From: Xanthomonas sontii
GTDB lineage: Bacteria; Pseudomonadota; Gammaproteobacteria; Xanthomonadales; Xanthomonadaceae
Length of the DNA stretch: 64,000 nucleotides
Assembly: GCF_040529055.1 (NCBI RefSeq)
Contig: NZ_CP132342.1
Span: 3,160,001 to 3,224,000 of the forward strand
Direction: 5' to 3'
A program made the translations under genes and the position numbers. The notes beneath the pieces are model-generated. The model was given only the letters and a program-made list of their open reading frames with translations. It made no database searches and had not been told where the DNA came from. Shown piece by piece: positions 1 to 64,000 of this stretch. Each line of letters begins with the position of its first letter. Position 1 is the stretch's first letter.

Positions 1-129
1 GGAGGGGGCAGCTTCGGTGGTCGTGTCTCCCTTTGGCGTCTGCTTGCCGCCGCGCATGGCCGTTAGGACGACCAACAGACCGATACCTAGCAGAGCGACA
101 ACGGCGGCAATCCTTTTCTTGTTTTTCAT
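1..129 (-). CDS. N-terminus of a membrane-anchored protein, probably an efflux periplasmic adaptor (cut by window edge)
   Basis: The ATG is at 129 on the minus strand and 43 codons remain before the window edge. The visible part starts MKNKKRIAAVV and runs into one hydrophobic segment of about 18 residues (IAAVVALLGIGLLVVLTAM), followed by a polar Gly/Lys/Thr-rich stretch. This is the usual layout of the signal anchor and linker of HlyD/MacA/RND-type membrane fusion proteins, but the diagnostic lipoyl and hairpin domains lie outside the window, so the family is an inference. It is the last gene of the PadR - DUF1700 - small membrane protein series, which would fit a regulated efflux unit at the end of the NRPS cluster. 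No strong Shine-Dalgarno is visible before this start. It could equally be any single-pass membrane protein. Confidence 0.5.
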   Translation of the reverse strand, partial: MKNKKRIAAVVALLGIGLLVVLTAMRGGKQTPKGDTTTEAAPS

Positions 130-245
130 CAGAAGTCCGTTCGGTTGCTTCGGTGATGCCGCGGCTGCTTGCGGTTGCCGTCAAGTGCGCACTTGTGGCC
201 AGACGTACTTCGATCGGCCTGGAAAATTCGTTGGAGTCTTGTCGC

Positions 246-392
246 TCACCGGTCCGCTCGGCTGGGCCGAACGGTGTCCGTGGCTGTCGGCGTGTCTGCC
301 GAATAGGCTAGGAACAGACTGGCCGCTGCGACGAGAGTGGACGTAAGAAGCGCGAGCACTAGTGCATGCCGCAGTCGGGAGAGCCGGATCAT
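246..392 (-). CDS. possible 48-aa single-pass membrane or secreted small protein
   Basis: A 48-codon reading frame starts at ATG 392 and stops at TGA 248-246. An AAGGA Shine-Dalgarno-like sequence lies about 8 nt upstream. The product begins with a basic N-terminus (MIRLSRLRHA), then a hydrophobic helix of about 22 residues rich in Leu/Ala, then a Thr/Asp-rich polar tail, as in a signal peptide or small membrane anchor. It lies on the same strand between the DUF1700 gene and the partial adaptor gene. No family is recognised. It might be the broken start of a longer gene, because another frame stays open downstream to about 185. Confidence 0.35.
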   Translation of the reverse strand: MIRLSRLRHALVLALLTSTLVAAASLFLAYSADTPTATDTVRPSRADR

Positions 393-452
393 CGACAGGT
401 TCCTTCAGTGATCATTGGCGGTGAATGGATGGCGTAGAGCGTGAGCGATGGC

Positions 453-1181
453 TCAAAGCTGAACTGCATCGGCAGTCCGTGCGCTGCGGGCGATTCTGAG
501 ATTGGTGCGGGCGTAGCTTGCCAGCCAAAGAATGGCGCGACGGTCTAGGCGAATGCATAGGTTCCAGATGGGAATCGCGATCAGAACGTACAAGATGCCA
601 AGCAAGGCACTTAAACAGCGTTCCGCCAAATCCGGCGCAGGTCGCCGCAAATCCGCTGTCGACTCGACGACGCGTAGGCCCGTGTGCACGATTTCCAGTT
701 CGAGCCCGCGCTGCGGCATGTCTTGCCCCTCCATTGGTTGCTGCACTTCGATTGTAGGCGCAGTGGCGGCGCGGATCGCAATGCGGTCCACGCCGCTCAC
801 TCCGCTGGAGACGAGTAGTATGCCGGTCAGATAAACGCTGATGGCGACCGTATGCAGTGCCATGCATAGCAGAGTCAAGACCGCTGCTGGTGCTCCGAGT
901 GCCATGTTGAGTCCCGCGAGCCCGAAGATCGCGCGTAGCAGTCGAAAGAAGTTTCCGAGACTGCTACGTCGCCGAAAAGAATCCAGCCGCACCGTTGTGC
1001 GGTATTCGGCGGCCAGTTTCTCTGGATCCCCCAAGCCGATGGCGATTTCCGCCTCGTTACGGCCTTCGGCGAGTCCATCGCTGAAATGCTGAGAGACCTC
1101 CTCCAAAAATTCCTGCTGCATCTCCGAAGGAAGGCCTCGCAGGCCACGCCTCAGCGTGTTCAAATAGGCATCGCGCGTCAT
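453..1181 (-). CDS. DUF1700 (HAAS-domain) membrane protein, partner of PadR
   Basis: A 242-aa protein whose start overlaps the PadR stop by 4 bp (ATGA), with GGAG upstream, so the two are translationally coupled. Residues 1-70 form the acidic and basic helical DUF1700/HAAS region: the DAYLNTLRRGL opening, the LEEVSQHF segment and the GDPEKLAAEYR motif. This family is typically encoded next to PadR regulators and is thought to link membrane events to PadR. The rest contains several hydrophobic segments: residues about 90-135 are two close membrane helices, and a third lies at about 195-215. The region between the second and third helices is a soluble, probably extracytoplasmic stretch of about 60 residues. 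The exact signal sensed is unknown. The family call is confident; the role in controlling this cluster is inferred from position. Confidence 0.85.
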   Translation of the reverse strand: MTRDAYLNTLRRGLRGLPSEMQQEFLEEVSQHFSDGLAEGRNEAEIAIGLGDPEKLAAEYRTTVRLDSFRRRSSLGNFFRLLRAIFGLAGLNMALGAPAAVLTLLCMALHTVAISVYLTGILLVSSGVSGVDRIAIRAATAPTIEVQQPMEGQDMPQRGLELEIVHTGLRVVESTADLRRPAPDLAERCLSALLGILYVLIAIPIWNLCIRLDRRAILWLASYARTNLRIARSARTADAVQL

Positions 1182-1495
1182 GTCCTGGTCTCCTCAAGAA
1201 GGCTGTTTACCGCACCGGAGAATTCGAGCCACTCTTTGCGCAAGCGATTCAACTCCTGCTCACCGGCGGCTGTCAGCTTGTAATACTTGCGAGCTGGACT
1301 ACCTGCCGCTTCGACAAGATATGTCGTCACGTAGTCGTCATTTTGCAGACGACGCATCAGCGGATAGATAGTGCCTTCGCTGATGTCGAGATGATTCGCC
1401 AACTGGGCCACGAGGTCGTAGGCGTAGTTGCTCTCGACCGCCAAAAGCGCGAGTACGCACATTTCCAACGCACCTTTCTTCAATTGCGAGTTCAT
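1178..1495 (-). CDS. PadR-family transcriptional regulator
   Basis: A short (105 aa) winged-helix repressor of the PadR family. It opens with the classical QLKKGALEMCVLALL helix, followed by YAYDLVAQL and the recognition-helix and wing segment EGTIYPLMRRLQ, then the YYKLTAAGEQEL motif. I chose ATG 1495 rather than the in-frame GTG at 1504 because AGGGTGG sits 8 nt before the ATG. It is the first gene of a PadR - DUF1700 pair and lies just downstream of its own promoter, whose spacer is filled by tandem palindromes (1546-1581). Autoregulation is therefore likely. PadR repressors of this size often respond to toxic small molecules and control efflux genes. A link to the lipopeptide or its export is plausible but only positional. 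Confidence 0.92.
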   Translation of the reverse strand: MNSQLKKGALEMCVLALLAVESNYAYDLVAQLANHLDISEGTIYPLMRRLQNDDYVTTYLVEAAGSPARKYYKLTAAGEQELNRLRKEWLEFSGAVNSLLEETRT

Positions 1496-1540
1496 GCTTG
1501 CCACCCTGGCGCTTCCGGTTCAGAGCGAACTGGTGCAAGC

Positions 1541-1569
1541 AATGTATTGCAAGGTACCTTGCAATGCAA
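1541..1569 (-). promoter_or_regulatory. candidate sigma-70-type promoter of the padR gene
   Basis: On the minus strand TTGCAT (1569-1564) and TACATT (1546-1541) are separated by exactly 17 bp. They match the consensus -35 and -10 boxes at 3/6 and 4/6 positions. The predicted transcript would start about 1534, roughly 40 nt before ATG 1495. The first palindrome fills the spacer, the geometry expected of a repressible promoter. No mapping data are available. Confidence 0.5.
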
Positions 1570-1581
1570 GGTACCTTGCAT
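1546..1581. promoter_or_regulatory. tandem palindromic operator, probably bound by PadR
   Basis: Two perfect palindromes lie side by side: ATTGCAAGGTACCTTGCAAT (1546-1565) and ATGCAAGGTACCTTGCAT (1564-1581). They share a TGCAAGGTACCTTGCA core, with centres 17 bp apart. They overlap the candidate promoter of the padR gene and lie 50 bp upstream of its start. PadR dimers bind such dyads in well-studied family members, so this is the best candidate operator. Binding itself is inferred. Confidence 0.75.
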
Positions 1582-1600
1582 AAAACGGCAAGCTGGAGCG

Positions 1601-3892
1601 TTAGAATTTGATGAAATTCACGCTTTGTACGGTGTCGCCTGCCGAGTTTCCTTCAGCCATCCGGTCACTGGCCCGCTCGGGCGCTCCGAGGCCGCCGAGT
1701 CCGTAGGTTCGATCGATGACCCTCAAGCCGAACGATTTGTTGGCTTTCACGCGCAGTTCCACATCGATGCCTTCGGCGGGGAGCGCGTAGAGAATCAGTC
1801 CCCAACGATTGCTTGTCCTGACTCCAGCGTCTTTGCCGCCGACTCGTACCCCGAGCAGTTCCGCCCCTTCGGGAAATACCCTGATTTCCGGCGCGCGACG
1901 CAACGAACGGATTCGCAACTGCAACGTGCGAATGTCTCCGGCCACAGTATCGTGCAGCACGTCGATCGCTGGCGCGGGGAGGCCGAAGCTTGGCGCGGAG
2001 GAGACCCAGTAGTCACGGGCCTGGGGGCCGTACACTTCTGTGAGCTTGCGCCTTTGCGGGTGCGATCCGAACACGGCGCCGGCCCATGCGTCCAATGTAG
2101 CGTCGGGCGATATCCAGAATGCCTTGCCGTCGTTGCCATTCTGGACGTAGATCAGACTGTCGGGTATCGGGTGGGCGCGGTCGAAGCCAGTGGTCAGCAG
2201 TCCAGCGACTATTAGCACGACGCTGGCGACGCAAGGAATCGCGGGTATCAGCCAACGTCGGCGGAGCGCAGCCAGCAATGGTGTGGTCGGCCCCAGCAAT
2301 AGCGCCAGGACGAAGATGGCCAACGCCGCCGCATGCGTCGTGACTGCCTGCAACAGTCCTTGCAGCAATGGAGCAGCCAGCACGGTGCCCGGAATGACGG
2401 CGAGAGTCGCCCAGGCTAGCGATCTGGTCGTTGGGTAGGTATCCAGCGCCTGATGCGGCCATAGGCCGGCATTGATCACAAGCAACGGAGGCACGACGAT
2501 GGCCACGAGCAGAAAATTGAACCCAGGAGCCCATGCCGCGCTTGCCAACAAAGCGAGGCTCCAGCCCAATAGGGCACCCATGCCAAGTTCCACCGGTGTG
2601 ATGCGCTTGCCGAGCCTTCCTGCAAGGACCGTGAACCCGCCGATGCCGAATGCGACGAAGCCGAGCCAATACCAGCCTGGGTTGTAGACTTCGCCCAAGT
2701 TGCGGTACGCCGGCTGGATTGCGCAAATGCCCAGCCATAACAACAGCACGGCGATGGCAAGTATCGTTGCCAGCAGCAACAATACGGGAAGCGCCAATAC
2801 TGCCCTCGCAGGGCGCAATTCGCCGCGACGCACGCCGCGATGGAACGCAAGCGCAAGCAGCGCAAGTGCGATTATCGACAGCGGCCAGGTCCAGGCGGTT
2901 GAGTATCGCACAAGGCCCAGGCCAGGCAGGTTGAAGTAAATCGCGTCACCGGTCTGCAGCGCGCTGATGTCAGCGTTGCCGAAATGACGGGTCATGGCCA
3001 GCATGGTCTGACCCTGATGCAGCAGTGTCGCCTTGCTGATGTTCTCCGGGCGGTCAAGGGGAGTGTGATATGCACTCATGCCGCCGATCGCCGCAAAGTT
3101 GAGCCCCGGCACGCCGGCGTCGAGGAATGCACTCAGGTCGGTATCGTTCGGCATTAGCCGATAGATCTCCGACATCAGTGATGTTCCGACTGGTCGCGGC
3201 GCTGTCGCAAAGCCGTCGATCAATGTCGCGTTGTCGCGGCTGGTCTGGAACATGTAGACCGGGCCGGCGTTGCCGCGATATTCGAAGTTGAGTACCAGGC
3301 CAATTTTCCCGTCGGCGGAGTGCGCGTCCAGGAAGGCTCTGGCGCCGAGGCTCCCTGCCTCTTCTCCATCGGTGAGCAATACCACCACATCGTTGCGCAG
3401 TGGCTTACCGGCCTTTAAGACCCGCAGTGTCTCCAGTATCGCCGCCACCGATGCAGCGTCGTCTGCGGCACCTGAGCCATTCACCACCGAGTCGTAGTGT
3501 GCGACCAGCATCAGTGCCTTGCCTGGCAAACGGCCTGGCAAGCGAGCGATGATGTTATGGGCAAAGCCGGCGCGGCTGCCATTTGCGGCGACATCTACTC
3601 CCAGGCCCTGTTGCACCTCCGCTTGCACCCCCAGTTGACCAAGTTGATCCATCAGTCGTTTGCGTACTGCTGCGTTGGCCGCACTCCCGATCGGATGGGG
3701 GGACGATGCGATCTGTTCCGTTGTCCGCATCACCCGTTCTACCGAAAACCCTTTGGGATCGTTAGATTCTTCTTGGTAGGACGGAATGCTCGTACTCAGC
3801 AATCCTATCCACGCGCATGCTGCCAAGAAGCAGAGGATCGACAATATTGAGGGAATCGACGGTGATCGCGGATTGGTGTCGGATTTGGACAC
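1601..3892 (-). CDS. membrane-anchored M28-family zinc metallopeptidase
   Basis: A 763-aa protein with an N-terminal membrane anchor (residues about 14-36), an M28 aminopeptidase-type domain (about 50-305) and a C-terminal half with roughly eight hydrophobic helices (about 330-585) ending in a soluble domain. The architecture resembles Fxna/ERMP1-like membrane peptidases. The di-zinc ligands are visible: His132 in AHYDS, Asp144 in GAADDAAS, Glu177/178 in TDGEEAG, Glu204 in NFEYRG and His276 in AYHTPLD. The start is GTG 3892; no better ATG lies before the anchor. It begins 28 bp after the NRPS C stop, on the same strand, so it is probably co-transcribed with the synthetase genes. Possible roles are trimming a lipopeptide precursor outside the membrane or inactivating the product for self-protection; neither is shown by sequence. 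Confidence 0.88.
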   Translation of the reverse strand: MSKSDTNPRSPSIPSILSILCFLAACAWIGLLSTSIPSYQEESNDPKGFSVERVMRTTEQIASSPHPIGSAANAAVRKRLMDQLGQLGVQAEVQQGLGVDVAANGSRAGFAHNIIARLPGRLPGKALMLVAHYDSVVNGSGAADDAASVAAILETLRVLKAGKPLRNDVVVLLTDGEEAGSLGARAFLDAHSADGKIGLVLNFEYRGNAGPVYMFQTSRDNATLIDGFATAPRPVGTSLMSEIYRLMPNDTDLSAFLDAGVPGLNFAAIGGMSAYHTPLDRPENISKATLLHQGQTMLAMTRHFGNADISALQTGDAIYFNLPGLGLVRYSTAWTWPLSIIALALLALAFHRGVRRGELRPARAVLALPVLLLLATILAIAVLLLWLGICAIQPAYRNLGEVYNPGWYWLGFVAFGIGGFTVLAGRLGKRITPVELGMGALLGWSLALLASAAWAPGFNFLLVAIVVPPLLVINAGLWPHQALDTYPTTRSLAWATLAVIPGTVLAAPLLQGLLQAVTTHAAALAIFVLALLLGPTTPLLAALRRRWLIPAIPCVASVVLIVAGLLTTGFDRAHPIPDSLIYVQNGNDGKAFWISPDATLDAWAGAVFGSHPQRRKLTEVYGPQARDYWVSSAPSFGLPAPAIDVLHDTVAGDIRTLQLRIRSLRRAPEIRVFPEGAELLGVRVGGKDAGVRTSNRWGLILYALPAEGIDVELRVKANKSFGLRVIDRTYGLGGLGAPERASDRMAEGNSAGDTVQSVNFIKF

Positions 3893-3919
3893 GCGGGTTC
3901 TCGGTTTGGGGTTGAAGGT

Positions 3920-5587
3920 TCAGTTCGAAGAAAGGATGGGGTGCAGCCAAGCGGCCAATTTTTCTACGTTCGGCATTTCCAGCATTGTCATGTGGTTGCC
4001 AGGGGCGGACCAAATTGCCGCGCTGGGCGTAAGACCGTGCCAGGCATCGCGTTGTGCGGCAGCGTTGTCGTCATCACTGGCGATGGCGACATGGACGCGC
4101 GGCAGGCTGGTTGTTGGCAGGACATAGTGCTCGGCGAGATTGCCACAGAAAACACGCACGATGCCCCGCATGACCTCGATCCTGGTTTTGGCCGGAACGA
4201 TGCCGGCCGCGACTAGGCGTGAAAGCAGCAAGGCAAGTTGTGCTTCTTCGTCCAATCCGACGAGGTCTACGGCGCTCAAGGGCAACGGGCGACCGAGCCG
4301 CATTTCATAGAGCTCCACCAGTCGCAACAGACTGTCTAGTCGGGAACAGCGCGCATTGCCCGACGGCGTAGCCTGCGGCGCTTCGGTGTCGAGTACGACC
4401 AGTGCCGACACGTGTTCGCCTGCCGCCTGCAGCTGACATGCCATTTCGCAGGCGATCCAGCCGCCATAAGAGTGACCCAGCAGGCGATATGGCGCCCGCA
4501 ATGATGCGCGGTGCAGGCTTCGTATATAGGCACGAGCGGCGCTTTCGACGCTCAGATGCGGTACAAGGGTGCCGCATAGCCCGCGAGCCTGCATGCCATG
4601 CATCGCCGTGCCAGCAGGCAGCGCCTGCGAAAGCGAAGCGAATACCGCTACGCTGGAGCCTGCGCCTGGGATGCATAGCACGGTGCTCTCGCGCCGCGTT
4701 CCGCTCCTCAGGACGATGCAGGGCTCGTAAGCCGCCTCGGAAGCGGGGAGGTGCTGCGCCTGCGCTTGGTGCATCGCCTTGCACAATGCGCCTGCCAGCG
4801 AGGGCAAGTGCGTCCGCTCCACCATCGTACGGTGGTCTCCGCCGACCGGATACTGCCGCAGGCGGCGGCCGATCGATTGAGTCCAGCCCAGCGATGGATC
4901 TTCGCGATATTGATCCTGCGCCGAGAAAAGATGGACTTCGACCGGGATCGACGGCAGTACGTAGCGGCGAACCGCGGCAGCGATCGAGTAGCGAACCAAC
5001 GCATGGCGGTGCAGCATGCTGATCGGGATGCCAGGGGGCAGTTCGTCTGCGTCCTGGCAGCATGCAAGCATTTCTTCGATGCTGCCCGCAGCGGCCAACG
5101 GCTCAAGCCGCTCGAGTAGCTGCGGAGATACCGTGGCAGAGAGCCAGGCGAGTACCGTGGCGGCTTGTGCCGACGTGCCGTCCATTGCACCTGCCGCTAT
5201 TGCAGGCAAGGGCGGGTAGACCGCGGTGGTATCGAGCAAGCCAAGGAAATCCACCTGCTCATCGGCCGCAATCAGACGGTGGGCTATTTCATAGGCGATG
5301 GTGCCGCCTGCGGACCAGCCCGCGATCCGGTAAGGCCCTGTCGGCTGCACTTCGCGCATCGCGCCGATGTAGCAATCCGCCATCTCCTCTACCGTGGCGT
5401 GGGGCGGCTCCTCCTCCAGGAAGCCGCTCGCGGCGAGGGCATAGACAGGAATGTCTGTGTCGATCCATGGTGCAAGCGCATGCGCGTAGCCGACCTCGCC
5501 TTCACCGGGATGCACCAGGAACAATGGACGCGCATCACCTGACGTTCGGATCGGCGCAAGATTTGGATGCCATGTGCGGCGATGATC
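3920..5587 (-). other. tandem thioesterase region of NRPS C (TE1-TE2)
   Basis: Approximate boundaries. TE1 (GWSAGG, Ser2237) directly follows the last carrier and is the likely release or cyclisation domain. TE2 (GHSYGG, Ser2518) has a fresh alpha/beta-hydrolase start (LCIPGAGSS) and would be the accessory or proofreading partner. The two are clearly different in sequence, so this is not a recent duplication. Confidence 0.9.
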
Positions 5588-8500
5588 CACAGTTGCTGCC
5601 AAGTCGCGCAGTTTTGAGCCGCTGAATAGTTCGCGCAGGCCCAGCTCAGTGGCAAGTCGCTGCTGGATCTGTGCGATCAATTGGATCGCGAGCAACGAAT
5701 GACCTCCCAGCTCGAAGAAGTCGTCGTTTCGGCCGATTCGATCGACCTCCAGCAGCTCCTTCCATATCTCGGTCAACGCTATCTCCGTTGGGCCTGTTGG
5801 CGCTTCGTAGGTGCCGGACAGCATCGCATCGCCGTCCGGAGTGGGCAGCGCGTTGCGGTCGAGCTTGCCATTGGCATTGAGCGGGAAAGCTCCGAGTATC
5901 TGAAATAGGCTGGGCACCATGAATTCGGCCAGAGATGAACTCAGATGCTCGCGCAATTCGGCGATGCCTGGCGAAGTTGGGCCTTGAGCGACCAGATAGG
6001 CGATCAGGCGTTTGCCACCGGTGACGTCTTCGCGTGCCACCACCACGGCGTCGCGTACTCCGGGGAAATCACGTAGCCGCGCCTCGATCTCGCCGAGCTC
6101 GACACGAAAGCCACGGATCTTCACCTGGAAGTCGTTGCGGCCGAGGTACTTGATGGTGCCATCAGCACGCCAACTGCCGAGGTCACCGGTCTTGTACATT
6201 CGGGCATCCGTTTCCGTCCCGAACGGATCGGGCAGGAAACGTTCGGCGCTTAGCTCCGGGCGCTGCAGATAGCCACGGGCAACGCCGGTGCCACCGATGT
6301 GTATCTCACCTGGTATTCCCAGCGGAACCGGCTTGCCGTGCGTATCAAGCAGGTACGTGCGTACATTGTGGATCGGACCGCCGATATGTGCGGAGGACGT
6401 CGAGCCGTTGATTTCGCAGATTGTGGCATCGATGGTCGCTTCGGTGGGGCCGTACATGTTGAAGAAGCGGGTGGTGACCGACTGTCGCAGACGTTCCCAA
6501 AGCGTATTGCCGATTGCCTCACCACCGATCAGTACACTGCATGCGCGATAGTCGGGGCTCTCCATCAGGCCAGCGGAGAGTAAAGCCTCCAACTGCGAGG
6601 GGGTGCAATCAAAGGCGTCGATGCGATGAGCCTCCAGAAATCCACAGAATGCCTTCGCATCGGCCCTCAAGTGCTGAGGAATCAGGTGTAGCGTATGGCC
6701 GGAGAGCAACTGCAGCCATCCCTTCAGCGACATATCAAAAGTGTAGGACGCATTAACTGCGATGCGCGCATGCGGCGGACATGGACGATGTGTCGTCTCG
6801 CGCATGACGTTCCAGAAATTGACTGCAGATCGGTGCTCGATCATCACTCCCTTTGGCAAACCGGTGGAACCAGAGGTGTAGATCACGTAGGCCAGTTGTC
6901 GGGGATGGCAACCCAGAACGTTCGGATCGGGATCGGTCTCCGGCTTCCCGGCAATTGCTGCTGTGGCGACGTCCAGCACGATGACTGGAATCGCGGTTGC
7001 CGGAAGGGATGGTTGCAGTGTGTTCTGCGTCAGCAGCGCCAACGGAGAGCTGTCGGCTAGCATGTGCGCAAGGCGTTCGCTCGGATAGGTCGGATCCAGA
7101 GGTACGTAGCCAGCACCGGATTTCAGCACGCCGAGAATGGCGACTGCCATTTCCACGCTGCGTTCCAAGCAGATAGCGACCCGCGCATCGGGCTTGCTGC
7201 CGAGCTCCAGCAGCGCGTGCGCTACCTGGTTGGCGCGACGGTTCAGTTCTCCATACGTGAGTTGGGTATTCTGGTAGACCACGGCGACCGCATCGGGCTG
7301 CTCGTGCGCCCGAGCCTCGAACAGGCGATGCAAAAGATCCGTCTGCTGAAAGTCTCTGCCTGTGTCATTGAACTCGAAGATCAGCCGTCGCTGATCTTCC
7401 GAAGACAGCAGGTTGAGCTGACTGATGTGGCGTTTGTCGTGGTCCGCCATGTCGGACAGAACCTGTACCAGGTGCTCAGCCCAGCGTTCGATCGTGGCGC
7501 GATCGAACAAGTCGCTTGAGTAGGTGAGGCTGCCTTCCAGGGTGTCACCGGACTCGCGCAGCGCCAGCGTCAAGTCGAAGCGGCTCACATTCTGCGTTTG
7601 AGCAATACCGCTGATCGACAAGCCTGGAACTACAAGTTCGCCTTCGTCGTGGTTGTTGTTCAGTGCCAGCATCACTTGAAACAGCGGGCTGTGGCTCATG
7701 CTGCGTACTGGCTGTACTGCTTCCACGACCTGCTCGAACGGAACATCCTGATGTTCATAGGCGGCGAGGGTTGTCGCTTTGGTGTAGCTGAGCAGGTCTG
7801 TGACGGTCGGATCCTCGTGCAGCCGCATCCGTAGCGCCAGAGTATTTACGAAAAAGCCAAGCAATGGCTCGATTTCTGCGCGCTGCCTATTTGCGATCGA
7901 AGCGCCGATCACCAGATCCTCCTGGCCGCTCAATCGGGACAATACGATCGACCAGCCGGCCAGCAGCGTCATGAACATCGTGGTTCCATGGCGCTGGTTC
8001 AGTGCCCTCAACGCTTGTGCAAGCGGTGCCGGCAGTTCAAGCGGTACGGTCCCACCTAGGTGGGTCTGCAGCGCCGGTCGCGGACGATCGGTCGGCAATT
8101 CCAGTAGCGTCGGCGCATCGGTAAGCTGTGTTTTCCAGAACGCGACCTGCTTGTCAAGTGCGGCGCCGCGAAGCCAATCACGTTGCCAGACAGCATAGTC
8201 TGCATACTGCAGCGCTAAGGGAGGGAGTGGATCGTCGGTGCCGGTGTGGAATGCCGAGTACAAGGCGCCGACTTCGTTCACCAACAACGGAATCGACCAG
8301 CCATCAGAGATGATGTGATGCTGCGTCAACAGCAAGACGTGTTCAGATTCGGAGAGTTGCAAAAGTTGGCCGCGTATCAACGGGCCGGTTTGTAGATCGA
8401 ACGGCGCCTGCATCTCCTGCGTGCTCAGTTCTTGCACCGTTTCTGCTTTCAGGTGCTCTGGCAGCGCTCGTAGATCGTGTTCGAATAGGGTAAAGCCGCT

Positions 8501-11500
8501 ATCCGCCGGTGCGATGATCTGTGTGGGCTCGCCATCGGCCAACTCGAAGCGGGTACGTAGTATCTCGTGGCGCGCGACGACCCGATCTAGAGCTTTGCGC
8601 AGCGAGGCTCGGTCGAGTTTTCCAGTTAGGCGCATTGCTGCCGGCATGTGATAGGCGGTGCCGGCATTGTCCAGCCGATCGAGGAACCAGAGCCTCTGCT
8701 GCGCCCACGACAACGGGAGTGGACGAGTTCGGTCGGCGGTCAAGATTTCGGAGATGCTTGCACTTCGCGCTGTTTCGACTGCCGTTGCGAAATCCGACAG
8801 TATCGGCCGTGCGAAAATTTCGCGGAGCTGGACCTCGACGCTTAACATCTGGCGGAGCCGCGAGATCACCTGCGCGGCAAGCAGCGAATGTCCACCCAGC
8901 TCAAAGAAGTGATCGTTCCGGCCGACCCTCGCCAACCCAAGCAGCTGCTGCCAGATGTTGGCAACCACCTGTTCAATATCGCCTTGTGGCGGTAGATACT
9001 CAGAGGCAGCCTGGTCGGCTGCTTCTGGTGCAGGCAGGGCTTTGCGATCTATCTTGCCATTGGGCGTGAGCGGAAAACGCTCCATTACGACGTAGCTGCT
9101 GGGTAACATGTAATCCGGGAGCGCCTGTGCCAGTTCGCCACGCAAAGCCGCCGCCGTCAGCGTCTTGCCTTGCTGTGCGCTCGCATAAGCCACCAGCCGT
9201 TTTTGCCCATGTACATCGTTGCGCGCATCCACGATGGCGTCGCGGACCCCCTCGCACCGTGTCAGCCGCATTTCGATCTCGCCTAGTTCGATGCGGAAGC
9301 CGCGAATCTTGACCTGAAAATCATTGCGGCCGCAGAACTCCAGGTTGCCGTCCGCCAGCCAGCGTCCCAGGTCGCCCGTCTTGTACATGCGTGCATCGGC
9401 GTCTAGGCCGAACGGATCAGGCAGGAAGCGCGCTTCGTTTAGTTCCGGTCGTGCCCAATAGCCACGCGCGACACCCACGCCACCGATGTATATTTCGCCA
9501 ACGACTCCAGAAGGCGCGGGGCGCAGCATGTCATCCAGGATGTAGATCCGAACATTCGGCAACGGTGTGCCGATGGGCAAAGCGTTGCCGATGGTGTCGA
9601 CGTAGGCGAACGAGGTGGCGCTGACGGTGGCTTCGGTTGGACCGTATACGTTGAAGAACTTGCGCCCGGAAGACCACTGTCTGGCAAGGGACGACGGACA
9701 GACGTCCCCACCGACGATGATGGTGTGCAAATCATCCAATGGCACATCTGTCGGCAACGCGGCCAGCGCCGGCAGCGGCAGGCTGACGTGGCTGATGCGC
9801 TTGCGCCTCAGCGTCTCTATCAATGGCTGCCCGGGGATCAGCGCGTCCGGATGCGCGAGGTGCAGGCTGGCCCCGCTACAAAGCGCCATGGCGATCTCTG
9901 AGATGCAGACATCGAAGCTGAAAGAGACAAACTGCAGCACGCGACTCTGCGGCGTTAGCAGGAGCGAGTCGATTTGCGCTGCAACCAAGTTGCACAGGCT
10001 GCGGTGCTCGACCAGCACGCCCTTCGGTAGCCCGCTCGAGCCGGATGTATAGATCATGTAAGCGAGCTGGTCCGGCGTCTGCCCGATTTCGCGCGTGTCA
10101 GGATCGGTACAGGGCTGCATAGCCCAGGATGCATCCTCTTCGTCGAGGAGCAGGACAGGTGCGTGGATCGCCGGCATAGTGGCAGCCAGGGCCGATTGGG
10201 TTAGTAGCACCATCGGCCTGCTGTCATTCAACATGAATTGCAGACGCTCGACTGGATAGGAAGGATCCAGCGGTACATAGGCGGCGCCGGACTTGAGGAC
10301 GGCAAGCACCGCCACGATCATATCCACGCTTCGCTGCATGCAAATCGCGATAAGCGTATCCGGACGTGCGCCAAGCGCGATCAGGGCGTGTGCAACACGA
10401 TTGGCACGGGCATTGAGTTCAGCGTAGCTAAGATGCGTTCCTTGGTAAGAGATCGCCAATGCGTCAGGCTGCGACCTTGCTTGCATTTCGAACAATTGGT
10501 GAACCAAAACAGTGTCAGGGTACGGCGCGCAGTTGGCATTTAAGTCGGTGATCAGCCGACGCCGTTCCGCATCGCTCAACATCTCGATTTCACTGATCGG
10601 CCTGTCTGGATCCGAAACCATCTCGGCAAGTGTGCGATGCAGGTATCCGACCCAACGACAGACAGTTTCTCGATCGAACAGGTCGCTGGCGTAGTTGAGG
10701 GTTCCGACCAGACGCCCGCCGACCTCGTTGAGCGAAAGGGTCAGGTCCAAGTGGGAGGTTTGCAGTGATTGTTCGATGCCTTCCAGAGTTAAACCCGGCA
10801 GCGTCAGTTCGCCGCGCTCAGGCGTGTTGTTCAGCGCCAGCATGACTTGGAACAGTGGGCTGTGGCTCAGGCTGCGCGTCGGCTGCAGCGCTTCCACCAC
10901 TTGCTCGAAGGGAAGATCCTGATGCTCGTACGCGGCGAGCGTCGACGCCTTTACTTGCTGTAGCAGTTGGCTCGTGCTTGGATCACCTTCCAGTCGCACC
11001 CGCAGAGCCAAGGTGTTCACAAATAGACCGAGTAGCCTCTCGACCTCTGCGCGTTGGCGGTTGGCCACAGGTGTGCCGATCACGATGTCATTTCCGCCGA
11101 CCAGTCGCGCCAGCACTACTGCCCAGGCTGCCAGTAGTGTCATGAACAGAGTGGCGCCGTTACGTTTGCTCAGTGCGTTCAGTTCGGAGACCAGCGTGGC
11201 TGACATTTCCACGGCGATGGTCGAACCCGCAAAGTTTTGAGTTGCCGGGCGCTGGTGGTCGGTGGGCAATTGCAACAGCTCAGGGGCGCCGGAAAGTTCT
11301 TGCGTCCAGAAGCTCAGTTGTTGTTGCAACTCATCCCCTTGCAGCCATTCTCGTTGCCAGGTGGAATAATCCGCATATTGGATCGTCAGTGGTGGAAGTG
11401 GATCTGGTTGATTTGCGAGAAAAGCGGCGTATAAGGCGCCGACTTCCTGGATCAGTAGCGAAATCGACCAGCCATCGGAAATGATGTGATGTTGGGTCAG

Positions 11501-12022
11501 AAAAAGAATATGCTGGTCTTTGTCGATGCGCAGCAATCTGCCTCTGATCAGCGGGCCTTTGGTCAGGTCAAAAGGTGCACCATGCGCTTGTTTGCTGAGG
11601 AGTTCTATTTCATTTTCCAGGTCGGCACCCATGAGATTGCATAGATCGTGTTCAAGCAACTCCAGGCCGATATCTGCGGGTGCGATGGACTGTACCGGAC
11701 CGTCTTCGTTAATTTTGAACGTAGTCCGGAGAATTTCATGGCGCGCAACGATTCGATCCAGCGCGCTACGCAATGCACCAGTGTCCAGAAGACCTGACAG
11801 CCGTAGGGCCGAGGGCATGTGATATGCCGCACTTGCGGAACTGTCCAACTGATCAACGAACCATAGGCGCTGCTGCCCCCAAGACAGCTGCAGCGGCTTG
11901 GTCCGGTCGGCCAGAGATAGCAGCGGGCGCGCCGCTTTCTTCTTTGCGATTATGCCCTGCTGCAGAAGTCTCTGCAGTTTGACGGCGCGCTTCAGTTGTT
12001 CCAGCGTGGCTTCATTTTGCAT
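3920..12022 (-). CDS. NRPS C: two-module terminal lipopeptide synthetase with tandem thioesterases
   Basis: 2700 aa, domain order C-A-T-C-A-T-TE-TE. The N-terminus (first 40 residues) is a short basic coil (LEQLKRAVKLQRLLQQG, then KKKAAR) suited to docking with the acidic tail of NRPS B. Both C domains are of the LCL look (SWxQQRLWF, HHIISDGWS). Both A domains have intact TSGS(S/T)GLPKG, YGPTE and NGKxDR motifs, and the carrier serines are Ser1046 and Ser2109 in GGHSLLA. Two alpha/beta-hydrolase thioesterases follow, with nucleophiles Ser2237 (GWSAGG) and Ser2518 (GHSYGG). The ATG lies 11 bp inside the end of NRPS B, with GAGAA upstream, so translation is coupled. Tandem TE ends are typical of Pseudomonas cyclic lipopeptide synthetases; release with macrocyclisation is the expected reaction. 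Confidence 0.97.
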   Translation of the reverse strand: MQNEATLEQLKRAVKLQRLLQQGIIAKKKAARPLLSLADRTKPLQLSWGQQRLWFVDQLDSSASAAYHMPSALRLSGLLDTGALRSALDRIVARHEILRTTFKINEDGPVQSIAPADIGLELLEHDLCNLMGADLENEIELLSKQAHGAPFDLTKGPLIRGRLLRIDKDQHILFLTQHHIISDGWSISLLIQEVGALYAAFLANQPDPLPPLTIQYADYSTWQREWLQGDELQQQLSFWTQELSGAPELLQLPTDHQRPATQNFAGSTIAVEMSATLVSELNALSKRNGATLFMTLLAAWAVVLARLVGGNDIVIGTPVANRQRAEVERLLGLFVNTLALRVRLEGDPSTSQLLQQVKASTLAAYEHQDLPFEQVVEALQPTRSLSHSPLFQVMLALNNTPERGELTLPGLTLEGIEQSLQTSHLDLTLSLNEVGGRLVGTLNYASDLFDRETVCRWVGYLHRTLAEMVSDPDRPISEIEMLSDAERRRLITDLNANCAPYPDTVLVHQLFEMQARSQPDALAISYQGTHLSYAELNARANRVAHALIALGARPDTLIAICMQRSVDMIVAVLAVLKSGAAYVPLDPSYPVERLQFMLNDSRPMVLLTQSALAATMPAIHAPVLLLDEEDASWAMQPCTDPDTREIGQTPDQLAYMIYTSGSSGLPKGVLVEHRSLCNLVAAQIDSLLLTPQSRVLQFVSFSFDVCISEIAMALCSGASLHLAHPDALIPGQPLIETLRRKRISHVSLPLPALAALPTDVPLDDLHTIIVGGDVCPSSLARQWSSGRKFFNVYGPTEATVSATSFAYVDTIGNALPIGTPLPNVRIYILDDMLRPAPSGVVGEIYIGGVGVARGYWARPELNEARFLPDPFGLDADARMYKTGDLGRWLADGNLEFCGRNDFQVKIRGFRIELGEIEMRLTRCEGVRDAIVDARNDVHGQKRLVAYASAQQGKTLTAAALRGELAQALPDYMLPSSYVVMERFPLTPNGKIDRKALPAPEAADQAASEYLPPQGDIEQVVANIWQQLLGLARVGRNDHFFELGGHSLLAAQVISRLRQMLSVEVQLREIFARPILSDFATAVETARSASISEILTADRTRPLPLSWAQQRLWFLDRLDNAGTAYHMPAAMRLTGKLDRASLRKALDRVVARHEILRTRFELADGEPTQIIAPADSGFTLFEHDLRALPEHLKAETVQELSTQEMQAPFDLQTGPLIRGQLLQLSESEHVLLLTQHHIISDGWSIPLLVNEVGALYSAFHTGTDDPLPPLALQYADYAVWQRDWLRGAALDKQVAFWKTQLTDAPTLLELPTDRPRPALQTHLGGTVPLELPAPLAQALRALNQRHGTTMFMTLLAGWSIVLSRLSGQEDLVIGASIANRQRAEIEPLLGFFVNTLALRMRLHEDPTVTDLLSYTKATTLAAYEHQDVPFEQVVEAVQPVRSMSHSPLFQVMLALNNNHDEGELVVPGLSISGIAQTQNVSRFDLTLALRESGDTLEGSLTYSSDLFDRATIERWAEHLVQVLSDMADHDKRHISQLNLLSSEDQRRLIFEFNDTGRDFQQTDLLHRLFEARAHEQPDAVAVVYQNTQLTYGELNRRANQVAHALLELGSKPDARVAICLERSVEMAVAILGVLKSGAGYVPLDPTYPSERLAHMLADSSPLALLTQNTLQPSLPATAIPVIVLDVATAAIAGKPETDPDPNVLGCHPRQLAYVIYTSGSTGLPKGVMIEHRSAVNFWNVMRETTHRPCPPHARIAVNASYTFDMSLKGWLQLLSGHTLHLIPQHLRADAKAFCGFLEAHRIDAFDCTPSQLEALLSAGLMESPDYRACSVLIGGEAIGNTLWERLRQSVTTRFFNMYGPTEATIDATICEINGSTSSAHIGGPIHNVRTYLLDTHGKPVPLGIPGEIHIGGTGVARGYLQRPELSAERFLPDPFGTETDARMYKTGDLGSWRADGTIKYLGRNDFQVKIRGFRVELGEIEARLRDFPGVRDAVVVAREDVTGGKRLIAYLVAQGPTSPGIAELREHLSSSLAEFMVPSLFQILGAFPLNANGKLDRNALPTPDGDAMLSGTYEAPTGPTEIALTEIWKELLEVDRIGRNDDFFELGGHSLLAIQLIAQIQQRLATELGLRELFSGSKLRDLAATVDHRRTWHPNLAPIRTSGDARPLFLVHPGEGEVGYAHALAPWIDTDIPVYALAASGFLEEEPPHATVEEMADCYIGAMREVQPTGPYRIAGWSAGGTIAYEIAHRLIAADEQVDFLGLLDTTAVYPPLPAIAAGAMDGTSAQAATVLAWLSATVSPQLLERLEPLAAAGSIEEMLACCQDADELPPGIPISMLHRHALVRYSIAAAVRRYVLPSIPVEVHLFSAQDQYREDPSLGWTQSIGRRLRQYPVGGDHRTMVERTHLPSLAGALCKAMHQAQAQHLPASEAAYEPCIVLRSGTRRESTVLCIPGAGSSVAVFASLSQALPAGTAMHGMQARGLCGTLVPHLSVESAARAYIRSLHRASLRAPYRLLGHSYGGWIACEMACQLQAAGEHVSALVVLDTEAPQATPSGNARCSRLDSLLRLVELYEMRLGRPLPLSAVDLVGLDEEAQLALLLSRLVAAGIVPAKTRIEVMRGIVRVFCGNLAEHYVLPTTSLPRVHVAIASDDDNAAAQRDAWHGLTPSAAIWSAPGNHMTMLEMPNVEKLAAWLHPILSSN
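5588..8776 (-). other. NRPS module 11 (C-A-T), acidic-residue-like code
   Basis: Approximate boundaries. The specificity residues read by alignment to PheA are D-M-K-D-L-G-M-I-D, six of nine matching the Glu code DAKDLGVVD. Lys at position 239 fits a carboxylate side chain. Prediction: Glu or a Glu/Gln-like residue, moderate to low certainty. Confidence 0.75.
8777..12022 (-). other. NRPS module 10 (C-A-T), unresolved code
   Basis: Approximate boundaries. The code read by eye is D-V-S-S-I-G-V-V-S. It shares five of nine positions with the Trp code DVALVGAVS, too few for a firm call. The carrier serine is Ser1046 of NRPS C. Confidence 0.7.
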
Positions 12023-15000
12023 TGTGATTCTCTTTTAGCATTGCCAACAGTTCGCTCTCGACAAGTGTGGCGAGATCGCTGTCGATGTCATGAATGTCGT
12101 CTTCTTCGTACAGGGCAAGTTGAAGCTCGGTGATCACATCGGCGATATCAATCAAGGTTGGCTGCATGAAGAGTGCTTTGAGCGGAAGTTCGATTTCCAT
12201 GCATTCGCGTACGCGTGCCACGAACTGAGTGGCCAGCAAGGAGTGGCCGCCGAGTTCGAAGAAGTGGTCGTGCCGGCCGACGCGTTCGACGCCCAGCAGG
12301 TCTTGCCAGATCTCGGCGATGATCGGTTCGGTCGGCCCTTGCGGGGCCTCGTAGGGCTTGGTGGCCAGGGCGGTGTGATCGGGCGCAGGCAGGGCCTTGC
12401 GGTCGAGTTTGCCGTTGGGAGTGAGCGGGAAGGCGGGCAGGGTGACGAAGGCGGCCGGCAGCATGTACTCGGGCAACACGTGCGCCAGGTGTTCGCGCAG
12501 TGCGGCGGCGTGCAGCTCGGCCTCGGGCTGGGCGATGAGGTAGGCGACCAGGCGCTTGTCGCCGGGGGTGTCCTCGCGCACGGCCACCAGCGCATCGCGG
12601 ACGCCGGCGCAGGCGCTGAGCTGGGCCTCGATCTCGCCCAGTTCGATGCGGAAGCCGCGCAGCTTGACCTGGAAGTCGTTGCGGCCGTGGTACTCCAGGG
12701 TGCCATCGGGCCGCCAGCGGCCGAGATCGCCGGTGCGGTACATGCGCGCATCGGGCTGGTCGCTGAAGGGATCGGGCAGGAAGCGCTCGGCGGTCAGATC
12801 GGAGCGGTTGAGGTAGCCGCGCGCCACGCCCGGCCCGCCGATGTAGAGCTCGCCGATAGCGCCCAGTGGCACGGGGTGCCTGGCGGCGTCGAGCACGTAG
12901 ACCTGGGTATTGGCGATCGGGCGGCCGATCGGGATGCTGTGGGCCTGGTTCGGTACCGCTTCGATGCAGAAGGTCGTGGCGAACGTCGTGGTCTCGGTCG
13001 GACCATAGGCGTTGATCACCTGTTGCGGCCGTTGCGGCTGGGAGAGCAATTGGGCCACGCGGCGCGGGTCGAGGACATCGCCGCCGATCAACAGGTAGCG
13101 CAGTTGGGCGAAGGCCGCGTCCAGCACGCCGACATACTGGTTGAACAAGCCCACGGTCAGCCACAGCGCGGTGACGCGGTGACGCTGCAGGCAAGCGCGC
13201 AATTGGGCCGGATCGAGCATGACCTCGTGCGGGACGACACACAGGGCCGCGCCATGGAGCAAGGGTGCCCAGACTTCCCAGGTTGCCGCATCGAAGGCGG
13301 GATTGGCGCCATGGGCGACGACGTCGGTGGGTTCCAGGGCGGCGTAGCGGGTTTGCATGACCAGCCGCAGGACGCTGCGGTGTTCGACCATGACGCCCTT
13401 GGGCACGCCGGTCGAGCCGGAGGTGTAGATGATGTAGGCCAATGCGTGGGCGGTGAGGCCCGAGACAGATGGGGCGGTATGCGGCAGGTCGGCGAACTGG
13501 GTGGCGTCGTCCTCGATCAGGATGAGCGAGGGTGCGTCTGTGGGCAGGCGATCATGCAGGCCTGCCTCGGTCACGACGGCGGTCGGCCGGCAGTCGGCGA
13601 GCAGTTGGGCCACACGCTCCGGGGGATAGGTGGCATCCAGCGGAACATAGGTGGCGCCGGCCTTGAGGACGGCGAGCATGGCCACGACGGAGCTGATGCG
13701 CCGTTGCAGGAGCATGGCAACCCGATCCTCAAGACCGACGCCCAGGCCGATCAGGGAGTGGGCGAGGCGGTTGGCACGTGCATCGAGTTCGGCGTAGGTG
13801 AGGGTCTGGGTGTCGCAGACCAGGGCGATGGCCTGTGGCGTGCGTGCGGCTTGTTCCTCGAACAGCTGATGGATCAGGCGATCGTGCGGGTAGTCCTGTG
13901 CCGTGGCATTGAAGTCGACCAGCAAATGCCGGCGCTCGGCGTCGTCGAGCATGTCCAGAGTGGACAGGTGTTGCTGCTGCGGGGCATCCAGCATGGCCTG
14001 GAGCAGGCGCAGGAAATAGCCGATCCAACGCTGTGCGGTGCCGGGCTGGAACAGGTCGCTGGCATAGGTGAGCTGGCCTTCCATGCGCTCGCCAGCGGTG
14101 TGCAGCGAGAGCGAGAGGTCGAAGTGGGCCGAGCCGATGGCCTGTTCGACTGGACTCAAGGTCAGCCCGGGCAAGGCCAGGGGCTGTCCGAGCGGGGTGT
14201 TGTCCAGGGCCAGCATGACCTGGAACAGAGGGCTGTGGCTGAGGCTGCGTACCGGCTGCAGGGCTTCGACGACCTGCTCGAAGGGCAGGTCCTGGTGCTC
14301 GTAGGCGGTCAGGGTGGTGTGCCGGACCTGGGCCAGCAGGTCGGCGACGGTGGGGTCTTCATCCAGGCGCACGCGCAAGGCCAGGGTGTTGACGAAGAAG
14401 CCGATCAGCGGCTCGACCTCGGTGCGCTGGCGGTTGGCCACCGGGGTGCCGACGACCACCTCGTGCTGGCCGCTCAGGCGTGCCAGCACGAGGGACCAGG
14501 CGGCCAGCAGGGTCATGAACGGGGTGACGCCGTGGCGTCGGCTGACGGCCTGCAGCTTGTCGACCAAGGGGGCGGGCAGGACGATGGGCAGGCTAGCGCC
14601 GGCATGGCGCTGGACCAGCGGACGCGGCCGGTCGGTGGGCAGTTCCAGGTAGGCCGGAGCGCCCTCCAGGTGCTGCTTCCAGAACGCGAGCTGGCGGGCG
14701 GTGACCTCGCCATGCAGCCACTGGCGTTGCCAGGCGGCGTAGTCGGCGTACTGCAGGGCCAGCGGCGGCAGCGGATCGGGTTGGTCCAGGCGGAAGGCCG
14801 CGTACAACGCCGCCACTTCCTGGATCAGCACGCCGATGGACCAGCCGTCGGAGACGATGTGATGCTGGGTAACCAGCAGCACATGCTCGGTGGGCGACAG
14901 GCGCAGCAGCTGGCCGCGGATCAACCGATCGTGTTCCAGGTCGAAGGGCGCGGCGGCCTCGGCCGCGGCGCGTTCGGCCACGGCCTGCTGTTGGACCTGG

Positions 15001-15323
15001 TCGTGCAGATGGGACAGATCGTGTTCGGCCAGGCGCAAGCCGACCTGGGGCGGGGCGATGACCTGGATCGGCTCGCCCTGGTGCAGGGCGAAGGTGGTGC
15101 GCAGGCTCTCGTGGCGTTCGACGATGCGGTCCAGGGTGCGCTGCAAGGCGATGCGGTCCAGGTGTCCGGACAGGCGCAGGGCGGCAGGCATGTGGTAGGC
15201 GGCGCCGGCGGCGTGGTCGAGTTGGTCGAGGAACCACAGGCGTTGCTGCGCCCAGGACAGCGGCAGGGGCTGGGTGCGGTCGGCCAGGGGGAGTGTGTCG
15301 GCCTCGGCGCGGGCGGCGGTGTG
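12012..15323 (-). other. NRPS module 9 (C-A-T), Val-like code
   Basis: Approximate boundaries. The code D-A-W-W-L-G-A-T-F is identical to modules 5 and 6 and shares six of nine positions with Val DAFWIGGTF. The A core is close to those of modules 5 and 6 but has its own substitutions. It ends in the acidic docking tail. Confidence 0.8.
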
Positions 15324-18300
15324 GACCTGGGCGGCGAAGGCAGCGAGGCTGGGGTGGGCGAACAGCTCGCGCAGGGGCACGTCCACGGCCAGGGACTGAC
15401 GCAGGCGGGCGATGAGCTGCACGGCCAGCAAGGAGTGACCGCCGAGTTCGAAGAAGTGGTCGTGCCGGCCGACCCGTTCCACGCCGAGCAGGTCTTGCCA
15501 GACCTCGGCGATGGCCTGTTCGGTCGGCCCTTGTGGTGCCTCGTAGGGCTTGGTGGCCAGGGCGGTGTGGTCGGGTGCGGGCAGGGCCTTGCGGTCGCGC
15601 TTGCCGTTGGGGGTGAGCGGGAAGGCGGGCAGGGTGACGAAGGCGGCCGGCAGCATGTACTCGGGCAACACGTGCGCCAGGTGTTCGCGCAGTTCGGCGG
15701 CGTGCAGCTCGGCCTCGGGCTGGGCGATGAGGTAGGCGACCAGGCGCTTGTCGCCGGGGGTGTCCTCGCGCACGGCCACCAGCGCATCGCGGACGCCGGC
15801 GCAGGCGCTGAGCTGGGCCTCGATCTCGCCCAGTTCGATGCGGAAGCCGCGCAGCTTGACCTGGAAGTCGTTGCGGCCGTGGTACTCCAGGGTGCCATCG
15901 GGCCGCCAGCGGCCGAGATCGCCGGTGCGGTACATGCGCGCATCGGGCTGGTCGCTGAAGGGATCGGGCAGGAAGCGTTCGGCGGTCAGCTCGGGGCGGT
16001 TGAGGTAGCCGCGCGCCACGCCCGGCCCGCCGATGTAAAGCTCACCGATGGCGCCAAGAGCGACTGGCTGCAGGTGCTTGTTCAACAGATAGATAGAGGT
16101 GTTGCCGATCGGCGCGCCGATCGGCAGCGTAGTGGCCCGCTCCGAAATGGAAACGATGTCGTAGGTTGTCGCAAATGTAGTGGTTTCGGTCGGACCGTAG
16201 CAATGCACCAGGTGACGCGGCGCAGCGCTGGAGAAAATCTTCCGGATGTGTTGGATGTCGGTCTGTTCGCCCCCGAACAGCAGGTAGTTCATCTTTGGCA
16301 ACACCAACGACAGGACATCGGCATATTGGTTGAACAGTGCGACTGTCAGGAATGCTGCCGTCGCGCCACTACTTTGTAGTAGGCGGGCAAAGCGTGGCGC
16401 ATCCAGCACGACATCCTGCGGCACGAGTAGTACTCTGCCGCCATTGAGCAGCGCGGACCACAGTTCCCAGGTGGCCGCGTCGAAAGCGATATTGGCGCAG
16501 TGCACGACACAGTCATTCGCGCCGATTTCAGCGAAAGGATTATCTATCACCAACCGCAAGACGCTGCGGTGTTCGACCATGACGCCCTTGGGCATGCCGG
16601 TAGAACCGGACGTATAGATGACATAGGCGAGGTTGCGCGAACTGACGAACTGGGAATCGGGAGCAGTTGCAGGCTGCAAGGCGATTTCGTGTTCGATCGT
16701 CGGATCGTCCAGGCACAGTGCCAAGCGGTCCGGCAGGGAGACCTGCATGTGCAGCGAACGCGAGATGAGCACGATTGCCGGGGTGGCATCGTCCAGCATG
16801 TGCCGGATACGACTTTCCGGATAGTCCGGATCGATTGGCAAATAAGCACCGCCAGCCTTGAGGATGCCCAGGATTGCTACCACCATCTGGATAGAGCGTT
16901 CAAAGCATAGGCCGACCAGCGTGTCCGAACTGACTGCCCGTTGCGTGCGCAGGTAATGGGCGAGGCGGTTGGCGCGTGCATCGAGTTCGGCGTAGGTGAG
17001 GGTCTGGGTGTCGCAGACCAGGGCGATGGCCTGTGGCGTGCGTGCGGCCTGTTCCTCGAACAGCTGATGGATCAGGCGATCGTGCGGGTAGTCCCGTGCC
17101 GTGGCATTGAAGTCAACCAGTAGTGTTTGGCGCTCAGCGGCAGGCAATACATCCAGTTCGACCAAGGGCCGTTCCGGCGTCTGCTCCAGCGTCTGGACCA
17201 CCGCCTCAATGGCGCTCTGGAAATATCCCAGCATCCGTTCCGGAGCGATGCCCTGGCAGATCGCTTTCAATCCGAACTGTTCGCCGAAGTCGTCCACACA
17301 CATCGAGACTGGATAATTGGTCCTTTCCTCACTAAGCAGCAATTCCATTCCTAGCAGCGCGCCCGGATGCGTATTGGCTGGCGCGCTATGGCGATAGTTG
17401 AGCAAGGCGCCGAACAGCGGCTGCGTGGCCGGTACGCCACTGCACCGCTGCGCCAAGGTCAGCGGTGCCTGCTCGTGGCGCAACAGCTCGCCCAATTGCA
17501 CGGCCATCTGCGTCACTGCGTCGCGCACACTCAGTCCCGTCAGGGAGATGCGCAGCGGCAAGGTGTTGATGAACAGGCCCACCGCGGTGCCGACGCCCGC
17601 CCCGCCTTGCATGCGCCCGCTCAGGACCGTACCGAACACCACGTCTTCGCGGCCGCCGTCGCTGCTGTGCAATACCTGCGCCCAGGCCACGTGGAACAGC
17701 ACCGCGGGGGAGACCCCATGTTGCCGCGCCAGTTGGCGTAGCTGTGCGCAAAGCACTGGCGGCAAGACCGATTTGACTTCGGTGATCGGGCTTGTATCGT
17801 CGTCGCGGATCGCGAGCAACCCAAACGGTGCGGTCGGCTCGCTCAGGTCGCCCAGTTGCTGGCGGAAATAGGTCTCATGGGCCTCGGTCGACACCGCGCG
17901 CATGTGCGCGATGAAGTTGCGGTAGGGAAGCGATGGCGGCAACTGGTCGGCGTGCCCCTGCAACACCGCCTGGATCTCGGCGATGATCACTTCCAGGGTG
18001 ATGTGGTCGCAGACCAGATGGTGGGTCAAGAGCGACAACCGCCATTGGTGGGTCAGCGGATCGCGGGCGATGTAGGCCGCAAGCAGAGGAGCGCGCTGCA
18101 GATCCAGGCGCTGGGTGGCGGGATCGGTATGTGCGAGTAGTTCCTGCAACGACAGGAACCCCAGTTCGTGTCGCGGCAACGGTGCACGACGCTGCACGAG
18201 TTGCACGGCCTGGGGCAGGTCGCGCCAATGGATGGCGGTGCGCAGGATATCGTGGCGATCAATGACGATCTGCAGCGCGTGCAGAAACGCATCTAGCTGT

Positions 18301-21300
18301 GGACGCGCCTCGAAGCCGAGCACGGTGCGCAGCAAGTAGGCATCGCCCGTCGTGTCGAGCATGTGGTGGAAGAGGATGCCTTCCTGCAGCGGGGCGAGCG
18401 GGTAGATGTCCTGTACGTTGCCCACGCCGTCGGGCACCTGGCCCACCAGGCGATCGATCGCCTCCTGCTCCAGCGCTATCAGCGGCAGCATCGCGGACGT
18501 GATCGATACTGCGTCTTCAGCAATCAAATTCACGGATGTCTGCGCAGCCATGGGCGCCATGGACGTTGCTACCGCCGCTAGACCAGCCGGTGTCGGTGTA
18601 CTGAACAAAGCGCGGATGTCGGTCATGACGCCACGTTGATTCAGCTTGTCGACGATGGCGATTGCCAGCATCGAGTGGCCGCCGAGTTCGAAGAAGTGGT
18701 CGTGCCGGCCGACGCGTTCGACGCCCAGCAGGTCTTGCCAGATCTCGGCGATGGCCTGTTCGGTCGGCCCTTGCGGGGCCTCGTAGGGCTTGCTGGCCAG
18801 TGCGGTGTGATCGGGCGCAGGCAGGGCCTTGCGGTCGAGTTTGCCGTTGGGAGTGAGCGGGAAGGCCGGCAGGGTGACGAAGGCGGCCGGCAGCATGTAG
18901 TCCGGCAACGCATGCGCCAGCTGTTCGCGCAGTTCGGCGGCGTGCAGCTCGGCCTCGGGCTGGGCGATGAGGTAGGCGACCAGGCGCTTGTCGCCGGGGG
19001 TGTCCTCACGCACGGCCACCAGCGCATCGCGGACGCCGGCGCAGGCGCTGAGCTGGGCCTCGATCTCGCCCAGTTCGATGCGGAAGCCGCGCAGCTTGAC
19101 CTGGAAGTCGTTGCGGCCGTGGTACTCCAGGGTGCCATCGGGCCGCCAGCGGCCGAGATCGCCGGTGCGGTACATGCGCGCATCGGGCTGGTCGCTGAAG
19201 GGATCGGGCAGGAAGCGCTCGGCGGTCAGATCGGGGCGATTGAGGTAGCCATTTCCTACGCCAATGCCACCGATGAATATTTCGCCGATACTGCCAAGAG
19301 GAACCACTGATTGCGCTGCATCGAGCAGATAGAACCGCGTATTGGCAACGGGGCGGCCGATTGGCATCGTGCTTTCTTTTCCGCTTATGCCTGTGCAATC
19401 GAAGGTGCTTGCACAGATCGCCGCTTCGCTTGGGCCATAAGCATTTAGGAGGCGGTAGTTGGCGGCCCATCGCATGGCCAATGCCGGAGGCAGTGTCTCT
19501 GCTGCGGCAATTAGAGTCTGTAGCTCGCCGATTTTGCTCTCTTCCGATAGGCTGGAGAGCGACGTCGGCGAGAGCAATGCATGTGTGATGCCGTCGGCAA
19601 GTACCTCACGCAACGCTCTGCCGGCCAGTAGCGTATCTGTAGGTATCAGGCGTAGCGCCGCGCCACTGCATAACGTGACCATGATTTCCACTATGCTGGC
19701 ATCGAAACTGCTTGATGCGAATTGCAGCATGCGGTGCCCGGAACCTATCGCGAATCGGGAGATCAGGTCGTGGACCGTGTTGACTATGCCGCGATGGTGG
19801 TTCATCGCGCCTTTCGGCAAACCGGTTGAGCCGGAGGTATAGATGACGTACGCCAGGTGCGATGCCGTGAACGTGGCACCGTGCGCAAGTGGATTTGAAG
19901 CCGGGCAGCGTTGAACTTGTTCAACGGTGTCCGCCGCATCTATCACGACTACCTTTGCCAGTGCATGGGCTGCGGTATCACGTAGCTGCAACTGTGTCAG
20001 CACCAATTTGGGTGCACTGTCGGTCAATAGGTGGCGAATACGGTCTTCGGGATAATCCGGATCGATCGGGATGTAAGCAGCCCCCGATTTTAGGATCGCG
20101 AACATCGCCTCGATCAGGGCTGGACCCCGCTGCAGGCAGACGGCAACCCGATCCTCAAGACCGACGCCCAGGTCGATCAGGAAATGGGCGAGGCGGTTGG
20201 CGCGCGCATCGAGTTCGGCGTAGGTGAGGGTCTGGGTGTCGCAGACCAGGGCGATGGCCTGTGGCGTGCGTGCGGCTTGTTCCTCGAACAGCTGATGGAT
20301 CAGGCGATCGTGCGGGTAGTCCTGTGCCGTGGCATTGAAGTCGACCAGCAACTGCCGGCGCTCGGCGTCGTCGAGCATGTCCAGAGTGGACAGGTGTTGC
20401 TGCTGCGGGGCATCCAGCATGGCCTGGAGCAGGCGCAGGAAATAGCCGATCCAACGCTGTGCGGTGCCGGGCTGGAACAGGTCGCTGGCATAGGTGAGCT
20501 GGCCTTCCATGCGCTCGCCAGCGGTGTGCAGCGAGAGCGAGAGGTCGAAGTGGGCCGAGCCGATGGCCTGTTCGACTGGACTCAAGGTCAGCCCGGGCAA
20601 GGCCAGGGGCTGTCCGAGCGGGGTGTTGTCCAGGGCCAGCATGACCTGGAACAGAGGGCTGTGGCTGAGGCTGCGTACCGGCTGCAGGGCTTCGACGACC
20701 TGCTCGAAGGGCAGGTCCTGGTGCTCGTAGGCGGTCAGGGTGGTGTGCCGGACCTGGGCCAGCAGGTCGGCGACGGTGGGGTCTTCATCCAGGCGCACGC
20801 GCAAGGCCAGGGTGTTGACGAAGAAGCCGATCAGCGGCTCGACCTCGGTGCGCTGGCGGTTGGCCACCGGGGTGCCGACGACCACCTCGTGCTGGCCGCT
20901 CAGGCGTGCCAGCACGAGGGACCAGGCGGCCAGCAGGGTCATGAACGGGGTGACGCCGTGGCGTCGGCTGACGGCCTGCAGCTTGTCGACCAAGGGGGCG
21001 GGCAGGACGATGGGCAGGCTAGCGCCGGCATGGCGCTGGACCAGCGGACGCGGCCGGTCGGTGGGCAGTTCCAGGTAGGCCGGAGCGCCCTCCAGGTGCT
21101 GCTTCCAGAACGCGAGCTGGCGGGCGGTGACCTCGCCATGCAGCCACTGGCGTTGCCAGGCGGCGTAGTCGGCGTACTGCAGGGCCAGCGGCGGCAGCGG
21201 ATCGGGTTGGTCCAGGCGGAAGGCCGCGTACAACGCCGCCACTTCCTGGATCAGCACGCCGATGGACCAGCCGTCGGAGACGATGTGATGCTGGGTAACC

Positions 21301-24300
21301 AGCAGCACATGCTCGGTGGGCGACAGGCGCAGCAGCTGGCCGCGGATCAACCGATCGTGTTCCAGGTCGAAGGGCGCGGCGGCCTCGGCCGCGGCGCGTT
21401 CGGCCACGGCCTGCTGTTGGACCTGGTCGTGCAGATGGGACAGATCGTGTTCGGCCAGGCGCAAGCCGACCTGGGGCGGGGCGATGACCTGGATCGGCTC
21501 GCCCTGGTGCAGGGCGAAGGTGGTGCGCAGGCTCTCGTGGCGTTCGACGATGCGGTCCAGGGTGCGCTGCAAGGCGATGCGGTCCAGGTGTCCGGACAGG
21601 CGCAGGGCGGCAGGCATGTGGTAGGCGGCGCCGGCGGCGTGGTCGAGTTGGTCGAGGAACCACAGGCGTTGCTGCGCCCAGGACAGCGGCAGGGGCTGGG
21701 TGCGGTCGGCCAGGGGGAGTGTGTCGGCCTCGGCGCGGGCGGCGGTGTGGACCTGGGCGGCGAAGGCAGCGAGGCTGGGGTGGGCGAACAGCTCGCGCAG
21801 GGGCACGTCCACGGCCAGGGACTGACGCAGGCGGGCGATGAGCTGCACGGCCAGCAAGGAGTGACCGCCGAGTTCGAAGAAGTGGTCGTGCCGGCCGACC
21901 CGTTCCACGCCGAGCAGGTCTTGCCAGACCTCGGCGATGGCCTGTTCGGTCGGCCCTTGTGGTGCCTCGTAGGGCTTGGTGGCCAGGGCGGTGTGGTCGG
22001 GTGCGGGCAGGGCCTTGCGGTCGCGCTTGCCGTTGGGGGTGAGCGGGAAGGCGGGCAGGGTGACGAAGGCGGCCGGCAGCATGTACTCGGGCAGCACGTG
22101 CGCCAGGTGTTCGCGCAGTTCGGCGGCGTGCAGCTCGGCCTCGGGCTGGGCGATGAGGTAGGCGACCAGGCGCTTGTCGCCGGGGGTGTCCTCGCGCACG
22201 GCCACCAGCGCATCGCGGACGCCGGGGCAGGCGCTGAGTTGGGCCTCGATCTCGCCCAGTTCGATGCGGAAGCCGCGCAGCTTGACCTGGAAGTCGTTGC
22301 GGCCGTGGTACTCCAGGGTGCCATCGGGCCGCCAGCGGCCGAGATCACCGGTGCGGTACATGCGCGCATCGGGCTGGTCGCTGAAGGGATCGGGCAGGAA
22401 GCGTTCGGCGGTCAGGTCGGGGCGGTTGAGGTAGCCGCGCGCCACGCCCGGCCCGCCGATGTAGAGCTCGCCGATAGCGCCCAGCGGCACGGGGTGCCTG
22501 GCGGCGTCGAGCACGTAGACCTGGGTATTGGCGATCGGGCGGCCGATCGGGATGCTGTGGGCGTGGTGCGGCACCGCGTCGATGCGGAAGGTCGTGGCGA
22601 ACGTCGTGGTCTCGGTCGGACCATAGGCGTTGATCACCTGTTGCGGCCGTTGCGGCTGGGAGAGCAATTGGGCCACGCGGCGCGGGTCGAGGACATCGCC
22701 GCCGATCAGCAGGTAGCGCAGTTGGGCGAAGGCCCCGTCCAGCATGTCGACGTACTGGTTGAACAAGCCCACAGTCAGCCACAGCGCGGTGACGCGGTGA
22801 CGCTGCAGGCAAGCGCGCAATTGGGCTGGATCGAGCATGACCTCGTGCGGGACGACACACAGGGCTGCGCCATGGAGCAAGGGCGCCCAGACTTCCCAGG
22901 TTGCCGCATCGAAGGCGGGATTGGCGCCATGGGCGACGACGTCGGTGGGTTCCAGGGCGGCGTAGCGGGTTTGCATGACCAGCCGCAGGACGCTGCGGTG
23001 TTCGACCATGACGCCCTTGGGCACGCCGGTCGAGCCGGAGGTGTAGATGATGTAGGCCAATGCATGAGCGGTGAGGCCCGAGACAGATGGGGCGGTATGC
23101 GGCAGGTCGGCGAACTGGGTGGCGTCGTCCTCGATCAGGATGAGCGAGGGTGCGTCTGTAGGCAGGCGATCGTGCAGGCCTGGCTCGGTCAGGATGGCGA
23201 TCGGACCACAGTCGGCGAGCAGTTGCGCCACACGCTCCGGGGGATAGGTCGCATCCAGCGGAACATAGGCGGCGCCGGCCTTGAGGACAGCGAGCATAGC
23301 CACGACGGAGCTGATGCGCCGTTGCAGGAGCATGGCAACCCGATCCTCAAGACCGACGCCCAGGCCGATCAGGGAGTGGGCGAGGCGGTTGGCACGTGCA
23401 TCGAGTTCGGCGTAGGTGAGGGTCTGGGTGTCGCAGACCAGGGCGATGGCCTGTGGCGTGCGTGCGGCCTGTTCCTCGAACAGCTGATGGATCAGGCGAT
23501 CGTGCGGGTAGTCCCGTGCCGTGGCATTGAAGTCAACCAGTAGTGTTTGGCGCTCAGCGGCAGGCAATACATCCAGTTCGACCAAGGGCCGTTCCGGCGT
23601 CTGCTCCAGCGTCTGGACCACCGCCTCAATGGCGCTCTGGAAATATCCCAGCATCCGTTCCGGAGCGATGCCCTGGCAGATCGCTTTCAATCCGAACTGT
23701 TCGCCGAAGTCGTCCACACACATCGAGACTGGATAATTGGTCCTTTCCTCACTAAGCAGCAATTCCATTCCTAGCAGCGCGCCCGGATGCGTATTGGCTG
23801 GCGCGCTATGGCGATAGTTGAGCAAGGCGCCGAACAGCGGCTGCGTGGCCGGTACGCCACTGCACCGCTGCGCCAAGGTCAGCGGTGCCTGCTCGTGGCG
23901 CAACAGCTCGCCCAATTGCACGGCCATCTGCGTCACTGCGTCGCGCACACTCAGTCCCGTCAGGGAGATGCGCAGCGGCAAGGTGTTGATGAACAGGCCC
24001 ACCGCGGTGCCGACGCCCGCCCCGCCTTGCATGCGCCCGCTCAGGACCGTACCGAACACCACGTCTTCGCGGCCGCCGTCGCTGCTGTGCAATACCTGCG
24101 CCCAGGCCACGTGGAACAGCACCGCGGGGGAGACCCCATGTTGCCGCGCCAGTTGGCGTAGCTGTGCGCAAAGCACTGGCGGCAAGACCGATTTGACTTC
24201 GGTGATCGGGCTTGTATCGTCGTCGCGGATCGCGAGCAACCCAAACGGTGCGGTCGGCTCGCTCAGGTCGCCCAGTTGCTGGCGGAAATAGGTCTCATGG

Positions 24301-25127
24301 GCCTCGGTCGACACCGCGCGCATGTGCGCGATGAAGTTGCGGTAGGGAAGCGATGGCGGCAACTGGTCGGCGTGCCCCTGCAACACCGCCTGGATCTCGG
24401 CGATGATCACTTCCAGGGTGATGTGGTCGCAGACCAGATGGTGGGTCAAGAGCGACAACCGCCATTGGTGGGTCAGCGGATCGCGGGCGATGTAGGCCGC
24501 AAGCAGAGGAGCGCGCTGCAGATCCAGGCGCTGGGTGGCGGGATCGGTATGTGCGAGTAGTTCCTGCAACGACAGGAACCCCAGTTCGTGTCGCGGCAAC
24601 GGTGCACGACGCTGCACGAGTTGCACGGCCTGGGGCAGGTCGCGCCAATGGATGGCGGTGCGCAGGATATCGTGGCGATCAATGACGATCTGCAGCGCGT
24701 GCAGAAACGCATCTAGCTGTGGACGCGCCTCGAAGCCGAGCACGGTGCGCAGCAAGTAGGCATCGCCCGTCGTGTCGAGCATGTGGTGGAAGAGGATGCC
24801 TTCCTGCAGCGGGGCGAGCGGGTAGATGTCCTGTACGTTGCCCATGCCGTCGGGCACCTGGCCCACCAGGCGATCGATCGCCTCCTGCTCCAGCGCTATC
24901 AGCGGCAGCATCGAGGGCGTGATCTTCGTGGCGGCAGACGCGCTGCCTGACAACGTCACCGTCCCATCCTGCAAGGCAGCAATCAATGCTTGCTTCCACG
25001 TCTTTAATAGCGCGACCGTGTCATTGTCGAGCACTCCAGGCGCAGCTCGTACGGTCAGTTCGATGCCGTCCGTACTAACGGAAATTTCTTTTTCGAGCAG
25101 CCGGGCGATGAGGGATTGCAGGCTCAT
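12012..25127 (-). CDS. NRPS B: four-module synthetase with TubC-like docking domain and two dual C/E domains
   Basis: 4371 aa. Residues 1-55 form a TubC/beta-hairpin-type docking domain (opening MSLQSLIARLLEKEISVS). Order: dock, C/E-A-T, C-A-T, C/E-A-T, C-A-T. The first and third condensation domains begin IYPLAPLQEGILFHHM and carry the elongated histidine motif HHMLDTTGD at 114-122 and 2254-2262. This is the mark of dual condensation/epimerisation domains of Pseudomonas-type lipopeptide synthetases, and no separate E domain exists. The other C domains are LCL-like. Carrier serines are Ser1090, 2152, 3232 and 4296. The C-terminal 35 residues are strongly acidic (EEDDIHDIDSD), ready to pair with the basic N-terminus of NRPS C. 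AAGGAAG lies 8 nt before the ATG. A 156-bp gap separates it from NRPS A. Large internal repeats are listed separately. Confidence 0.97.
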   Translation of the reverse strand: MSLQSLIARLLEKEISVSTDGIELTVRAAPGVLDNDTVALLKTWKQALIAALQDGTVTLSGSASAATKITPSMLPLIALEQEAIDRLVGQVPDGMGNVQDIYPLAPLQEGILFHHMLDTTGDAYLLRTVLGFEARPQLDAFLHALQIVIDRHDILRTAIHWRDLPQAVQLVQRRAPLPRHELGFLSLQELLAHTDPATQRLDLQRAPLLAAYIARDPLTHQWRLSLLTHHLVCDHITLEVIIAEIQAVLQGHADQLPPSLPYRNFIAHMRAVSTEAHETYFRQQLGDLSEPTAPFGLLAIRDDDTSPITEVKSVLPPVLCAQLRQLARQHGVSPAVLFHVAWAQVLHSSDGGREDVVFGTVLSGRMQGGAGVGTAVGLFINTLPLRISLTGLSVRDAVTQMAVQLGELLRHEQAPLTLAQRCSGVPATQPLFGALLNYRHSAPANTHPGALLGMELLLSEERTNYPVSMCVDDFGEQFGLKAICQGIAPERMLGYFQSAIEAVVQTLEQTPERPLVELDVLPAAERQTLLVDFNATARDYPHDRLIHQLFEEQAARTPQAIALVCDTQTLTYAELDARANRLAHSLIGLGVGLEDRVAMLLQRRISSVVAMLAVLKAGAAYVPLDATYPPERVAQLLADCGPIAILTEPGLHDRLPTDAPSLILIEDDATQFADLPHTAPSVSGLTAHALAYIIYTSGSTGVPKGVMVEHRSVLRLVMQTRYAALEPTDVVAHGANPAFDAATWEVWAPLLHGAALCVVPHEVMLDPAQLRACLQRHRVTALWLTVGLFNQYVDMLDGAFAQLRYLLIGGDVLDPRRVAQLLSQPQRPQQVINAYGPTETTTFATTFRIDAVPHHAHSIPIGRPIANTQVYVLDAARHPVPLGAIGELYIGGPGVARGYLNRPDLTAERFLPDPFSDQPDARMYRTGDLGRWRPDGTLEYHGRNDFQVKLRGFRIELGEIEAQLSACPGVRDALVAVREDTPGDKRLVAYLIAQPEAELHAAELREHLAHVLPEYMLPAAFVTLPAFPLTPNGKRDRKALPAPDHTALATKPYEAPQGPTEQAIAEVWQDLLGVERVGRHDHFFELGGHSLLAVQLIARLRQSLAVDVPLRELFAHPSLAAFAAQVHTAARAEADTLPLADRTQPLPLSWAQQRLWFLDQLDHAAGAAYHMPAALRLSGHLDRIALQRTLDRIVERHESLRTTFALHQGEPIQVIAPPQVGLRLAEHDLSHLHDQVQQQAVAERAAAEAAAPFDLEHDRLIRGQLLRLSPTEHVLLVTQHHIVSDGWSIGVLIQEVAALYAAFRLDQPDPLPPLALQYADYAAWQRQWLHGEVTARQLAFWKQHLEGAPAYLELPTDRPRPLVQRHAGASLPIVLPAPLVDKLQAVSRRHGVTPFMTLLAAWSLVLARLSGQHEVVVGTPVANRQRTEVEPLIGFFVNTLALRVRLDEDPTVADLLAQVRHTTLTAYEHQDLPFEQVVEALQPVRSLSHSPLFQVMLALDNTPLGQPLALPGLTLSPVEQAIGSAHFDLSLSLHTAGERMEGQLTYASDLFQPGTAQRWIGYFLRLLQAMLDAPQQQHLSTLDMLDDAERRQLLVDFNATAQDYPHDRLIHQLFEEQAARTPQAIALVCDTQTLTYAELDARANRLAHFLIDLGVGLEDRVAVCLQRGPALIEAMFAILKSGAAYIPIDPDYPEDRIRHLLTDSAPKLVLTQLQLRDTAAHALAKVVVIDAADTVEQVQRCPASNPLAHGATFTASHLAYVIYTSGSTGLPKGAMNHHRGIVNTVHDLISRFAIGSGHRMLQFASSSFDASIVEIMVTLCSGAALRLIPTDTLLAGRALREVLADGITHALLSPTSLSSLSEESKIGELQTLIAAAETLPPALAMRWAANYRLLNAYGPSEAAICASTFDCTGISGKESTMPIGRPVANTRFYLLDAAQSVVPLGSIGEIFIGGIGVGNGYLNRPDLTAERFLPDPFSDQPDARMYRTGDLGRWRPDGTLEYHGRNDFQVKLRGFRIELGEIEAQLSACAGVRDALVAVREDTPGDKRLVAYLIAQPEAELHAAELREQLAHALPDYMLPAAFVTLPAFPLTPNGKLDRKALPAPDHTALASKPYEAPQGPTEQAIAEIWQDLLGVERVGRHDHFFELGGHSMLAIAIVDKLNQRGVMTDIRALFSTPTPAGLAAVATSMAPMAAQTSVNLIAEDAVSITSAMLPLIALEQEAIDRLVGQVPDGVGNVQDIYPLAPLQEGILFHHMLDTTGDAYLLRTVLGFEARPQLDAFLHALQIVIDRHDILRTAIHWRDLPQAVQLVQRRAPLPRHELGFLSLQELLAHTDPATQRLDLQRAPLLAAYIARDPLTHQWRLSLLTHHLVCDHITLEVIIAEIQAVLQGHADQLPPSLPYRNFIAHMRAVSTEAHETYFRQQLGDLSEPTAPFGLLAIRDDDTSPITEVKSVLPPVLCAQLRQLARQHGVSPAVLFHVAWAQVLHSSDGGREDVVFGTVLSGRMQGGAGVGTAVGLFINTLPLRISLTGLSVRDAVTQMAVQLGELLRHEQAPLTLAQRCSGVPATQPLFGALLNYRHSAPANTHPGALLGMELLLSEERTNYPVSMCVDDFGEQFGLKAICQGIAPERMLGYFQSAIEAVVQTLEQTPERPLVELDVLPAAERQTLLVDFNATARDYPHDRLIHQLFEEQAARTPQAIALVCDTQTLTYAELDARANRLAHYLRTQRAVSSDTLVGLCFERSIQMVVAILGILKAGGAYLPIDPDYPESRIRHMLDDATPAIVLISRSLHMQVSLPDRLALCLDDPTIEHEIALQPATAPDSQFVSSRNLAYVIYTSGSTGMPKGVMVEHRSVLRLVIDNPFAEIGANDCVVHCANIAFDAATWELWSALLNGGRVLLVPQDVVLDAPRFARLLQSSGATAAFLTVALFNQYADVLSLVLPKMNYLLFGGEQTDIQHIRKIFSSAAPRHLVHCYGPTETTTFATTYDIVSISERATTLPIGAPIGNTSIYLLNKHLQPVALGAIGELYIGGPGVARGYLNRPELTAERFLPDPFSDQPDARMYRTGDLGRWRPDGTLEYHGRNDFQVKLRGFRIELGEIEAQLSACAGVRDALVAVREDTPGDKRLVAYLIAQPEAELHAAELREHLAHVLPEYMLPAAFVTLPAFPLTPNGKRDRKALPAPDHTALATKPYEAPQGPTEQAIAEVWQDLLGVERVGRHDHFFELGGHSLLAVQLIARLRQSLAVDVPLRELFAHPSLAAFAAQVHTAARAEADTLPLADRTQPLPLSWAQQRLWFLDQLDHAAGAAYHMPAALRLSGHLDRIALQRTLDRIVERHESLRTTFALHQGEPIQVIAPPQVGLRLAEHDLSHLHDQVQQQAVAERAAAEAAAPFDLEHDRLIRGQLLRLSPTEHVLLVTQHHIVSDGWSIGVLIQEVAALYAAFRLDQPDPLPPLALQYADYAAWQRQWLHGEVTARQLAFWKQHLEGAPAYLELPTDRPRPLVQRHAGASLPIVLPAPLVDKLQAVSRRHGVTPFMTLLAAWSLVLARLSGQHEVVVGTPVANRQRTEVEPLIGFFVNTLALRVRLDEDPTVADLLAQVRHTTLTAYEHQDLPFEQVVEALQPVRSLSHSPLFQVMLALDNTPLGQPLALPGLTLSPVEQAIGSAHFDLSLSLHTAGERMEGQLTYASDLFQPGTAQRWIGYFLRLLQAMLDAPQQQHLSTLDMLDDAERRHLLVDFNATAQDYPHDRLIHQLFEEQAARTPQAIALVCDTQTLTYAELDARANRLAHSLIGLGVGLEDRVAMLLQRRISSVVAMLAVLKAGATYVPLDATYPPERVAQLLADCRPTAVVTEAGLHDRLPTDAPSLILIEDDATQFADLPHTAPSVSGLTAHALAYIIYTSGSTGVPKGVMVEHRSVLRLVMQTRYAALEPTDVVAHGANPAFDAATWEVWAPLLHGAALCVVPHEVMLDPAQLRACLQRHRVTALWLTVGLFNQYVGVLDAAFAQLRYLLIGGDVLDPRRVAQLLSQPQRPQQVINAYGPTETTTFATTFCIEAVPNQAHSIPIGRPIANTQVYVLDAARHPVPLGAIGELYIGGPGVARGYLNRSDLTAERFLPDPFSDQPDARMYRTGDLGRWRPDGTLEYHGRNDFQVKLRGFRIELGEIEAQLSACAGVRDALVAVREDTPGDKRLVAYLIAQPEAELHAAALREHLAHVLPEYMLPAAFVTLPAFPLTPNGKLDRKALPAPDHTALATKPYEAPQGPTEPIIAEIWQDLLGVERVGRHDHFFELGGHSLLATQFVARVRECMEIELPLKALFMQPTLIDIADVITELQLALYEEDDIHDIDSDLATLVESELLAMLKENHNAK
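13781..16035 (-). repeat. 2.25-kb direct repeat, copy in modules 9/8 (partner 20207-22461)
   Basis: Bases 13781-16035 match 20207-22461 at a constant offset of 6426 bp with only a handful of mismatches seen by eye. The block spans the start of one A domain, the whole LCL C domain, and the carrier and A-domain C-terminal part of the preceding module. Confidence 0.9.
15324..18563 (-). other. NRPS module 8 (C/E-A-T), Leu/Val-like code
   Basis: Approximate boundaries. The dual C/E domain (HHMLDTTGD, residues 2254-2262) should epimerise residue 7. The code D-A-W-F-L-G-C-T-F shares six of nine positions with Leu DAWFLGNVV and five with Val. The A core (about 16060-16960) is visibly less GC-rich than its flanks. 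Confidence 0.8.
16978..18493 (-). repeat. 1.5-kb direct repeat covering the dual C/E domain of module 8 (partner 23398-24913)
   Basis: Bases 16978-18493 match 23398-24913 at a constant offset of 6420 bp; the only difference I found is at 18425/24845. Identity ends abruptly just before the start of each C/E domain. The two dual C/E domains are therefore near-perfect copies. Confidence 0.92.
18564..21749 (-). other. NRPS module 7 (C-A-T), aromatic-like code
   Basis: Approximate boundaries. The code D-A-V-L-I-A-A-I-C matches the Phe code DAWTIAAIC at seven of nine positions. A5 reads YGPSE instead of YGPTE. The A core (about 19240-20180) is lower in GC than its flanks. Its carrier (GGHSMLAI, Ser2152) has the form that precedes dual C/E domains, consistent with a D residue at position 7. 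Confidence 0.8.
20207..22461 (-). repeat. 2.25-kb direct repeat, copy in modules 7/6 (partner 13781-16035)
   Basis: Second copy of the C-domain/carrier block, with the same offset of 6426 bp. Small differences occur, for example at 13926/20352 and 15668/22094. Confidence 0.9.
21861..23513 (-). repeat. 1.65-kb direct repeat: A domain of module 6 matches that of module 5 (partner 25497-27149)
   Basis: Bases 21861-23513 match 25497-27149 at offset 3636 bp with few differences. This block contains essentially the whole A domain plus the carrier start, so modules 5 and 6 should load the same residue. Confidence 0.88.
23398..24913 (-). repeat. 1.5-kb direct repeat covering the dual C/E domain of module 6 (partner 16978-18493)
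   Basis: Second copy of the C/E block, offset 6420 bp. Downstream of 24913 the sequence turns into the unique docking domain of NRPS B. Confidence 0.92.
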
Positions 25128-25283
25128 AACGTAGCTTCCTTAATTGTGTTGTCGCGTGCGCGGCGATTCCATCAAACGCAATTCTTCATTCGCGACATTC
25201 TTCGAACAAACATGGAGATTGTTGCGTCTGCCATGACGGGATTTGCCTGCAATCTTGTATTTCGTGAACTGCAAAAATGGAGT

Positions 25284-28200
25284 TCATAGGCGTAATTCTT
25301 CGATCTCCTCGGCCTCGCTCGCCCGCTCGGAAAAATGAGGAATCAAGTTTTCTGGAACTTCGAGCTCTTTCTCATCCGGCGTTGTGCCGATCATCGTGGC
25401 AAAGCCCGCTAGCGTCGGCATGGTGAAAATAGAACGAAAATCGACATGGAGTTGGCGATGACGAAGTTTTTCTATCAACGAGATGACCAGCAAGGAGTGA
25501 CCGCCGAGTTCGAAGAAGTGGTCGTGCCGGCCGACCCGTTCCACGCCGAGCAGGTCTTGCCAGACCTCGGCGATGGCCTGTTCGGTCGGCCCTTGTGGTG
25601 CCTCGTAGGGCTTGGTGGCCAGGGCGGTGTGGTCGGGTGCGGGCAGGGCCTTGCGGTCGCGCTTGCCGTTGGGGGTGAGCGGGAAGGCGGGCAGGGTGAC
25701 GAAGGCGGCCGGCAGCATGTACTCGGGCAACACGTGCGCCAGGTGTTCGCGCAGTTCGGCGGCGTGCAGCTCGGCCTCGGGCTGGGCGATGAGGTAGGCG
25801 ACCAGGCGCTTGTCGCCGGGGGTGTCCTCGCGCACGGCCACCAGCGCATCGCGGACGCCGGCGCAGGCGCTGAGCTGGGCCTCGATCTCGCCCAGTTCGA
25901 TGCGGAAGCCGCGCAGCTTGACCTGGAAGTCGTTGCGGCCGTGGTACTCCAGGGTGCCATCGGGCCGCCAGCGGCCGAGATCGCCGGTGCGGTACATGCG
26001 CGCATCGGGCTGGTCGCTGAAGGGATCGGGCAGGAAGCGTTCGGCGGTCAGCTCGGGGCGGTTGAGGTAGCCGCGCGCCACGCCCGGCCCGCCGATGTAG
26101 AGCTCGCCGATAGCGCCCAGCGGCACGGGGTGCCTGGCGGCGTCGAGCACGTAGACCTGGGTATTGGCGATCGGGCGGCCGATCGGGATGCTGTGGGCGT
26201 GGTGCGGCACCGCGTCGATGCGGAAGGTCGTGGCGAACGTCGTGGTCTCGGTCGGACCATAGGCGTTGATCACCTGTTGCGGGCGTTGCGGCTGGGAGAG
26301 CAACTGGGCCACGCGGCGCGGGTCGAGGACATCGCCGCCGATCAACAGGTAGCGCAGTTGGGCGAAGGCCCCGTCCAGCATGTCGACGTACTGGTTGAAC
26401 AAGCCCACAGTCAGCCACAGCGCGGTGACGCGGTGACGCTGCAGGCAAGCGCGCAATTGGGCCGGATCGAGCATGACCTCGTGCGGGACGACACACAGGG
26501 CTGCGCCATGGAGCAAGGGCGCCCAGACTTCCCAGGTTGCCGCATCGAAGGCGGGATTGGCGCCATGGGCGACGACGTCGGTGGGTTCCAGGGCGGCGTA
26601 GCGGGTTTGCATGACCAGCCGCAGGACGCTGCGGTGTTCGACCATGACGCCCTTGGGCACGCCGGTCGAGCCGGAGGTGTAGATGATGTAGGCCAATGCA
26701 TGAGCGGTGAGGCCCGAGACAGATGGGGCGGTATGCGGCAGGTCGGCGAACTGGGTGGCGTCGTCCTCGATCAGGATGAGCGAGGGTGCGTCTGTAGGCA
26801 GGCGATCGTGCAGGCCTGGCTCGGTCAGGATGGCGATCGGACCACAGTCGGCGAGCAGTTGCGCCACACGCTCCGGGGGATAGGTCGCATCCAGCGGAAC
26901 ATAGGCGGCGCCGGCCTTGAGGACAGCGAGCATAGCCACGACGGAGCTGATGCGCCGTTGCAGGAGCATGGCAACCCGATCCTCAAGACCGACGCCCAGG
27001 CCGATCAGGGAGTGGGCGAGGCGGTTGGCACGTGCATCGAGTTCGGCGTAGGTGAGGGTCTGGGTGTCGCAGACCAGGGCGATGGCCTGTGGCGTGCGTG
27101 CGGCCTGTTCCTCGAACAGCTGATGGATCAGGCGATCGTGCGGGTAGTGCTGTGCCGTGGCATTGAACTCCACCAGCACCTGCCGGCGCTCGGCGTCGTC
27201 GAGCATGTCCAGGGTGGACAGGCGCTGCTGCTGCGGGGCATCCAGCATGGCCTGGAGCAGGCGCAGGAAATAGCCGATCCAACGCTGTGCGGTGGCGGGC
27301 TGGAACAGGTCGCTGGCATAGTTGAGTTGGCCTTCCATGCGCTCGCCGACGGTGTGCAGCGAGAGCGAGAGGTCGAAGTGGGCCGAGCCGATGGCCTGTT
27401 CGACTGGACTCAAGGTCAGCCCGGGCAAGGCCAGGGGCTGTCCGAGCGGGGTGTTGTCCAGGGCCAGCATGACCTGGAACAGGGGACTGTGGCTGAGGCT
27501 GCGCACCGGCTGCAGGGCTTCGACGACCTGCTCGAAGGGCAGATCCTGGTGCTCGTAGGCGGCCAGGGTGGTGTGCCGGACCTGGGCCAGCAGGTCGGCG
27601 ACGGTGGGGTCTTCATCCAGGCGCACGCGCAAGGCCAGGGTGTTGACGAAGAAGCCGATCAGCGGCTCGACCTCGGTGCGCTGGCGGTTGGCCACCGGGG
27701 TGCCGACGACCACCTCGTGCTGGCCGCTCAGGCGTGCCAGCACGAGGGACCAGGCGGCCAGCAGGGTCATGAACGGGGTGACGCCGTGGCGGCGGCTGAC
27801 GGCCTGCAGGGTGTCGACCAAGGCGGCCGGCAGGACGATGGGCAGGCTGGCGCCGGCATGGCGCTGGACCGGCGGGCGAGGCCGGTCGGTGGGCAGTTCC
27901 AGGCAGGCCGGAGCGCCCTCCAGGTGCTGCTTCCAGAACGCGAGCTGGCGGGCGGTGACCTCGCCATGCAGCCACTGGCGTTGCCAGGCGGCGTAGTCGG
28001 CGTACTGCAGGGCCAGCGGCGGCAGCGGATCGGGTTGGTCCAGGCGGAAGGCCGCGTACAACGCTGCCACTTCCTGGATCAGCACGCCGATGGACCAGCC
28101 GTCGGAGACGATGTGATGCTGGGTAACCAGCAGCACATGCTCGGTGGGCGACAGGCGCAGCAGCTGGCCGCGGATCAACCGATCGTGTTCCAGGTCGAAG

Positions 28201-28577
28201 GGCGCGGCGGCCTCGGCCGCGGCGCGTTCGGCCACGGCCTGCTGTTGGACCTGGTCGTGCAGATGGGACAGATCGTGTTCGGCCAGGCGCAAGCCGACCT
28301 GGGGCGGGGCGATGACCTGGATCGGCTCGCCCTGGTGCAGGGCGAAGGTGGTGCGCAGGCTCTCGTGGCGTTCGACGATGCGGTCCAGGGTGCGCTGCAA
28401 GGCGATGCGGTCCAGGTGTCCGGACAGGCGCAGGGCGGCAGGCATGTGGTAGGCGGCGCCGGCGGCGTGGTCGAGTTGGTCGAGGAACCACAGGCGTTGC
28501 TGCGCCCAGGACAGCGGCAGGGGCTGGGTGCGGTCGGCCAGGGGGAGTGTGTCGGCCTCGGCGCGGGCGGCGGTGTG
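25284..28577 (-). other. NRPS module 5 (C-A-T), Val-like code
   Basis: Approximate boundaries. The code D-A-W-W-L-G-A-T-F is Val-like. The carrier (GGHSLLVI, Ser5939) has the C/E-preceding form, so residue 5 is expected to become D by the C/E domain of NRPS B. Confidence 0.8.
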
Positions 28578-31500
28578 GACCTGGGCGGCGAAGGCAGCGA
28601 GGCTGGGGTGGGCGAACAGCTCGCGCAGCGGTACGTCCACGGCCAGGGACTGACGCAGGCGGGCGATGAGCTGCACGGCCAGCAAGGAGTGACCGCCGAG
28701 TTCGAAGAAGTGGTCGTGCCGGCCGACCCGTTCCACGCCGAGCAGGTCTTGCCAGACCTCGGCGATGGCCTGTTCGGTCGGCCCTTGTGGTGCCTCGTAG
28801 GGCTTGGTGGCCAGGGCGGTGTGGTCGGGTGCGGGCAGGGCCTTGCGGTCGCGCTTGCCGTTGGGGGTGAGCGGGAAGGCGGGCAGGGTGACGAAGGCGG
28901 CCGGCAGCATGTACTCGGGCAACACGTGCGCCAGGTGTTCGCGCAGTTCGGCGGCGTGCAGCTCGGCCTCGGGCTGGGCGATGAGGTAGGCGACCAGGCG
29001 CTTGTCGCCGGGGGTGTCCTCGCGCACGGCCACCAGCGCATCGCGGACGCCGGCGCAGGCGCTGAGCTGGGCCTCGATCTCGCCCAGTTCGATGCGGAAG
29101 CCGCGCAGCTTGACCTGGAAGTCGTTGCGGCCGTGGTACTCCAGGGTGCCATCGGGCCGCCAGCGGCCGAGATCACCGGTGCGGTACATGCGCGCATCGG
29201 GCTGGTCGCTGAAGGGATCGGGCAGGAAGCGTTCGGCGGTCAGCTCGGGGCGGTTGAGGTAGCCGCGCGCCACGCCCGGTCCACCGATGTACAGTTCGCC
29301 GGTTACGCCGATCGGCAGGAGTTGTTGCGCTTGGTCCAGAACGTAAACGCGAGCGTTGGCGATTGGACGACCAATGGGTACGTCGATTGGAGGCAAAACA
29401 GAGTCGCTATCGTAGGTAATGGCCGTCATCACCACCGTCGCTTCGGTAGGGCCATAGGTATTCATCCAGCGGCAGCGGCTTAGCCGAGGCTCTGCGAGCC
29501 AGCGACGCAGGAACCGGTGTTCGACCTTTTCACCACCTGCGATGATCAATCGCAATGAAGTATCGGGTACGTGATCGCTTGTCGTCATTTCCTGCACCCA
29601 CTGGTGCCAAAAAGCCGATGGCTGATCACTGACGGTGATGCGATGTTGCTGCAGCAATGAAACAAATGCAGCATCGGGGGCAATAATATCGGAGGGGCGA
29701 ATGACCAAGGTGGCGCCAACCGACAATGCTGGAAATATCTCGCCGACATGAGCATCGAAACCAATCGACGCGAATTGCAGAATGTTGTCGCTCGCTACAA
29801 GTTCGCAGATGCGCGCGTGATCGTGGACAAGATTGACCACGCTCGCGTGTTCCACCATCACGCCCTTCGGTCTTCCTGTAGAGCCAGATGTATAGATGAT
29901 GTAAGCCAGATGCTGGGTTTGCAGTCCAATCTGCTTGTCATCGAGATCTGTGCCTGCCAACCCCGCTAGCGCTTGCGCCAAATCCTCCAAGACCAAAACG
30001 GGCATCGGCAGGTCGCGCAATTGTCCACGTAATGCTGACTGGGTCAGGACGGCTACTGGCGAACTGTCCTCGATGATGTAAGCCAGCTGGTCTCGAGCGG
30101 CCGTGTGGGGAATGGGGACGTATCCCGCGCCTGCTTTGAGGATCGCCAGGATGGCGACCAGCAGGTCGATATTGCGCTCGAAATAGATCGCAACGCGATC
30201 ATCTGGGGAAATTCCAAGCCCGCGCAGGTAGTGCGCCAGTTGGTTGGCACGTTGGTTTAGGACTGCATAGCTGAGCTTGCTGGTTTGATCGACGACAGCA
30301 ATCGCGTCTGGTTGCATCACGGCCTGTGCCTGGAACGCGTGATGAACGAGTGCGGAGGTGGGCGCAGGAAAGCCACCTGCATTGAACTCCGATAGCAATT
30401 GCCGACGTTCTGTTGCGGAAAGCAACGGCAGACTGCCGATTCGTTGCGATTGGTCGTCAAGGATGGCCCCCAGCAATGTCTGGAAGGCCCCCAGCAAGCG
30501 CTTTATGCGGTCTGCATCGTAGAGATCGGTCGCGTATTCCAATCGTCCCTCAAGGCGAGCGCCTGCCGTTGCCAGAGAGAGACTCAGATCGAAGTGCGTT
30601 GTGGTCGGCAATGGCGAGCATTCAATCAAGGTCACCCCGGGCAAGGCCAGCGGCTGTGCGAGCGGGGTGTTGTCCAGGGCCAGCATGACCTGGAACAGGG
30701 GACTGTGGCTGAGGCTGCGCACCGGCTGCAGGGCTTCGACGACCTGCTCGAAGGGCAGATCCTGGTGCTCGTAGGCGGCCAGGGTGGTGTGCCGGACCTG
30801 GGCCAGCAGGTCGGCGACGGTGGGGTCTTCATCCAGGCGCACGCGCAAGGCCAGGGTGTTGACGAAGAAGCCGATCAGCGGCTCGACCTCGGTGCGCTGG
30901 CGGTTGGCCACCGGGGTGCCGACGACCACCTCGTGCTGGCCGCTCAGGCGTGCCAGCACGAGGGACCAGGCGGCCAGCAGGGTCATGAACGGGGTGACGC
31001 CGTGGCGGCGGCTGACGGCCTGCAGGGTGTCGACCAAGGCGGCCGGCAGGACGATGGGCAGGCTGGCGCCGGCATGGCGCTGGACCGGCGGGCGAGGCCG
31101 GTCGGTGGGCAGTTCCAGGCAGGCCGGAGCGCCCTCCAGGTGCTGCTTCCAGAACGCGAGCTGGCGGGCGGTGACCTCGCCATGCAGCCACTGGCGTTGC
31201 CAGGCGGCGTAGTCGGCGTACTGCAGGGCCAGCGGCGGCAGCGGATCGGGTTGGTCCAGGCGGAAGGCCGCGTACAACGCTGCCACTTCCTGGATCAGCA
31301 CGCCGATGGACCAGCCGTCGGAGACGATGTGATGCTGGGTAACCAGCAGCACATGCTCGGTGGGCGACAGGCGCAGCAGCTGGCCGCGGATCAACCGATC
31401 GTGTTCCAGGTCGAAGGGCGCGGCGGCCTCGGCCGCGGCGCGTTCGGCCACGGCCTGCTGTTGGACCTGGTCGTGCAGATGGGACAGATCGTGTTCGGCC

Positions 31501-34500
31501 AGGCGCAAGCCGACCTGGGGCGGGGCGATGACCTGGATCGGCTCGCCCTGGTGCAGGGCGAAGGTGGTGCGCAGGCTCTCGTGGCGTTCGACGATGCGGT
31601 CCAGGGTGCGCTGCAAGGCGATGCGGTCCAGGTGTCCGGACAGGCGCAGGGCGGCAGGCATGTGGTAGGCGGCGCCGGCGGCGTGGTCGAGTTGGTCGAG
31701 GAACCACAGGCGTTGCTGCGCCCAGGACAGCGGCAGGGGCTGGGTGCGGTCGGCCAGGGGGAGTGTGTCGGCCTCGGCGCGGGCGGCGGTGTGGACCTGG
31801 GCGGCGAAGGCAGCGAGGCTGGGGTGGGCGAACAGCTCGCGCAGCGGTACGTCCACGGCCAGGGACTGACGCAGGCGGGCGATGAGCTGCACGGCCAGCA
31901 AGGAGTGACCGCCGAGTTCGAAGAAGTGGTCGTGCCGGCCGACCCGTTCCACGCCGAGCAGGTCTTGCCAGACCTCGGCGATGGCCTGTTCGGTCGGCCC
32001 TTGTGGTGCCTCGTAGGGCTTGGTGGCCAGGGCGGTGTGGTCGGGTGCGGGCAGGGCCTTGCGGTCGCGCTTGCCGTTGGGGGTGAGCGGGAAGGCGGGC
32101 AGGGTGACGAAGGCGGCCGGCAGCATGTACTCGGGCAACACGTGCGCCAGGTGTTCGCGCAGTTCGGCGGCGTGCAGCTCGGCCTCGGGCTGGGCGATGA
32201 GGTAGGCGACCAGGCGCTTGTCGCCGGGGGTGTCCTCGCGCACGGCCACCAGCGCATCGCGGACGCCGGCGCAGGCGCTGAGCTGGGCCTCGATCTCGCC
32301 CAGTTCGATGCGGAAGCCGCGCAGCTTGACCTGGAAGTCGTTGCGGCCGTGGTACTCCAGGGTGCCATCGGGCCGCCAGCGGCCGAGATCGCCGGTGCGG
32401 TACATGCGCGCATCGGGCTGGTCGCTGAAGGGATCGGGCAGGAAGCGTTCGGCGGTCAGCTCGGGGCGGTTGAGGTAGCCCAGGCTCACGCCGATCCCGC
32501 CGATGTGGATCTCGCCAACGGCGCCGATGGGGACCAGGCGTCGTGCCGCATCGAGGACGTAGATGCGGGTGTTGTCCACCGGCGTGCCGATGCAGGAGTG
32601 GACGAAGGTCTGTTGCGGATCGATCCGGGCCACGCTCGAGTAGATGGTGGTCTCGGTGGGACCATAGCCGTTCCACAGTTGCGCCACCCGCGTGCCCAAC
32701 GCGGCACTGAGCGCGGGCGTCAGGGCTTCGCCACCGGTCAACGCCTTGAGTCCGGGCCGGCCTTGCCAGCCGGCATCGAGCAGCATGCGCCAGGTGGCCG
32801 GGGTGGCCTGCAGGACACTGATGCGGTGGTGCTCGATCAGGGCGATCAGCCGCTGCGGATCGGTCATGTCCGCCTGGGCGGCCATGACCAGGCAGGCACC
32901 GCAACTGAGCGGCAGGAACAGGTCGAACACCGCGATGTCGAAGGACAGGGTGGTGATGGCCAGCAACGTATCGTCGGCCTGCATGCCTGGCGCACGCGCC
33001 ATCGAGTGCAGCAGGTTGACGACGCCGCGATGCGTTACCTGGACGCCCTTGGGCATGCCAGTCGAGCCGGAGGTGTAGATCACATAGGCCACGGTCGAGG
33101 GGCCGACCTGGGGGTCGGACGCCGGCCACTGCGTCAGTTCCGGCACCTGGTCGATGCACAGGGTGAGAACAGGGGAGGCAGGCAGGGCCGCACGCACGCC
33201 GGTGTGGGTGAGCACGGCCACCGGTGCGCTGTCCTGCAGCATGTAGGCGATGCGCTCGCGCGGGTAGGCCGGGTCCAGCGGCACATAGGCCGCGCCGGCC
33301 TTGAGGATGGCCAGGACCCCGACCAGCATGTCCAGGCTACGGTCGATGCAGATCGCCACGCGATCGTTCGGCCTGACGCCCTGGTCGATGAGGTGGTGGG
33401 CCAGTCGGTTGGCCTGCGCGTTGAGGTCGGCGTAGCACAGTGCTTGCTGCGCGAAGACTGCAGCGATCGCCTCGGGCGTACGCTGCGCCTGGGCTTCGAA
33501 CAACTGATGAACGTGCCGTTCGGCTGCCAGGGCAGTGGCGGCCGGGTTGAAGCCATGCAGCACGCGCGCGCGCTCGTGGCGGCCCAGCAAGGGCACGGCG
33601 GCGACCGGCTGCGCCGCATCGGCGAGCATGCCCTCCAGCAGGGTCAGCAACTGCGCCCCGATGCGTTCGATGGTGGCGCGCTCGAACAGGTCGAGCGCGT
33701 ACTCCAGATTGCCCTGGAGCGTGTCGCCGCAATCGTCCAGCCACAACGTCAGGTCGAACTGCGCGGTAGCACCAGCGTACGGCACCGGCGCAATGGTCAA
33801 CTCCGGCAACTGCAGATGCTGGTCGGCCGGTAGGTCGTTGAAGGCCAGCATGCTCTGGAAGATCGGGCTGTAGCTGAGGCTGCGCGCCGGCTGCAGGGCT
33901 TCGACGACCTGCTCGAAGGGCAGGTCCTGGTGCTCGTAGGCGGCCAGGGTGGTGTGCCGGACCTGGGTCAGCAGGTCGGCGACGGTGGGGTCTTCGTCCA
34001 GGCGCACGCGCACGGCCAGGGTGTTGACGAAGAAGCCGATCAGCGGCTCGACCTCGGTGCGCTGACGGTTGGCCACCGGGGTGCCGACGACCACCTCGTG
34101 CTGGCCGCTCAGGCGTGCCAACAGCGCCGACCAGGCGGCCAGCACGGTCATGAACAGCGTGGCCTGGTGCTGGCGGGCGAAGCGGCGGAGGCCGGCGGTC
34201 AGCTCGGCCGGCACGGTCAGGGCAACACGGCTGCCGGCATGGCGCTGGACCGGCGGACGGGGCCAGTCGGTGGGCAGTTCCAGAAGAGCCGGAGCGCCCT
34301 CCAGGTGCTGCTTCCAGAACGCGAGCTGGCGGGCGGTGACCTCGCCATGCAGCCACTGGCGTTGCCAGGCGGCGTAGTCGGCGTACTGCAGGGCCAGCGG
34401 CGGCAGCGGATCGGGTTGGTCCAGGCGGAAGGCCGCGTACAACGCCGCCACCTCCTGGATCAGCACGCCGATGGACCAGCCATCGGAGACGATGTGGTGC

Positions 34501-37500
34501 TGGGTGACCAGCAGCACATGCTCGGTGGGCGACAGGCGCAGCAGCTGGCCGCGGATCAACCGATCGTGTTCCAGGTCGAAGGGCGCGGCGGCCTCGGCCG
34601 CGGCGCGTTCGGCCACGGCCTGCTGTTGGACCTGGTCGTGCAGATGGGACAGATCGTGTTCGGCCAGGCGCAAGCCGACCTGGGGCGGGGCGATGACCTG
34701 GATCGGCTCGCCCTGGTGCAGGGCGAAGGTGGTGCGCAGGCTCTCGTGGCGTTCGACGATGCGGTCCAGGGTGCGCTGCAAGGCGATGCGGTCCAGGTGT
34801 CCGGACAGGCGCAGGGCGGCAGGCATGTGGTAGGCGGCGCCGGCGGCGTGGTCGAGTTGGTCGAGGAACCACAGGCGTTGCTGCGCCCAGGACAGCGGCA
34901 GGGGCTGGGTGCGGTCGGCCAGGGGGAGTGTGTCGGCCTCGGCGCGGGCGGCGGTGTGGACCTGGGCGGCGAAGGCAGCGAGGCTGGGGTGGGCGAACAG
35001 CTCGCGCAGCGGTACGTCCACGGCCAGGGACTGACGCAGGCGGGCGATGAGCTGCACGGCCAGCAAGGAGTGACCGCCGAGTTCGAAGAAGTGGTCGTGC
35101 CGGCCGACCCGTTCCACGCCGAGCAGGTCTTGCCAGACCTCGGCGATGGCCTGTTCGGTCGGCCCTTGTGGTGCCTCGTAGGGCTTGGTGGCCAGGGCGG
35201 TGTGGTCGGGTGCGGGCAGGGCCTTGCGGTCGCGCTTGCCGTTGGGGGTGAGCGGGAAGGCGGGCAGGGTGACGAAGGCGGCCGGCAGCATGTACTCGGG
35301 CAACACGTGCGCCAGGTGTTCGCGCAGTTCGGCGGCGTGCAGCTCGGCCTCGGGCTGGGCGATGAGGTAGGCGACCAGGCGCTTGTCGCCGGGGGTGTCC
35401 TCGCGCACGGCCACCAGCGCATCGCGGACGCCGGCGCAGGCGCTGAGCTGGGCCTCGATCTCGCCCAGTTCGATGCGGAAGCCGCGCAGCTTGACCTGGA
35501 AGTCGTTGCGGCCGTGGTACTCCAGGGTGCCATCGGGCCGCCAGCGGCCGAGATCACCGGTGCGGTACATGCGCGCATCGGGCTGGTCGCTGAAGGGATC
35601 GGGCAGGAAGCGTTCGGCGGTCAGCTCGGGGCGGTTGAGGTAGCCCAGGCTCACGCCGATCCCGCCGATGTGGATCTCGCCAACGGCGCCGATGGGGACC
35701 AGGCGTCGTGCCGCATCGAGGACGTAGATGCGGGTGTTGTCCACCGGCGTGCCGATGCAGGAGTGGACGAAGGTCTGTTGCGGATCGATCCGGGCCACGC
35801 TCGAGTAGATGGTGGTCTCGGTGGGACCATAGCCGTTCCACAGTTGCGCCACCCGCGTGCCCAACGCGGCACTGAGCGCGGGCGTCAGGGCTTCGCCACC
35901 GGTCAACGCCTTGAGTCCGGGCCGGCCTTGCCAGCCGGCATCGAGCAGCATGCGCCAGGTGGCCGGGGTGGCCTGCAGGACACTGATGCGGTGGTGCTCG
36001 ATCAGGGCGATCAGCCGCTGCGGATCGGTCATGTCCGCCTGGGCGGCCATGACCAGGCAGGCACCGCAACTGAGCGGCAGGAACAGGTCGAACACCGCGA
36101 TGTCGAAGGACAGGGTGGTGATGGCCAGCAACGTATCGTCGGCCTGCATGCCTGGCGCACGCGCCATCGAGTGCAGCAGGTTGACGACGCCGCGATGCGT
36201 TACCTGGACGCCCTTGGGCATGCCAGTCGAGCCGGAGGTGTAGATCACATAGGCCACGGTCGAGGGGCCGACCTGGGGGTCGGACGCCGGCCACTGCGTC
36301 AGTTCCGGCACCTGGTCGATGCACAGGGTGAGAACAGGGGAGGCAGGCAGGGCCGCACGCACGCCGGTGTGGGTGAGCACGGCCACCGGTGCGCTGTCCT
36401 GCAGCATGTAGGCGATGCGCTCGCGCGGGTAGGCCGGGTCCAGCGGCACATAGGCCGCGCCGGCCTTGAGGATGGCCAGGACCCCGACTAGCATGTCCAG
36501 GCTACGGTCGATGCAGATCGCCACGCGATCGTTCGGCCTGACGCCCTGGTCGATGAGGTGGTGGGCCAGTCGGTTGGCCTGCGCGTTGAGGTCGGCGTAG
36601 CACAGTGCTTGCTGCGCGAAGACTGCAGCGATCGCCTCGGGCGTACGCTGCGCCTGGGCTTCGAACAACTGATGAACGTGCCGTTCGGCTGCCAGGGCAG
36701 TGGCGGCCGGGTTGAAGCCATGCAGCACGCGCGCGCGCTCGTGGCGGTCCAGCAAGGGCACGGCGGCGACCGGCTGCGCCGCATCGGCGAGCATGCCCTC
36801 CAGCAGGGTCAGCAACTGCGCCCCGATGCGTTCGATGGTGGCGCGCTCGAACAGGTCGAGCGCGTACTCCAGATTGCCCTGGAGCGTGTCGCCGCAATCG
36901 TCCAGCCACAACGTCAGGTCGAACTGCGCGGTAGCACCAGCGTACGGCACCGGCGCAATGGTCAACTCCGGCAACTGCAGATGCTGGTCGGCCGGTAGGT
37001 CGTTGAAGGCCAGCATGCTCTGGAAGATCGGGCTGTAGCTGAGGCTGCGCGCCGGCTGCAGGGCTTCGACGACCTGCTCGAAGGGCAGGTCCTGGTGCTC
37101 GTAGGCGGCCAGGGTGGTGTGCCGGACCTGGGTCAGCAGGTCGGCGACGGTGGGGTCTTCGTCCAGGCGCACGCGCACGGCCAGGGTGTTGACGAAGAAG
37201 CCGATCAGCGGCTCGACCTCGGTGCGCTGACGGTTGGCCACCGGGGTGCCGACGACCACCTCGTGCTGGCCGCTCAGGCGTGCCAACAGCGCCGACCAGG
37301 CGGCCAGCACGGTCATGAACAGCGTGGCCTGGTGCTGGCGGGCGAAGCGGCGGAGGCCGGCGGTCAGCTCGGCCGGCACGGTCAGGGCAACACGGCTGCC
37401 GGCATGGCGCTGGACCGGCGGACGGGGCCAGTCGGTGGGCAGTTCCAGAAGAGCCGGAGCGCCCTCCAGGTGCTGCTTCCAGAACGCGAGCTGGCGGGCG

Positions 37501-40500
37501 GTGACCTCGCCATGCAGCCACTGGCGTTGCCAGGCGGCGTAGTCGGCGTACTGCAGGGCCAGCGGCGGCAGCGGATCGGGTTGGTCCAGGCGGAAGGCCG
37601 CGTACAACGCCGCCACTTCCTGGATCAGCACGCCGATGGACCAGCCGTCGGAGACGATGTGATGCTGGGTAACCAGCAGCACATGCTCGGTGGGCGACAG
37701 GCGCAGCAGCTGGCCGCGGATCAACCGATCGTGTTCCAGGTCGAAGGGGGCGGCGGCCTCGGCCGCGGCGCGTTCGGCCACGGCCTGCTGTTGGACCTGG
37801 TCGTGCAGATGGGACAGATCGTGTTCGGCCAGGCGCAAGCCGACCTGGGGCGGGGCGATGACCTGGATCGGCTCGCCCTGGTGCAGGGCGAAGGTGGTGC
37901 GCAGGCTCTCGTGGCGTTCGACGATGCGGTCCAGGGTGCGCTGCAAGGAGATGCGGTCCAGGTGTCCGGACAGGCGCAGGGCGGCAGGCATGTGGTAGGC
38001 GGCGCCGGCGGCGTGGTCGAGTTGGTCGAGGAACCACAGGCGTTGCTGCGCCCAGGACAGCGGCAGGGGCTGGGTGCGGTCGGCCAGGGGGAGTGTGCCG
38101 GCCTCGGCGCGGGCGGCGGTGTGGACCTGGGCGGCGAAGGCAGCGAGGCTGGGGTGGGCGAACAGCTCGCGCAGGGGCACGTCCACGGCCAGGGACTGAC
38201 GCAGGCGGGCGATGAGCTGCACGGCCAGCAAGGAGTGACCGCCGAGTTCGAAGAAGTGGTCGTGCCGGCCGACCCGTTCCACGCCGAGCAGGTCTTGCCA
38301 GACCTCGGCGATGGCCTGTTCGGTCGGCCCTTGCGGGGCCTCGTAGGGCTTGGTGGCCAGGGCGGTGTGGTCGGGTGCGGGCAAGGCCTTGCGGTCGCGC
38401 TTGCCGTTGGGGGTGAGCGGGAAGGCGGGCAGGGTGACGAAGGCGGCCGGCAGCATGTACTCGGGCAGCACGTGCGCCAGGTGTTCGCGCAGTTCGGCGG
38501 CGTGCAGCTCGGCCTCGGGCTGGGCGATGAGGTAGGCGACCAGGCGCTTGTCGCCGGGGGTGTCCTCGCGCACGGCCACCAGCGCATCGCGGACGCCGGC
38601 GCAGGCGCTGAGCTGGGCCTCGATCTCGCCCAGTTCGATGCGGAAGCCGCGCAGCTTGACCTGGAAGTCGTTGCGGCCGTGGTACTCCAGGGTGCCATCG
38701 GGCCGCCAGCGGCCGAGATCGCCGGTGCGGTACATGCGCGCATCGGGCTGGTCGCTGAAGGGATCGGGCAGGAAGCGTTCGGCGGTCAGCTCGGGGCGGT
38801 TGAGGTAGCCCAGGCTCACGCCGATCCCGCCGATGTGGATCTCGCCAACGGCGCCGATGGGGACCAGGCGTCGTGCCGCATCGAGGACGTAGATGCGGGT
38901 GTTGTCCACCGGCGTGCCGATGCAGGAGTGGACGAAGGTCTGTTGCGGATCGATCCGGGCCACGCTCGAGTAGATGGTGGTCTCGGTGGGACCATAGCCG
39001 TTCCACAGTTGCGCCACCCGCGTGCCCAACGCGGCACTGAGCGCGGGCGTCAGGGCTTCGCCACCGGTCAACGCCTTGAGTCCGGGCCGGCCTTGCCAGC
39101 CGGCATCGAGCAGCATGCGCCAGGTGGCCGGGGTGGCCTGCAGGACACTGATGCGGTGGTGCTCGATCAGGGCGATCAGCCGCTGCGGATCGGTCATGTC
39201 CGCCTGGGCGGCCATGACCAGGCAGGCACCGCAACTGAGCGGCAGGAACAGGTCGAACACCGCGATGTCGAAGGACAGGGTGGTGATGGCCAGCAACGTA
39301 TCGTCGGCCTGCATGCCTGGCGCACGCGCCATCGAGTGCAGCAGGTTGACGACGCCGCGATGCGTTACCTGGACGCCCTTGGGCATGCCAGTCGAGCCGG
39401 AGGTGTAGATCACATAGGCCACGGTCGAGGGGCCGACCTGGGGGTCGGACGCCGGCCACTGCGTCAGTTCCGGCACCTGGTCGATGCACAGGGTGAGAAC
39501 AGGGGAGGCAGGCAGGGCCGCACGCACGCCGGTGTGGGTGAGCACGGCCACCGGTGCGCTGTCCTGCAGCATGTAGGCGATGCGCTCGCGCGGGTAGGCC
39601 GGGTCCAGCGGCACATAGGCCGCGCCGGCCTTGAGGATGGCCAGGACCCCGACCAGCATGTCCAGGCTACGGTCGATGCAGATCGCCACGCGATCGTTCG
39701 GCCTGACGCCCTGGTCGATGAGGTGGTGGGCCAGTCGGTTGGCCTGCGCGTTGAGGTCGGCGTAGCACAGTGCTTGCTGCGCGAAGACTGCAGCGATCGC
39801 CTCGGGCGTACGCTGCGCCTGGGCTTCGAACAACTGATGAACGTGCCGTTCGGCTGCCAGGGCAGTGGCGGCCGGGTTGAAGCCATGCAGCACGCGCGCG
39901 CGCTCGTGGCGGTCCAGCAAGGGCACGGCGGCGACCGGCTGCGCCGCATCGGCGAGCATGCCCTCCAGCAGGGTCAGCAACTGCGCCCCGATGCGTTCGA
40001 TGGTGGCGCGCTCGAACAGGTCGAGCGCGTACTCCAGATTGCCCTGGAGCGTGTCGCCGCAATCGTCCAGCCACAACGTCAGGTCGAACTGCGCGGTAGC
40101 ACCAGCGTACGGCACCGGCGCAATGGTCAACTCCGGCAACTGCAGATGCTGGTCGGCCGGTAGGTCGTTGAAGGCCAGCATGCTCTGGAAGATCGGGCTG
40201 TAGCTGAGGCTGCGCGCCGGCTGCAGGGCTTCGACGACCTGCTCGAAGGGCAGGTCCTGGTGCTCGTAGGCGGCCAGGGTGGTGTGCCGGACCTGGGTCA
40301 GCAGGTCGGCGACGGTGGGGTCTTCGTCCAGGCGCACGCGCACGGCCAGGGTGTTGACGAAGAAGCCGATCAGCGGCTCGACCTCGGTGCGCTGACGGTT
40401 GGCCACCGGGGTGCCGACGACCACCTCGTGCTGGCCGCTCAGGCGTGCCAACAGCGCCGACCAGGCGGCCAGCACGGTCATGAACAGCGTGGCCTGGTGC

Positions 40501-43310
40501 TGGCGGGCGAAGCGGCGGAGGCCGGCGGTCAGCTCGGCCGGCACGGTCAAGGCAACACGGCTGCCGGCATGGCGCTGGACCGGCGGACGCGGCCGGTCGG
40601 TGGGCAGTTCCAGAAGAGCCGGAGCGCCCTCCAGGTGCTGTTTCCAGAACGCGAGCTGGCGGGCGGTGACCTCGCCATGCAGCCACTGGCGCTGCCAGAC
40701 GGCGTAGTCGGCGTACTGCAAGGCCAGTGGGGGCAGCGGATCGGGCTGGCCCAGGCGGAAGGCCGTGTACAACGCGCCGAGCTCCCGCAATAGCACGCCG
40801 ATGGACCAGCCATCGGAGACGATGTGGTGCTGGGTGACCAGCAGCACATGCTCGGTAGGCGACAGGCGCAGCAACTGGCCGCGGATCAACGGTCCATTCG
40901 CAAGATCAAAGGGAGCCGCCGCTTCTGCGGCAACGATGCTCCGGACACTTGCTGTTCGCTGCACTTCGGACGTTGCGCTTATATCGCGAAGTTGCAGGAG
41001 GAAGCCGGTGGTGACGGGGTCAACAACTTGCAAAGCTTCACCGTCGACCTCGACAAACCTTGTCCTAAGTGCGTCGTGCCGTGCGACGATCGCATCGAGT
41101 GCAGCAGTCAATGCTTGCGTGTCTAGGCTGCCGTGCAACGCCATGCCGATCGGCAGGTGATATGCGGCGCTCGCAGAATGCTGCAGTTGATCCAGGAACC
41201 ATAGTCGCTGCTGCGCGAAGGAGGCAGGGCAAGCTCGGTCGCGACGTCCAGCGACAACCATCGGGAGCTGCTGTAAGGGCTCCAGCGCCGCTTTGTCGAT
41301 TTCGGCCGAGAGGCTAACGATCGTCGGTGATGCAAACAGATCGCGCAGCGATAGTTGCATGTTAAAGGTCGATCGCACATGAGAAGCGAGCTGGCTTGCC
41401 AGCAGAGAGTGTCCACCTAACGAAAAGAAATCGTCGTCTATCGAAATCTCTTTCCGCCCAAGCAATTGTTGCCAGATGTGCAGCAGGGATGCTTCGGTAG
41501 ACGTAGTCGGGCCACGCCACCTTTCGCCTACCGCTTCGCTCTTCGAGTCCCAACGCCAAAGGCAGTCGAAAGCTCCTTCGGCAAACGCTTGGCGGCAACG
41601 CGATCGTTGAATTTTCCCGCTGGAGGTCCGCGGAATGCGGCCAGCCTTGACAAGAAGAACAGAAGCGAGGTCGACGATATCGTGACGATCGGCGAGCTCG
41701 CCGCGCAGCTTGGCGACAAGGGTCTCTGTGATGGGCGATCGGCGGCCTTCGACTTCCTGCACGATGACCAGGCGTGTTACTTGGCCTTCCTCCACCGAGA
41801 ATGCGGCGCAACCGTTGGCGCGGAAAGCAGAGTCAAGTCGCTCGACAGTCATTTCGACATCTTGCGGATAGACATTGCGCCCGTTGAATATCATCATCTC
41901 CTTGATGCGACCAGTGACGTAAAGATGACCGTCATGCAGATAGCCCAGGTCACCGGTGCGCAGCCATGATCGATCGCTGCCTGGCAGCTGTGCAGAGAAG
42001 ACCTCGCGCGTGCTCGCCTCGTCCGCTCCCCAGTAGCCGCATGCTACGGATTCACCACAGATCCAGATCTCCCCGATCTCCTTCTCTTGACAGGCTTTCA
42101 GCGAATCAGGAGCCACGATGAGGAGATGATCGGCGCCAGCGCAAGCGACGCCATTTGATACCGCTTCGATCGTGTCTGCATCCTTGTGCCCCGTTTCGAC
42201 CCGACCACTTTCAAGTGCTGATTTACTGATTTTTTGAAATCGCGCAACTTCACCAGGGCGTACTTCAATGCTTGCAGAGGCCAGTAGTACAGTTTCTGCC
42301 AAGCCATAGGACGGCTTCATCGCGTGTGGCACGAGGCCGCATGAGGAAAACGCGTCTGCAAATCGCTTGATCGTCTCATAGCGGATGCGTTCGGCACCGT
42401 TGATGATGACCTCAAGGCAACTGAGGTCGACACCTTCGATCTGGCCCTCTGTAATACGCTGGGTGCAAAGCTGATAGGCGAAGTTGGGAGCGCCAGTAAT
42501 GCGTGCGCGGTATTGCGAAATGAGCTTCAGCCAGCGATGCGGACGCATCAAGAACGCAGCCGGCGGGAACTGGACGCAATGGCAGCCGATAACAACGGGA
42601 GCAATGATCGTTCCGATCAAGCCGAAGTCGTGATGCGGCGGCAACCAAGAGACCACCGTGTCATCGGCAGTGACGCCATAGGTCTGCTTGATGAGTGCTA
42701 CGTTAGCTAATAAGTTGCGATGGCTGACCATCACACCCTTTGGCCTGCCGGTAGAGCCGGATGTGTATTGGAGAAAAACGATATCGTCTGCATGAGTCAT
42801 GGGTTCTACCCACGTGCACGCATCCGTTTCGGCCAGATCGTCGGTGGAGAGCCAGCTCAGCGTGTCGCCAAGTGCATCGTTGCGGGCATATTCCTGTTGC
42901 GGAACTTGTTGCATCTCTTCCATGGACTGCCGTATGCCCGCGAGTGTCATTGCAAGCGCGGGTTCGCAGTCTTCCGCGATTGAGCGAAGTCGCGGCAACG
43001 TGCGGACGCTTGCAGGCGGCAACGCGGGCACTGCTATCACTCCCGCATAGACGCAAGCGTAGAAAGCCACGATGTAGTCGAGGCTCGGCGGGTAGACAAG
43101 GAGAACACGATCGCCTGGATTAGTGAGTTGTTGAATCTTCGCGGCAAGACTTTTGGCCCGCGAATCGAGCTCAGAAAAACTAACTTCCTCGCTTGATTTT
43201 TCACCATCCCTAATATAAGTAAATGCTATGCGTCCGGCATTTTCCGGGGAGGAGGCCTGGAAACGAGCAATATCGAAGAGGTGGTGGAAAACAGGCGTAA
43301 GGACATTCAT
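25284..43310 (-). CDS. NRPS A: FAAL-initiated five-module lipopeptide synthetase
   Basis: 6008 aa. It starts with a fatty-acyl-AMP ligase (about 1-575; YTSGSTGRPKG, SWLPPHHDFGLIG, SYGLAETVL) and a carrier (Ser635), so the chain is started with a fatty acid activated in cis. Five C-A-T modules follow, with carrier serines Ser1693, 2748, 3803, 4875 and 5939. All C domains carry HHIVSDGWS; no epimerase domain is present. Modules 1-3 have the same A domain. The last carrier continues into VPENLIP and an acidic tail ending EAEEIEELRL. This is the typical linker before a dual C/E domain, here split onto NRPS B, and a likely short docking motif for its TubC-like domain. The start is ATG 43310, 95 bp after the hydroxylase stop; no clear Shine-Dalgarno is visible. 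Confidence 0.97.
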   Translation of the reverse strand: MNVLTPVFHHLFDIARFQASSPENAGRIAFTYIRDGEKSSEEVSFSELDSRAKSLAAKIQQLTNPGDRVLLVYPPSLDYIVAFYACVYAGVIAVPALPPASVRTLPRLRSIAEDCEPALAMTLAGIRQSMEEMQQVPQQEYARNDALGDTLSWLSTDDLAETDACTWVEPMTHADDIVFLQYTSGSTGRPKGVMVSHRNLLANVALIKQTYGVTADDTVVSWLPPHHDFGLIGTIIAPVVIGCHCVQFPPAAFLMRPHRWLKLISQYRARITGAPNFAYQLCTQRITEGQIEGVDLSCLEVIINGAERIRYETIKRFADAFSSCGLVPHAMKPSYGLAETVLLASASIEVRPGEVARFQKISKSALESGRVETGHKDADTIEAVSNGVACAGADHLLIVAPDSLKACQEKEIGEIWICGESVACGYWGADEASTREVFSAQLPGSDRSWLRTGDLGYLHDGHLYVTGRIKEMMIFNGRNVYPQDVEMTVERLDSAFRANGCAAFSVEEGQVTRLVIVQEVEGRRSPITETLVAKLRGELADRHDIVDLASVLLVKAGRIPRTSSGKIQRSRCRQAFAEGAFDCLWRWDSKSEAVGERWRGPTTSTEASLLHIWQQLLGRKEISIDDDFFSLGGHSLLASQLASHVRSTFNMQLSLRDLFASPTIVSLSAEIDKAALEPLQQLPMVVAGRRDRACPASFAQQRLWFLDQLQHSASAAYHLPIGMALHGSLDTQALTAALDAIVARHDALRTRFVEVDGEALQVVDPVTTGFLLQLRDISATSEVQRTASVRSIVAAEAAAPFDLANGPLIRGQLLRLSPTEHVLLVTQHHIVSDGWSIGVLLRELGALYTAFRLGQPDPLPPLALQYADYAVWQRQWLHGEVTARQLAFWKQHLEGAPALLELPTDRPRPPVQRHAGSRVALTVPAELTAGLRRFARQHQATLFMTVLAAWSALLARLSGQHEVVVGTPVANRQRTEVEPLIGFFVNTLAVRVRLDEDPTVADLLTQVRHTTLAAYEHQDLPFEQVVEALQPARSLSYSPIFQSMLAFNDLPADQHLQLPELTIAPVPYAGATAQFDLTLWLDDCGDTLQGNLEYALDLFERATIERIGAQLLTLLEGMLADAAQPVAAVPLLDRHERARVLHGFNPAATALAAERHVHQLFEAQAQRTPEAIAAVFAQQALCYADLNAQANRLAHHLIDQGVRPNDRVAICIDRSLDMLVGVLAILKAGAAYVPLDPAYPRERIAYMLQDSAPVAVLTHTGVRAALPASPVLTLCIDQVPELTQWPASDPQVGPSTVAYVIYTSGSTGMPKGVQVTHRGVVNLLHSMARAPGMQADDTLLAITTLSFDIAVFDLFLPLSCGACLVMAAQADMTDPQRLIALIEHHRISVLQATPATWRMLLDAGWQGRPGLKALTGGEALTPALSAALGTRVAQLWNGYGPTETTIYSSVARIDPQQTFVHSCIGTPVDNTRIYVLDAARRLVPIGAVGEIHIGGIGVSLGYLNRPELTAERFLPDPFSDQPDARMYRTGDLGRWRPDGTLEYHGRNDFQVKLRGFRIELGEIEAQLSACAGVRDALVAVREDTPGDKRLVAYLIAQPEAELHAAELREHLAHVLPEYMLPAAFVTLPAFPLTPNGKRDRKALPAPDHTALATKPYEAPQGPTEQAIAEVWQDLLGVERVGRHDHFFELGGHSLLAVQLIARLRQSLAVDVPLRELFAHPSLAAFAAQVHTAARAEAGTLPLADRTQPLPLSWAQQRLWFLDQLDHAAGAAYHMPAALRLSGHLDRISLQRTLDRIVERHESLRTTFALHQGEPIQVIAPPQVGLRLAEHDLSHLHDQVQQQAVAERAAAEAAAPFDLEHDRLIRGQLLRLSPTEHVLLVTQHHIVSDGWSIGVLIQEVAALYAAFRLDQPDPLPPLALQYADYAAWQRQWLHGEVTARQLAFWKQHLEGAPALLELPTDWPRPPVQRHAGSRVALTVPAELTAGLRRFARQHQATLFMTVLAAWSALLARLSGQHEVVVGTPVANRQRTEVEPLIGFFVNTLAVRVRLDEDPTVADLLTQVRHTTLAAYEHQDLPFEQVVEALQPARSLSYSPIFQSMLAFNDLPADQHLQLPELTIAPVPYAGATAQFDLTLWLDDCGDTLQGNLEYALDLFERATIERIGAQLLTLLEGMLADAAQPVAAVPLLDRHERARVLHGFNPAATALAAERHVHQLFEAQAQRTPEAIAAVFAQQALCYADLNAQANRLAHHLIDQGVRPNDRVAICIDRSLDMLVGVLAILKAGAAYVPLDPAYPRERIAYMLQDSAPVAVLTHTGVRAALPASPVLTLCIDQVPELTQWPASDPQVGPSTVAYVIYTSGSTGMPKGVQVTHRGVVNLLHSMARAPGMQADDTLLAITTLSFDIAVFDLFLPLSCGACLVMAAQADMTDPQRLIALIEHHRISVLQATPATWRMLLDAGWQGRPGLKALTGGEALTPALSAALGTRVAQLWNGYGPTETTIYSSVARIDPQQTFVHSCIGTPVDNTRIYVLDAARRLVPIGAVGEIHIGGIGVSLGYLNRPELTAERFLPDPFSDQPDARMYRTGDLGRWRPDGTLEYHGRNDFQVKLRGFRIELGEIEAQLSACAGVRDALVAVREDTPGDKRLVAYLIAQPEAELHAAELREHLAHVLPEYMLPAAFVTLPAFPLTPNGKRDRKALPAPDHTALATKPYEAPQGPTEQAIAEVWQDLLGVERVGRHDHFFELGGHSLLAVQLIARLRQSLAVDVPLRELFAHPSLAAFAAQVHTAARAEADTLPLADRTQPLPLSWAQQRLWFLDQLDHAAGAAYHMPAALRLSGHLDRIALQRTLDRIVERHESLRTTFALHQGEPIQVIAPPQVGLRLAEHDLSHLHDQVQQQAVAERAAAEAAAPFDLEHDRLIRGQLLRLSPTEHVLLVTQHHIVSDGWSIGVLIQEVAALYAAFRLDQPDPLPPLALQYADYAAWQRQWLHGEVTARQLAFWKQHLEGAPALLELPTDWPRPPVQRHAGSRVALTVPAELTAGLRRFARQHQATLFMTVLAAWSALLARLSGQHEVVVGTPVANRQRTEVEPLIGFFVNTLAVRVRLDEDPTVADLLTQVRHTTLAAYEHQDLPFEQVVEALQPARSLSYSPIFQSMLAFNDLPADQHLQLPELTIAPVPYAGATAQFDLTLWLDDCGDTLQGNLEYALDLFERATIERIGAQLLTLLEGMLADAAQPVAAVPLLGRHERARVLHGFNPAATALAAERHVHQLFEAQAQRTPEAIAAVFAQQALCYADLNAQANRLAHHLIDQGVRPNDRVAICIDRSLDMLVGVLAILKAGAAYVPLDPAYPRERIAYMLQDSAPVAVLTHTGVRAALPASPVLTLCIDQVPELTQWPASDPQVGPSTVAYVIYTSGSTGMPKGVQVTHRGVVNLLHSMARAPGMQADDTLLAITTLSFDIAVFDLFLPLSCGACLVMAAQADMTDPQRLIALIEHHRISVLQATPATWRMLLDAGWQGRPGLKALTGGEALTPALSAALGTRVAQLWNGYGPTETTIYSSVARIDPQQTFVHSCIGTPVDNTRIYVLDAARRLVPIGAVGEIHIGGIGVSLGYLNRPELTAERFLPDPFSDQPDARMYRTGDLGRWRPDGTLEYHGRNDFQVKLRGFRIELGEIEAQLSACAGVRDALVAVREDTPGDKRLVAYLIAQPEAELHAAELREHLAHVLPEYMLPAAFVTLPAFPLTPNGKRDRKALPAPDHTALATKPYEAPQGPTEQAIAEVWQDLLGVERVGRHDHFFELGGHSLLAVQLIARLRQSLAVDVPLRELFAHPSLAAFAAQVHTAARAEADTLPLADRTQPLPLSWAQQRLWFLDQLDHAAGAAYHMPAALRLSGHLDRIALQRTLDRIVERHESLRTTFALHQGEPIQVIAPPQVGLRLAEHDLSHLHDQVQQQAVAERAAAEAAAPFDLEHDRLIRGQLLRLSPTEHVLLVTQHHIVSDGWSIGVLIQEVAALYAAFRLDQPDPLPPLALQYADYAAWQRQWLHGEVTARQLAFWKQHLEGAPACLELPTDRPRPPVQRHAGASLPIVLPAALVDTLQAVSRRHGVTPFMTLLAAWSLVLARLSGQHEVVVGTPVANRQRTEVEPLIGFFVNTLALRVRLDEDPTVADLLAQVRHTTLAAYEHQDLPFEQVVEALQPVRSLSHSPLFQVMLALDNTPLAQPLALPGVTLIECSPLPTTTHFDLSLSLATAGARLEGRLEYATDLYDADRIKRLLGAFQTLLGAILDDQSQRIGSLPLLSATERRQLLSEFNAGGFPAPTSALVHHAFQAQAVMQPDAIAVVDQTSKLSYAVLNQRANQLAHYLRGLGISPDDRVAIYFERNIDLLVAILAILKAGAGYVPIPHTAARDQLAYIIEDSSPVAVLTQSALRGQLRDLPMPVLVLEDLAQALAGLAGTDLDDKQIGLQTQHLAYIIYTSGSTGRPKGVMVEHASVVNLVHDHARICELVASDNILQFASIGFDAHVGEIFPALSVGATLVIRPSDIIAPDAAFVSLLQQHRITVSDQPSAFWHQWVQEMTTSDHVPDTSLRLIIAGGEKVEHRFLRRWLAEPRLSRCRWMNTYGPTEATVVMTAITYDSDSVLPPIDVPIGRPIANARVYVLDQAQQLLPIGVTGELYIGGPGVARGYLNRPELTAERFLPDPFSDQPDARMYRTGDLGRWRPDGTLEYHGRNDFQVKLRGFRIELGEIEAQLSACAGVRDALVAVREDTPGDKRLVAYLIAQPEAELHAAELREHLAHVLPEYMLPAAFVTLPAFPLTPNGKRDRKALPAPDHTALATKPYEAPQGPTEQAIAEVWQDLLGVERVGRHDHFFELGGHSLLAVQLIARLRQSLAVDVPLRELFAHPSLAAFAAQVHTAARAEADTLPLADRTQPLPLSWAQQRLWFLDQLDHAAGAAYHMPAALRLSGHLDRIALQRTLDRIVERHESLRTTFALHQGEPIQVIAPPQVGLRLAEHDLSHLHDQVQQQAVAERAAAEAAAPFDLEHDRLIRGQLLRLSPTEHVLLVTQHHIVSDGWSIGVLIQEVAALYAAFRLDQPDPLPPLALQYADYAAWQRQWLHGEVTARQLAFWKQHLEGAPACLELPTDRPRPPVQRHAGASLPIVLPAALVDTLQAVSRRHGVTPFMTLLAAWSLVLARLSGQHEVVVGTPVANRQRTEVEPLIGFFVNTLALRVRLDEDPTVADLLAQVRHTTLAAYEHQDLPFEQVVEALQPVRSLSHSPLFQVMLALDNTPLGQPLALPGLTLSPVEQAIGSAHFDLSLSLHTVGERMEGQLNYASDLFQPATAQRWIGYFLRLLQAMLDAPQQQRLSTLDMLDDAERRQVLVEFNATAQHYPHDRLIHQLFEEQAARTPQAIALVCDTQTLTYAELDARANRLAHSLIGLGVGLEDRVAMLLQRRISSVVAMLAVLKAGAAYVPLDATYPPERVAQLLADCGPIAILTEPGLHDRLPTDAPSLILIEDDATQFADLPHTAPSVSGLTAHALAYIIYTSGSTGVPKGVMVEHRSVLRLVMQTRYAALEPTDVVAHGANPAFDAATWEVWAPLLHGAALCVVPHEVMLDPAQLRACLQRHRVTALWLTVGLFNQYVDMLDGAFAQLRYLLIGGDVLDPRRVAQLLSQPQRPQQVINAYGPTETTTFATTFRIDAVPHHAHSIPIGRPIANTQVYVLDAARHPVPLGAIGELYIGGPGVARGYLNRPELTAERFLPDPFSDQPDARMYRTGDLGRWRPDGTLEYHGRNDFQVKLRGFRIELGEIEAQLSACAGVRDALVAVREDTPGDKRLVAYLIAQPEAELHAAELREHLAHVLPEYMLPAAFVTLPAFPLTPNGKRDRKALPAPDHTALATKPYEAPQGPTEQAIAEVWQDLLGVERVGRHDHFFELGGHSLLVISLIEKLRHRQLHVDFRSIFTMPTLAGFATMIGTTPDEKELEVPENLIPHFSERASEAEEIEELRL
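25497..27149 (-). repeat. 1.65-kb direct repeat: A domain of module 5 (partner 21861-23513)
   Basis: Second copy, offset 3636 bp. The match stops at about 27149, where module 5 reads GTAGTGCTGTGCC and module 6 reads GTAGTCCCGTGCC. Confidence 0.88.
28578..31793 (-). other. NRPS module 4 (C-A-T), unassigned code
   Basis: Approximate boundaries. The code D-A-G-D-I-A-T-V-V matches no specificity I recognise. The A core and the preceding C-domain end (about 29280-30640) are unlike all other modules and clearly lower in GC (31 of 60 bases at 29701-29760, against 47 of 60 at 31741-31800). Confidence 0.75.
31794..34958 (-). other. NRPS module 3 (C-A-T), same code as modules 1 and 2
   Basis: Approximate boundaries. 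The code is D-I-F-Q-L-G-G-I-Y. The A domain is near-identical to modules 1 and 2; one visible change is Gly for Asp in the C-A linker (LLGRHERAR). Confidence 0.8.
31904..40630 (-). repeat. tandem triplication of an NRPS module, period exactly 3165 bp
   Basis: Landmarks recur at 32472, 35637 and 38802, i.e. 3165 bp (1055 codons) apart each time, and carrier serine codons fall at 31904, 35069 and 38234. The A domains are almost base-identical. Scattered differences (for example 33316/36481, 33596/36761 and 34456/37621) show the copies are not an exact duplication artefact. The third copy diverges above about 40630, inside the C domain of module 1. Confidence 0.93.
34959..38123 (-). other. NRPS module 2 (C-A-T), same code as modules 1 and 3
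   Basis: Approximate boundaries. The code D-I-F-Q-L-G-G-I-Y shares six of nine positions with the Gly code DILQLGLIW but has Phe239, Gly322 and Tyr331. The carrier serine is Ser2748. Confidence 0.8.
38124..41297 (-). other. NRPS module 1 (C-A-T), accepts the fatty acyl chain
   Basis: Approximate boundaries. The N-terminal half of its C domain (above about 40630) is unique to this position, as expected for the domain that N-acylates residue 1. The A code D-I-F-Q-L-G-G-I-Y is identical to modules 2 and 3. The carrier serine is Ser1693. Confidence 0.8.
41298..43310 (-). other. loading module: fatty-acyl-AMP ligase plus carrier
   Basis: Approximate boundaries. The FAAL domain occupies about residues 1-575, followed by a carrier with GGHSLLAS (Ser635). 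FAALs adenylate free fatty acids and pass them to the carrier without CoA. Chain length cannot be read from sequence. Confidence 0.88.
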
Positions 43311-43404
43311 GGCAAGAGGGGTCTCTGCAAATTAATTAAAACGCACGATCGCGCGCTTTAGGCCGACCTGGAGAACGCCATGTCGGCATGGAAAACCTGC
43401 ATGA

Positions 43405-44418
43405 TCATCCTCGACCGAGGATCACGTGATGCTGTCGAGAGCCAACGTATGGTCTCCGAGCATGCGCAACGGCGTAGTTGTCGGCGACGATGATGTCGCC
43501 CGGCATCCAATGGAATACCATCGCCGCGCGCAAATGCGCACGCAGTATTTCGGCGATCCAGTCATCCGGAATTGGCGTGCCGTCGCCAAAGCAGACATTG
43601 CGAGGAAAGTCCTCGCCCTTTAGCATGCTGTTCATTGCACTGCGTACCGAAGGCTCCAGGCAGGCCGGATGGTGCAATAGCACCTGGTTGAAGAAAACAT
43701 CCATGTCCCTGTCCGGGTGACTTATCACCGCTGGGCGGAAATATTCTGTGCTCAATCGGTCACCGCTGCGCCAGTGCGCCACCACTCCTTGCCGAGCGCA
43801 GAGCGACTCGACGGCCTCACGATCGGAGGTTCCAAAGTATTTTTGCCACGTTACGTCAAGGCCGGCGATGAAATTGCGTTTGTAGAGAAGGCCGCGCTTC
43901 GATAGCTGTTCTTTTATCTCTTCAGGAAGAGCGGTCAGTACTTTATTGCAATCGCTCAATGGAGTCTCGCCACCCTGCGGTGCAGCTTGCGTACATTGAA
44001 AGAAAATATGGCGAGGCGGTGCACTGGTGTGCGAACCCTCATTGTGAAAAAGAATGGAATTTTTTGCCGGATACTTGGTGACATTGAACACGCCGGTGAT
44101 GCCATCATCTGTCGGCATCATTGGCAGATCCCCGTAGTGGTCGACCAAAGGAATGTCCAGTGCGTCTATGCAGGCACGAAAGCCACTTGTATCCATGACA
44201 TTCAAGCCGCGCAGCAGAACCCAGCCCGAATCTGACACGCGCGAAAGAATGGCATTGCGATGCTCGCCCACCCATTCGGCCGCGCAAGCCCCTGCCTGAT
44301 CGGTCACCAGGAGGGAATCGCCAGCACGGTCGGTAAGATCCATGTCTTCGAGAAGATGTTCGGACTTGCTGATCAGCGGATAAGCTTTCGCAGGCATGAT
44401 GGCTGTGGCTGCTTGCAT
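43405..44418 (-). CDS. TauD/SyrP-like Fe(II)/2-oxoglutarate dioxygenase, probable amino-acid hydroxylase of the lipopeptide
   Basis: 337 aa with the double-stranded beta-helix signature of the TauD/clavaminate-synthase-like superfamily. His125 and Glu127 are in FHNEGSH (the HxE form found in SyrP-type enzymes), the distal His319 is in AVAHARRPY, and Arg328 is a candidate 2-oxoglutarate ligand. The family uses Fe(II), O2 and 2-oxoglutarate to hydroxylate, among others, carrier-bound Asp in syringomycin biosynthesis. Here the substrate is probably one NRPS-bound residue or the product. It is encoded between the exporter and NRPS A on the same strand. ATG 44418 has AGGA about 8 nt upstream. A halogenase-like function is unlikely because the iron-binding carboxylate is kept. 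Confidence 0.88.
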   Translation of the reverse strand: MQAATAIMPAKAYPLISKSEHLLEDMDLTDRAGDSLLVTDQAGACAAEWVGEHRNAILSRVSDSGWVLLRGLNVMDTSGFRACIDALDIPLVDHYGDLPMMPTDDGITGVFNVTKYPAKNSILFHNEGSHTSAPPRHIFFQCTQAAPQGGETPLSDCNKVLTALPEEIKEQLSKRGLLYKRNFIAGLDVTWQKYFGTSDREAVESLCARQGVVAHWRSGDRLSTEYFRPAVISHPDRDMDVFFNQVLLHHPACLEPSVRSAMNSMLKGEDFPRNVCFGDGTPIPDDWIAEILRAHLRAAMVFHWMPGDIIVADNYAVAHARRPYVGSRQHHVILGRG

Positions 44419-44481
44419 GTTCAGGTCCTGGTCCTTGCCGGCTGAATGGCGATAGTGGAATTAAGATTGGCATAGGGAAGG

Positions 44482-44498
44482 GATATGAACTTCATATC
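44482..44498. promoter_or_regulatory. 17-bp perfect inverted repeat between exporter and hydroxylase genes
   Basis: GATATGAA-C-TTCATATC is a perfect 8-1-8 dyad, 64 bp before the hydroxylase start and in a lower-GC gap of 138 bp. It is not followed by a T run on the minus strand, so it is more likely a protein-binding site or an RNA-processing hairpin than a terminator. Confidence 0.4.
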
Positions 44499-44556
44499 GA
44501 TCCATGCATGATCAATTTTTTGATTTTTTGCGTTTCAGTCATGGGCTCGGCCATCT

Positions 44557-46263
44557 CTATTCGCCACCTCCGATCGGCACCATCGACGGTGTGGGTATGG
44601 AGTTGACTGTTCCTCCAAGCCCCATTTCTTCGATATCTAGAGAAGCTTTGACGGCTTCTTGCCGGAGTTCCCCATCCTGGAGCTTGATGATGCGATCGGC
44701 ACTATCAAAGTAAGCATCGTCATGACTGATGACAAAGACCATTTTGCCGCGGCGTTTGAGCTCCGGAAGGATCTCCCGATAAAAAACTCGCTTGAACACC
44801 GGATCCTGATCTGCCGCCCATTCGTCAAATAGATATATGTGCCTATCCTCTAGATATGAAGACACCAGCGCCAAACGTTTTCTTTGTCCGGTAGACAGGT
44901 TGATCGTGGAGAATTTTCCATGTTCCACCGAAACCTTGTGCGAAATCCCCATGGTCTCGATGTAGCGCATCGCGCGCGCTTCTAACGTGGCATCATCGAC
45001 ATCCAGTAGTTGTTCGAATAAATGGAAATCAGCGAAAACAGCAGAGAAATGACTGCGATAATGAAGTCTGTTTTCGTCCGTGACTTCCTGATCGTTCATC
45101 CAGATTGAGCCCCGCTCCGGTGGATAGAGGCCAAGCAAAAGCATTGCGAGTGTGGTTTTACCGCTGCCGTTGCCGCCGACGATGAAGATGACTTCGCCCT
45201 CGGCAACCTTCAGATCTATGGGGCCAAGCATGAAGTGCCGATCTCCATGATCTGAAGGGAATTTATGAAAAACGCCCCTGAGCTCAAGACTTGCGACGTG
45301 AGTGGCAGCCGGCCGCTTCTCTTCGGAGGCTTTATCCTGTAGCGGCTCTAGGTCACCTTCTAACTGCTCTATCCGCTTTAGAGAAACAGCGGCTTGGCGC
45401 ACTGACGGCAGACTTACCATTAATGCGCTTATCGGCTGAATCATGTATAGAAGCACCAATGTTACGGCGGTTACGGTCTGTGCCGATTCGCCAAGCACGG
45501 GCGTTGCAATAAACAAAATCGTGCCGATCACCAGGTAGAACTGCATTGCCCCCAGATTGTTGACCCAGGTGTAGCCCTTCATCGCCTTGCGAAAAGAATG
45601 CATGAACTTATGCGAGGTAGGTGCTATCACGTCGTTCACGAATCGCCGGCCGCGATCCTCATTCAGCTGAAGCTCTTTGCTGCCTTCGATCAAGTCACGA
45701 AAATGCCCGTGCAGGACATTGATGTGCTCTCGAATCAGTGGGAGCTGCGCCATCGGATGGCGTTCGGCCCAACGATACAAGGTGACGCTTACCAAAAGGC
45801 AGCCGGCGAATACTGCAAATATTTTCCAGGAAAGCCATGCAAGATATACCAGGCACGCCAGAATAAGAATCAGATTCCCAAAGGCGAGGGGGATCAGCTG
45901 AAATGCCTGAATGAACGTATCCACATCCTTGGTCAGGATGACGGTCAAGCTATGCGCACCCATTCCCTGCAATTTCTTGAGAGGGGTTTTCAAAAGCTTT
46001 CGACTCAGGTCGATGCGCAGTTTTAGAATGGCCTGCTGGGTGATGTCGAGCAATGCAATTTCAGATGCCGATTTGCACGCAACCGACACGAGGCAGAGCG
46101 CAAAAAAAGCGACCGCAAGAATCCACGGGTTTTCATGGCTCCAAACGCTTTTGCTTATGACTGTCGCGATCGCGGCGCCACTGATGCCGCCGGCAATTCC
46201 AGTCACTACGGCGAAGAACAGCAACTTTCGAGATTGCTGATAGAGATACCAAAGCAGGTTCAC
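44557..46263 (-). CDS. SyrD/PvdE-type cyclic (lipo)peptide ABC exporter
   Basis: 568 aa with fused membrane and ATPase halves, as in the cyclic-peptide exporter family (SyrD, PvdE). The N-terminal 290 residues hold about six hydrophobic helices. The ATPase has Walker A GGNGSGKTT near residue 365, the signature LSTGQRKRLAL near 456 and Walker B IYLFDEWAADQDP near 480; the LSTGQ and DEWAADQ variants are typical of this family. Its likely job is moving the finished or nearly finished lipopeptide to the periplasm. It is the first gene of the cluster. The reading frame begins with GTG 46263; no ATG lies near, and only a weak AGCAGG is seen upstream. No outer-membrane partner is encoded within the cluster. 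Confidence 0.93.
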   Translation of the reverse strand: MNLLWYLYQQSRKLLFFAVVTGIAGGISGAAIATVISKSVWSHENPWILAVAFFALCLVSVACKSASEIALLDITQQAILKLRIDLSRKLLKTPLKKLQGMGAHSLTVILTKDVDTFIQAFQLIPLAFGNLILILACLVYLAWLSWKIFAVFAGCLLVSVTLYRWAERHPMAQLPLIREHINVLHGHFRDLIEGSKELQLNEDRGRRFVNDVIAPTSHKFMHSFRKAMKGYTWVNNLGAMQFYLVIGTILFIATPVLGESAQTVTAVTLVLLYMIQPISALMVSLPSVRQAAVSLKRIEQLEGDLEPLQDKASEEKRPAATHVASLELRGVFHKFPSDHGDRHFMLGPIDLKVAEGEVIFIVGGNGSGKTTLAMLLLGLYPPERGSIWMNDQEVTDENRLHYRSHFSAVFADFHLFEQLLDVDDATLEARAMRYIETMGISHKVSVEHGKFSTINLSTGQRKRLALVSSYLEDRHIYLFDEWAADQDPVFKRVFYREILPELKRRGKMVFVISHDDAYFDSADRIIKLQDGELRQEAVKASLDIEEMGLGGTVNSIPTPSMVPIGGGE

Positions 46264-47379
46264 GCATCAAGCCTGCTATCGCGTCGAGTCGATACAATGC
46301 TGCTGGATTGTTGCATTCTTGAGAAATAACGAAGTTCCATGTGCATAAAGATCCTTCGATTGCATTTCTTCCTGAAATGAAGATGCGCACTTCCGATGGA
46401 GCGCGAATTTTCTCGACTTCACGCAGCATACACGACCCGCCCTGTCGTCTTTGGCTCGCGATGTAGACAATTATCTTTGTTTGGTGCGCAAAAATTTTCT
46501 TCAATGTGTGCTATTCAGCCCCGGTCCTCGCGCGCGCGTGAAAGCCTGTCAGAAGCTGGCCGAAGGCCGCTTGCAGAGATGGGGACGAGGGTGACGTCCT
46601 CGTCTAAGGTGTTGTTCGCGCTTGATTCATCTGGTCCTGCGATTTGCAAGCCCCACATCCGTTCTTTAGCGAATCTCAAACACGATGTTTCGACGCCATC
46701 GAAGATGCCGGGGGCGATGCCGGCATTTCCAGTCGACGAGTCAAACAAAGACGGAGCTTCCTTCTTCGCTTTTTTTCACCTGATGAAGGCCGACCATGCG
46801 CGAGCCGTGGTCCGCATGCCGCTGTCTTTCGGCGGCGGCGCGATGCTTAGATCGAATCGGGGTGACAGAGCGATGCCCTACGGCGTTCCAGGTCTTTCGA
46901 TGCGCCACGCAACCAACCTCGGTTGCAGTCGCTTCGCGTGCAAGCCTCGCCCTATGAGCATCGCGGCCTGGTCCGGCCTGCCAGTGAGCCAAGCCGGCAA
47001 AACGGCCATTGTTTTCGAACGTTTGCCACTCGCCGACGTTCTGCTCCCATCGGATACCGCCGGTCGGGATCTGTTGCGCATGGCGTTGGAGGGAAACAGG
47101 CTGCGTCGACTGATAGTGCGGTCGTTCATCGCAGGGCATCATGCAGATGCCTGTACGCCTCCGGTCCTGATCGACGCGTCTGGACCAGGTCTTGGCAGGT
47201 GTGCGCCTTGCTGCTTTGTCTGTTGATCGCAGATGCGCCTGGCAGAGGGCGGCGCTGTTGTCGATGCGCGCATCCTGCCAGGCCCCGGCGACGCTTCCGC
47301 TCCCCAACCACGGTCTGGTCAAAATTTGCTTGCGTACGGACCCCGCCGTCGCTATGATTCCGCTCCTGCCAGCACATGT
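46264..47379. other. gene-poor interval between NRPS cluster and tRNA genes
   Basis: About 1.1 kb without a gene I can support. Open frames exist on both strands (for example plus 46396-47226), but none shows family motifs, and one minus-strand frame merely runs through the tRNA-Ala gene. The left 200 bp are comparatively AT-rich and probably contain the promoter for the exporter and NRPS genes; I could not single out -35/-10 boxes. Decayed coding sequence is possible. Confidence 0.6.
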
Positions 47380-47455
<76 letters not shown>

Positions 47456-47499
47456 ACTTTTCGGACATAGGCCGTCCGCAAAGCAACATCGTTATCCGC

Positions 47500-47575
47500 G
47501 TCCCCATCGTCTAGAGGCCTAGGACATCACCCTTTCACGGTGGCGACCGGGGTTCGAATCCCCGTGGGGACGCCA
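47500..47575 (+). tRNA. tRNA-Glu (anticodon TTC)
   Basis: 76 nt with acceptor stem GTCCCCA/TGGGGAC, anticodon loop CTTTCAC (anticodon TTC), T-loop GGTTCGAATCC and an encoded GCCA end. The gene is followed 9 nt later by a strong terminator, so the Ala and Glu tRNAs are probably one transcript. Confidence 0.97.
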
Positions 47576-47584
47576 CTTTTCGAA

Positions 47585-47612
47585 AACACCCGGCACTGCC
47601 GGGTGTTTTTTT
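47585..47612 (+). terminator. Rho-independent terminator of the tRNA operon
   Basis: The stem AACACCCGGC (47585-47594) pairs with GCCGGGTGTT (47598-47607) across loop ACT and is followed by a run of T to 47612. Confidence 0.93.
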
Positions 47613-47751
47613 GTGCGTGCGGCCGCCGTGTGCGGCGGCTGCGAGATGCGGCAAGCATGCGCTGGAAGCCGAGTGGATCGCTGGCTTCTTCGAGCGAGTG
47701 GTGCTGCTGTTCCTTGTCTGCGTGTATCCAGGATGTGCGAGGGCGCCCGTA

Positions 47752-47789
47752 CCCTCACCCCAACCCCTCTCCCGGAGGGAGAGGGGCTT
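47752..47789 (+). repeat. 38-bp GC-rich hairpin repeat, copy 1
   Basis: Identical in all 38 bases to 47895-47932. It contains the 10-bp stem CCCCTCTCCC-GGA-GGGAGAGGGG. A second similar dyad (TTCTCCC-TCC-GGGAGAA) lies at about 47801-47817. It sits between the convergent tRNA operon and the hydrolase gene, where such elements can act as RNA-end hairpins. I associate this consensus with dispersed repeats in Xanthomonas genomes, unverified here. Confidence 0.85.
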
Positions 47790-47894
47790 TGGCCGCTCCC
47801 TTCTCCCTCCGGGAGAAGGTGCCCCGCAGGGGCGGATGAGTGTCCGGGCGTCGCCTCGCATGGCCAGATTGGTGCAGGCGCTGTGCGCCCCGGA

Positions 47895-47932
47895 CCCTCA
47901 CCCCAACCCCTCTCCCGGAGGGAGAGGGGCTT
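47895..47932 (+). repeat. 38-bp GC-rich hairpin repeat, copy 2
   Basis: Second identical copy, 143 bp from the first and 46 bp beyond the end of the hydrolase gene. The interval 47613-47977 otherwise holds no gene. Confidence 0.85.
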
Positions 47933-47977
47933 GGTGGGGCTGGTGCTGCATCGATGAAGGGCTGACGCTGCACCAGT

Positions 47978-49849
47978 TCAATGCAGCAGCCGGCGGATCT
48001 GCAGGATCGCCTGCGGCGTGCGTTGCACGCTGTGTCCGGAGACGATCACCGTTTCCGAGGCGGCGCCGGGCAGGTGGGCGCTCCAGTACGGCACGATGCC
48101 GTCGCTGGACTGCGCCAGCGGCACGCGCGGATCCTCCTGCCCGATGATGGAGTGATAGGTCACCTGCGGTGAGATCGGCAACTGCGCCGCGGCGAGGATG
48201 AAAGGGTCGTGGTCGCTGAGGCTGTCGATGCTGTTGGGCAGCCCGTCGAGCATGTTCTTGCCCGCGATGTCCTGGAACTGGTCGAGCACGCGCCGTGGCA
48301 GGCCGATCACGGCGCGTGCCAGTTCGCCCACCGTGCCGGCGGCTTCGGGCGTGCCGCGCTGCGGGGTGGCCAGGAAGATCGCCTCGGAGACTTCCGGCAT
48401 CGGTGCGAACTGCAGCATCGGTCCGAGCCTGGCGTGCAGTGCCTGGCGCGCCTGCGGATCCAGCGCCGCCCCGTCGAACAGGGTTCGCCACAGCCGCTCG
48501 CCGTCGCTGGAAGACACCATCAAGCGCGCCAGCACGCCGCCCATGCTGTGCCCGATCAGCACCATGTTATGTGCGGAGACGCTGCGGCGTTGCGGATCGA
48601 ACTGGTCCAGCGTCTGCTCCAGGGCGTTGCGAACCTGCAGGTGGGTGTAGGGAATCGGCAGGTTGGTCGGGTAGTAGACGAACCAGATCTGATAGCGCGC
48701 GCGGACCTGCGGATCGCCGAGCAGGTCGTTGGCCAGGTTGACCCAGGCTTCCGGGCTGCTGGCCAGCCCGTGCAGCAGCACCAGCACGCGCCGGTTCGGA
48801 TCGTAGGGCTGGGTCAGGAACACGTGCGGCCGGTCGATGCCGTGCCCGAGGCCGAGCAGGGTGCGCAGCGATTGCGCGGCGAAACCGGCGCGCGCCATCC
48901 ACACGCCGTAGCCGGCGCTGAAATTGGCCGCCAGCGGCACGTCGACACCGCCCATCGTGACCCGATCGCCGAGCGAGGGGTCGTGGACTTCCACGTGCGC
49001 GCTGTGGCTGGCCAGCACCTGCTTGAGCGTGCGGCCATCGAAACGCAGCAACACCGTGAGGTTGGGGGTGGGCATGTCGCTGTAGACAGGAGTGGCGTCG
49101 GTGCTGCGGATGGCCTCCGCCGCCGGCTGCGGCAGGACCGCGACCATCTCCGCGCCGAAGCCATCGCGCCGATACACGCTGCGCAGTCCGTCGAAACGCA
49201 GGCCGCTGGCCGCCAGCATCGTCTCGGGCATCGGCATGTCCTGCGGGTTGCCGACGCCGCTGGCATCCAGCGTCACCGTCCACTCGGGTAGGGCGGCGAT
49301 CTGCGCGCCGGCCTCGTGCGTGGCAGGCGGATGCCGCCGGTAGCGGGCGAACAACGCGGTCACCGCCTGCTGCACGGCGTAGTTGTAGTAGTCGCGCACC
49401 TGGGTCTGGCGTTCCTCGAAGGCGCGTTCGCTGGGCGTGCGTGCGCTGAAGAACAGGTAGGCGTAGGCGTAACGCGCGGTCTGCAGCCAGACGGCCAGCG
49501 TGGCATCGCTGGCCGGGTGCTGCCTGGCGGCGCGTTGCGCGGCCAGCAGCGACAGTTCCGCCGCCGTCGCCAGGGTACGCTCCTGATCCATGTCGGCATT
49601 GCCGAGCAACCGGTCGATGCATGGCGGCACCGTCGCCGTGCAACGTGCCGCGTCGAGGCCGGCCACGTTCAGCGTCTGCAGCGCGGCATCGCTGGGGCGC
49701 GCGGTGCTCAGCGCGTCGCCGCGCTTGGCCTGGATGTAGCGCGCCGCATCCACGCGTTGCAGGGTGACGCTGGCACAGCCGCCGGTGCACAGCGCCATGC
49801 ACAGCACGACACAGGCCAGGATCGCGCGGTGCCAGCGCCGCCGCTTCAT
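47978..49849 (-). CDS. alpha/beta-hydrolase (lipase/esterase-like) probable lipoprotein
   Basis: 623 aa. It starts with a basic signal sequence ending in CTGGC, so Cys25 may be lipidated; the lipobox is not perfect. The C-terminal half is an alpha/beta-hydrolase: oxyanion-loop HGLASSPEAW, nucleophile Ser435 in GHSMGG, likely Asp in SSDGIV and His in SGHSVQ near the end. The N-terminal 300 residues have no recognised fold. The substrate is unknown; lipids or esters at the outer membrane are plausible. Its ATG overlaps the RND pump stop by 4 bp (ATGA), so it is the last gene of the efflux operon, an unusual companion for an RND system. A much longer open frame in the same phase runs upstream, but it is the shadow of the pump gene. 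Confidence 0.88.
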   Translation of the reverse strand: MKRRRWHRAILACVVLCMALCTGGCASVTLQRVDAARYIQAKRGDALSTARPSDAALQTLNVAGLDAARCTATVPPCIDRLLGNADMDQERTLATAAELSLLAAQRAARQHPASDATLAVWLQTARYAYAYLFFSARTPSERAFEERQTQVRDYYNYAVQQAVTALFARYRRHPPATHEAGAQIAALPEWTVTLDASGVGNPQDMPMPETMLAASGLRFDGLRSVYRRDGFGAEMVAVLPQPAAEAIRSTDATPVYSDMPTPNLTVLLRFDGRTLKQVLASHSAHVEVHDPSLGDRVTMGGVDVPLAANFSAGYGVWMARAGFAAQSLRTLLGLGHGIDRPHVFLTQPYDPNRRVLVLLHGLASSPEAWVNLANDLLGDPQVRARYQIWFVYYPTNLPIPYTHLQVRNALEQTLDQFDPQRRSVSAHNMVLIGHSMGGVLARLMVSSSDGERLWRTLFDGAALDPQARQALHARLGPMLQFAPMPEVSEAIFLATPQRGTPEAAGTVGELARAVIGLPRRVLDQFQDIAGKNMLDGLPNSIDSLSDHDPFILAAAQLPISPQVTYHSIIGQEDPRVPLAQSSDGIVPYWSAHLPGAASETVIVSGHSVQRTPQAILQIRRLLH

Positions 49850-52800
49850 GCCGCGACCTTCGCCGGCTTGCCGGCGCGGCGTGCGAACAGCAGGTCGTAC
49901 AGCACCGGAATCACCCCCAGGGTCACCAGCGTGCCCAGGGCCAGGCCGCCGATCATGGTGATGGCCATGCCGGTCCACAGCGGCCCGGCGAACAGCATCA
50001 GCGGGATCAGGCCGACGATGCAGGTCAGCTTGGTCATCACGATCGGGCGCAGGCGTTTGACCGCGGCGGCGATCACCGCCTCGTGCCGGCTCAGGCCATC
50101 GGCCAGTTCGGCCTCGATCCGTTCGAGCAGCAGCACCGCGTTGTTGACGATGATGCCGGCCAGCGCGAGCAGACCGAAGGTGGCCATGAAGCCGAACGGA
50201 TAACCGGTGACCAGCAGGGCGAGGGTGGCGCCGATCAACACGAACGGAATGCTGGCGACCACGATGAACAGCTTGCGGAACGAATTGAACTGCCAGACGA
50301 ACAGCAGCAGGATCGCGCCCAGCGCATGCGGCATGTATTGCAGCAGCGCCTGGTTGGCTTCGGCGGCGTCCTCCAGTTCGCCGCCCATCTCGATGCGGTA
50401 GCCCGGCGGCAGGCGCAGCGCCGCCACCTTGTCGGCCAGCGCGGCCACCACCTGGTCGGTGGTCAGGTCCGGGTTGCGGCCGGTGATGGTGATGGCGCGG
50501 CTCAGGTTGCGGCGCTGGATCGTCGAGGGTTCCGAACTCAGTTGGATGTCGGCGATCGCCGACAGCGGCAGCGGCGCGGCGCCGGAGGACGGGTAGATCG
50601 GGGTGTCGCCGGGATTGCCGCTGCGTACACGCGGGTCGCTGTCGCCGCGCAGCACGATCGGCACGTTGCTGCCGTCGTCGTGGATCACCGAGGCGTCCAC
50701 GCCGCTGTAGCGCAGTTGCAGCGCCTGGGCGATGTCCTCGCTGGCGACGCCGGCGCGGCGCGCCTTGGCCTGGTCCACCTGCACCACGTAGCGCGGAATG
50801 CGGCTGTCCCAGTCGTCGCTGACGTCCAGCGTACCGGGCAGGCCGCGCAAGGCGTCGGCGATGCCGGCGGCGATCCGGCGCAGTTGCGTTTCGTCCGGGC
50901 CGATCACCCGGTAGATCGCCACGCCGGATTCGGTCGAGCCCAGGGAGAATCGCTTGGGCTCGGCGCGTACCGCCGGGTAGGCCTGGCGCAGGTGGGAGCG
51001 CACCTTGGCGATCAGCGCATCGATGTCGCTGCCCGGCCGCACGCTGACGGTGAAGTAGGCGATGTTGGCCGCCGGCAGCGGCGGGTTCAGCCCGAGCACG
51101 ATGCGCGGGCCGCCGTCGGCGACGTAGCCGATGCTGTCGACGATCTGCGGGTTCTGCCGGCGGTCGGCCAGCCACTGGCTGATCGATTGCACGGTGCGCA
51201 GGGTCTCGCGCGCATCGCTGCCCGGTTGCAGGGTCACCGGCATCTGGAACTGCAGGCGGTCGGACTTGGGCAGGAAGCTGTACGGCACCGAGGCCAGCAC
51301 GGTCACCGCCAGGGCGAGCAGGGCGAGCATGCTGCCCAGGAACAGCGCCTTGTGCGCCAGCAGCGCCTCGATCGTGCGCCGGTACAGCCGGTACGGCTTG
51401 GAGGTGTAGCTGTCGCCATGTCCATCGGCCGGCGCGACATGCGCGCGGGCGAAGTACATGCACAGCAGCGGGGTGATGGTGATGCTGAGCAGCCAGGAGC
51501 CGAGCAGGGTCACCGCCAGCACGATCGCCAGCGAACGCATGTATTCGTTGGTGCTGGTCTGGCCGAAGAAGAACGGCGAGAACGCCAGCACGATCACCAG
51601 GGAAGAGGTCAGCAGCGGGATCGCCAGGCTGCGGCCGGCGGCCTCGCAGGCGGCGCGGCGTTCCTCGCCGGCGGCCAGGCGCCGTTCGATGTCCTCGGCG
51701 ATGACGATGCCGTTGTCCACCAGCAGGCCCAGCGCCAGGATGATCGCGGCGATGGACACGGTCTGCAGTTCCACGCCCAACACCCGCATCGCGATCAGCG
51801 CGCCGAGGATGGTCAGCGGCACGATCGCACCGACGATCAGGCCGGTGCGCCAACCGAGGAACAGCATCACCACTGCCATCACGATGACGATGGTCTCGCC
51901 CATCACGTGATGCATCTTGCCCATCTCGCGCTCGACCACGTCGGCCTGGAAGGTGACCACGTGTTGCGCGAAACCCACCGGCAGCATCTTGGCGGTCTCG
52001 CCCAGGGTGCGGCGCAGCGCCTTGCCCACCTCGGCGACGTTGTTGCCCGGCGCCATCGACACCGCCACCACCACCGCCGGCTGGCCCTGGTAGATGGCGC
52101 CGGCCTCCGGCGGATCCACCGGCATCAGCTCGATCCGCGCCAGTTGCGCCAGCGGGATCTGCCGTGGGCCGTCGGCGCCCTGCGTGGCGATCGGGGCATT
52201 GCGCAGGTCGTCGAGATCGCGCACCTCGCCGGAGGTGGTCACGGTCATCGCCATGCCCGACGCGGCAACCAGGCCGCCGCCGGCGACCACGTTCTGCGCG
52301 CGCAGTTGCTGCGCGACCGCGGCCGGAGTGAGGCCGGCCTCGCCCAGCCTGGTGCGGTCGAAGGCGACATAGACGCGCTCGTCCTGCAGGCCGTGGAAGG
52401 TGACCCGCTCGACGCCCGGCACGGCGTACAGCTGCGCACGCATCTGCCGCAGCGGTCCGAGCATCTCGGCGGTGTTGAAGCCGGGCGCGGTGACCGCGAT
52501 CGAGGCGATGGCGACGCGGCCGAAGTCGTCGTCGACCAGCGGCCCCTGCGTACCCGCGGGCAGCTCGGCACCGGCCTCGGCCGCCTTGCTGCGCACCCGC
52601 TGCCACAACGCCGGCAGGTCCTTGACGCTGTCCTGCGCGGTGACCTGCACGATGGCGCTGCCGGGATGGATGGTGGTGACGATCTTCTTCAGCCCGCTGA
52701 CCTCGCGCAGCCGTTCCTCCAGCGGACGTGCGAGCAGGTTCTCCACGCGCTCGCTGGGCATGCCGGGGTAGCCGACCTGCACGATCGCATCGCGCACGGT

Positions 52801-52920
52801 CACGCTGGGTTCCTCCTGCGAGGGGAAACCGAGAAAGGTGACGATGCCGCCGATCAGGATCAGGGCGGCGCTGAACAGCGCCAGGCGGCTCGATTGCAGG
52901 GTGGCGCGGGTCAGGTTCAT
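49846..52920 (-). CDS. RND-family efflux pump inner-membrane transporter
   Basis: 1024 aa, the normal size of AcrB/MdtB-like pumps. It has the N-terminal helix followed by the FPSQEEPSVTVRDA start of the first periplasmic loop, a central cluster of helices with the proton-relay segment (ALGLLVDNGIVIAEDIE), a second large periplasmic loop and a C-terminal helix bundle containing GIIVNNAVLLLERIE. Sequence character is closer to the HME/uncharacterised acriflavin-type branch than to classical AcrB, but the substrate cannot be predicted. ATG 52920 overlaps the adaptor stop by 4 bp. I preferred this start to the longer open frame because the mature start sequence and coupling fit exactly. It forms a tripartite system with the adaptor (52917-54035) and the outer-membrane lipoprotein (54904-56364). 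Confidence 0.95.
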   Translation of the reverse strand: MNLTRATLQSSRLALFSAALILIGGIVTFLGFPSQEEPSVTVRDAIVQVGYPGMPSERVENLLARPLEERLREVSGLKKIVTTIHPGSAIVQVTAQDSVKDLPALWQRVRSKAAEAGAELPAGTQGPLVDDDFGRVAIASIAVTAPGFNTAEMLGPLRQMRAQLYAVPGVERVTFHGLQDERVYVAFDRTRLGEAGLTPAAVAQQLRAQNVVAGGGLVAASGMAMTVTTSGEVRDLDDLRNAPIATQGADGPRQIPLAQLARIELMPVDPPEAGAIYQGQPAVVVAVSMAPGNNVAEVGKALRRTLGETAKMLPVGFAQHVVTFQADVVEREMGKMHHVMGETIVIVMAVVMLFLGWRTGLIVGAIVPLTILGALIAMRVLGVELQTVSIAAIILALGLLVDNGIVIAEDIERRLAAGEERRAACEAAGRSLAIPLLTSSLVIVLAFSPFFFGQTSTNEYMRSLAIVLAVTLLGSWLLSITITPLLCMYFARAHVAPADGHGDSYTSKPYRLYRRTIEALLAHKALFLGSMLALLALAVTVLASVPYSFLPKSDRLQFQMPVTLQPGSDARETLRTVQSISQWLADRRQNPQIVDSIGYVADGGPRIVLGLNPPLPAANIAYFTVSVRPGSDIDALIAKVRSHLRQAYPAVRAEPKRFSLGSTESGVAIYRVIGPDETQLRRIAAGIADALRGLPGTLDVSDDWDSRIPRYVVQVDQAKARRAGVASEDIAQALQLRYSGVDASVIHDDGSNVPIVLRGDSDPRVRSGNPGDTPIYPSSGAAPLPLSAIADIQLSSEPSTIQRRNLSRAITITGRNPDLTTDQVVAALADKVAALRLPPGYRIEMGGELEDAAEANQALLQYMPHALGAILLLFVWQFNSFRKLFIVVASIPFVLIGATLALLVTGYPFGFMATFGLLALAGIIVNNAVLLLERIEAELADGLSRHEAVIAAAVKRLRPIVMTKLTCIVGLIPLMLFAGPLWTGMAITMIGGLALGTLVTLGVIPVLYDLLFARRAGKPAKVAA

Positions 52921-54035
52921 GGCGAGGTGGTGCCGAGGCGGGTGGTGGGACGGAACGGCACGACGTGCTGGCCGTCGTGGAGGAAGGCGGCGCCGGCGGC
53001 GACGATGCGCTCGCCCGGGGCCAGGCCATGCAGGATCTGCACGCGGCCGCCTTCGGCGTGCCCGGTGACGACCTGACGACGGCGCACGCTGCCGCTGTCC
53101 TGGCGGTACACGAACAGCATGGTTTGGCCGTCGGCCATGCTCGGGATCAGCGCACTCAACGGCACGCTCGGCGCCTGATCGGCGGCGCTGTCGGGCAGGG
53201 CCAGCAGCAGCGATTCGCCGCTGCGCGGCTGCGCCGCGTCGGCGCCGGTGCTGTCGAACAGCGCCTGCACGGTGGCGCCGCCGTCCACGCGTTCGGACAC
53301 GCTGCGCAGGCGCAGCGGCAGCGCCTGCTGCGGTGCGCTGCTGCGGTAGGCGAGGACGCTTTGGCCCGGTTGCAGCGCCGCCGCGCGATCGGCCGGCAGC
53401 GTCGCCAGCACCTGCGCGCGATCCGCGCCGTCCAGTTGCAGGACCGGCTGGCCCGCGCTCACAAGACTGTCGGGCTGCTGCAGGCGTGCCACCACGCTGC
53501 CGTCGAACGGTGCGCGCAGTTCCGATTGGCGCACCGCGCGGCGCGCCAGCGCCAGGTCCGACTGCGCGCTGCGGACCTTCGCCTGCGCCGCGGCGAAGGC
53601 GCTCTTGGCCGCGGTCAGGGTCGCGGCCGAGGCGGCGCCGTCGTCGAACATGGCCTGCTGCTGGGCGAGCTGGGTCTGCTGCTGCTGCAGGTCTGCCGCG
53701 GCGATGCCGACGCCGGCCTCGGCCTGCTGCAGGCGCAGGTTGTTCGGTTCCGGGTCCAGGCGTGCGAGCACTTGGCCGGCGCGCACGCGGTCGCCCACGT
53801 CCACGGCGATGGCGGCAATGCGGCCGCCGCCTTCGAAGCCGAGATCGGCGCGTTCTTGCTGGCGCACCTGGGCGAGGTAGCGGGTGCTGTCGCGCGCGGC
53901 ATCGCTGCCGACGGTTTCCAGCTTGACCGCGCGCGGCGCGTCGGCGGGCGGTGCGGCCTCGCGGCCGCAGCCGGACAGCGCCAGCACGGCCAGCGGCAGG
54001 CACAGCGAAAGAAGCAGGGTGGGGCGCAGGGTCAT
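52917..54035 (-). CDS. RND efflux periplasmic adaptor (membrane fusion) lipoprotein
   Basis: 372 aa. A signal peptide ends in the lipobox LSGC (Cys23). A biotinyl-lipoyl-like half domain follows (GGRIAAIAVDVGDRVRAGQ), then a long helical hairpin rich in Gln and Ala (about 85-165), the second lipoyl half (RAPFDGSVVARL) and a beta-barrel region. This is the standard order of AcrA/MdtA-type adaptors. It bridges the pump and the outer-membrane channel. The start was chosen at ATG 54035 for the signal peptide; the open frame extends upstream into the MipA gene without meaning. It ends overlapping the pump start by 4 bp. Confidence 0.94.
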   Translation of the reverse strand: MTLRPTLLLSLCLPLAVLALSGCGREAAPPADAPRAVKLETVGSDAARDSTRYLAQVRQQERADLGFEGGGRIAAIAVDVGDRVRAGQVLARLDPEPNNLRLQQAEAGVGIAAADLQQQQTQLAQQQAMFDDGAASAATLTAAKSAFAAAQAKVRSAQSDLALARRAVRQSELRAPFDGSVVARLQQPDSLVSAGQPVLQLDGADRAQVLATLPADRAAALQPGQSVLAYRSSAPQQALPLRLRSVSERVDGGATVQALFDSTGADAAQPRSGESLLLALPDSAADQAPSVPLSALIPSMADGQTMLFVYRQDSGSVRRRQVVTGHAEGGRVQILHGLAPGERIVAAGAAFLHDGQHVVPFRPTTRLGTTSP

Positions 54036-54058
54036 GATCGGCGGTGTCCCGGGAACGT

Positions 54059-54877
54059 TCAGAAGGTGTAGGTGACGGTGGCGCCGCCGCCGGCAGCGGC
54101 GCGGCGACGCACCACCGGGCTGCCGTCGGCGGGGCCGACGTAGCGGGTGGCGTTGAGCAGCAGCGAGGCGGTCCAGTGCGGCGATAGGGTGTGATCCCAT
54201 TCGGCGCCGACGGTGTAGGCGTACACGCCGGCATCGGCGCGGTGCGGTTGGAATCCGCTGGTCAGGTTTTGCGCCTCGGTGACGCCGAAGTACGCCTGGT
54301 TGAAGCGGCGGTCGCCGACGTGCGCGTCCAGGTCCAGGGTCACGTTGTCGGCCGCCGCCTGCAGCAGGGTGAAGCGCGCGCCGGCGCGGTAGCGGTTGCG
54401 GCGCGCACCGTCCTTCAGCGCGAACTCCGCCTCGGCGTCCAGCGCCAGGTACGGGGTGAGCTGCTGCATGACCAGGCTGCGTGCGGTGATCGCGCCGGGC
54501 ACGTCGCCCATGCCGGCCAGGCGCTTGGAGCCGGGGCGCCAGCTGCTGTTGCGCTGCAGACGGCCCAGGTCGTAGCCGAACGACTGGCTGGCGGAGAAGC
54601 CGTGCGCGTTCTGGAACTGGACGCCGGCGCCGCGCAGCGTGTCCGCGAACAGGATGCCGCGCTGTATCGAAAACACCGGCACCGCCTGCACGCGGTCGTC
54701 GGCGGAGCCGGGATAGCGCGGAGTCAGCATGGCGCCGGCGCCCACGCTCACTTGGGTGCGGTCGCCGAACAGGCCGGCGCTGGGGGCCGGATCGGGGTCT
54801 GCGGCGTGCGCGGCCGGCGGCAGCGCCAGCACCGCCACGGTCAGCGTGGGCGACAGAACGGACAGGAGATGTTTCAT
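54059..54877 (-). CDS. MipA/OmpV-family outer-membrane protein
   Basis: 272 aa with a cleavable signal peptide (MKHLLSVLSPTL..., probable cleavage after AHA near residue 25). The GAGAMLTPRYPGSADDRVQAVPVFSIQRG segment is typical of MipA/OmpV, split here as GAGAMLTPRYPGS and AVPVFSIQRG. The protein has alternating beta-strand pattern and a C-terminal aromatic residue (TYTF), as needed for barrel assembly. GAGG lies 8 nt before ATG 54877. It lies between the outer-membrane lipoprotein and the adaptor gene with gaps of only 26 and 23 bp, so it is part of the efflux operon. MipA proteins scaffold peptidoglycan enzymes in E. coli; relatives next to two-component and efflux genes are often induced by drugs or metals. 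Its exact role here is unknown. Confidence 0.9.
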   Translation of the reverse strand: MKHLLSVLSPTLTVAVLALPPAAHAADPDPAPSAGLFGDRTQVSVGAGAMLTPRYPGSADDRVQAVPVFSIQRGILFADTLRGAGVQFQNAHGFSASQSFGYDLGRLQRNSSWRPGSKRLAGMGDVPGAITARSLVMQQLTPYLALDAEAEFALKDGARRNRYRAGARFTLLQAAADNVTLDLDAHVGDRRFNQAYFGVTEAQNLTSGFQPHRADAGVYAYTVGAEWDHTLSPHWTASLLLNATRYVGPADGSPVVRRRAAAGGGATVTYTF

Positions 54878-54903
54878 CGGGGCAACCTCGTGCGGGGGGA
54901 AGT

Positions 54904-56364
54904 TCAGGGCGCGTGCGACAACGGCACGCCGTAGAACGCGCGGAACAGCGCGATGCGATCGAGCAACAGGTCCTGCCGCGCCTGCAGATGCGTCAGTTCG
55001 GCCTGCGCGGCCTGGATGTCGCCGGTCAACAGCTCGGGGCGGTCCTGCAGACCTTGCGCGACGCGCTGCTGCAGGCGCGCCACACGCTGGCGTTCGCGTT
55101 CGACATTGGAGCGTTCGCCGCGCTCGCGCTGCTGCAGTGCCGGCAGCGCATCCAGCGCATCGGCGACCTCGCGGAACGCGGCCTCCACGGTCTTCTCGTA
55201 GTCGGCCACCGCGCCGTCCTTGCGCAGCTGTGCGATGTCCAGGTTGGCGCGGTTGCGGCCGCCGTCGAACAGCGGCAGCACCAGTTGCGGCATGAAGCTC
55301 CAGGTGCGGCTGCCGGGCATGAACAGGCCGTTCAACGCCTCGCTGGCGGTGCCCAGCGACGTGCTCAGGCGGATCGACGGGAAGAACGCGGCGCGTGCGG
55401 CGCCGATGTCGGCATTGCGCGCGCGCAGTTCGGCCTCGGCCTGGCGGATGTCCGGGCGCTGCAGCAGCAACTGCGAGTCGAGGTCGCGCCAGGTGCGGCC
55501 GTCGTCCTGCCCGGCACCCGGCAGCAGGTCCTGCAAGGTGCCGGCGCCGTCCGGCGTAGCGTAGCCGGCGAGCAGTTGCAGGGCGCGGCGAGCGGCGGCG
55601 TGATCGCTGGTGGCCTGCTGCGCGCGCGCCTGCGCCTGGTCGTCGTCGTGGCGCTGGCGGTCCAGCGCATCGCGGGAGATCAGCCCGACCGTCTGCTGGC
55701 GCGTGGCGATCGCAAGCAGTGCGGCACTGCGCTCGGCGATGGTCTGCGCCTGCTGCTGGCTCTGCAGGGCAGCACGCTCCAGTGTGTAGGCGCGCAGCAC
55801 CTCGGCGATCAGCGCGCCGCGCGCCGCCTGGCGGCCTTCTTCGGAGGCCAGGTAACGCTGTTGCGCCGCAGCCGACAGCGAGGCCAGCTTGCCGAACAGG
55901 TCCAGTTCGAAGCCATCCACGCCGACCGCGACGGTACTCAGCTTCTGGCCATAGCGCGCCTGCGTGGCCGCGTCGTCGTAGCTGCGGCGCGCGCCCTGGG
56001 CATCGAGGCCCAGCTGCGGCAGCTGCTGCGCGCGTTCGATGCGGTACTGGGCGCGCGCCTGCTGCACGGTCAGCACGGCATTGCGGAAGTCCGGGTCGTG
56101 TGCCAGCGCCAGGGTGACGAGTGGGGTCAGGTCGTGCTGCGGCGAGAACGTGCGCACGAACTGCTGCTCCTGCTCGGTGAGCGCACTATCGCTTCGGCCA
56201 GGTGCCGCGGCCACGGTTGCGGTGGCCGCGCCCAGGGTGGGTGGCAGTGCGGTTTGCGGGCGCTGGTAGACCGGCGCCAAAGAGCAGCCACCCAAGGCGA
56301 GTGCGAGAAGCCCGAGCAGGGCGCGGGTGCGACACGGGCGAAGCGGCAGGGACGGTAGAATCAT
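54904..56364 (-). CDS. TolC/OprM-type outer-membrane efflux lipoprotein
   Basis: 486 aa. ATG 56364 gives a signal peptide with lipobox LGGC (Cys27) followed by SLAPVYQRP, the usual opening of NodT/OprM-family lipoproteins. Two long coiled-coil repeats rich in Gln, Ala and Arg follow, with family motifs LFGKLASLSAAAQQRYLAS (strand then helix), LLQRPDIRQAEAELRARNADIG and LFDGGRN. An in-frame earlier codon at 56400 would add 12 residues before the signal peptide and is less likely. It is the first gene of the minus-strand efflux operon and is divergent from the response regulator across 109 bp that contain an inverted repeat, suggesting control by that regulator. Confidence 0.94.
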   Translation of the reverse strand: MILPSLPLRPCRTRALLGLLALALGGCSLAPVYQRPQTALPPTLGAATATVAAAPGRSDSALTEQEQQFVRTFSPQHDLTPLVTLALAHDPDFRNAVLTVQQARAQYRIERAQQLPQLGLDAQGARRSYDDAATQARYGQKLSTVAVGVDGFELDLFGKLASLSAAAQQRYLASEEGRQAARGALIAEVLRAYTLERAALQSQQQAQTIAERSAALLAIATRQQTVGLISRDALDRQRHDDDQAQARAQQATSDHAAARRALQLLAGYATPDGAGTLQDLLPGAGQDDGRTWRDLDSQLLLQRPDIRQAEAELRARNADIGAARAAFFPSIRLSTSLGTASEALNGLFMPGSRTWSFMPQLVLPLFDGGRNRANLDIAQLRKDGAVADYEKTVEAAFREVADALDALPALQQRERGERSNVERERQRVARLQQRVAQGLQDRPELLTGDIQAAQAELTHLQARQDLLLDRIALFRAFYGVPLSHAP

Positions 56365-56427
56365 GGCAGCGGTCGGGTGATCGAACTCGACTGCCAGCAT
56401 CGGCGGGCATGTTCAAGCCGCCTTCTA

Positions 56428-56444
56428 GGAATCTTCAAGATTCC
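56428..56444. promoter_or_regulatory. 17-bp perfect inverted repeat in the divergent efflux/two-component promoter region
   Basis: GGAATCTT-C-AAGATTCC is a perfect 8-1-8 dyad midway between the outer-membrane lipoprotein (start 56364) and response regulator (start 56474) genes. TTCAAG also recurs at 56412 and 56434, and ATCAAG at 56445. OmpR-family regulators bind repeated half-sites in such regions, so this is the best candidate operator for both transcripts. Confidence 0.55.
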
Positions 56445-56473
56445 ATCAAGACGCCAAACACGGGCACCGGGCA

Positions 56474-57163
56474 ATGCACGCGAAGAAGATCCTGCTGGTC
56501 GAAGACGATGCCGACAGCGCCAGCATCCTCGAGGCCTACCTGCGCCGCGACGGCTTCGAGGTCACCATCGCCGAGGACGGGCAGAAGGCGGTGGCGGTGC
56601 ATGCGCAGTGGAAGCCGGACCTGGTGCTGCTGGACGTGATGCTGCCGCGGCTCAGTGGCACCGAGGTGCTGTCCACGATCCGCCGCAGCAGCGACACGCC
56701 GGTGATCATGGTCACCGCGATGGGCGACGAACCGGAGAAGCTCGGCGCGCTGCGTTACGGCGCCGACGACTACGTGGTCAAGCCGTACAGCCCCAAGGAA
56801 GTGGTGGCGCGGGTGTATGCGGTGCTGCGCCGCGCCGGGCCGGCGCGCGCCAGCGAGGAACCGCTGCGCCACGAGCGCCTCACCGTGGACACCGCGGCGG
56901 TGCGCGCCATGGTGCGTAATGCCGACGGCCACGAGGTGGCGCTGGAACTGACCCCGACCGAATTCAACATCCTGGCGACGCTGATGAAGACGCCGTTCAA
57001 GGCCTTCACCCGCAGCGAACTGCTGGAGATCTGCCTGCCCGACAGCGATGCGCTGGAGCGGGTGGTGGATGCGCACGTGCACAACCTGCGCAAGAAGTTG
57101 GAACACGAGCAGGTCACCGGGCTGCTGGTGACGGTGCGCGCCATCGGTTACCGCTTCCGATGA
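56474..57163 (+). CDS. OmpR/PhoB-family response regulator
   Basis: 229 aa. The receiver domain (about 1-120) has the acidic pocket Glu10-Asp11-Asp12, phospho-acceptor Asp54 in LLLDVMLPR, switch Thr in MVTAM and Lys in YVVKPYSPKE. It is followed by a winged-helix DNA-binding domain with LELTPTEFNILATL, a recognition-helix region RVVDAHVHNLRKKLE and the closing IGYRFR. The gene order and the divergent RND operon fit a BaeR/CpxR-like envelope or drug-stress regulator, but orthology is not established. Its stop overlaps the kinase start by 4 bp. It is likely autoregulated through the dyad at 56428-56444. Confidence 0.95.
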   Translation: MHAKKILLVEDDADSASILEAYLRRDGFEVTIAEDGQKAVAVHAQWKPDLVLLDVMLPRLSGTEVLSTIRRSSDTPVIMVTAMGDEPEKLGALRYGADDYVVKPYSPKEVVARVYAVLRRAGPARASEEPLRHERLTVDTAAVRAMVRNADGHEVALELTPTEFNILATLMKTPFKAFTRSELLEICLPDSDALERVVDAHVHNLRKKLEHEQVTGLLVTVRAIGYRFR

Positions 57164-58410
57164 ACTGGGCCTGGTTCCGCCGCAAACGCCACGCGCCGCT
57201 GTGGCAATGGGTAGGCCTGCGCATGAGCGCGCTGGCGGTGCTGACCATCATCGCGATCGCGCTGGGCATGGTGCTGCGCTTCGCGATCTGGGACGTCTCC
57301 ACCCTGAGCCGCCTGCCGCCGCAGGCCCGGCAGGAGATGCTGCAGCTGCGCGAGGATCCGCACAGCAATGCGCGGCGCCTGTGGGAACTGTTCGAAACCT
57401 ATTACGACGTGGCCGACTTCCTGCCCGGGCTGGCCAGCCGCGACTGGTGGCTGCTGGCCGGCATGGTGCTGGCGTCGATCCCGGTGATCGTGGTCTGCGG
57501 CCTGCTCGCTTCGCGGCCATTGTCGCGGCAGTTCTCCAATGTGGCCGAGGCGGCGCGGCGGATCAGCGATGGCGATTTCGCCGCACGCGCCAGGGTGGTG
57601 CCTGGCGCCCCCGACGAGCTGGCGGGGCTGGCGACGGACTTCAATGGCATGAGCGCGCAGCTGCAGCGGTACGAGCGCGAGGTGCGCGAGTCCAGCGCGA
57701 TGCTGGCGCACGAACTGCGCACCCCGCTCAACGCGGCGATGGGGCGGGTGCAGGGCATGCTCGACCAGGTGTTCCCGAGCAGCGAGGAGCAGTTGCGCAT
57801 GGTCCAGCGCCAGCTGGAGCAGATCAATCGCCTGGTCGGCGACCTGCACCTGCTGTCGATGGCCCGCGCCAACCAGTTGATGCTGGAGCCGCAGCGGTTC
57901 GCACTCGGCGCCCTGGTCCGCGAACGCCTGACCTGGGCGGCGCAGCCGCTGCAGGAGGCCGGCATGCAGGTGCAGGTGCGCATTCCCGAGCAGTTGCACA
58001 TCAGCGCCGACCGCGACCGCCTGGGCCAGGTGCTGTCGGTGCTGATCGACAATGCGCTGCGCTACGCCGCGACCGGCGGCGAACTGGTGCTGGAGGCGCA
58101 GGCCGATGCCGATGGCGTGCTGATCCTCGTGGCCGATCGCGGTCCCGGCGTCGACGAGGAAGCGCTGGCGCGGATGGGCGACCGTTTCTGGCGCGCCGAC
58201 GATTCGCGGGCACGCCATTCCGGCGGCAGCGGCCTCGGCCTGTCGATCGCCGCGGCCATCTGCCAGGCCCACGGCGGCACGCTGGAGTTCGCCAACCGCG
58301 CGGGCGGTGGGCTGTGCGCGCGGGTGCGCCTGCCGCATGCGCCTGCCGGCGACGCGGATGCGCTGGTCACAGGTGCGTCCGCGGCGAACCCACGCAAGCG
58401 CCTGGCCTGA
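57160..58410 (+). CDS. sensor histidine kinase
   Basis: 416 aa. The first membrane helix is at about residues 22-46 (LAVLTIIAIALGMVLRF), followed by a short periplasmic loop of about 45 residues and a second helix at about 97-117. A HAMP segment follows (SRPLSRQFSNVAEAARRISDGDF). The dimerisation/phosphoacceptor helix carries His184 in AHELRTPLNAAMG. The ATPase domain has the N box (DNALRYA), G1 (DRGPGVDEEAL) and G2 (GGSGLGLSIA). It is coupled by ATGA overlap to the response regulator. The small periplasmic loop suggests sensing at the membrane rather than binding of a large ligand. The target is probably the divergent RND operon. Confidence 0.95.
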   Translation: MNWAWFRRKRHAPLWQWVGLRMSALAVLTIIAIALGMVLRFAIWDVSTLSRLPPQARQEMLQLREDPHSNARRLWELFETYYDVADFLPGLASRDWWLLAGMVLASIPVIVVCGLLASRPLSRQFSNVAEAARRISDGDFAARARVVPGAPDELAGLATDFNGMSAQLQRYEREVRESSAMLAHELRTPLNAAMGRVQGMLDQVFPSSEEQLRMVQRQLEQINRLVGDLHLLSMARANQLMLEPQRFALGALVRERLTWAAQPLQEAGMQVQVRIPEQLHISADRDRLGQVLSVLIDNALRYAATGGELVLEAQADADGVLILVADRGPGVDEEALARMGDRFWRADDSRARHSGGSGLGLSIAAAICQAHGGTLEFANRAGGGLCARVRLPHAPAGDADALVTGASAANPRKRLA

Positions 58411-58686
58411 GGCTCTTAACGACTGTGGGATGTGGCGGGGGCTTGGCCAGCGGGAGTGGCGCACAATTCGCCCCATCGCAGTGCCCATGCTCGATGTCGT
58501 GGCGAACGGCGCCTCGTCGATGAACCCGTCGACCGCGGCACGTCCACGCGCCGAACTGCGGAGCGCAGATGCGGTTCTTCATCTGGCTGTCCACGCGGCA
58601 CGAACCACCGATGACCGGCTTGGCGGTAAAGTGCATCAAGGTCGACACCTGCATCGGCCCGCCCGTGCCGCAAATCGGATCCCGCA

Positions 58687-58887
58687 ATGCACGCAGACAG
58701 CACCGCCCTCCCAACTGGAACCACCCCCGCCGAATGGCGCTCCATCGAGCACGCCGCCACCCGGGAACTGCAACGTCGCACCGAGGCGGCGCATACGGCG
58801 GTGATCGCGCTGCTGCAGACCCACGCCGCTGCGTTCAGCGCTAAACAGCGCGCCCAGATCCGGCGGCGGTTGGCGCGGGGCGGCTGA
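58687..58887 (+). CDS. small hypothetical protein, 66 aa
   Basis: ATG 58687 to TGA 58887. The product has a low-complexity start (HADSTALPTGTTPAEW) followed by two likely amphipathic helices rich in Arg, Ala and Gln (RELQRRTEAAHTAVIALLQ; AKQRAQIRRRLARGG). No family is recognised. It stands alone, 276 bp after the kinase gene and 225 bp before the SWIM gene. Codon third positions are GC-rich like its neighbours. The basic C-terminus could bind nucleic acid, but this is a guess; the frame could also be chance in a GC-rich gap. Confidence 0.45.
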   Translation: MHADSTALPTGTTPAEWRSIEHAATRELQRRTEAAHTAVIALLQTHAAAFSAKQRAQIRRRLARGG

Positions 58888-59112
58888 ATCCCGCGGCCGC
58901 AGGTGCGGCAGTGCGACATGCGAGGGGTGCGTGATGCCGCAGCCAGCGAGGGAATGACAGGCGCCATCGACCGGCGTCGCATGCCCAGTTGTCAGCGCAA
59001 AGGCACACGCGGTCGGTGGGCCAACGACGCAGCCGCCCACGTGCCGCGTGTCCGGCGCCGACCATGTCGCTGATTGCCACACGACCTCGGCTATCATCGG
59101 CCAGACGCTGAG

Positions 59113-60456
59113 ATGAGTAAGGATATGGAAGTGCGACTCACGCGCGAGCAGGTCCTCGCGCTTGCGCCGGATGCGGCATCGGCCAAGGCGGCCGCCGGCC
59201 TGGCCACGGACGGGAAGTGGGGCCTTCTCGGCGCCGACGCCGAGGTGCTGTGGGGAGAATGCCAGGGCAGTGGTGCCAAGCCCTACCAGACCCAGGTGGA
59301 CCTAGTCGCACTGGTCAGCCGTTGCTCGTGCCCCAGCCGCAAGTTTCCGTGCAAGCACGGGCTGGCCATGCTGCTGCTGTATGCCGACGGCAACCCACGC
59401 TGCGTGCCGGGCACCCGCCCGGCCTGGGTCGAGGAATGGATGCAGGGACGTCGCGAACGCGCGGCGCGCAAGGAGGAAGTCGCCGCCAGCAAGCCGCCGC
59501 CCGATCCGCAGGTCCAGGCCGCGGCGGCGGCCAGGCGCGAACAGGCGCGTTGGGCGCGCATGCAGGCCGGCGCGGCCGAACTGCAACGCTGGATCGCCGA
59601 CCAGTTCCGCCAGGGCCTGGCCAATCTGGGCGCGGAATTCGACCAGGACGCGCGGCGCATGATGGCGCGCATGGTCGATGCGCAGGCTCCCGGCCTGGCC
59701 GCGCAGTTGGAGCGCGCCGTGGGCGAGGGCGGCCGCGATCTCGCGCAGCTCGCCGACCTCGGCGAACGCCTCGGCCTGCTGCAACTGTTGGCACAGGCGG
59801 TGCCGCACGCAGGGGATTTCAGCGCCGCGCGCCAGGCGGACCTGCGTGCCGCGCTGGGCTGGCCGCTGGAGCGCGACACCGTGTTGCGCGAAGGCGAGGC
59901 GGTGCACGATCGTTGGCATGTGCAGGGCCAGCACCTGATCGAGCAGCCGGGCAATCTGCTGGAACGCCGGGTGTGGCTGCAGGGCCTGGACAGTGGCCGC
60001 CCCGCGCTGCTGCAGGAGTACAGCCACGGGGGGCGCGGATGGGAGCAGCATTGGCGTAACGGTCATGTGCATGCCGGCTGCCTGCATTTCCATCCGGGTA
60101 CGGTGCCGTTGCGCGCCGTGCCGGGCGAACTCGATGCCGGCGTGGAGGCCGGCGCCGCGCTGCCACGCACCGACACCCTGGACGCCGCCGCCCGTGCGCA
60201 TGCGCTCAACCCATGGCTGCCGCAGGTGCCGATGCGCCTGCAGGAGGCGCAGATCGCGCACGATGGCCGCAGCGTCCGGGCGCAGCACAGCGAAGGCAGC
60301 CTGCCGTTGCAGCTGCCCGCGATGCAGGGTTGGGCGCTGCTCGCGTTCGCCGGCGGTCATCCTGTCTGCCTGATGGGCGAGTGGGACGGCGACACGCTGT
60401 CGCCGCTCAGCGCGTGGAACGCACAGGGCGAGCGTTGGGAAAGGAGCGCGGCATGA
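59113..60456 (+). CDS. SWIM zinc-finger protein
   Basis: 447 aa from ATG 59113. A TTG-started extension to 59074 and ATG 59125 are alternatives, and none has a convincing Shine-Dalgarno at good spacing. The SWIM motif is complete: Cys71, Cys73, Cys80 and His82 in CSCPSRKFPCKHG, a zinc site for DNA or protein binding. Before it lies a conserved-looking WGECQGSGAKPYQTQVDL segment; after it come long helical, Arg/Ala/Gln-rich regions and a beta-rich C-terminal half with repeated Trp and His. It is the first gene of a compact operon with DUF5691, MoxR and DUF5682 genes; SWIM proteins are recurrent partners of this set. The molecular role is unknown. Confidence 0.9.
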   Translation: MSKDMEVRLTREQVLALAPDAASAKAAAGLATDGKWGLLGADAEVLWGECQGSGAKPYQTQVDLVALVSRCSCPSRKFPCKHGLAMLLLYADGNPRCVPGTRPAWVEEWMQGRRERAARKEEVAASKPPPDPQVQAAAAARREQARWARMQAGAAELQRWIADQFRQGLANLGAEFDQDARRMMARMVDAQAPGLAAQLERAVGEGGRDLAQLADLGERLGLLQLLAQAVPHAGDFSAARQADLRAALGWPLERDTVLREGEAVHDRWHVQGQHLIEQPGNLLERRVWLQGLDSGRPALLQEYSHGGRGWEQHWRNGHVHAGCLHFHPGTVPLRAVPGELDAGVEAGAALPRTDTLDAAARAHALNPWLPQVPMRLQEAQIAHDGRSVRAQHSEGSLPLQLPAMQGWALLAFAGGHPVCLMGEWDGDTLSPLSAWNAQGERWERSAA

Positions 60457-61979
60457 ACGAGGCCTGGTTGAAACCGGCGCTGCTGGGTATCGATCGCCCG
60501 CAACGGATTGCCCTCGATGGCGCACTCGGCGAGGTGCTCGCCGCCATCGCCACGCAGGACGATGCCGCACTGGGCTACAGCCTGCAGGTGGGCGCGTTGG
60601 CCGCCTGCCGGCGTGCGGCGCTGCGTCTCGGCGCGCCACTGCCGCTACCGCCGCCCGCGCCGCCCGATCCGCAAGCGCTGCCCGCAGACCATGCCTGGGT
60701 GCCGCTGTTGCGGGCGCTGTTCGCCAGCGCGCAGCCCGCAGCGTGGCTGAAACGCCTTCGCCACGAAGCCTGCCTGCAACTGGCCGCACGCGGCCAGCAT
60801 CTGCCGGTCGCAGTACTGCCGCAGGCATTGGACGCGGGGGCGCGCCTGAGCGCGTTGCGGGGCGCATTGCGCCCGGTGCTGGGCGCGCGTGGCCGCTGGC
60901 TCGCGGCGCGCAACGCGGAGTGGACCTACGCCGCCGATGCGGTAGCGGCGGCGCAGACGCCTGCCGATCTGGCGCGGATCTGGGAGGAGGGCACGTTCGA
61001 TGCGCGCCTGCTGGCCTTGCGGCAGTTGCGCGCGTCCGACCCCGACGGCGCGCGCCAGCGCCTGCAGGACGCGCAAAATGAACTGTCCGCACGTGAACGC
61101 GCCGCCTGCGTCGATGCGTTGCGGCCGCAGTTGTGCGAGGCCGATGCGCCGTTCCTGCAGCAACTGCTGAAGGACCGCAGCCGCGAGGTCCGCCAGTTGG
61201 CCGGGCCGATGCTGGCGCGGTTGCCGTCCACCGCACATGCGCAGTACCTGCAAGCGCAGATGTCGGCGGTGTTGCAACAGCAGCGCACGGGCCTGTTGCG
61301 CCGGGTGAGCTGGACCCTGGAGGCGCCGAGGGCGGCCGATGCCGGCTGGAACGAGGCGGCCATCGACAGCAAGCGGCCCGGCAGCGACGCGCTCGGTGAG
61401 CGCGCCTGGTGGCTCTATCAACTGGCGCGGCAGTTGCCGCTCGCCTGGTGGTGCCGCACGCTGGAGAAGACCCCGCAAGAGGTGCTGGCCTGGTCCCGCA
61501 CCACGGAGTGGGACGCCGCCCTGCTGCGTGCCTGGCTTGAGCAGGTGGACGCCAGCGAGCCGGCCTGGGTGGAAGCCCTGCTCGACGTGGAGCAACGGCA
61601 GCGCAGCCCGAGCGAGCTGCTGGCCCTGCTGCCGCCGGAGCAGCGCGAGCGCTACTGGCCGCCGAGTACCGCGCAACTGCAGCGACAGGCGCTGCTCGGC
61701 GAGGTGCTGGCCGGCACCGCCCACGGCCAGCACTTGAGCGCCGCCTATTCGCAGTCGCTGGCGACAGACCTGGGCTCGCTGTTCGGCGCTCCGATGCTGC
61801 GCCACGACTATCTGCTGCGCGACGCGCTGCTGGAACTGCTCGCCGTCCTGCATCCATCCGCATTGCCGCGGGTGCAGGTGGCCGATCCGCCGGCGGACGC
61901 CAGCGCCGCCTTGCTCGATTGCGTGCAGCAGGCCCGCCAGCTCCTGGTCCTGCGCCAGACCCTGCACGCCGCATCCTGA
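60453..61979 (+). CDS. DUF5691-family helical protein
   Basis: 508 aa. ATG 60453 overlaps the SWIM stop by 4 bp and has AAGGAG 6 nt upstream, so translation is coupled. The whole protein is predicted helical, with HEAT-like stretches such as DARLLALRQLRASDPDGAR, FLQQLLKDRSREVRQLAGPML and ERAACVDALRPQL, which would suit a scaffold. Family assignment rests on position between a SWIM protein and a MoxR ATPase and on general character; I cannot confirm it without a profile search. No catalytic motif is visible. It is 26 bp from the next gene. Confidence 0.75.
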   Translation: MNEAWLKPALLGIDRPQRIALDGALGEVLAAIATQDDAALGYSLQVGALAACRRAALRLGAPLPLPPPAPPDPQALPADHAWVPLLRALFASAQPAAWLKRLRHEACLQLAARGQHLPVAVLPQALDAGARLSALRGALRPVLGARGRWLAARNAEWTYAADAVAAAQTPADLARIWEEGTFDARLLALRQLRASDPDGARQRLQDAQNELSARERAACVDALRPQLCEADAPFLQQLLKDRSREVRQLAGPMLARLPSTAHAQYLQAQMSAVLQQQRTGLLRRVSWTLEAPRAADAGWNEAAIDSKRPGSDALGERAWWLYQLARQLPLAWWCRTLEKTPQEVLAWSRTTEWDAALLRAWLEQVDASEPAWVEALLDVEQRQRSPSELLALLPPEQRERYWPPSTAQLQRQALLGEVLAGTAHGQHLSAAYSQSLATDLGSLFGAPMLRHDYLLRDALLELLAVLHPSALPRVQVADPPADASAALLDCVQQARQLLVLRQTLHAAS

Positions 61980-62005
61980 TCCTTACGCCTTCCACTGGAG
62001 ACCTC

Positions 62006-63088
62006 ATGAGCACTGCCGTCCTGCGCCAGCACGCCGAACATCAATACGCCGAGGAACTGGAGGAACTGCGCCGCCAGGACAACCGCCAGCGGCCTGCCAA
62101 CTGGCAGCTGTCGCCCTGGGCGGTGGTGACCTACCTGCTCGGCGGCACGCTGGAGAACGGCTTCGTGGTCAGCCCCAAGTACATCGGCGACCGCCGCCTG
62201 ATGGAAGTGGCCGTGGCGACCATCGCCACCGATCGCGCCCTGCTGCTGTTCGGCGTACCGGGCACCGCCAAGTCCTGGGTGTCCGAACACATGACCGCGG
62301 CGATCAGCGGCGATTCCACGCTGCTGGTGCAGGGCACCGCCGGCACCAGCGAAGAGCAGATCCGCTACGGCTGGAACTATGCGCAGCTGCTGGCCAACGG
62401 GCCCAGCGAGAAGGCGCTGGTGCCGAGCCCGCTGATGCAGGCCATGCGCCTGGGCAAGATCGCCCGCATCGAGGAGCTCACCCGCATTCCGGCCGACGTG
62501 CAGGACGCGCTGATCACCGTGCTGTCGGAAAAGACCCTGCCGATCCCGGAGCTGGGCAGCGAAGTGCAGGCGGTGCGCGGCTTCAGCGTGATCGCCACCG
62601 CCAACAACCGCGACAAGGGCGTCAACGAACTGTCCAGCGCGCTGAAGCGCCGCTTCAACACCGTGATCCTGCCGGTGCCGTCCAGCGAGGAGGACGAAGT
62701 GGCGATCGTGCGCAAGCGCGTGGCCGAAATGGGCGCGGCGCTGGACCTGCCGGCCGAGCCGCCGGCGCTGCAGGAAGTGGCGCGGGTGGTGCGCATCTTC
62801 CGCGAGTTGCGCAATGGCGTGACCGAAGACGGCAAGGCCAAGCTGAAGAGCCCGACCGCCACGCTCTCCACCGCCGAGGCCATTTCCGTGATTAACAACG
62901 GCATGGCCCTGGCCGGCCATTTCGGCGACGGCGTGTTGCGCCCCGGCGACATGGCCGCCGGCATGATCGGCGCCATCGTCAAGGATCCGGTGCAGGACGC
63001 GCTGGTGTGGAAGGAATACCTGGAAACCGTGGTGAAGGAGCGCGAGGACTGGAAGGACCTGTACCGCGCGTTCCGCGAGCAGGCCTGA
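62006..63088 (+). CDS. MoxR-family AAA+ ATPase
   Basis: 360 aa from ATG 62006 with GGAG 6 nt upstream. Walker A is GVPGTAKS (residues 83-90), the Walker B region is IARIEELTRI, sensor 1 is in VIATANNRDKGV, and the arginine-finger region is ELSSALKRRFN. A helical lid follows. MoxR ATPases work as chaperone-like machines, usually with a von Willebrand A-domain partner. None is seen inside the window, but the operon continues past the right edge, where one would be expected. The C-terminus ends in a helical segment (KEYLETVVKEREDWKDLYRAF). Confidence 0.93.
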   Translation: MSTAVLRQHAEHQYAEELEELRRQDNRQRPANWQLSPWAVVTYLLGGTLENGFVVSPKYIGDRRLMEVAVATIATDRALLLFGVPGTAKSWVSEHMTAAISGDSTLLVQGTAGTSEEQIRYGWNYAQLLANGPSEKALVPSPLMQAMRLGKIARIEELTRIPADVQDALITVLSEKTLPIPELGSEVQAVRGFSVIATANNRDKGVNELSSALKRRFNTVILPVPSSEEDEVAIVRKRVAEMGAALDLPAEPPALQEVARVVRIFRELRNGVTEDGKAKLKSPTATLSTAEAISVINNGMALAGHFGDGVLRPGDMAAGMIGAIVKDPVQDALVWKEYLETVVKEREDWKDLYRAFREQA

Positions 63089-63102
63089 GCGAGCCGGCCT
63101 CG

Positions 63103-64000
63103 ATGAGCGAAGCCATCTCCCTGTTCGGCATTCGCCACCACGGTCCCGGCTGCACGCGCAGCCTGGTGGCCGCGTTGACGGCGTTGCAGCCGGACTGCGT
63201 GCTGATCGAAGGGCCGGCAGGTAACGAGGCATTGCTGCCGCACGTGCTGGAGGAGGGCATGCAGCCGCCGGTGGCCCTGCTGTCCTATTGCGTCGACGAC
63301 CCGCAGTTGGCCGTGTTCCATCCGTATGCGGCGTACTCCCCGGAATGGCAGGCCATGCACTGGGCGCTGCGCAACGGCGTGGCGGTGCGCTTCATGGACG
63401 TGCCGCCGGCCTTGACCCTGGAATGGCAGGCGCAGGCGCGTGCCGAGCGCATGGCTGCGCCTGCAGACCAAATGCCGGAACCGGCGGACACGCCGCCACC
63501 GGCGCAGGACGACGCCGACGCAGCCGGGGACGAGCGCGCCGAGGTGCGCCCGTCCGATCCGCTGGACTGGCTGGCGCGCGCCGCCGGCCATGCCGACGGC
63601 GAGGCCTGGTGGAACCACATGGTGGAAGAGCGGGGCGACGGGCAGGGGCTGTTCGATGCCATCGCCGAGGCCATGGCCGCCGTGCGCGAACACACGCCGG
63701 AGCCTCCCGGCCTGCGCGGCGAACACGAGGCCGTGCGCGAAGCCCACATGCGCAGCGCGCTGCGCAGCGCCAGCAAGGCGTTCGCGCGTGTCGCGGTGGT
63801 TTGTGGCGCCTGGCATGTGCCGGCGTTGCAGCCGGCCGCGTTGCGCGCCAACAGCGCCACCGCGGATAGCCGCGTGCTCAAGGCCATGCCCAAGCGCAAG
63901 ACGCAGAGCACCTGGGTGCCATGGACCTATCGCCACCTGAGCATGGACAGCGGCTACGGCGCCGGCGTGGAAGCGCCGGGCTGGTACGACCACCTGTGGC
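63103..64000 (+). CDS. DUF5682-family protein, 5' part (runs off the window)
   Basis: ATG 63103, 15 bp after the MoxR stop. 299 codons are visible and open to the window edge. It starts with GIRHHGPGCTRSL, then LIEGPAGNEALLPHV near residues 34-48, and has VVCGAWHVPAL near 240. The pairing of an N-terminal H-G-x-G turn, an early E-G-P strand and a late GxxH strand resembles the TraB/ChaN/EreA-type hydrolase clan, which suggests a metal-dependent hydrolase; this is my inference. An acidic Pro/Asp-rich linker lies at about 122-150. It is in the same operon as the SWIM, DUF5691 and MoxR genes. Confidence 0.8.
   Translation, partial: MSEAISLFGIRHHGPGCTRSLVAALTALQPDCVLIEGPAGNEALLPHVLEEGMQPPVALLSYCVDDPQLAVFHPYAAYSPEWQAMHWALRNGVAVRFMDVPPALTLEWQAQARAERMAAPADQMPEPADTPPPAQDDADAAGDERAEVRPSDPLDWLARAAGHADGEAWWNHMVEERGDGQGLFDAIAEAMAAVREHTPEPPGLRGEHEAVREAHMRSALRSASKAFARVAVVCGAWHVPALQPAALRANSATADSRVLKAMPKRKTQSTWVPWTYRHLSMDSGYGAGVEAPGWYDHLW

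Follow-up and report, generated by a model that had tools for sequence, protein, structure and literature searches.

NRPS clusters of Xanthomonas and related systems

Strain-specific NRPS clusters have been described in Xanthomonas by Royer 2013 (PMC3849588), where the locus of strain BLS256 is placed between tRNA genes and treated as acquired. The META-A, META-B, META-C and BLS256 loci are thought there to have been acquired and have dual C/E domains, as does the cluster reported here. BLS256 also resembles it in having a double TE and in its position between tRNA genes, and a syrP gene is found in some of the loci. However, the META and BLS256 loci begin with starter C domains, whereas the present cluster begins with FAAL-T; META-B has MbtH and Dpg genes, and no MbtH match above the cut-off was found in this genome; and the peptides predicted for the META and BLS256 loci are unlike the one predicted here (PMC3849588). 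Albicidin was given there as the only known NRPS-made small molecule of the genus as of 2013 (PMC3849588), and an NRPS cluster described as unidentified has been reported in the ryegrass Xanthomonas strain GW (PMC7479056).

Outside the genus, the hydroxylase, RND pump and M28 peptidase described below have relatives (59, 57, and 38%, respectively) in a cluster of Pseudoduganella ginsengisoli (L031, L118-L121), where all three lie within ∼20 kb of 11 C domains in a row with two TE motifs at the end. That cluster differs in its A codes and in its first synthetase frame, which opens with a C domain when read by eye. The synthetases for cyclic lipopeptides in Pseudomonas have dual C/E domains and tandem TE domains, and a first-pass annotation of this DNA had pointed to that likeness. 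It holds for the C/E and TE-TE parts but fails at the chain start, which is FAAL-T here, because Pseudomonas lipopeptide synthetases normally begin with a starter C domain.

The locus is probably a lipopeptide island that reached Xanthomonas by horizontal transfer and seems intact, with a FAAL-started, collinear line that would act through the steps proposed below. This explanation draws on the domain order, the motifs, an island-free site in three relatives, the repeat pattern and a PPTase gene, and is further favored by the FAAL matches, the exporter family, the active-site residues of the hydroxylase, the lower GC content of the island, the near-identical start of gene C in another protein cluster and the Pseudoduganella relatives. 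The cluster is real, apparently intact and ordinary in kind; it works as a lipopeptide line started by a FAAL would, and with it Xanthomonas has a complete line of this type for an undecapeptide. Of most interest is the copying of a module chassis with exchange of cassettes, which seems to be recent.

Domain organization of the synthetase

The 11-module synthetase is sited in the window, that is, the whole 64-kb stretch of DNA that was analyzed (contig 3160001-3224000 of the 5,019,584-base chromosome; positions below are those of the window unless the contig is named). It is encoded by three consecutive, collinear genes on the minus strand, C, B, and A (6008, 4371, and 2700 aa), and internal stops are absent from all three frames. 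Gene C starts with a loading part (41331..43310) that was recognized from motifs and PDB matches and consists of a FAAL (aa 1 to ∼590) and its carrier, T0, with LGGHS at aa 631. Five C-A-T modules follow: C1 (38157..41330), C2 (34992..38156), C3 (31827..34991), C4 (28611..31826), and C5 (25419..28610). Gene B has the order C/E-A-T, C-A-T, C/E-A-T, C-A-T (B1, 21783..25127; B2, 18597..21782; B3, 15357..18596; B4, 12165..15356), and the N terminus of B1 is weakly TubC_N-like (23.5 bits, below the cut-off of 26 for that profile). Gene A has two further C-A-T modules (A1, 8810..12022; A2, 5621..8809) and ends in TE-TE (3920..5620).

In a profile search of the genome, 11 Condensation matches were above the cut-off, all within genes A, B, and C; a twelfth, located elsewhere, was weak and below the cut-off. 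Since no other site in the genome has Condensation domains that pass the cut-off, removal of the genes would provide a clean test of the product.

The carrier motif LGGHS is present in all 11 modules and in the FAAL carrier (12/12). Each of the 11 C domains has the histidine motif, as HHIVSDG or HHIISDG in nine and HHLVCDH in two, and each of the 11 A domains has the P-loop, A5, A7, and the A10 lysine (NGKxDR; A10 read by eye). The two TE motifs of gene A are GWSAGG and GHSYGG. Profiles and motifs together return the order read in the first-pass annotation, in which a FAAL with its own carrier precedes the first C-A-T, 11 modules follow and a tandem TE closes the line. The same annotation had held that inactive residues in essential domains would tell against it; the core motifs checked in the C, A, T, and TE domains are all present.

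Chain start, epimerization, and release

In the PDB comparison, the FAAL domain matched FadD32, FadD23, and the Escherichia coli fatty-acyl-adenylate ligase by name. The matches that scored higher than FadD32 and 3pbk were 7r7f (455.6 bits) and 3kxw, which we take to be FAALs as well, though the table names them otherwise. The FAAL would activate a fatty acid as acyl-AMP and load its own carrier, T0; C1 would pass the acyl chain to residue 1, and ten further modules would extend the chain in the gene order C, B, A. The C domain of C1 had Txo2 as its best PDB match (505.8 bits), and the C domain of CDA synthetase I (4jn3), presumably of the starter type, scored only 39.6 bits. By this comparison the C1 domain looks like an elongation C domain, a point that counts against the overall explanation.

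Dual C/E domains are marked by the motif HH-x5-GD, or HH[I/L]xxxxGD. Of the 11 C domains in the three proteins, only two, those of B1 and B3 (the first and third of gene B), have it, in the form HHMLDTTGD, where M replaces I/L. The T domains just upstream, those of C5 and B2, have a last stretch that by eye is unlike that of the other nine module T domains. The position of the motif and these distinct T ends fit D residues at positions 5 and 7, as had been proposed from a first reading; the dual C/E domains would epimerize those two residues. The tandem TE would then free the chain. The product is probably a ring, closed through a hydroxyl that comes from the TauD hydroxylase or from the fatty acid.

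Predicted peptide

In order to predict the residues, pocket codes were taken from the A-domain motifs, with position 517 taken as K and position 278 read by eye in C4, C5, B1, B3, B4, and A1. The numbering of pocket positions and the amino-acid meanings of the codes are our assumptions, and the meanings are weak guides. The script used to read the codes was partly checked on P0121 and P0119, for which it gave DAKDLGVVDK and DAQDLGVVDK; we take these to be Glu and Gln codes, respectively.

DIFQLGGIYK is shared by C1, C2, and C3, and DAWWLGATFK, which is Val-like, by C5, B1, and B4. The other codes were DAGDIGTVVK in C4, DAVLIAAICK (aromatic-like) in B2, DAWFLGCTFK (Leu/Ile/Val-like) in B3, DVSSIGVVSK in A1, and DMKDLGMIDK (Glu-like) in A2. 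The motif reading agrees with the residue classes given in the first-pass annotation for positions 5, 6, 7, 8, 9, and 11, insofar as the assumed code meanings apply. A basic side chain is suggested for residue 4 because the C4 pocket has an acid at position 278. The predicted product would be acyl-X1-X1-X1-(basic)-D-(Val)-(Val)-D-(aromatic)-(Leu/Ile)-(Val)-X10-(Glu). The codes of C1 to C3 and of A1 gave no assignment for the four residues written as X, and no residue could be given the hydroxyl of the ring; both points count against the overall explanation.

It is possible, although not likely, that an intact line departs from collinearity, with modules skipped or reused (e.g., C1 to C3), or releases the chain by hydrolysis, and so makes something other than a cyclic undecapeptide. 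The near identity of C1, C2, and C3 over most of their length would be consistent with such behavior, as would the motif reading of the 11 A domains, none of which has a Ser- or Thr-like code as an obvious source of the ring hydroxyl. However, the count and order of modules are complete and end in TE-TE, and a TauD hydroxylase is present; both speak against this possibility.

Accessory genes

All of the accessory genes described here are on the minus strand. The TauD/TfdA dioxygenase (43405..44418) was assigned by family match and active-site residues; H125-x-E127 and H319 are invariant in 19 aligned sequences, comprising the protein itself and 18 of the 105 other proteins found. Hydroxylase matches were found in 16 of 100 genomes, its own included, with the best other match 40% identical; a single-sequence scan of the named genomes gave no relatives, and the best 80 of 152 matches were kept from an alignment search. 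The neighboring ABC transporter (44557..46263), which has Walker A and signature motifs, belongs to the cyclic-peptide export family TIGR01194, with a score above the cut-off. An exporter and a hydroxylase were what the first-pass annotation had named, and at the family level the comparison bears this out.

That annotation had placed a complete cluster at 3920..46263. The synthetase, exporter, and hydroxylase lie within these limits, but the M28-family peptidase (1601..3892), recognized by family match and metal-site stretches, starts just outside them (3892-1601). Completeness stands for the domain set, but the gene set is wider: it takes in a PadR-family regulator (1178..1504; family match), an adjoining HAAS-domain protein (453..1181; family match), and an RND adaptor and pump, and so reaches beyond the left end of the window. 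The adaptor gene starts in the window (1..129; contig 3160129-3158969) and extends to the left of it, where the pump follows (contig 3158972-3155931); the adaptor was profile-scanned as a frame shorter than the full gene. The metal-site stretches of the peptidase are presumably those expected for M28 enzymes, with E at one of the acid positions compared to D in the Pseudoduganella relative.

The ABC exporter and the RND pump probably export the product, and the probable role of the M28 peptidase is to trim or degrade the product once it is outside the cytoplasm. PadR and the HAAS-domain protein are probably regulatory. An open reading frame on the opposite strand (46396-47226, plus) matched no Pfam or NCBIfam family and is probably not a gene.

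An island between tRNA genes

The right border of the island is formed by tRNA-Ala(GGC) and tRNA-Glu(TTC) (47380..47575, plus strand), and the left border by an inverted tRNA-Ala/tRNA-Glu partner pair (contig 3155102-3155298). The island between these borders is 52,021 bases long (∼52 kb), lies partly to the left of the window and includes, besides the synthetase, genes for the RND pump, adaptor, HAAS-domain protein, PadR, M28 peptidase, TauD hydroxylase, and ABC exporter. Its GC content is 63.1%, versus 68.4% in the left flank (34 kb) and 70.6% in the right flank. GC content is uneven within the island, from ∼51 to 71% per 2-kb window, and the middle of the synthetase is as GC rich as the flanks; this unevenness was counted against the overall explanation.

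In all three of the relatives read (G011, G014, and G018), the two tRNA-Ala/tRNA-Glu pairs stand in direct tandem without the island, unlike the arrangement in the host genome, in which the pairs are inverted and 52 kb apart. We infer that the island was acquired by horizontal transfer and, given its absence from these three relatives, possibly newly so. The tRNA-Leu beside the pairs is opposite to tRNA-Ala in G011 and G018 and in the same orientation in G014.

Identity of the island site with vipA-pgsA, a locus described in Royer 2013, was not supported; the single CDP-alcohol-transferase motif that was found is ∼15 kb from the left border. The tRNA locus was also considered as a common NRPS hot spot. 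For the two genomes checked, G014 and G018, this was unsupported, with conserved right flank separating the tRNA pairs from the FAAL gene in both. Matches to the FAAL region were found in 20 of 20 genus genomes; apart from its own (100%), they were mostly weak, as is usual for related adenylating domains. G014, G018, and G007 matched at 37 to 40% in frames of 559 to 661 aa, and G002 matched at 30%.

Relatives and probable activity

P0227, which represents 38 member sequences of one protein cluster, is 963 aa long and differs from the start of gene C at 2 positions. It ends 43 codons past the start (aa 921) of an 895-bp exact repeat, which might be what a short-read contig break would give. The full 6008-aa protein was absent among the 120 long proteins listed, and the FAAL region was at most 55% identical in that set. 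P0107 (55%) and P0109 (Dyella acidiphila; 54%), the nearest by this region and both listed with no product name, also have FAAL-T fused to the first NRPS but differ in other module content and in the first A code, which we take to be Ser-like from a script reading in which position 278 was misread.

It is unlikely that little or nothing is made because the genes are silent or a partner (MbtH or precursor supply) is missing. A profile search found no MbtH above the cut-off anywhere in the genome, a result that also counts against the overall explanation, and the island, being missing from the three relatives read, may be a new acquisition; MbtH is, however, not required by all A domains. Against silence are 13,079 aa of synthetase without stops or a lost core motif, the near-identical start of gene C in the 38-member protein cluster, and a genomic gene for a PPTase of the Sfp/EntD type with an FSAKES motif. 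The apparently intact line is presumably expressed.

That the product is a lipopeptide already known by a different name seems more unlikely still. No match to it was recognized among the open-licence papers listed; six of the seven pocket codes (all but DAWFLGCTFK) were absent from the open-licence literature as whole codes, and the matches listed for six-letter code prefixes were unrelated by title. The low identity of the FAAL region among the long proteins listed also argues against this possibility.

Near-identical modules and probable exchange of A cores

The three synthetase genes contain 27 pairs of exact direct repeats of at least 300 bp, the longest of 1741 bp. Exact repeats of this length are hard for short reads, but it is very improbable that the near-identical modules are an assembly artifact with repeats mis-joined or copied, since several differing cassettes between the repeats anchor the modules, though C2/C3 and C5/B4 share theirs, and since P0227 stops within an exact repeat, as expected if an assembly broke on a real one.

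In C2, C4, C5, B2, and B4, stretches of >90% identity span most of C and Asub-T, averaging 94 to 100% DNA identity, and the shared Asub-T stretch starts at about module aa 844 to 856. The A-core windows that differ (C2/C4, C4/C5, and B2/B4) are only 32 to 70% identical at the DNA level. The exceptions are one cassette common to C1, C2, and C3 and another common to C5, B1, and B4; C2 and C3 have a DNA identity of 99.7% throughout. Cassettes start either at ∼aa 370 to 392, inside C, or at ∼aa 526 to 538, in A. C2 and C4 diverge inside C (69 to 80% at aa 241 to 300), and the N-lobe of its C domain sets C1 apart from C2 (44 to 67% to ∼aa 150), although the two modules have 99.5% DNA identity over module aa 202 to 1054. 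No stretch reached 90% DNA identity between A1 and A2 or between A1 and C2.

Differing A cores thus stand on a common C/Asub-T, and C2/C3 and C5/B4 share a cassette as well. The sequence pattern suggests that module chassis were copied and A-core cassettes exchanged, apparently recently, and the synthetase would have evolved in this way. According to the parts of Baunach 2021 (PMC8097286) that concern exchange units, it is usually the A core that is exchanged, and both Asub-T and the C-A linker stay in place; the corresponding parts of Booth 2022 (PMC9205934) describe replacement of A domains between motifs and mention gene conversion. Both the present line and the systems of Baunach 2021 (PMC8097286) vary the A core and keep Asub-T. 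Here, however, several modules of a single line have common parts that are 94 to 100% identical, and in C2 and C4 the cassette starts inside C, so that the C-A linker is not kept, in departure from the linker rule given in those parts (PMC8097286).

A tentative extension is that the line is a natural exchange platform, in which one chassis (C and Asub-T) is kept near-identical by gene conversion, A-core cassettes are dropped in and C1 is a hybrid with a divergent N-lobe. If so, recombination between the 1- to 1.7-kb repeats would allow strains of the species to vary in module number and order, and hence in peptide, and the inverted tRNA copies at the borders would lead to flipping of the island, not its deletion. 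With its near-identical chassis and swapped A-core cassettes, the line seems to preserve, in a recent natural form, the kind of module edits attempted in NRPS engineering. The A10 motif is NGKRDR in 7 of the 11 modules (C1 to C5, B1, and B3), NGKLDR in B2, B4, and A2, and NGKIDR in A1; the copied modules thus have an unusual letter in common.

Borders of the island

The 52-kb lipopeptide island is flanked by two tRNA-Ala/tRNA-Glu pairs, one at chromosome positions 3155102 to 3155298 on the minus strand and the other at window positions 47380 to 47575 on the plus strand. The two pairs are mutually inverted in this genome, whereas they stand in direct tandem in all three of the Xanthomonas relatives examined (G011, G014, and G018), which lack the island at the corresponding site. 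Recombination between the inverted pairs would invert the island without deleting it. A tRNA-Leu(CAA) gene (chromosome positions 3154793 to 3154879) adjoins the border tRNAs, and its orientation relative to tRNA-Ala varies between Xanthomonas species (this genome and loci L142, L145, and L146).

Related genes and other reading frames

Pseudoduganella ginsengisoli (L031 and L118 to L121) carries a different NRPS cluster that contains 11 C domains, and close to it are relatives of the TauD hydroxylase, M28 peptidase, and RND pump; these three genes may thus travel together as a set. A partial FAAL-T-C protein from Xanthomonas sp. 1678 (P0242) is 46% identical to the start of synthetase gene C, a sequence similarity suggesting that related lines may be present in other Xanthomonas.

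A 134-aa frame whose start is signal-like (L114, 15468 to 15872, minus strand) lies at the island's left end and had no match in Pfam or NCBIfam. Very long plus-strand open frames antisense to the synthetase genes (1429 and 1345 aa at window positions 12090 to 16379 and 25446 to 29483, and similar frames) are likely a side effect of GC-rich codon use. Beyond the island, the right flank encodes a second RND adaptor (window positions 52917 to 54200) and a NodT-type outer-membrane channel (54904 to 56400), both on the minus strand.
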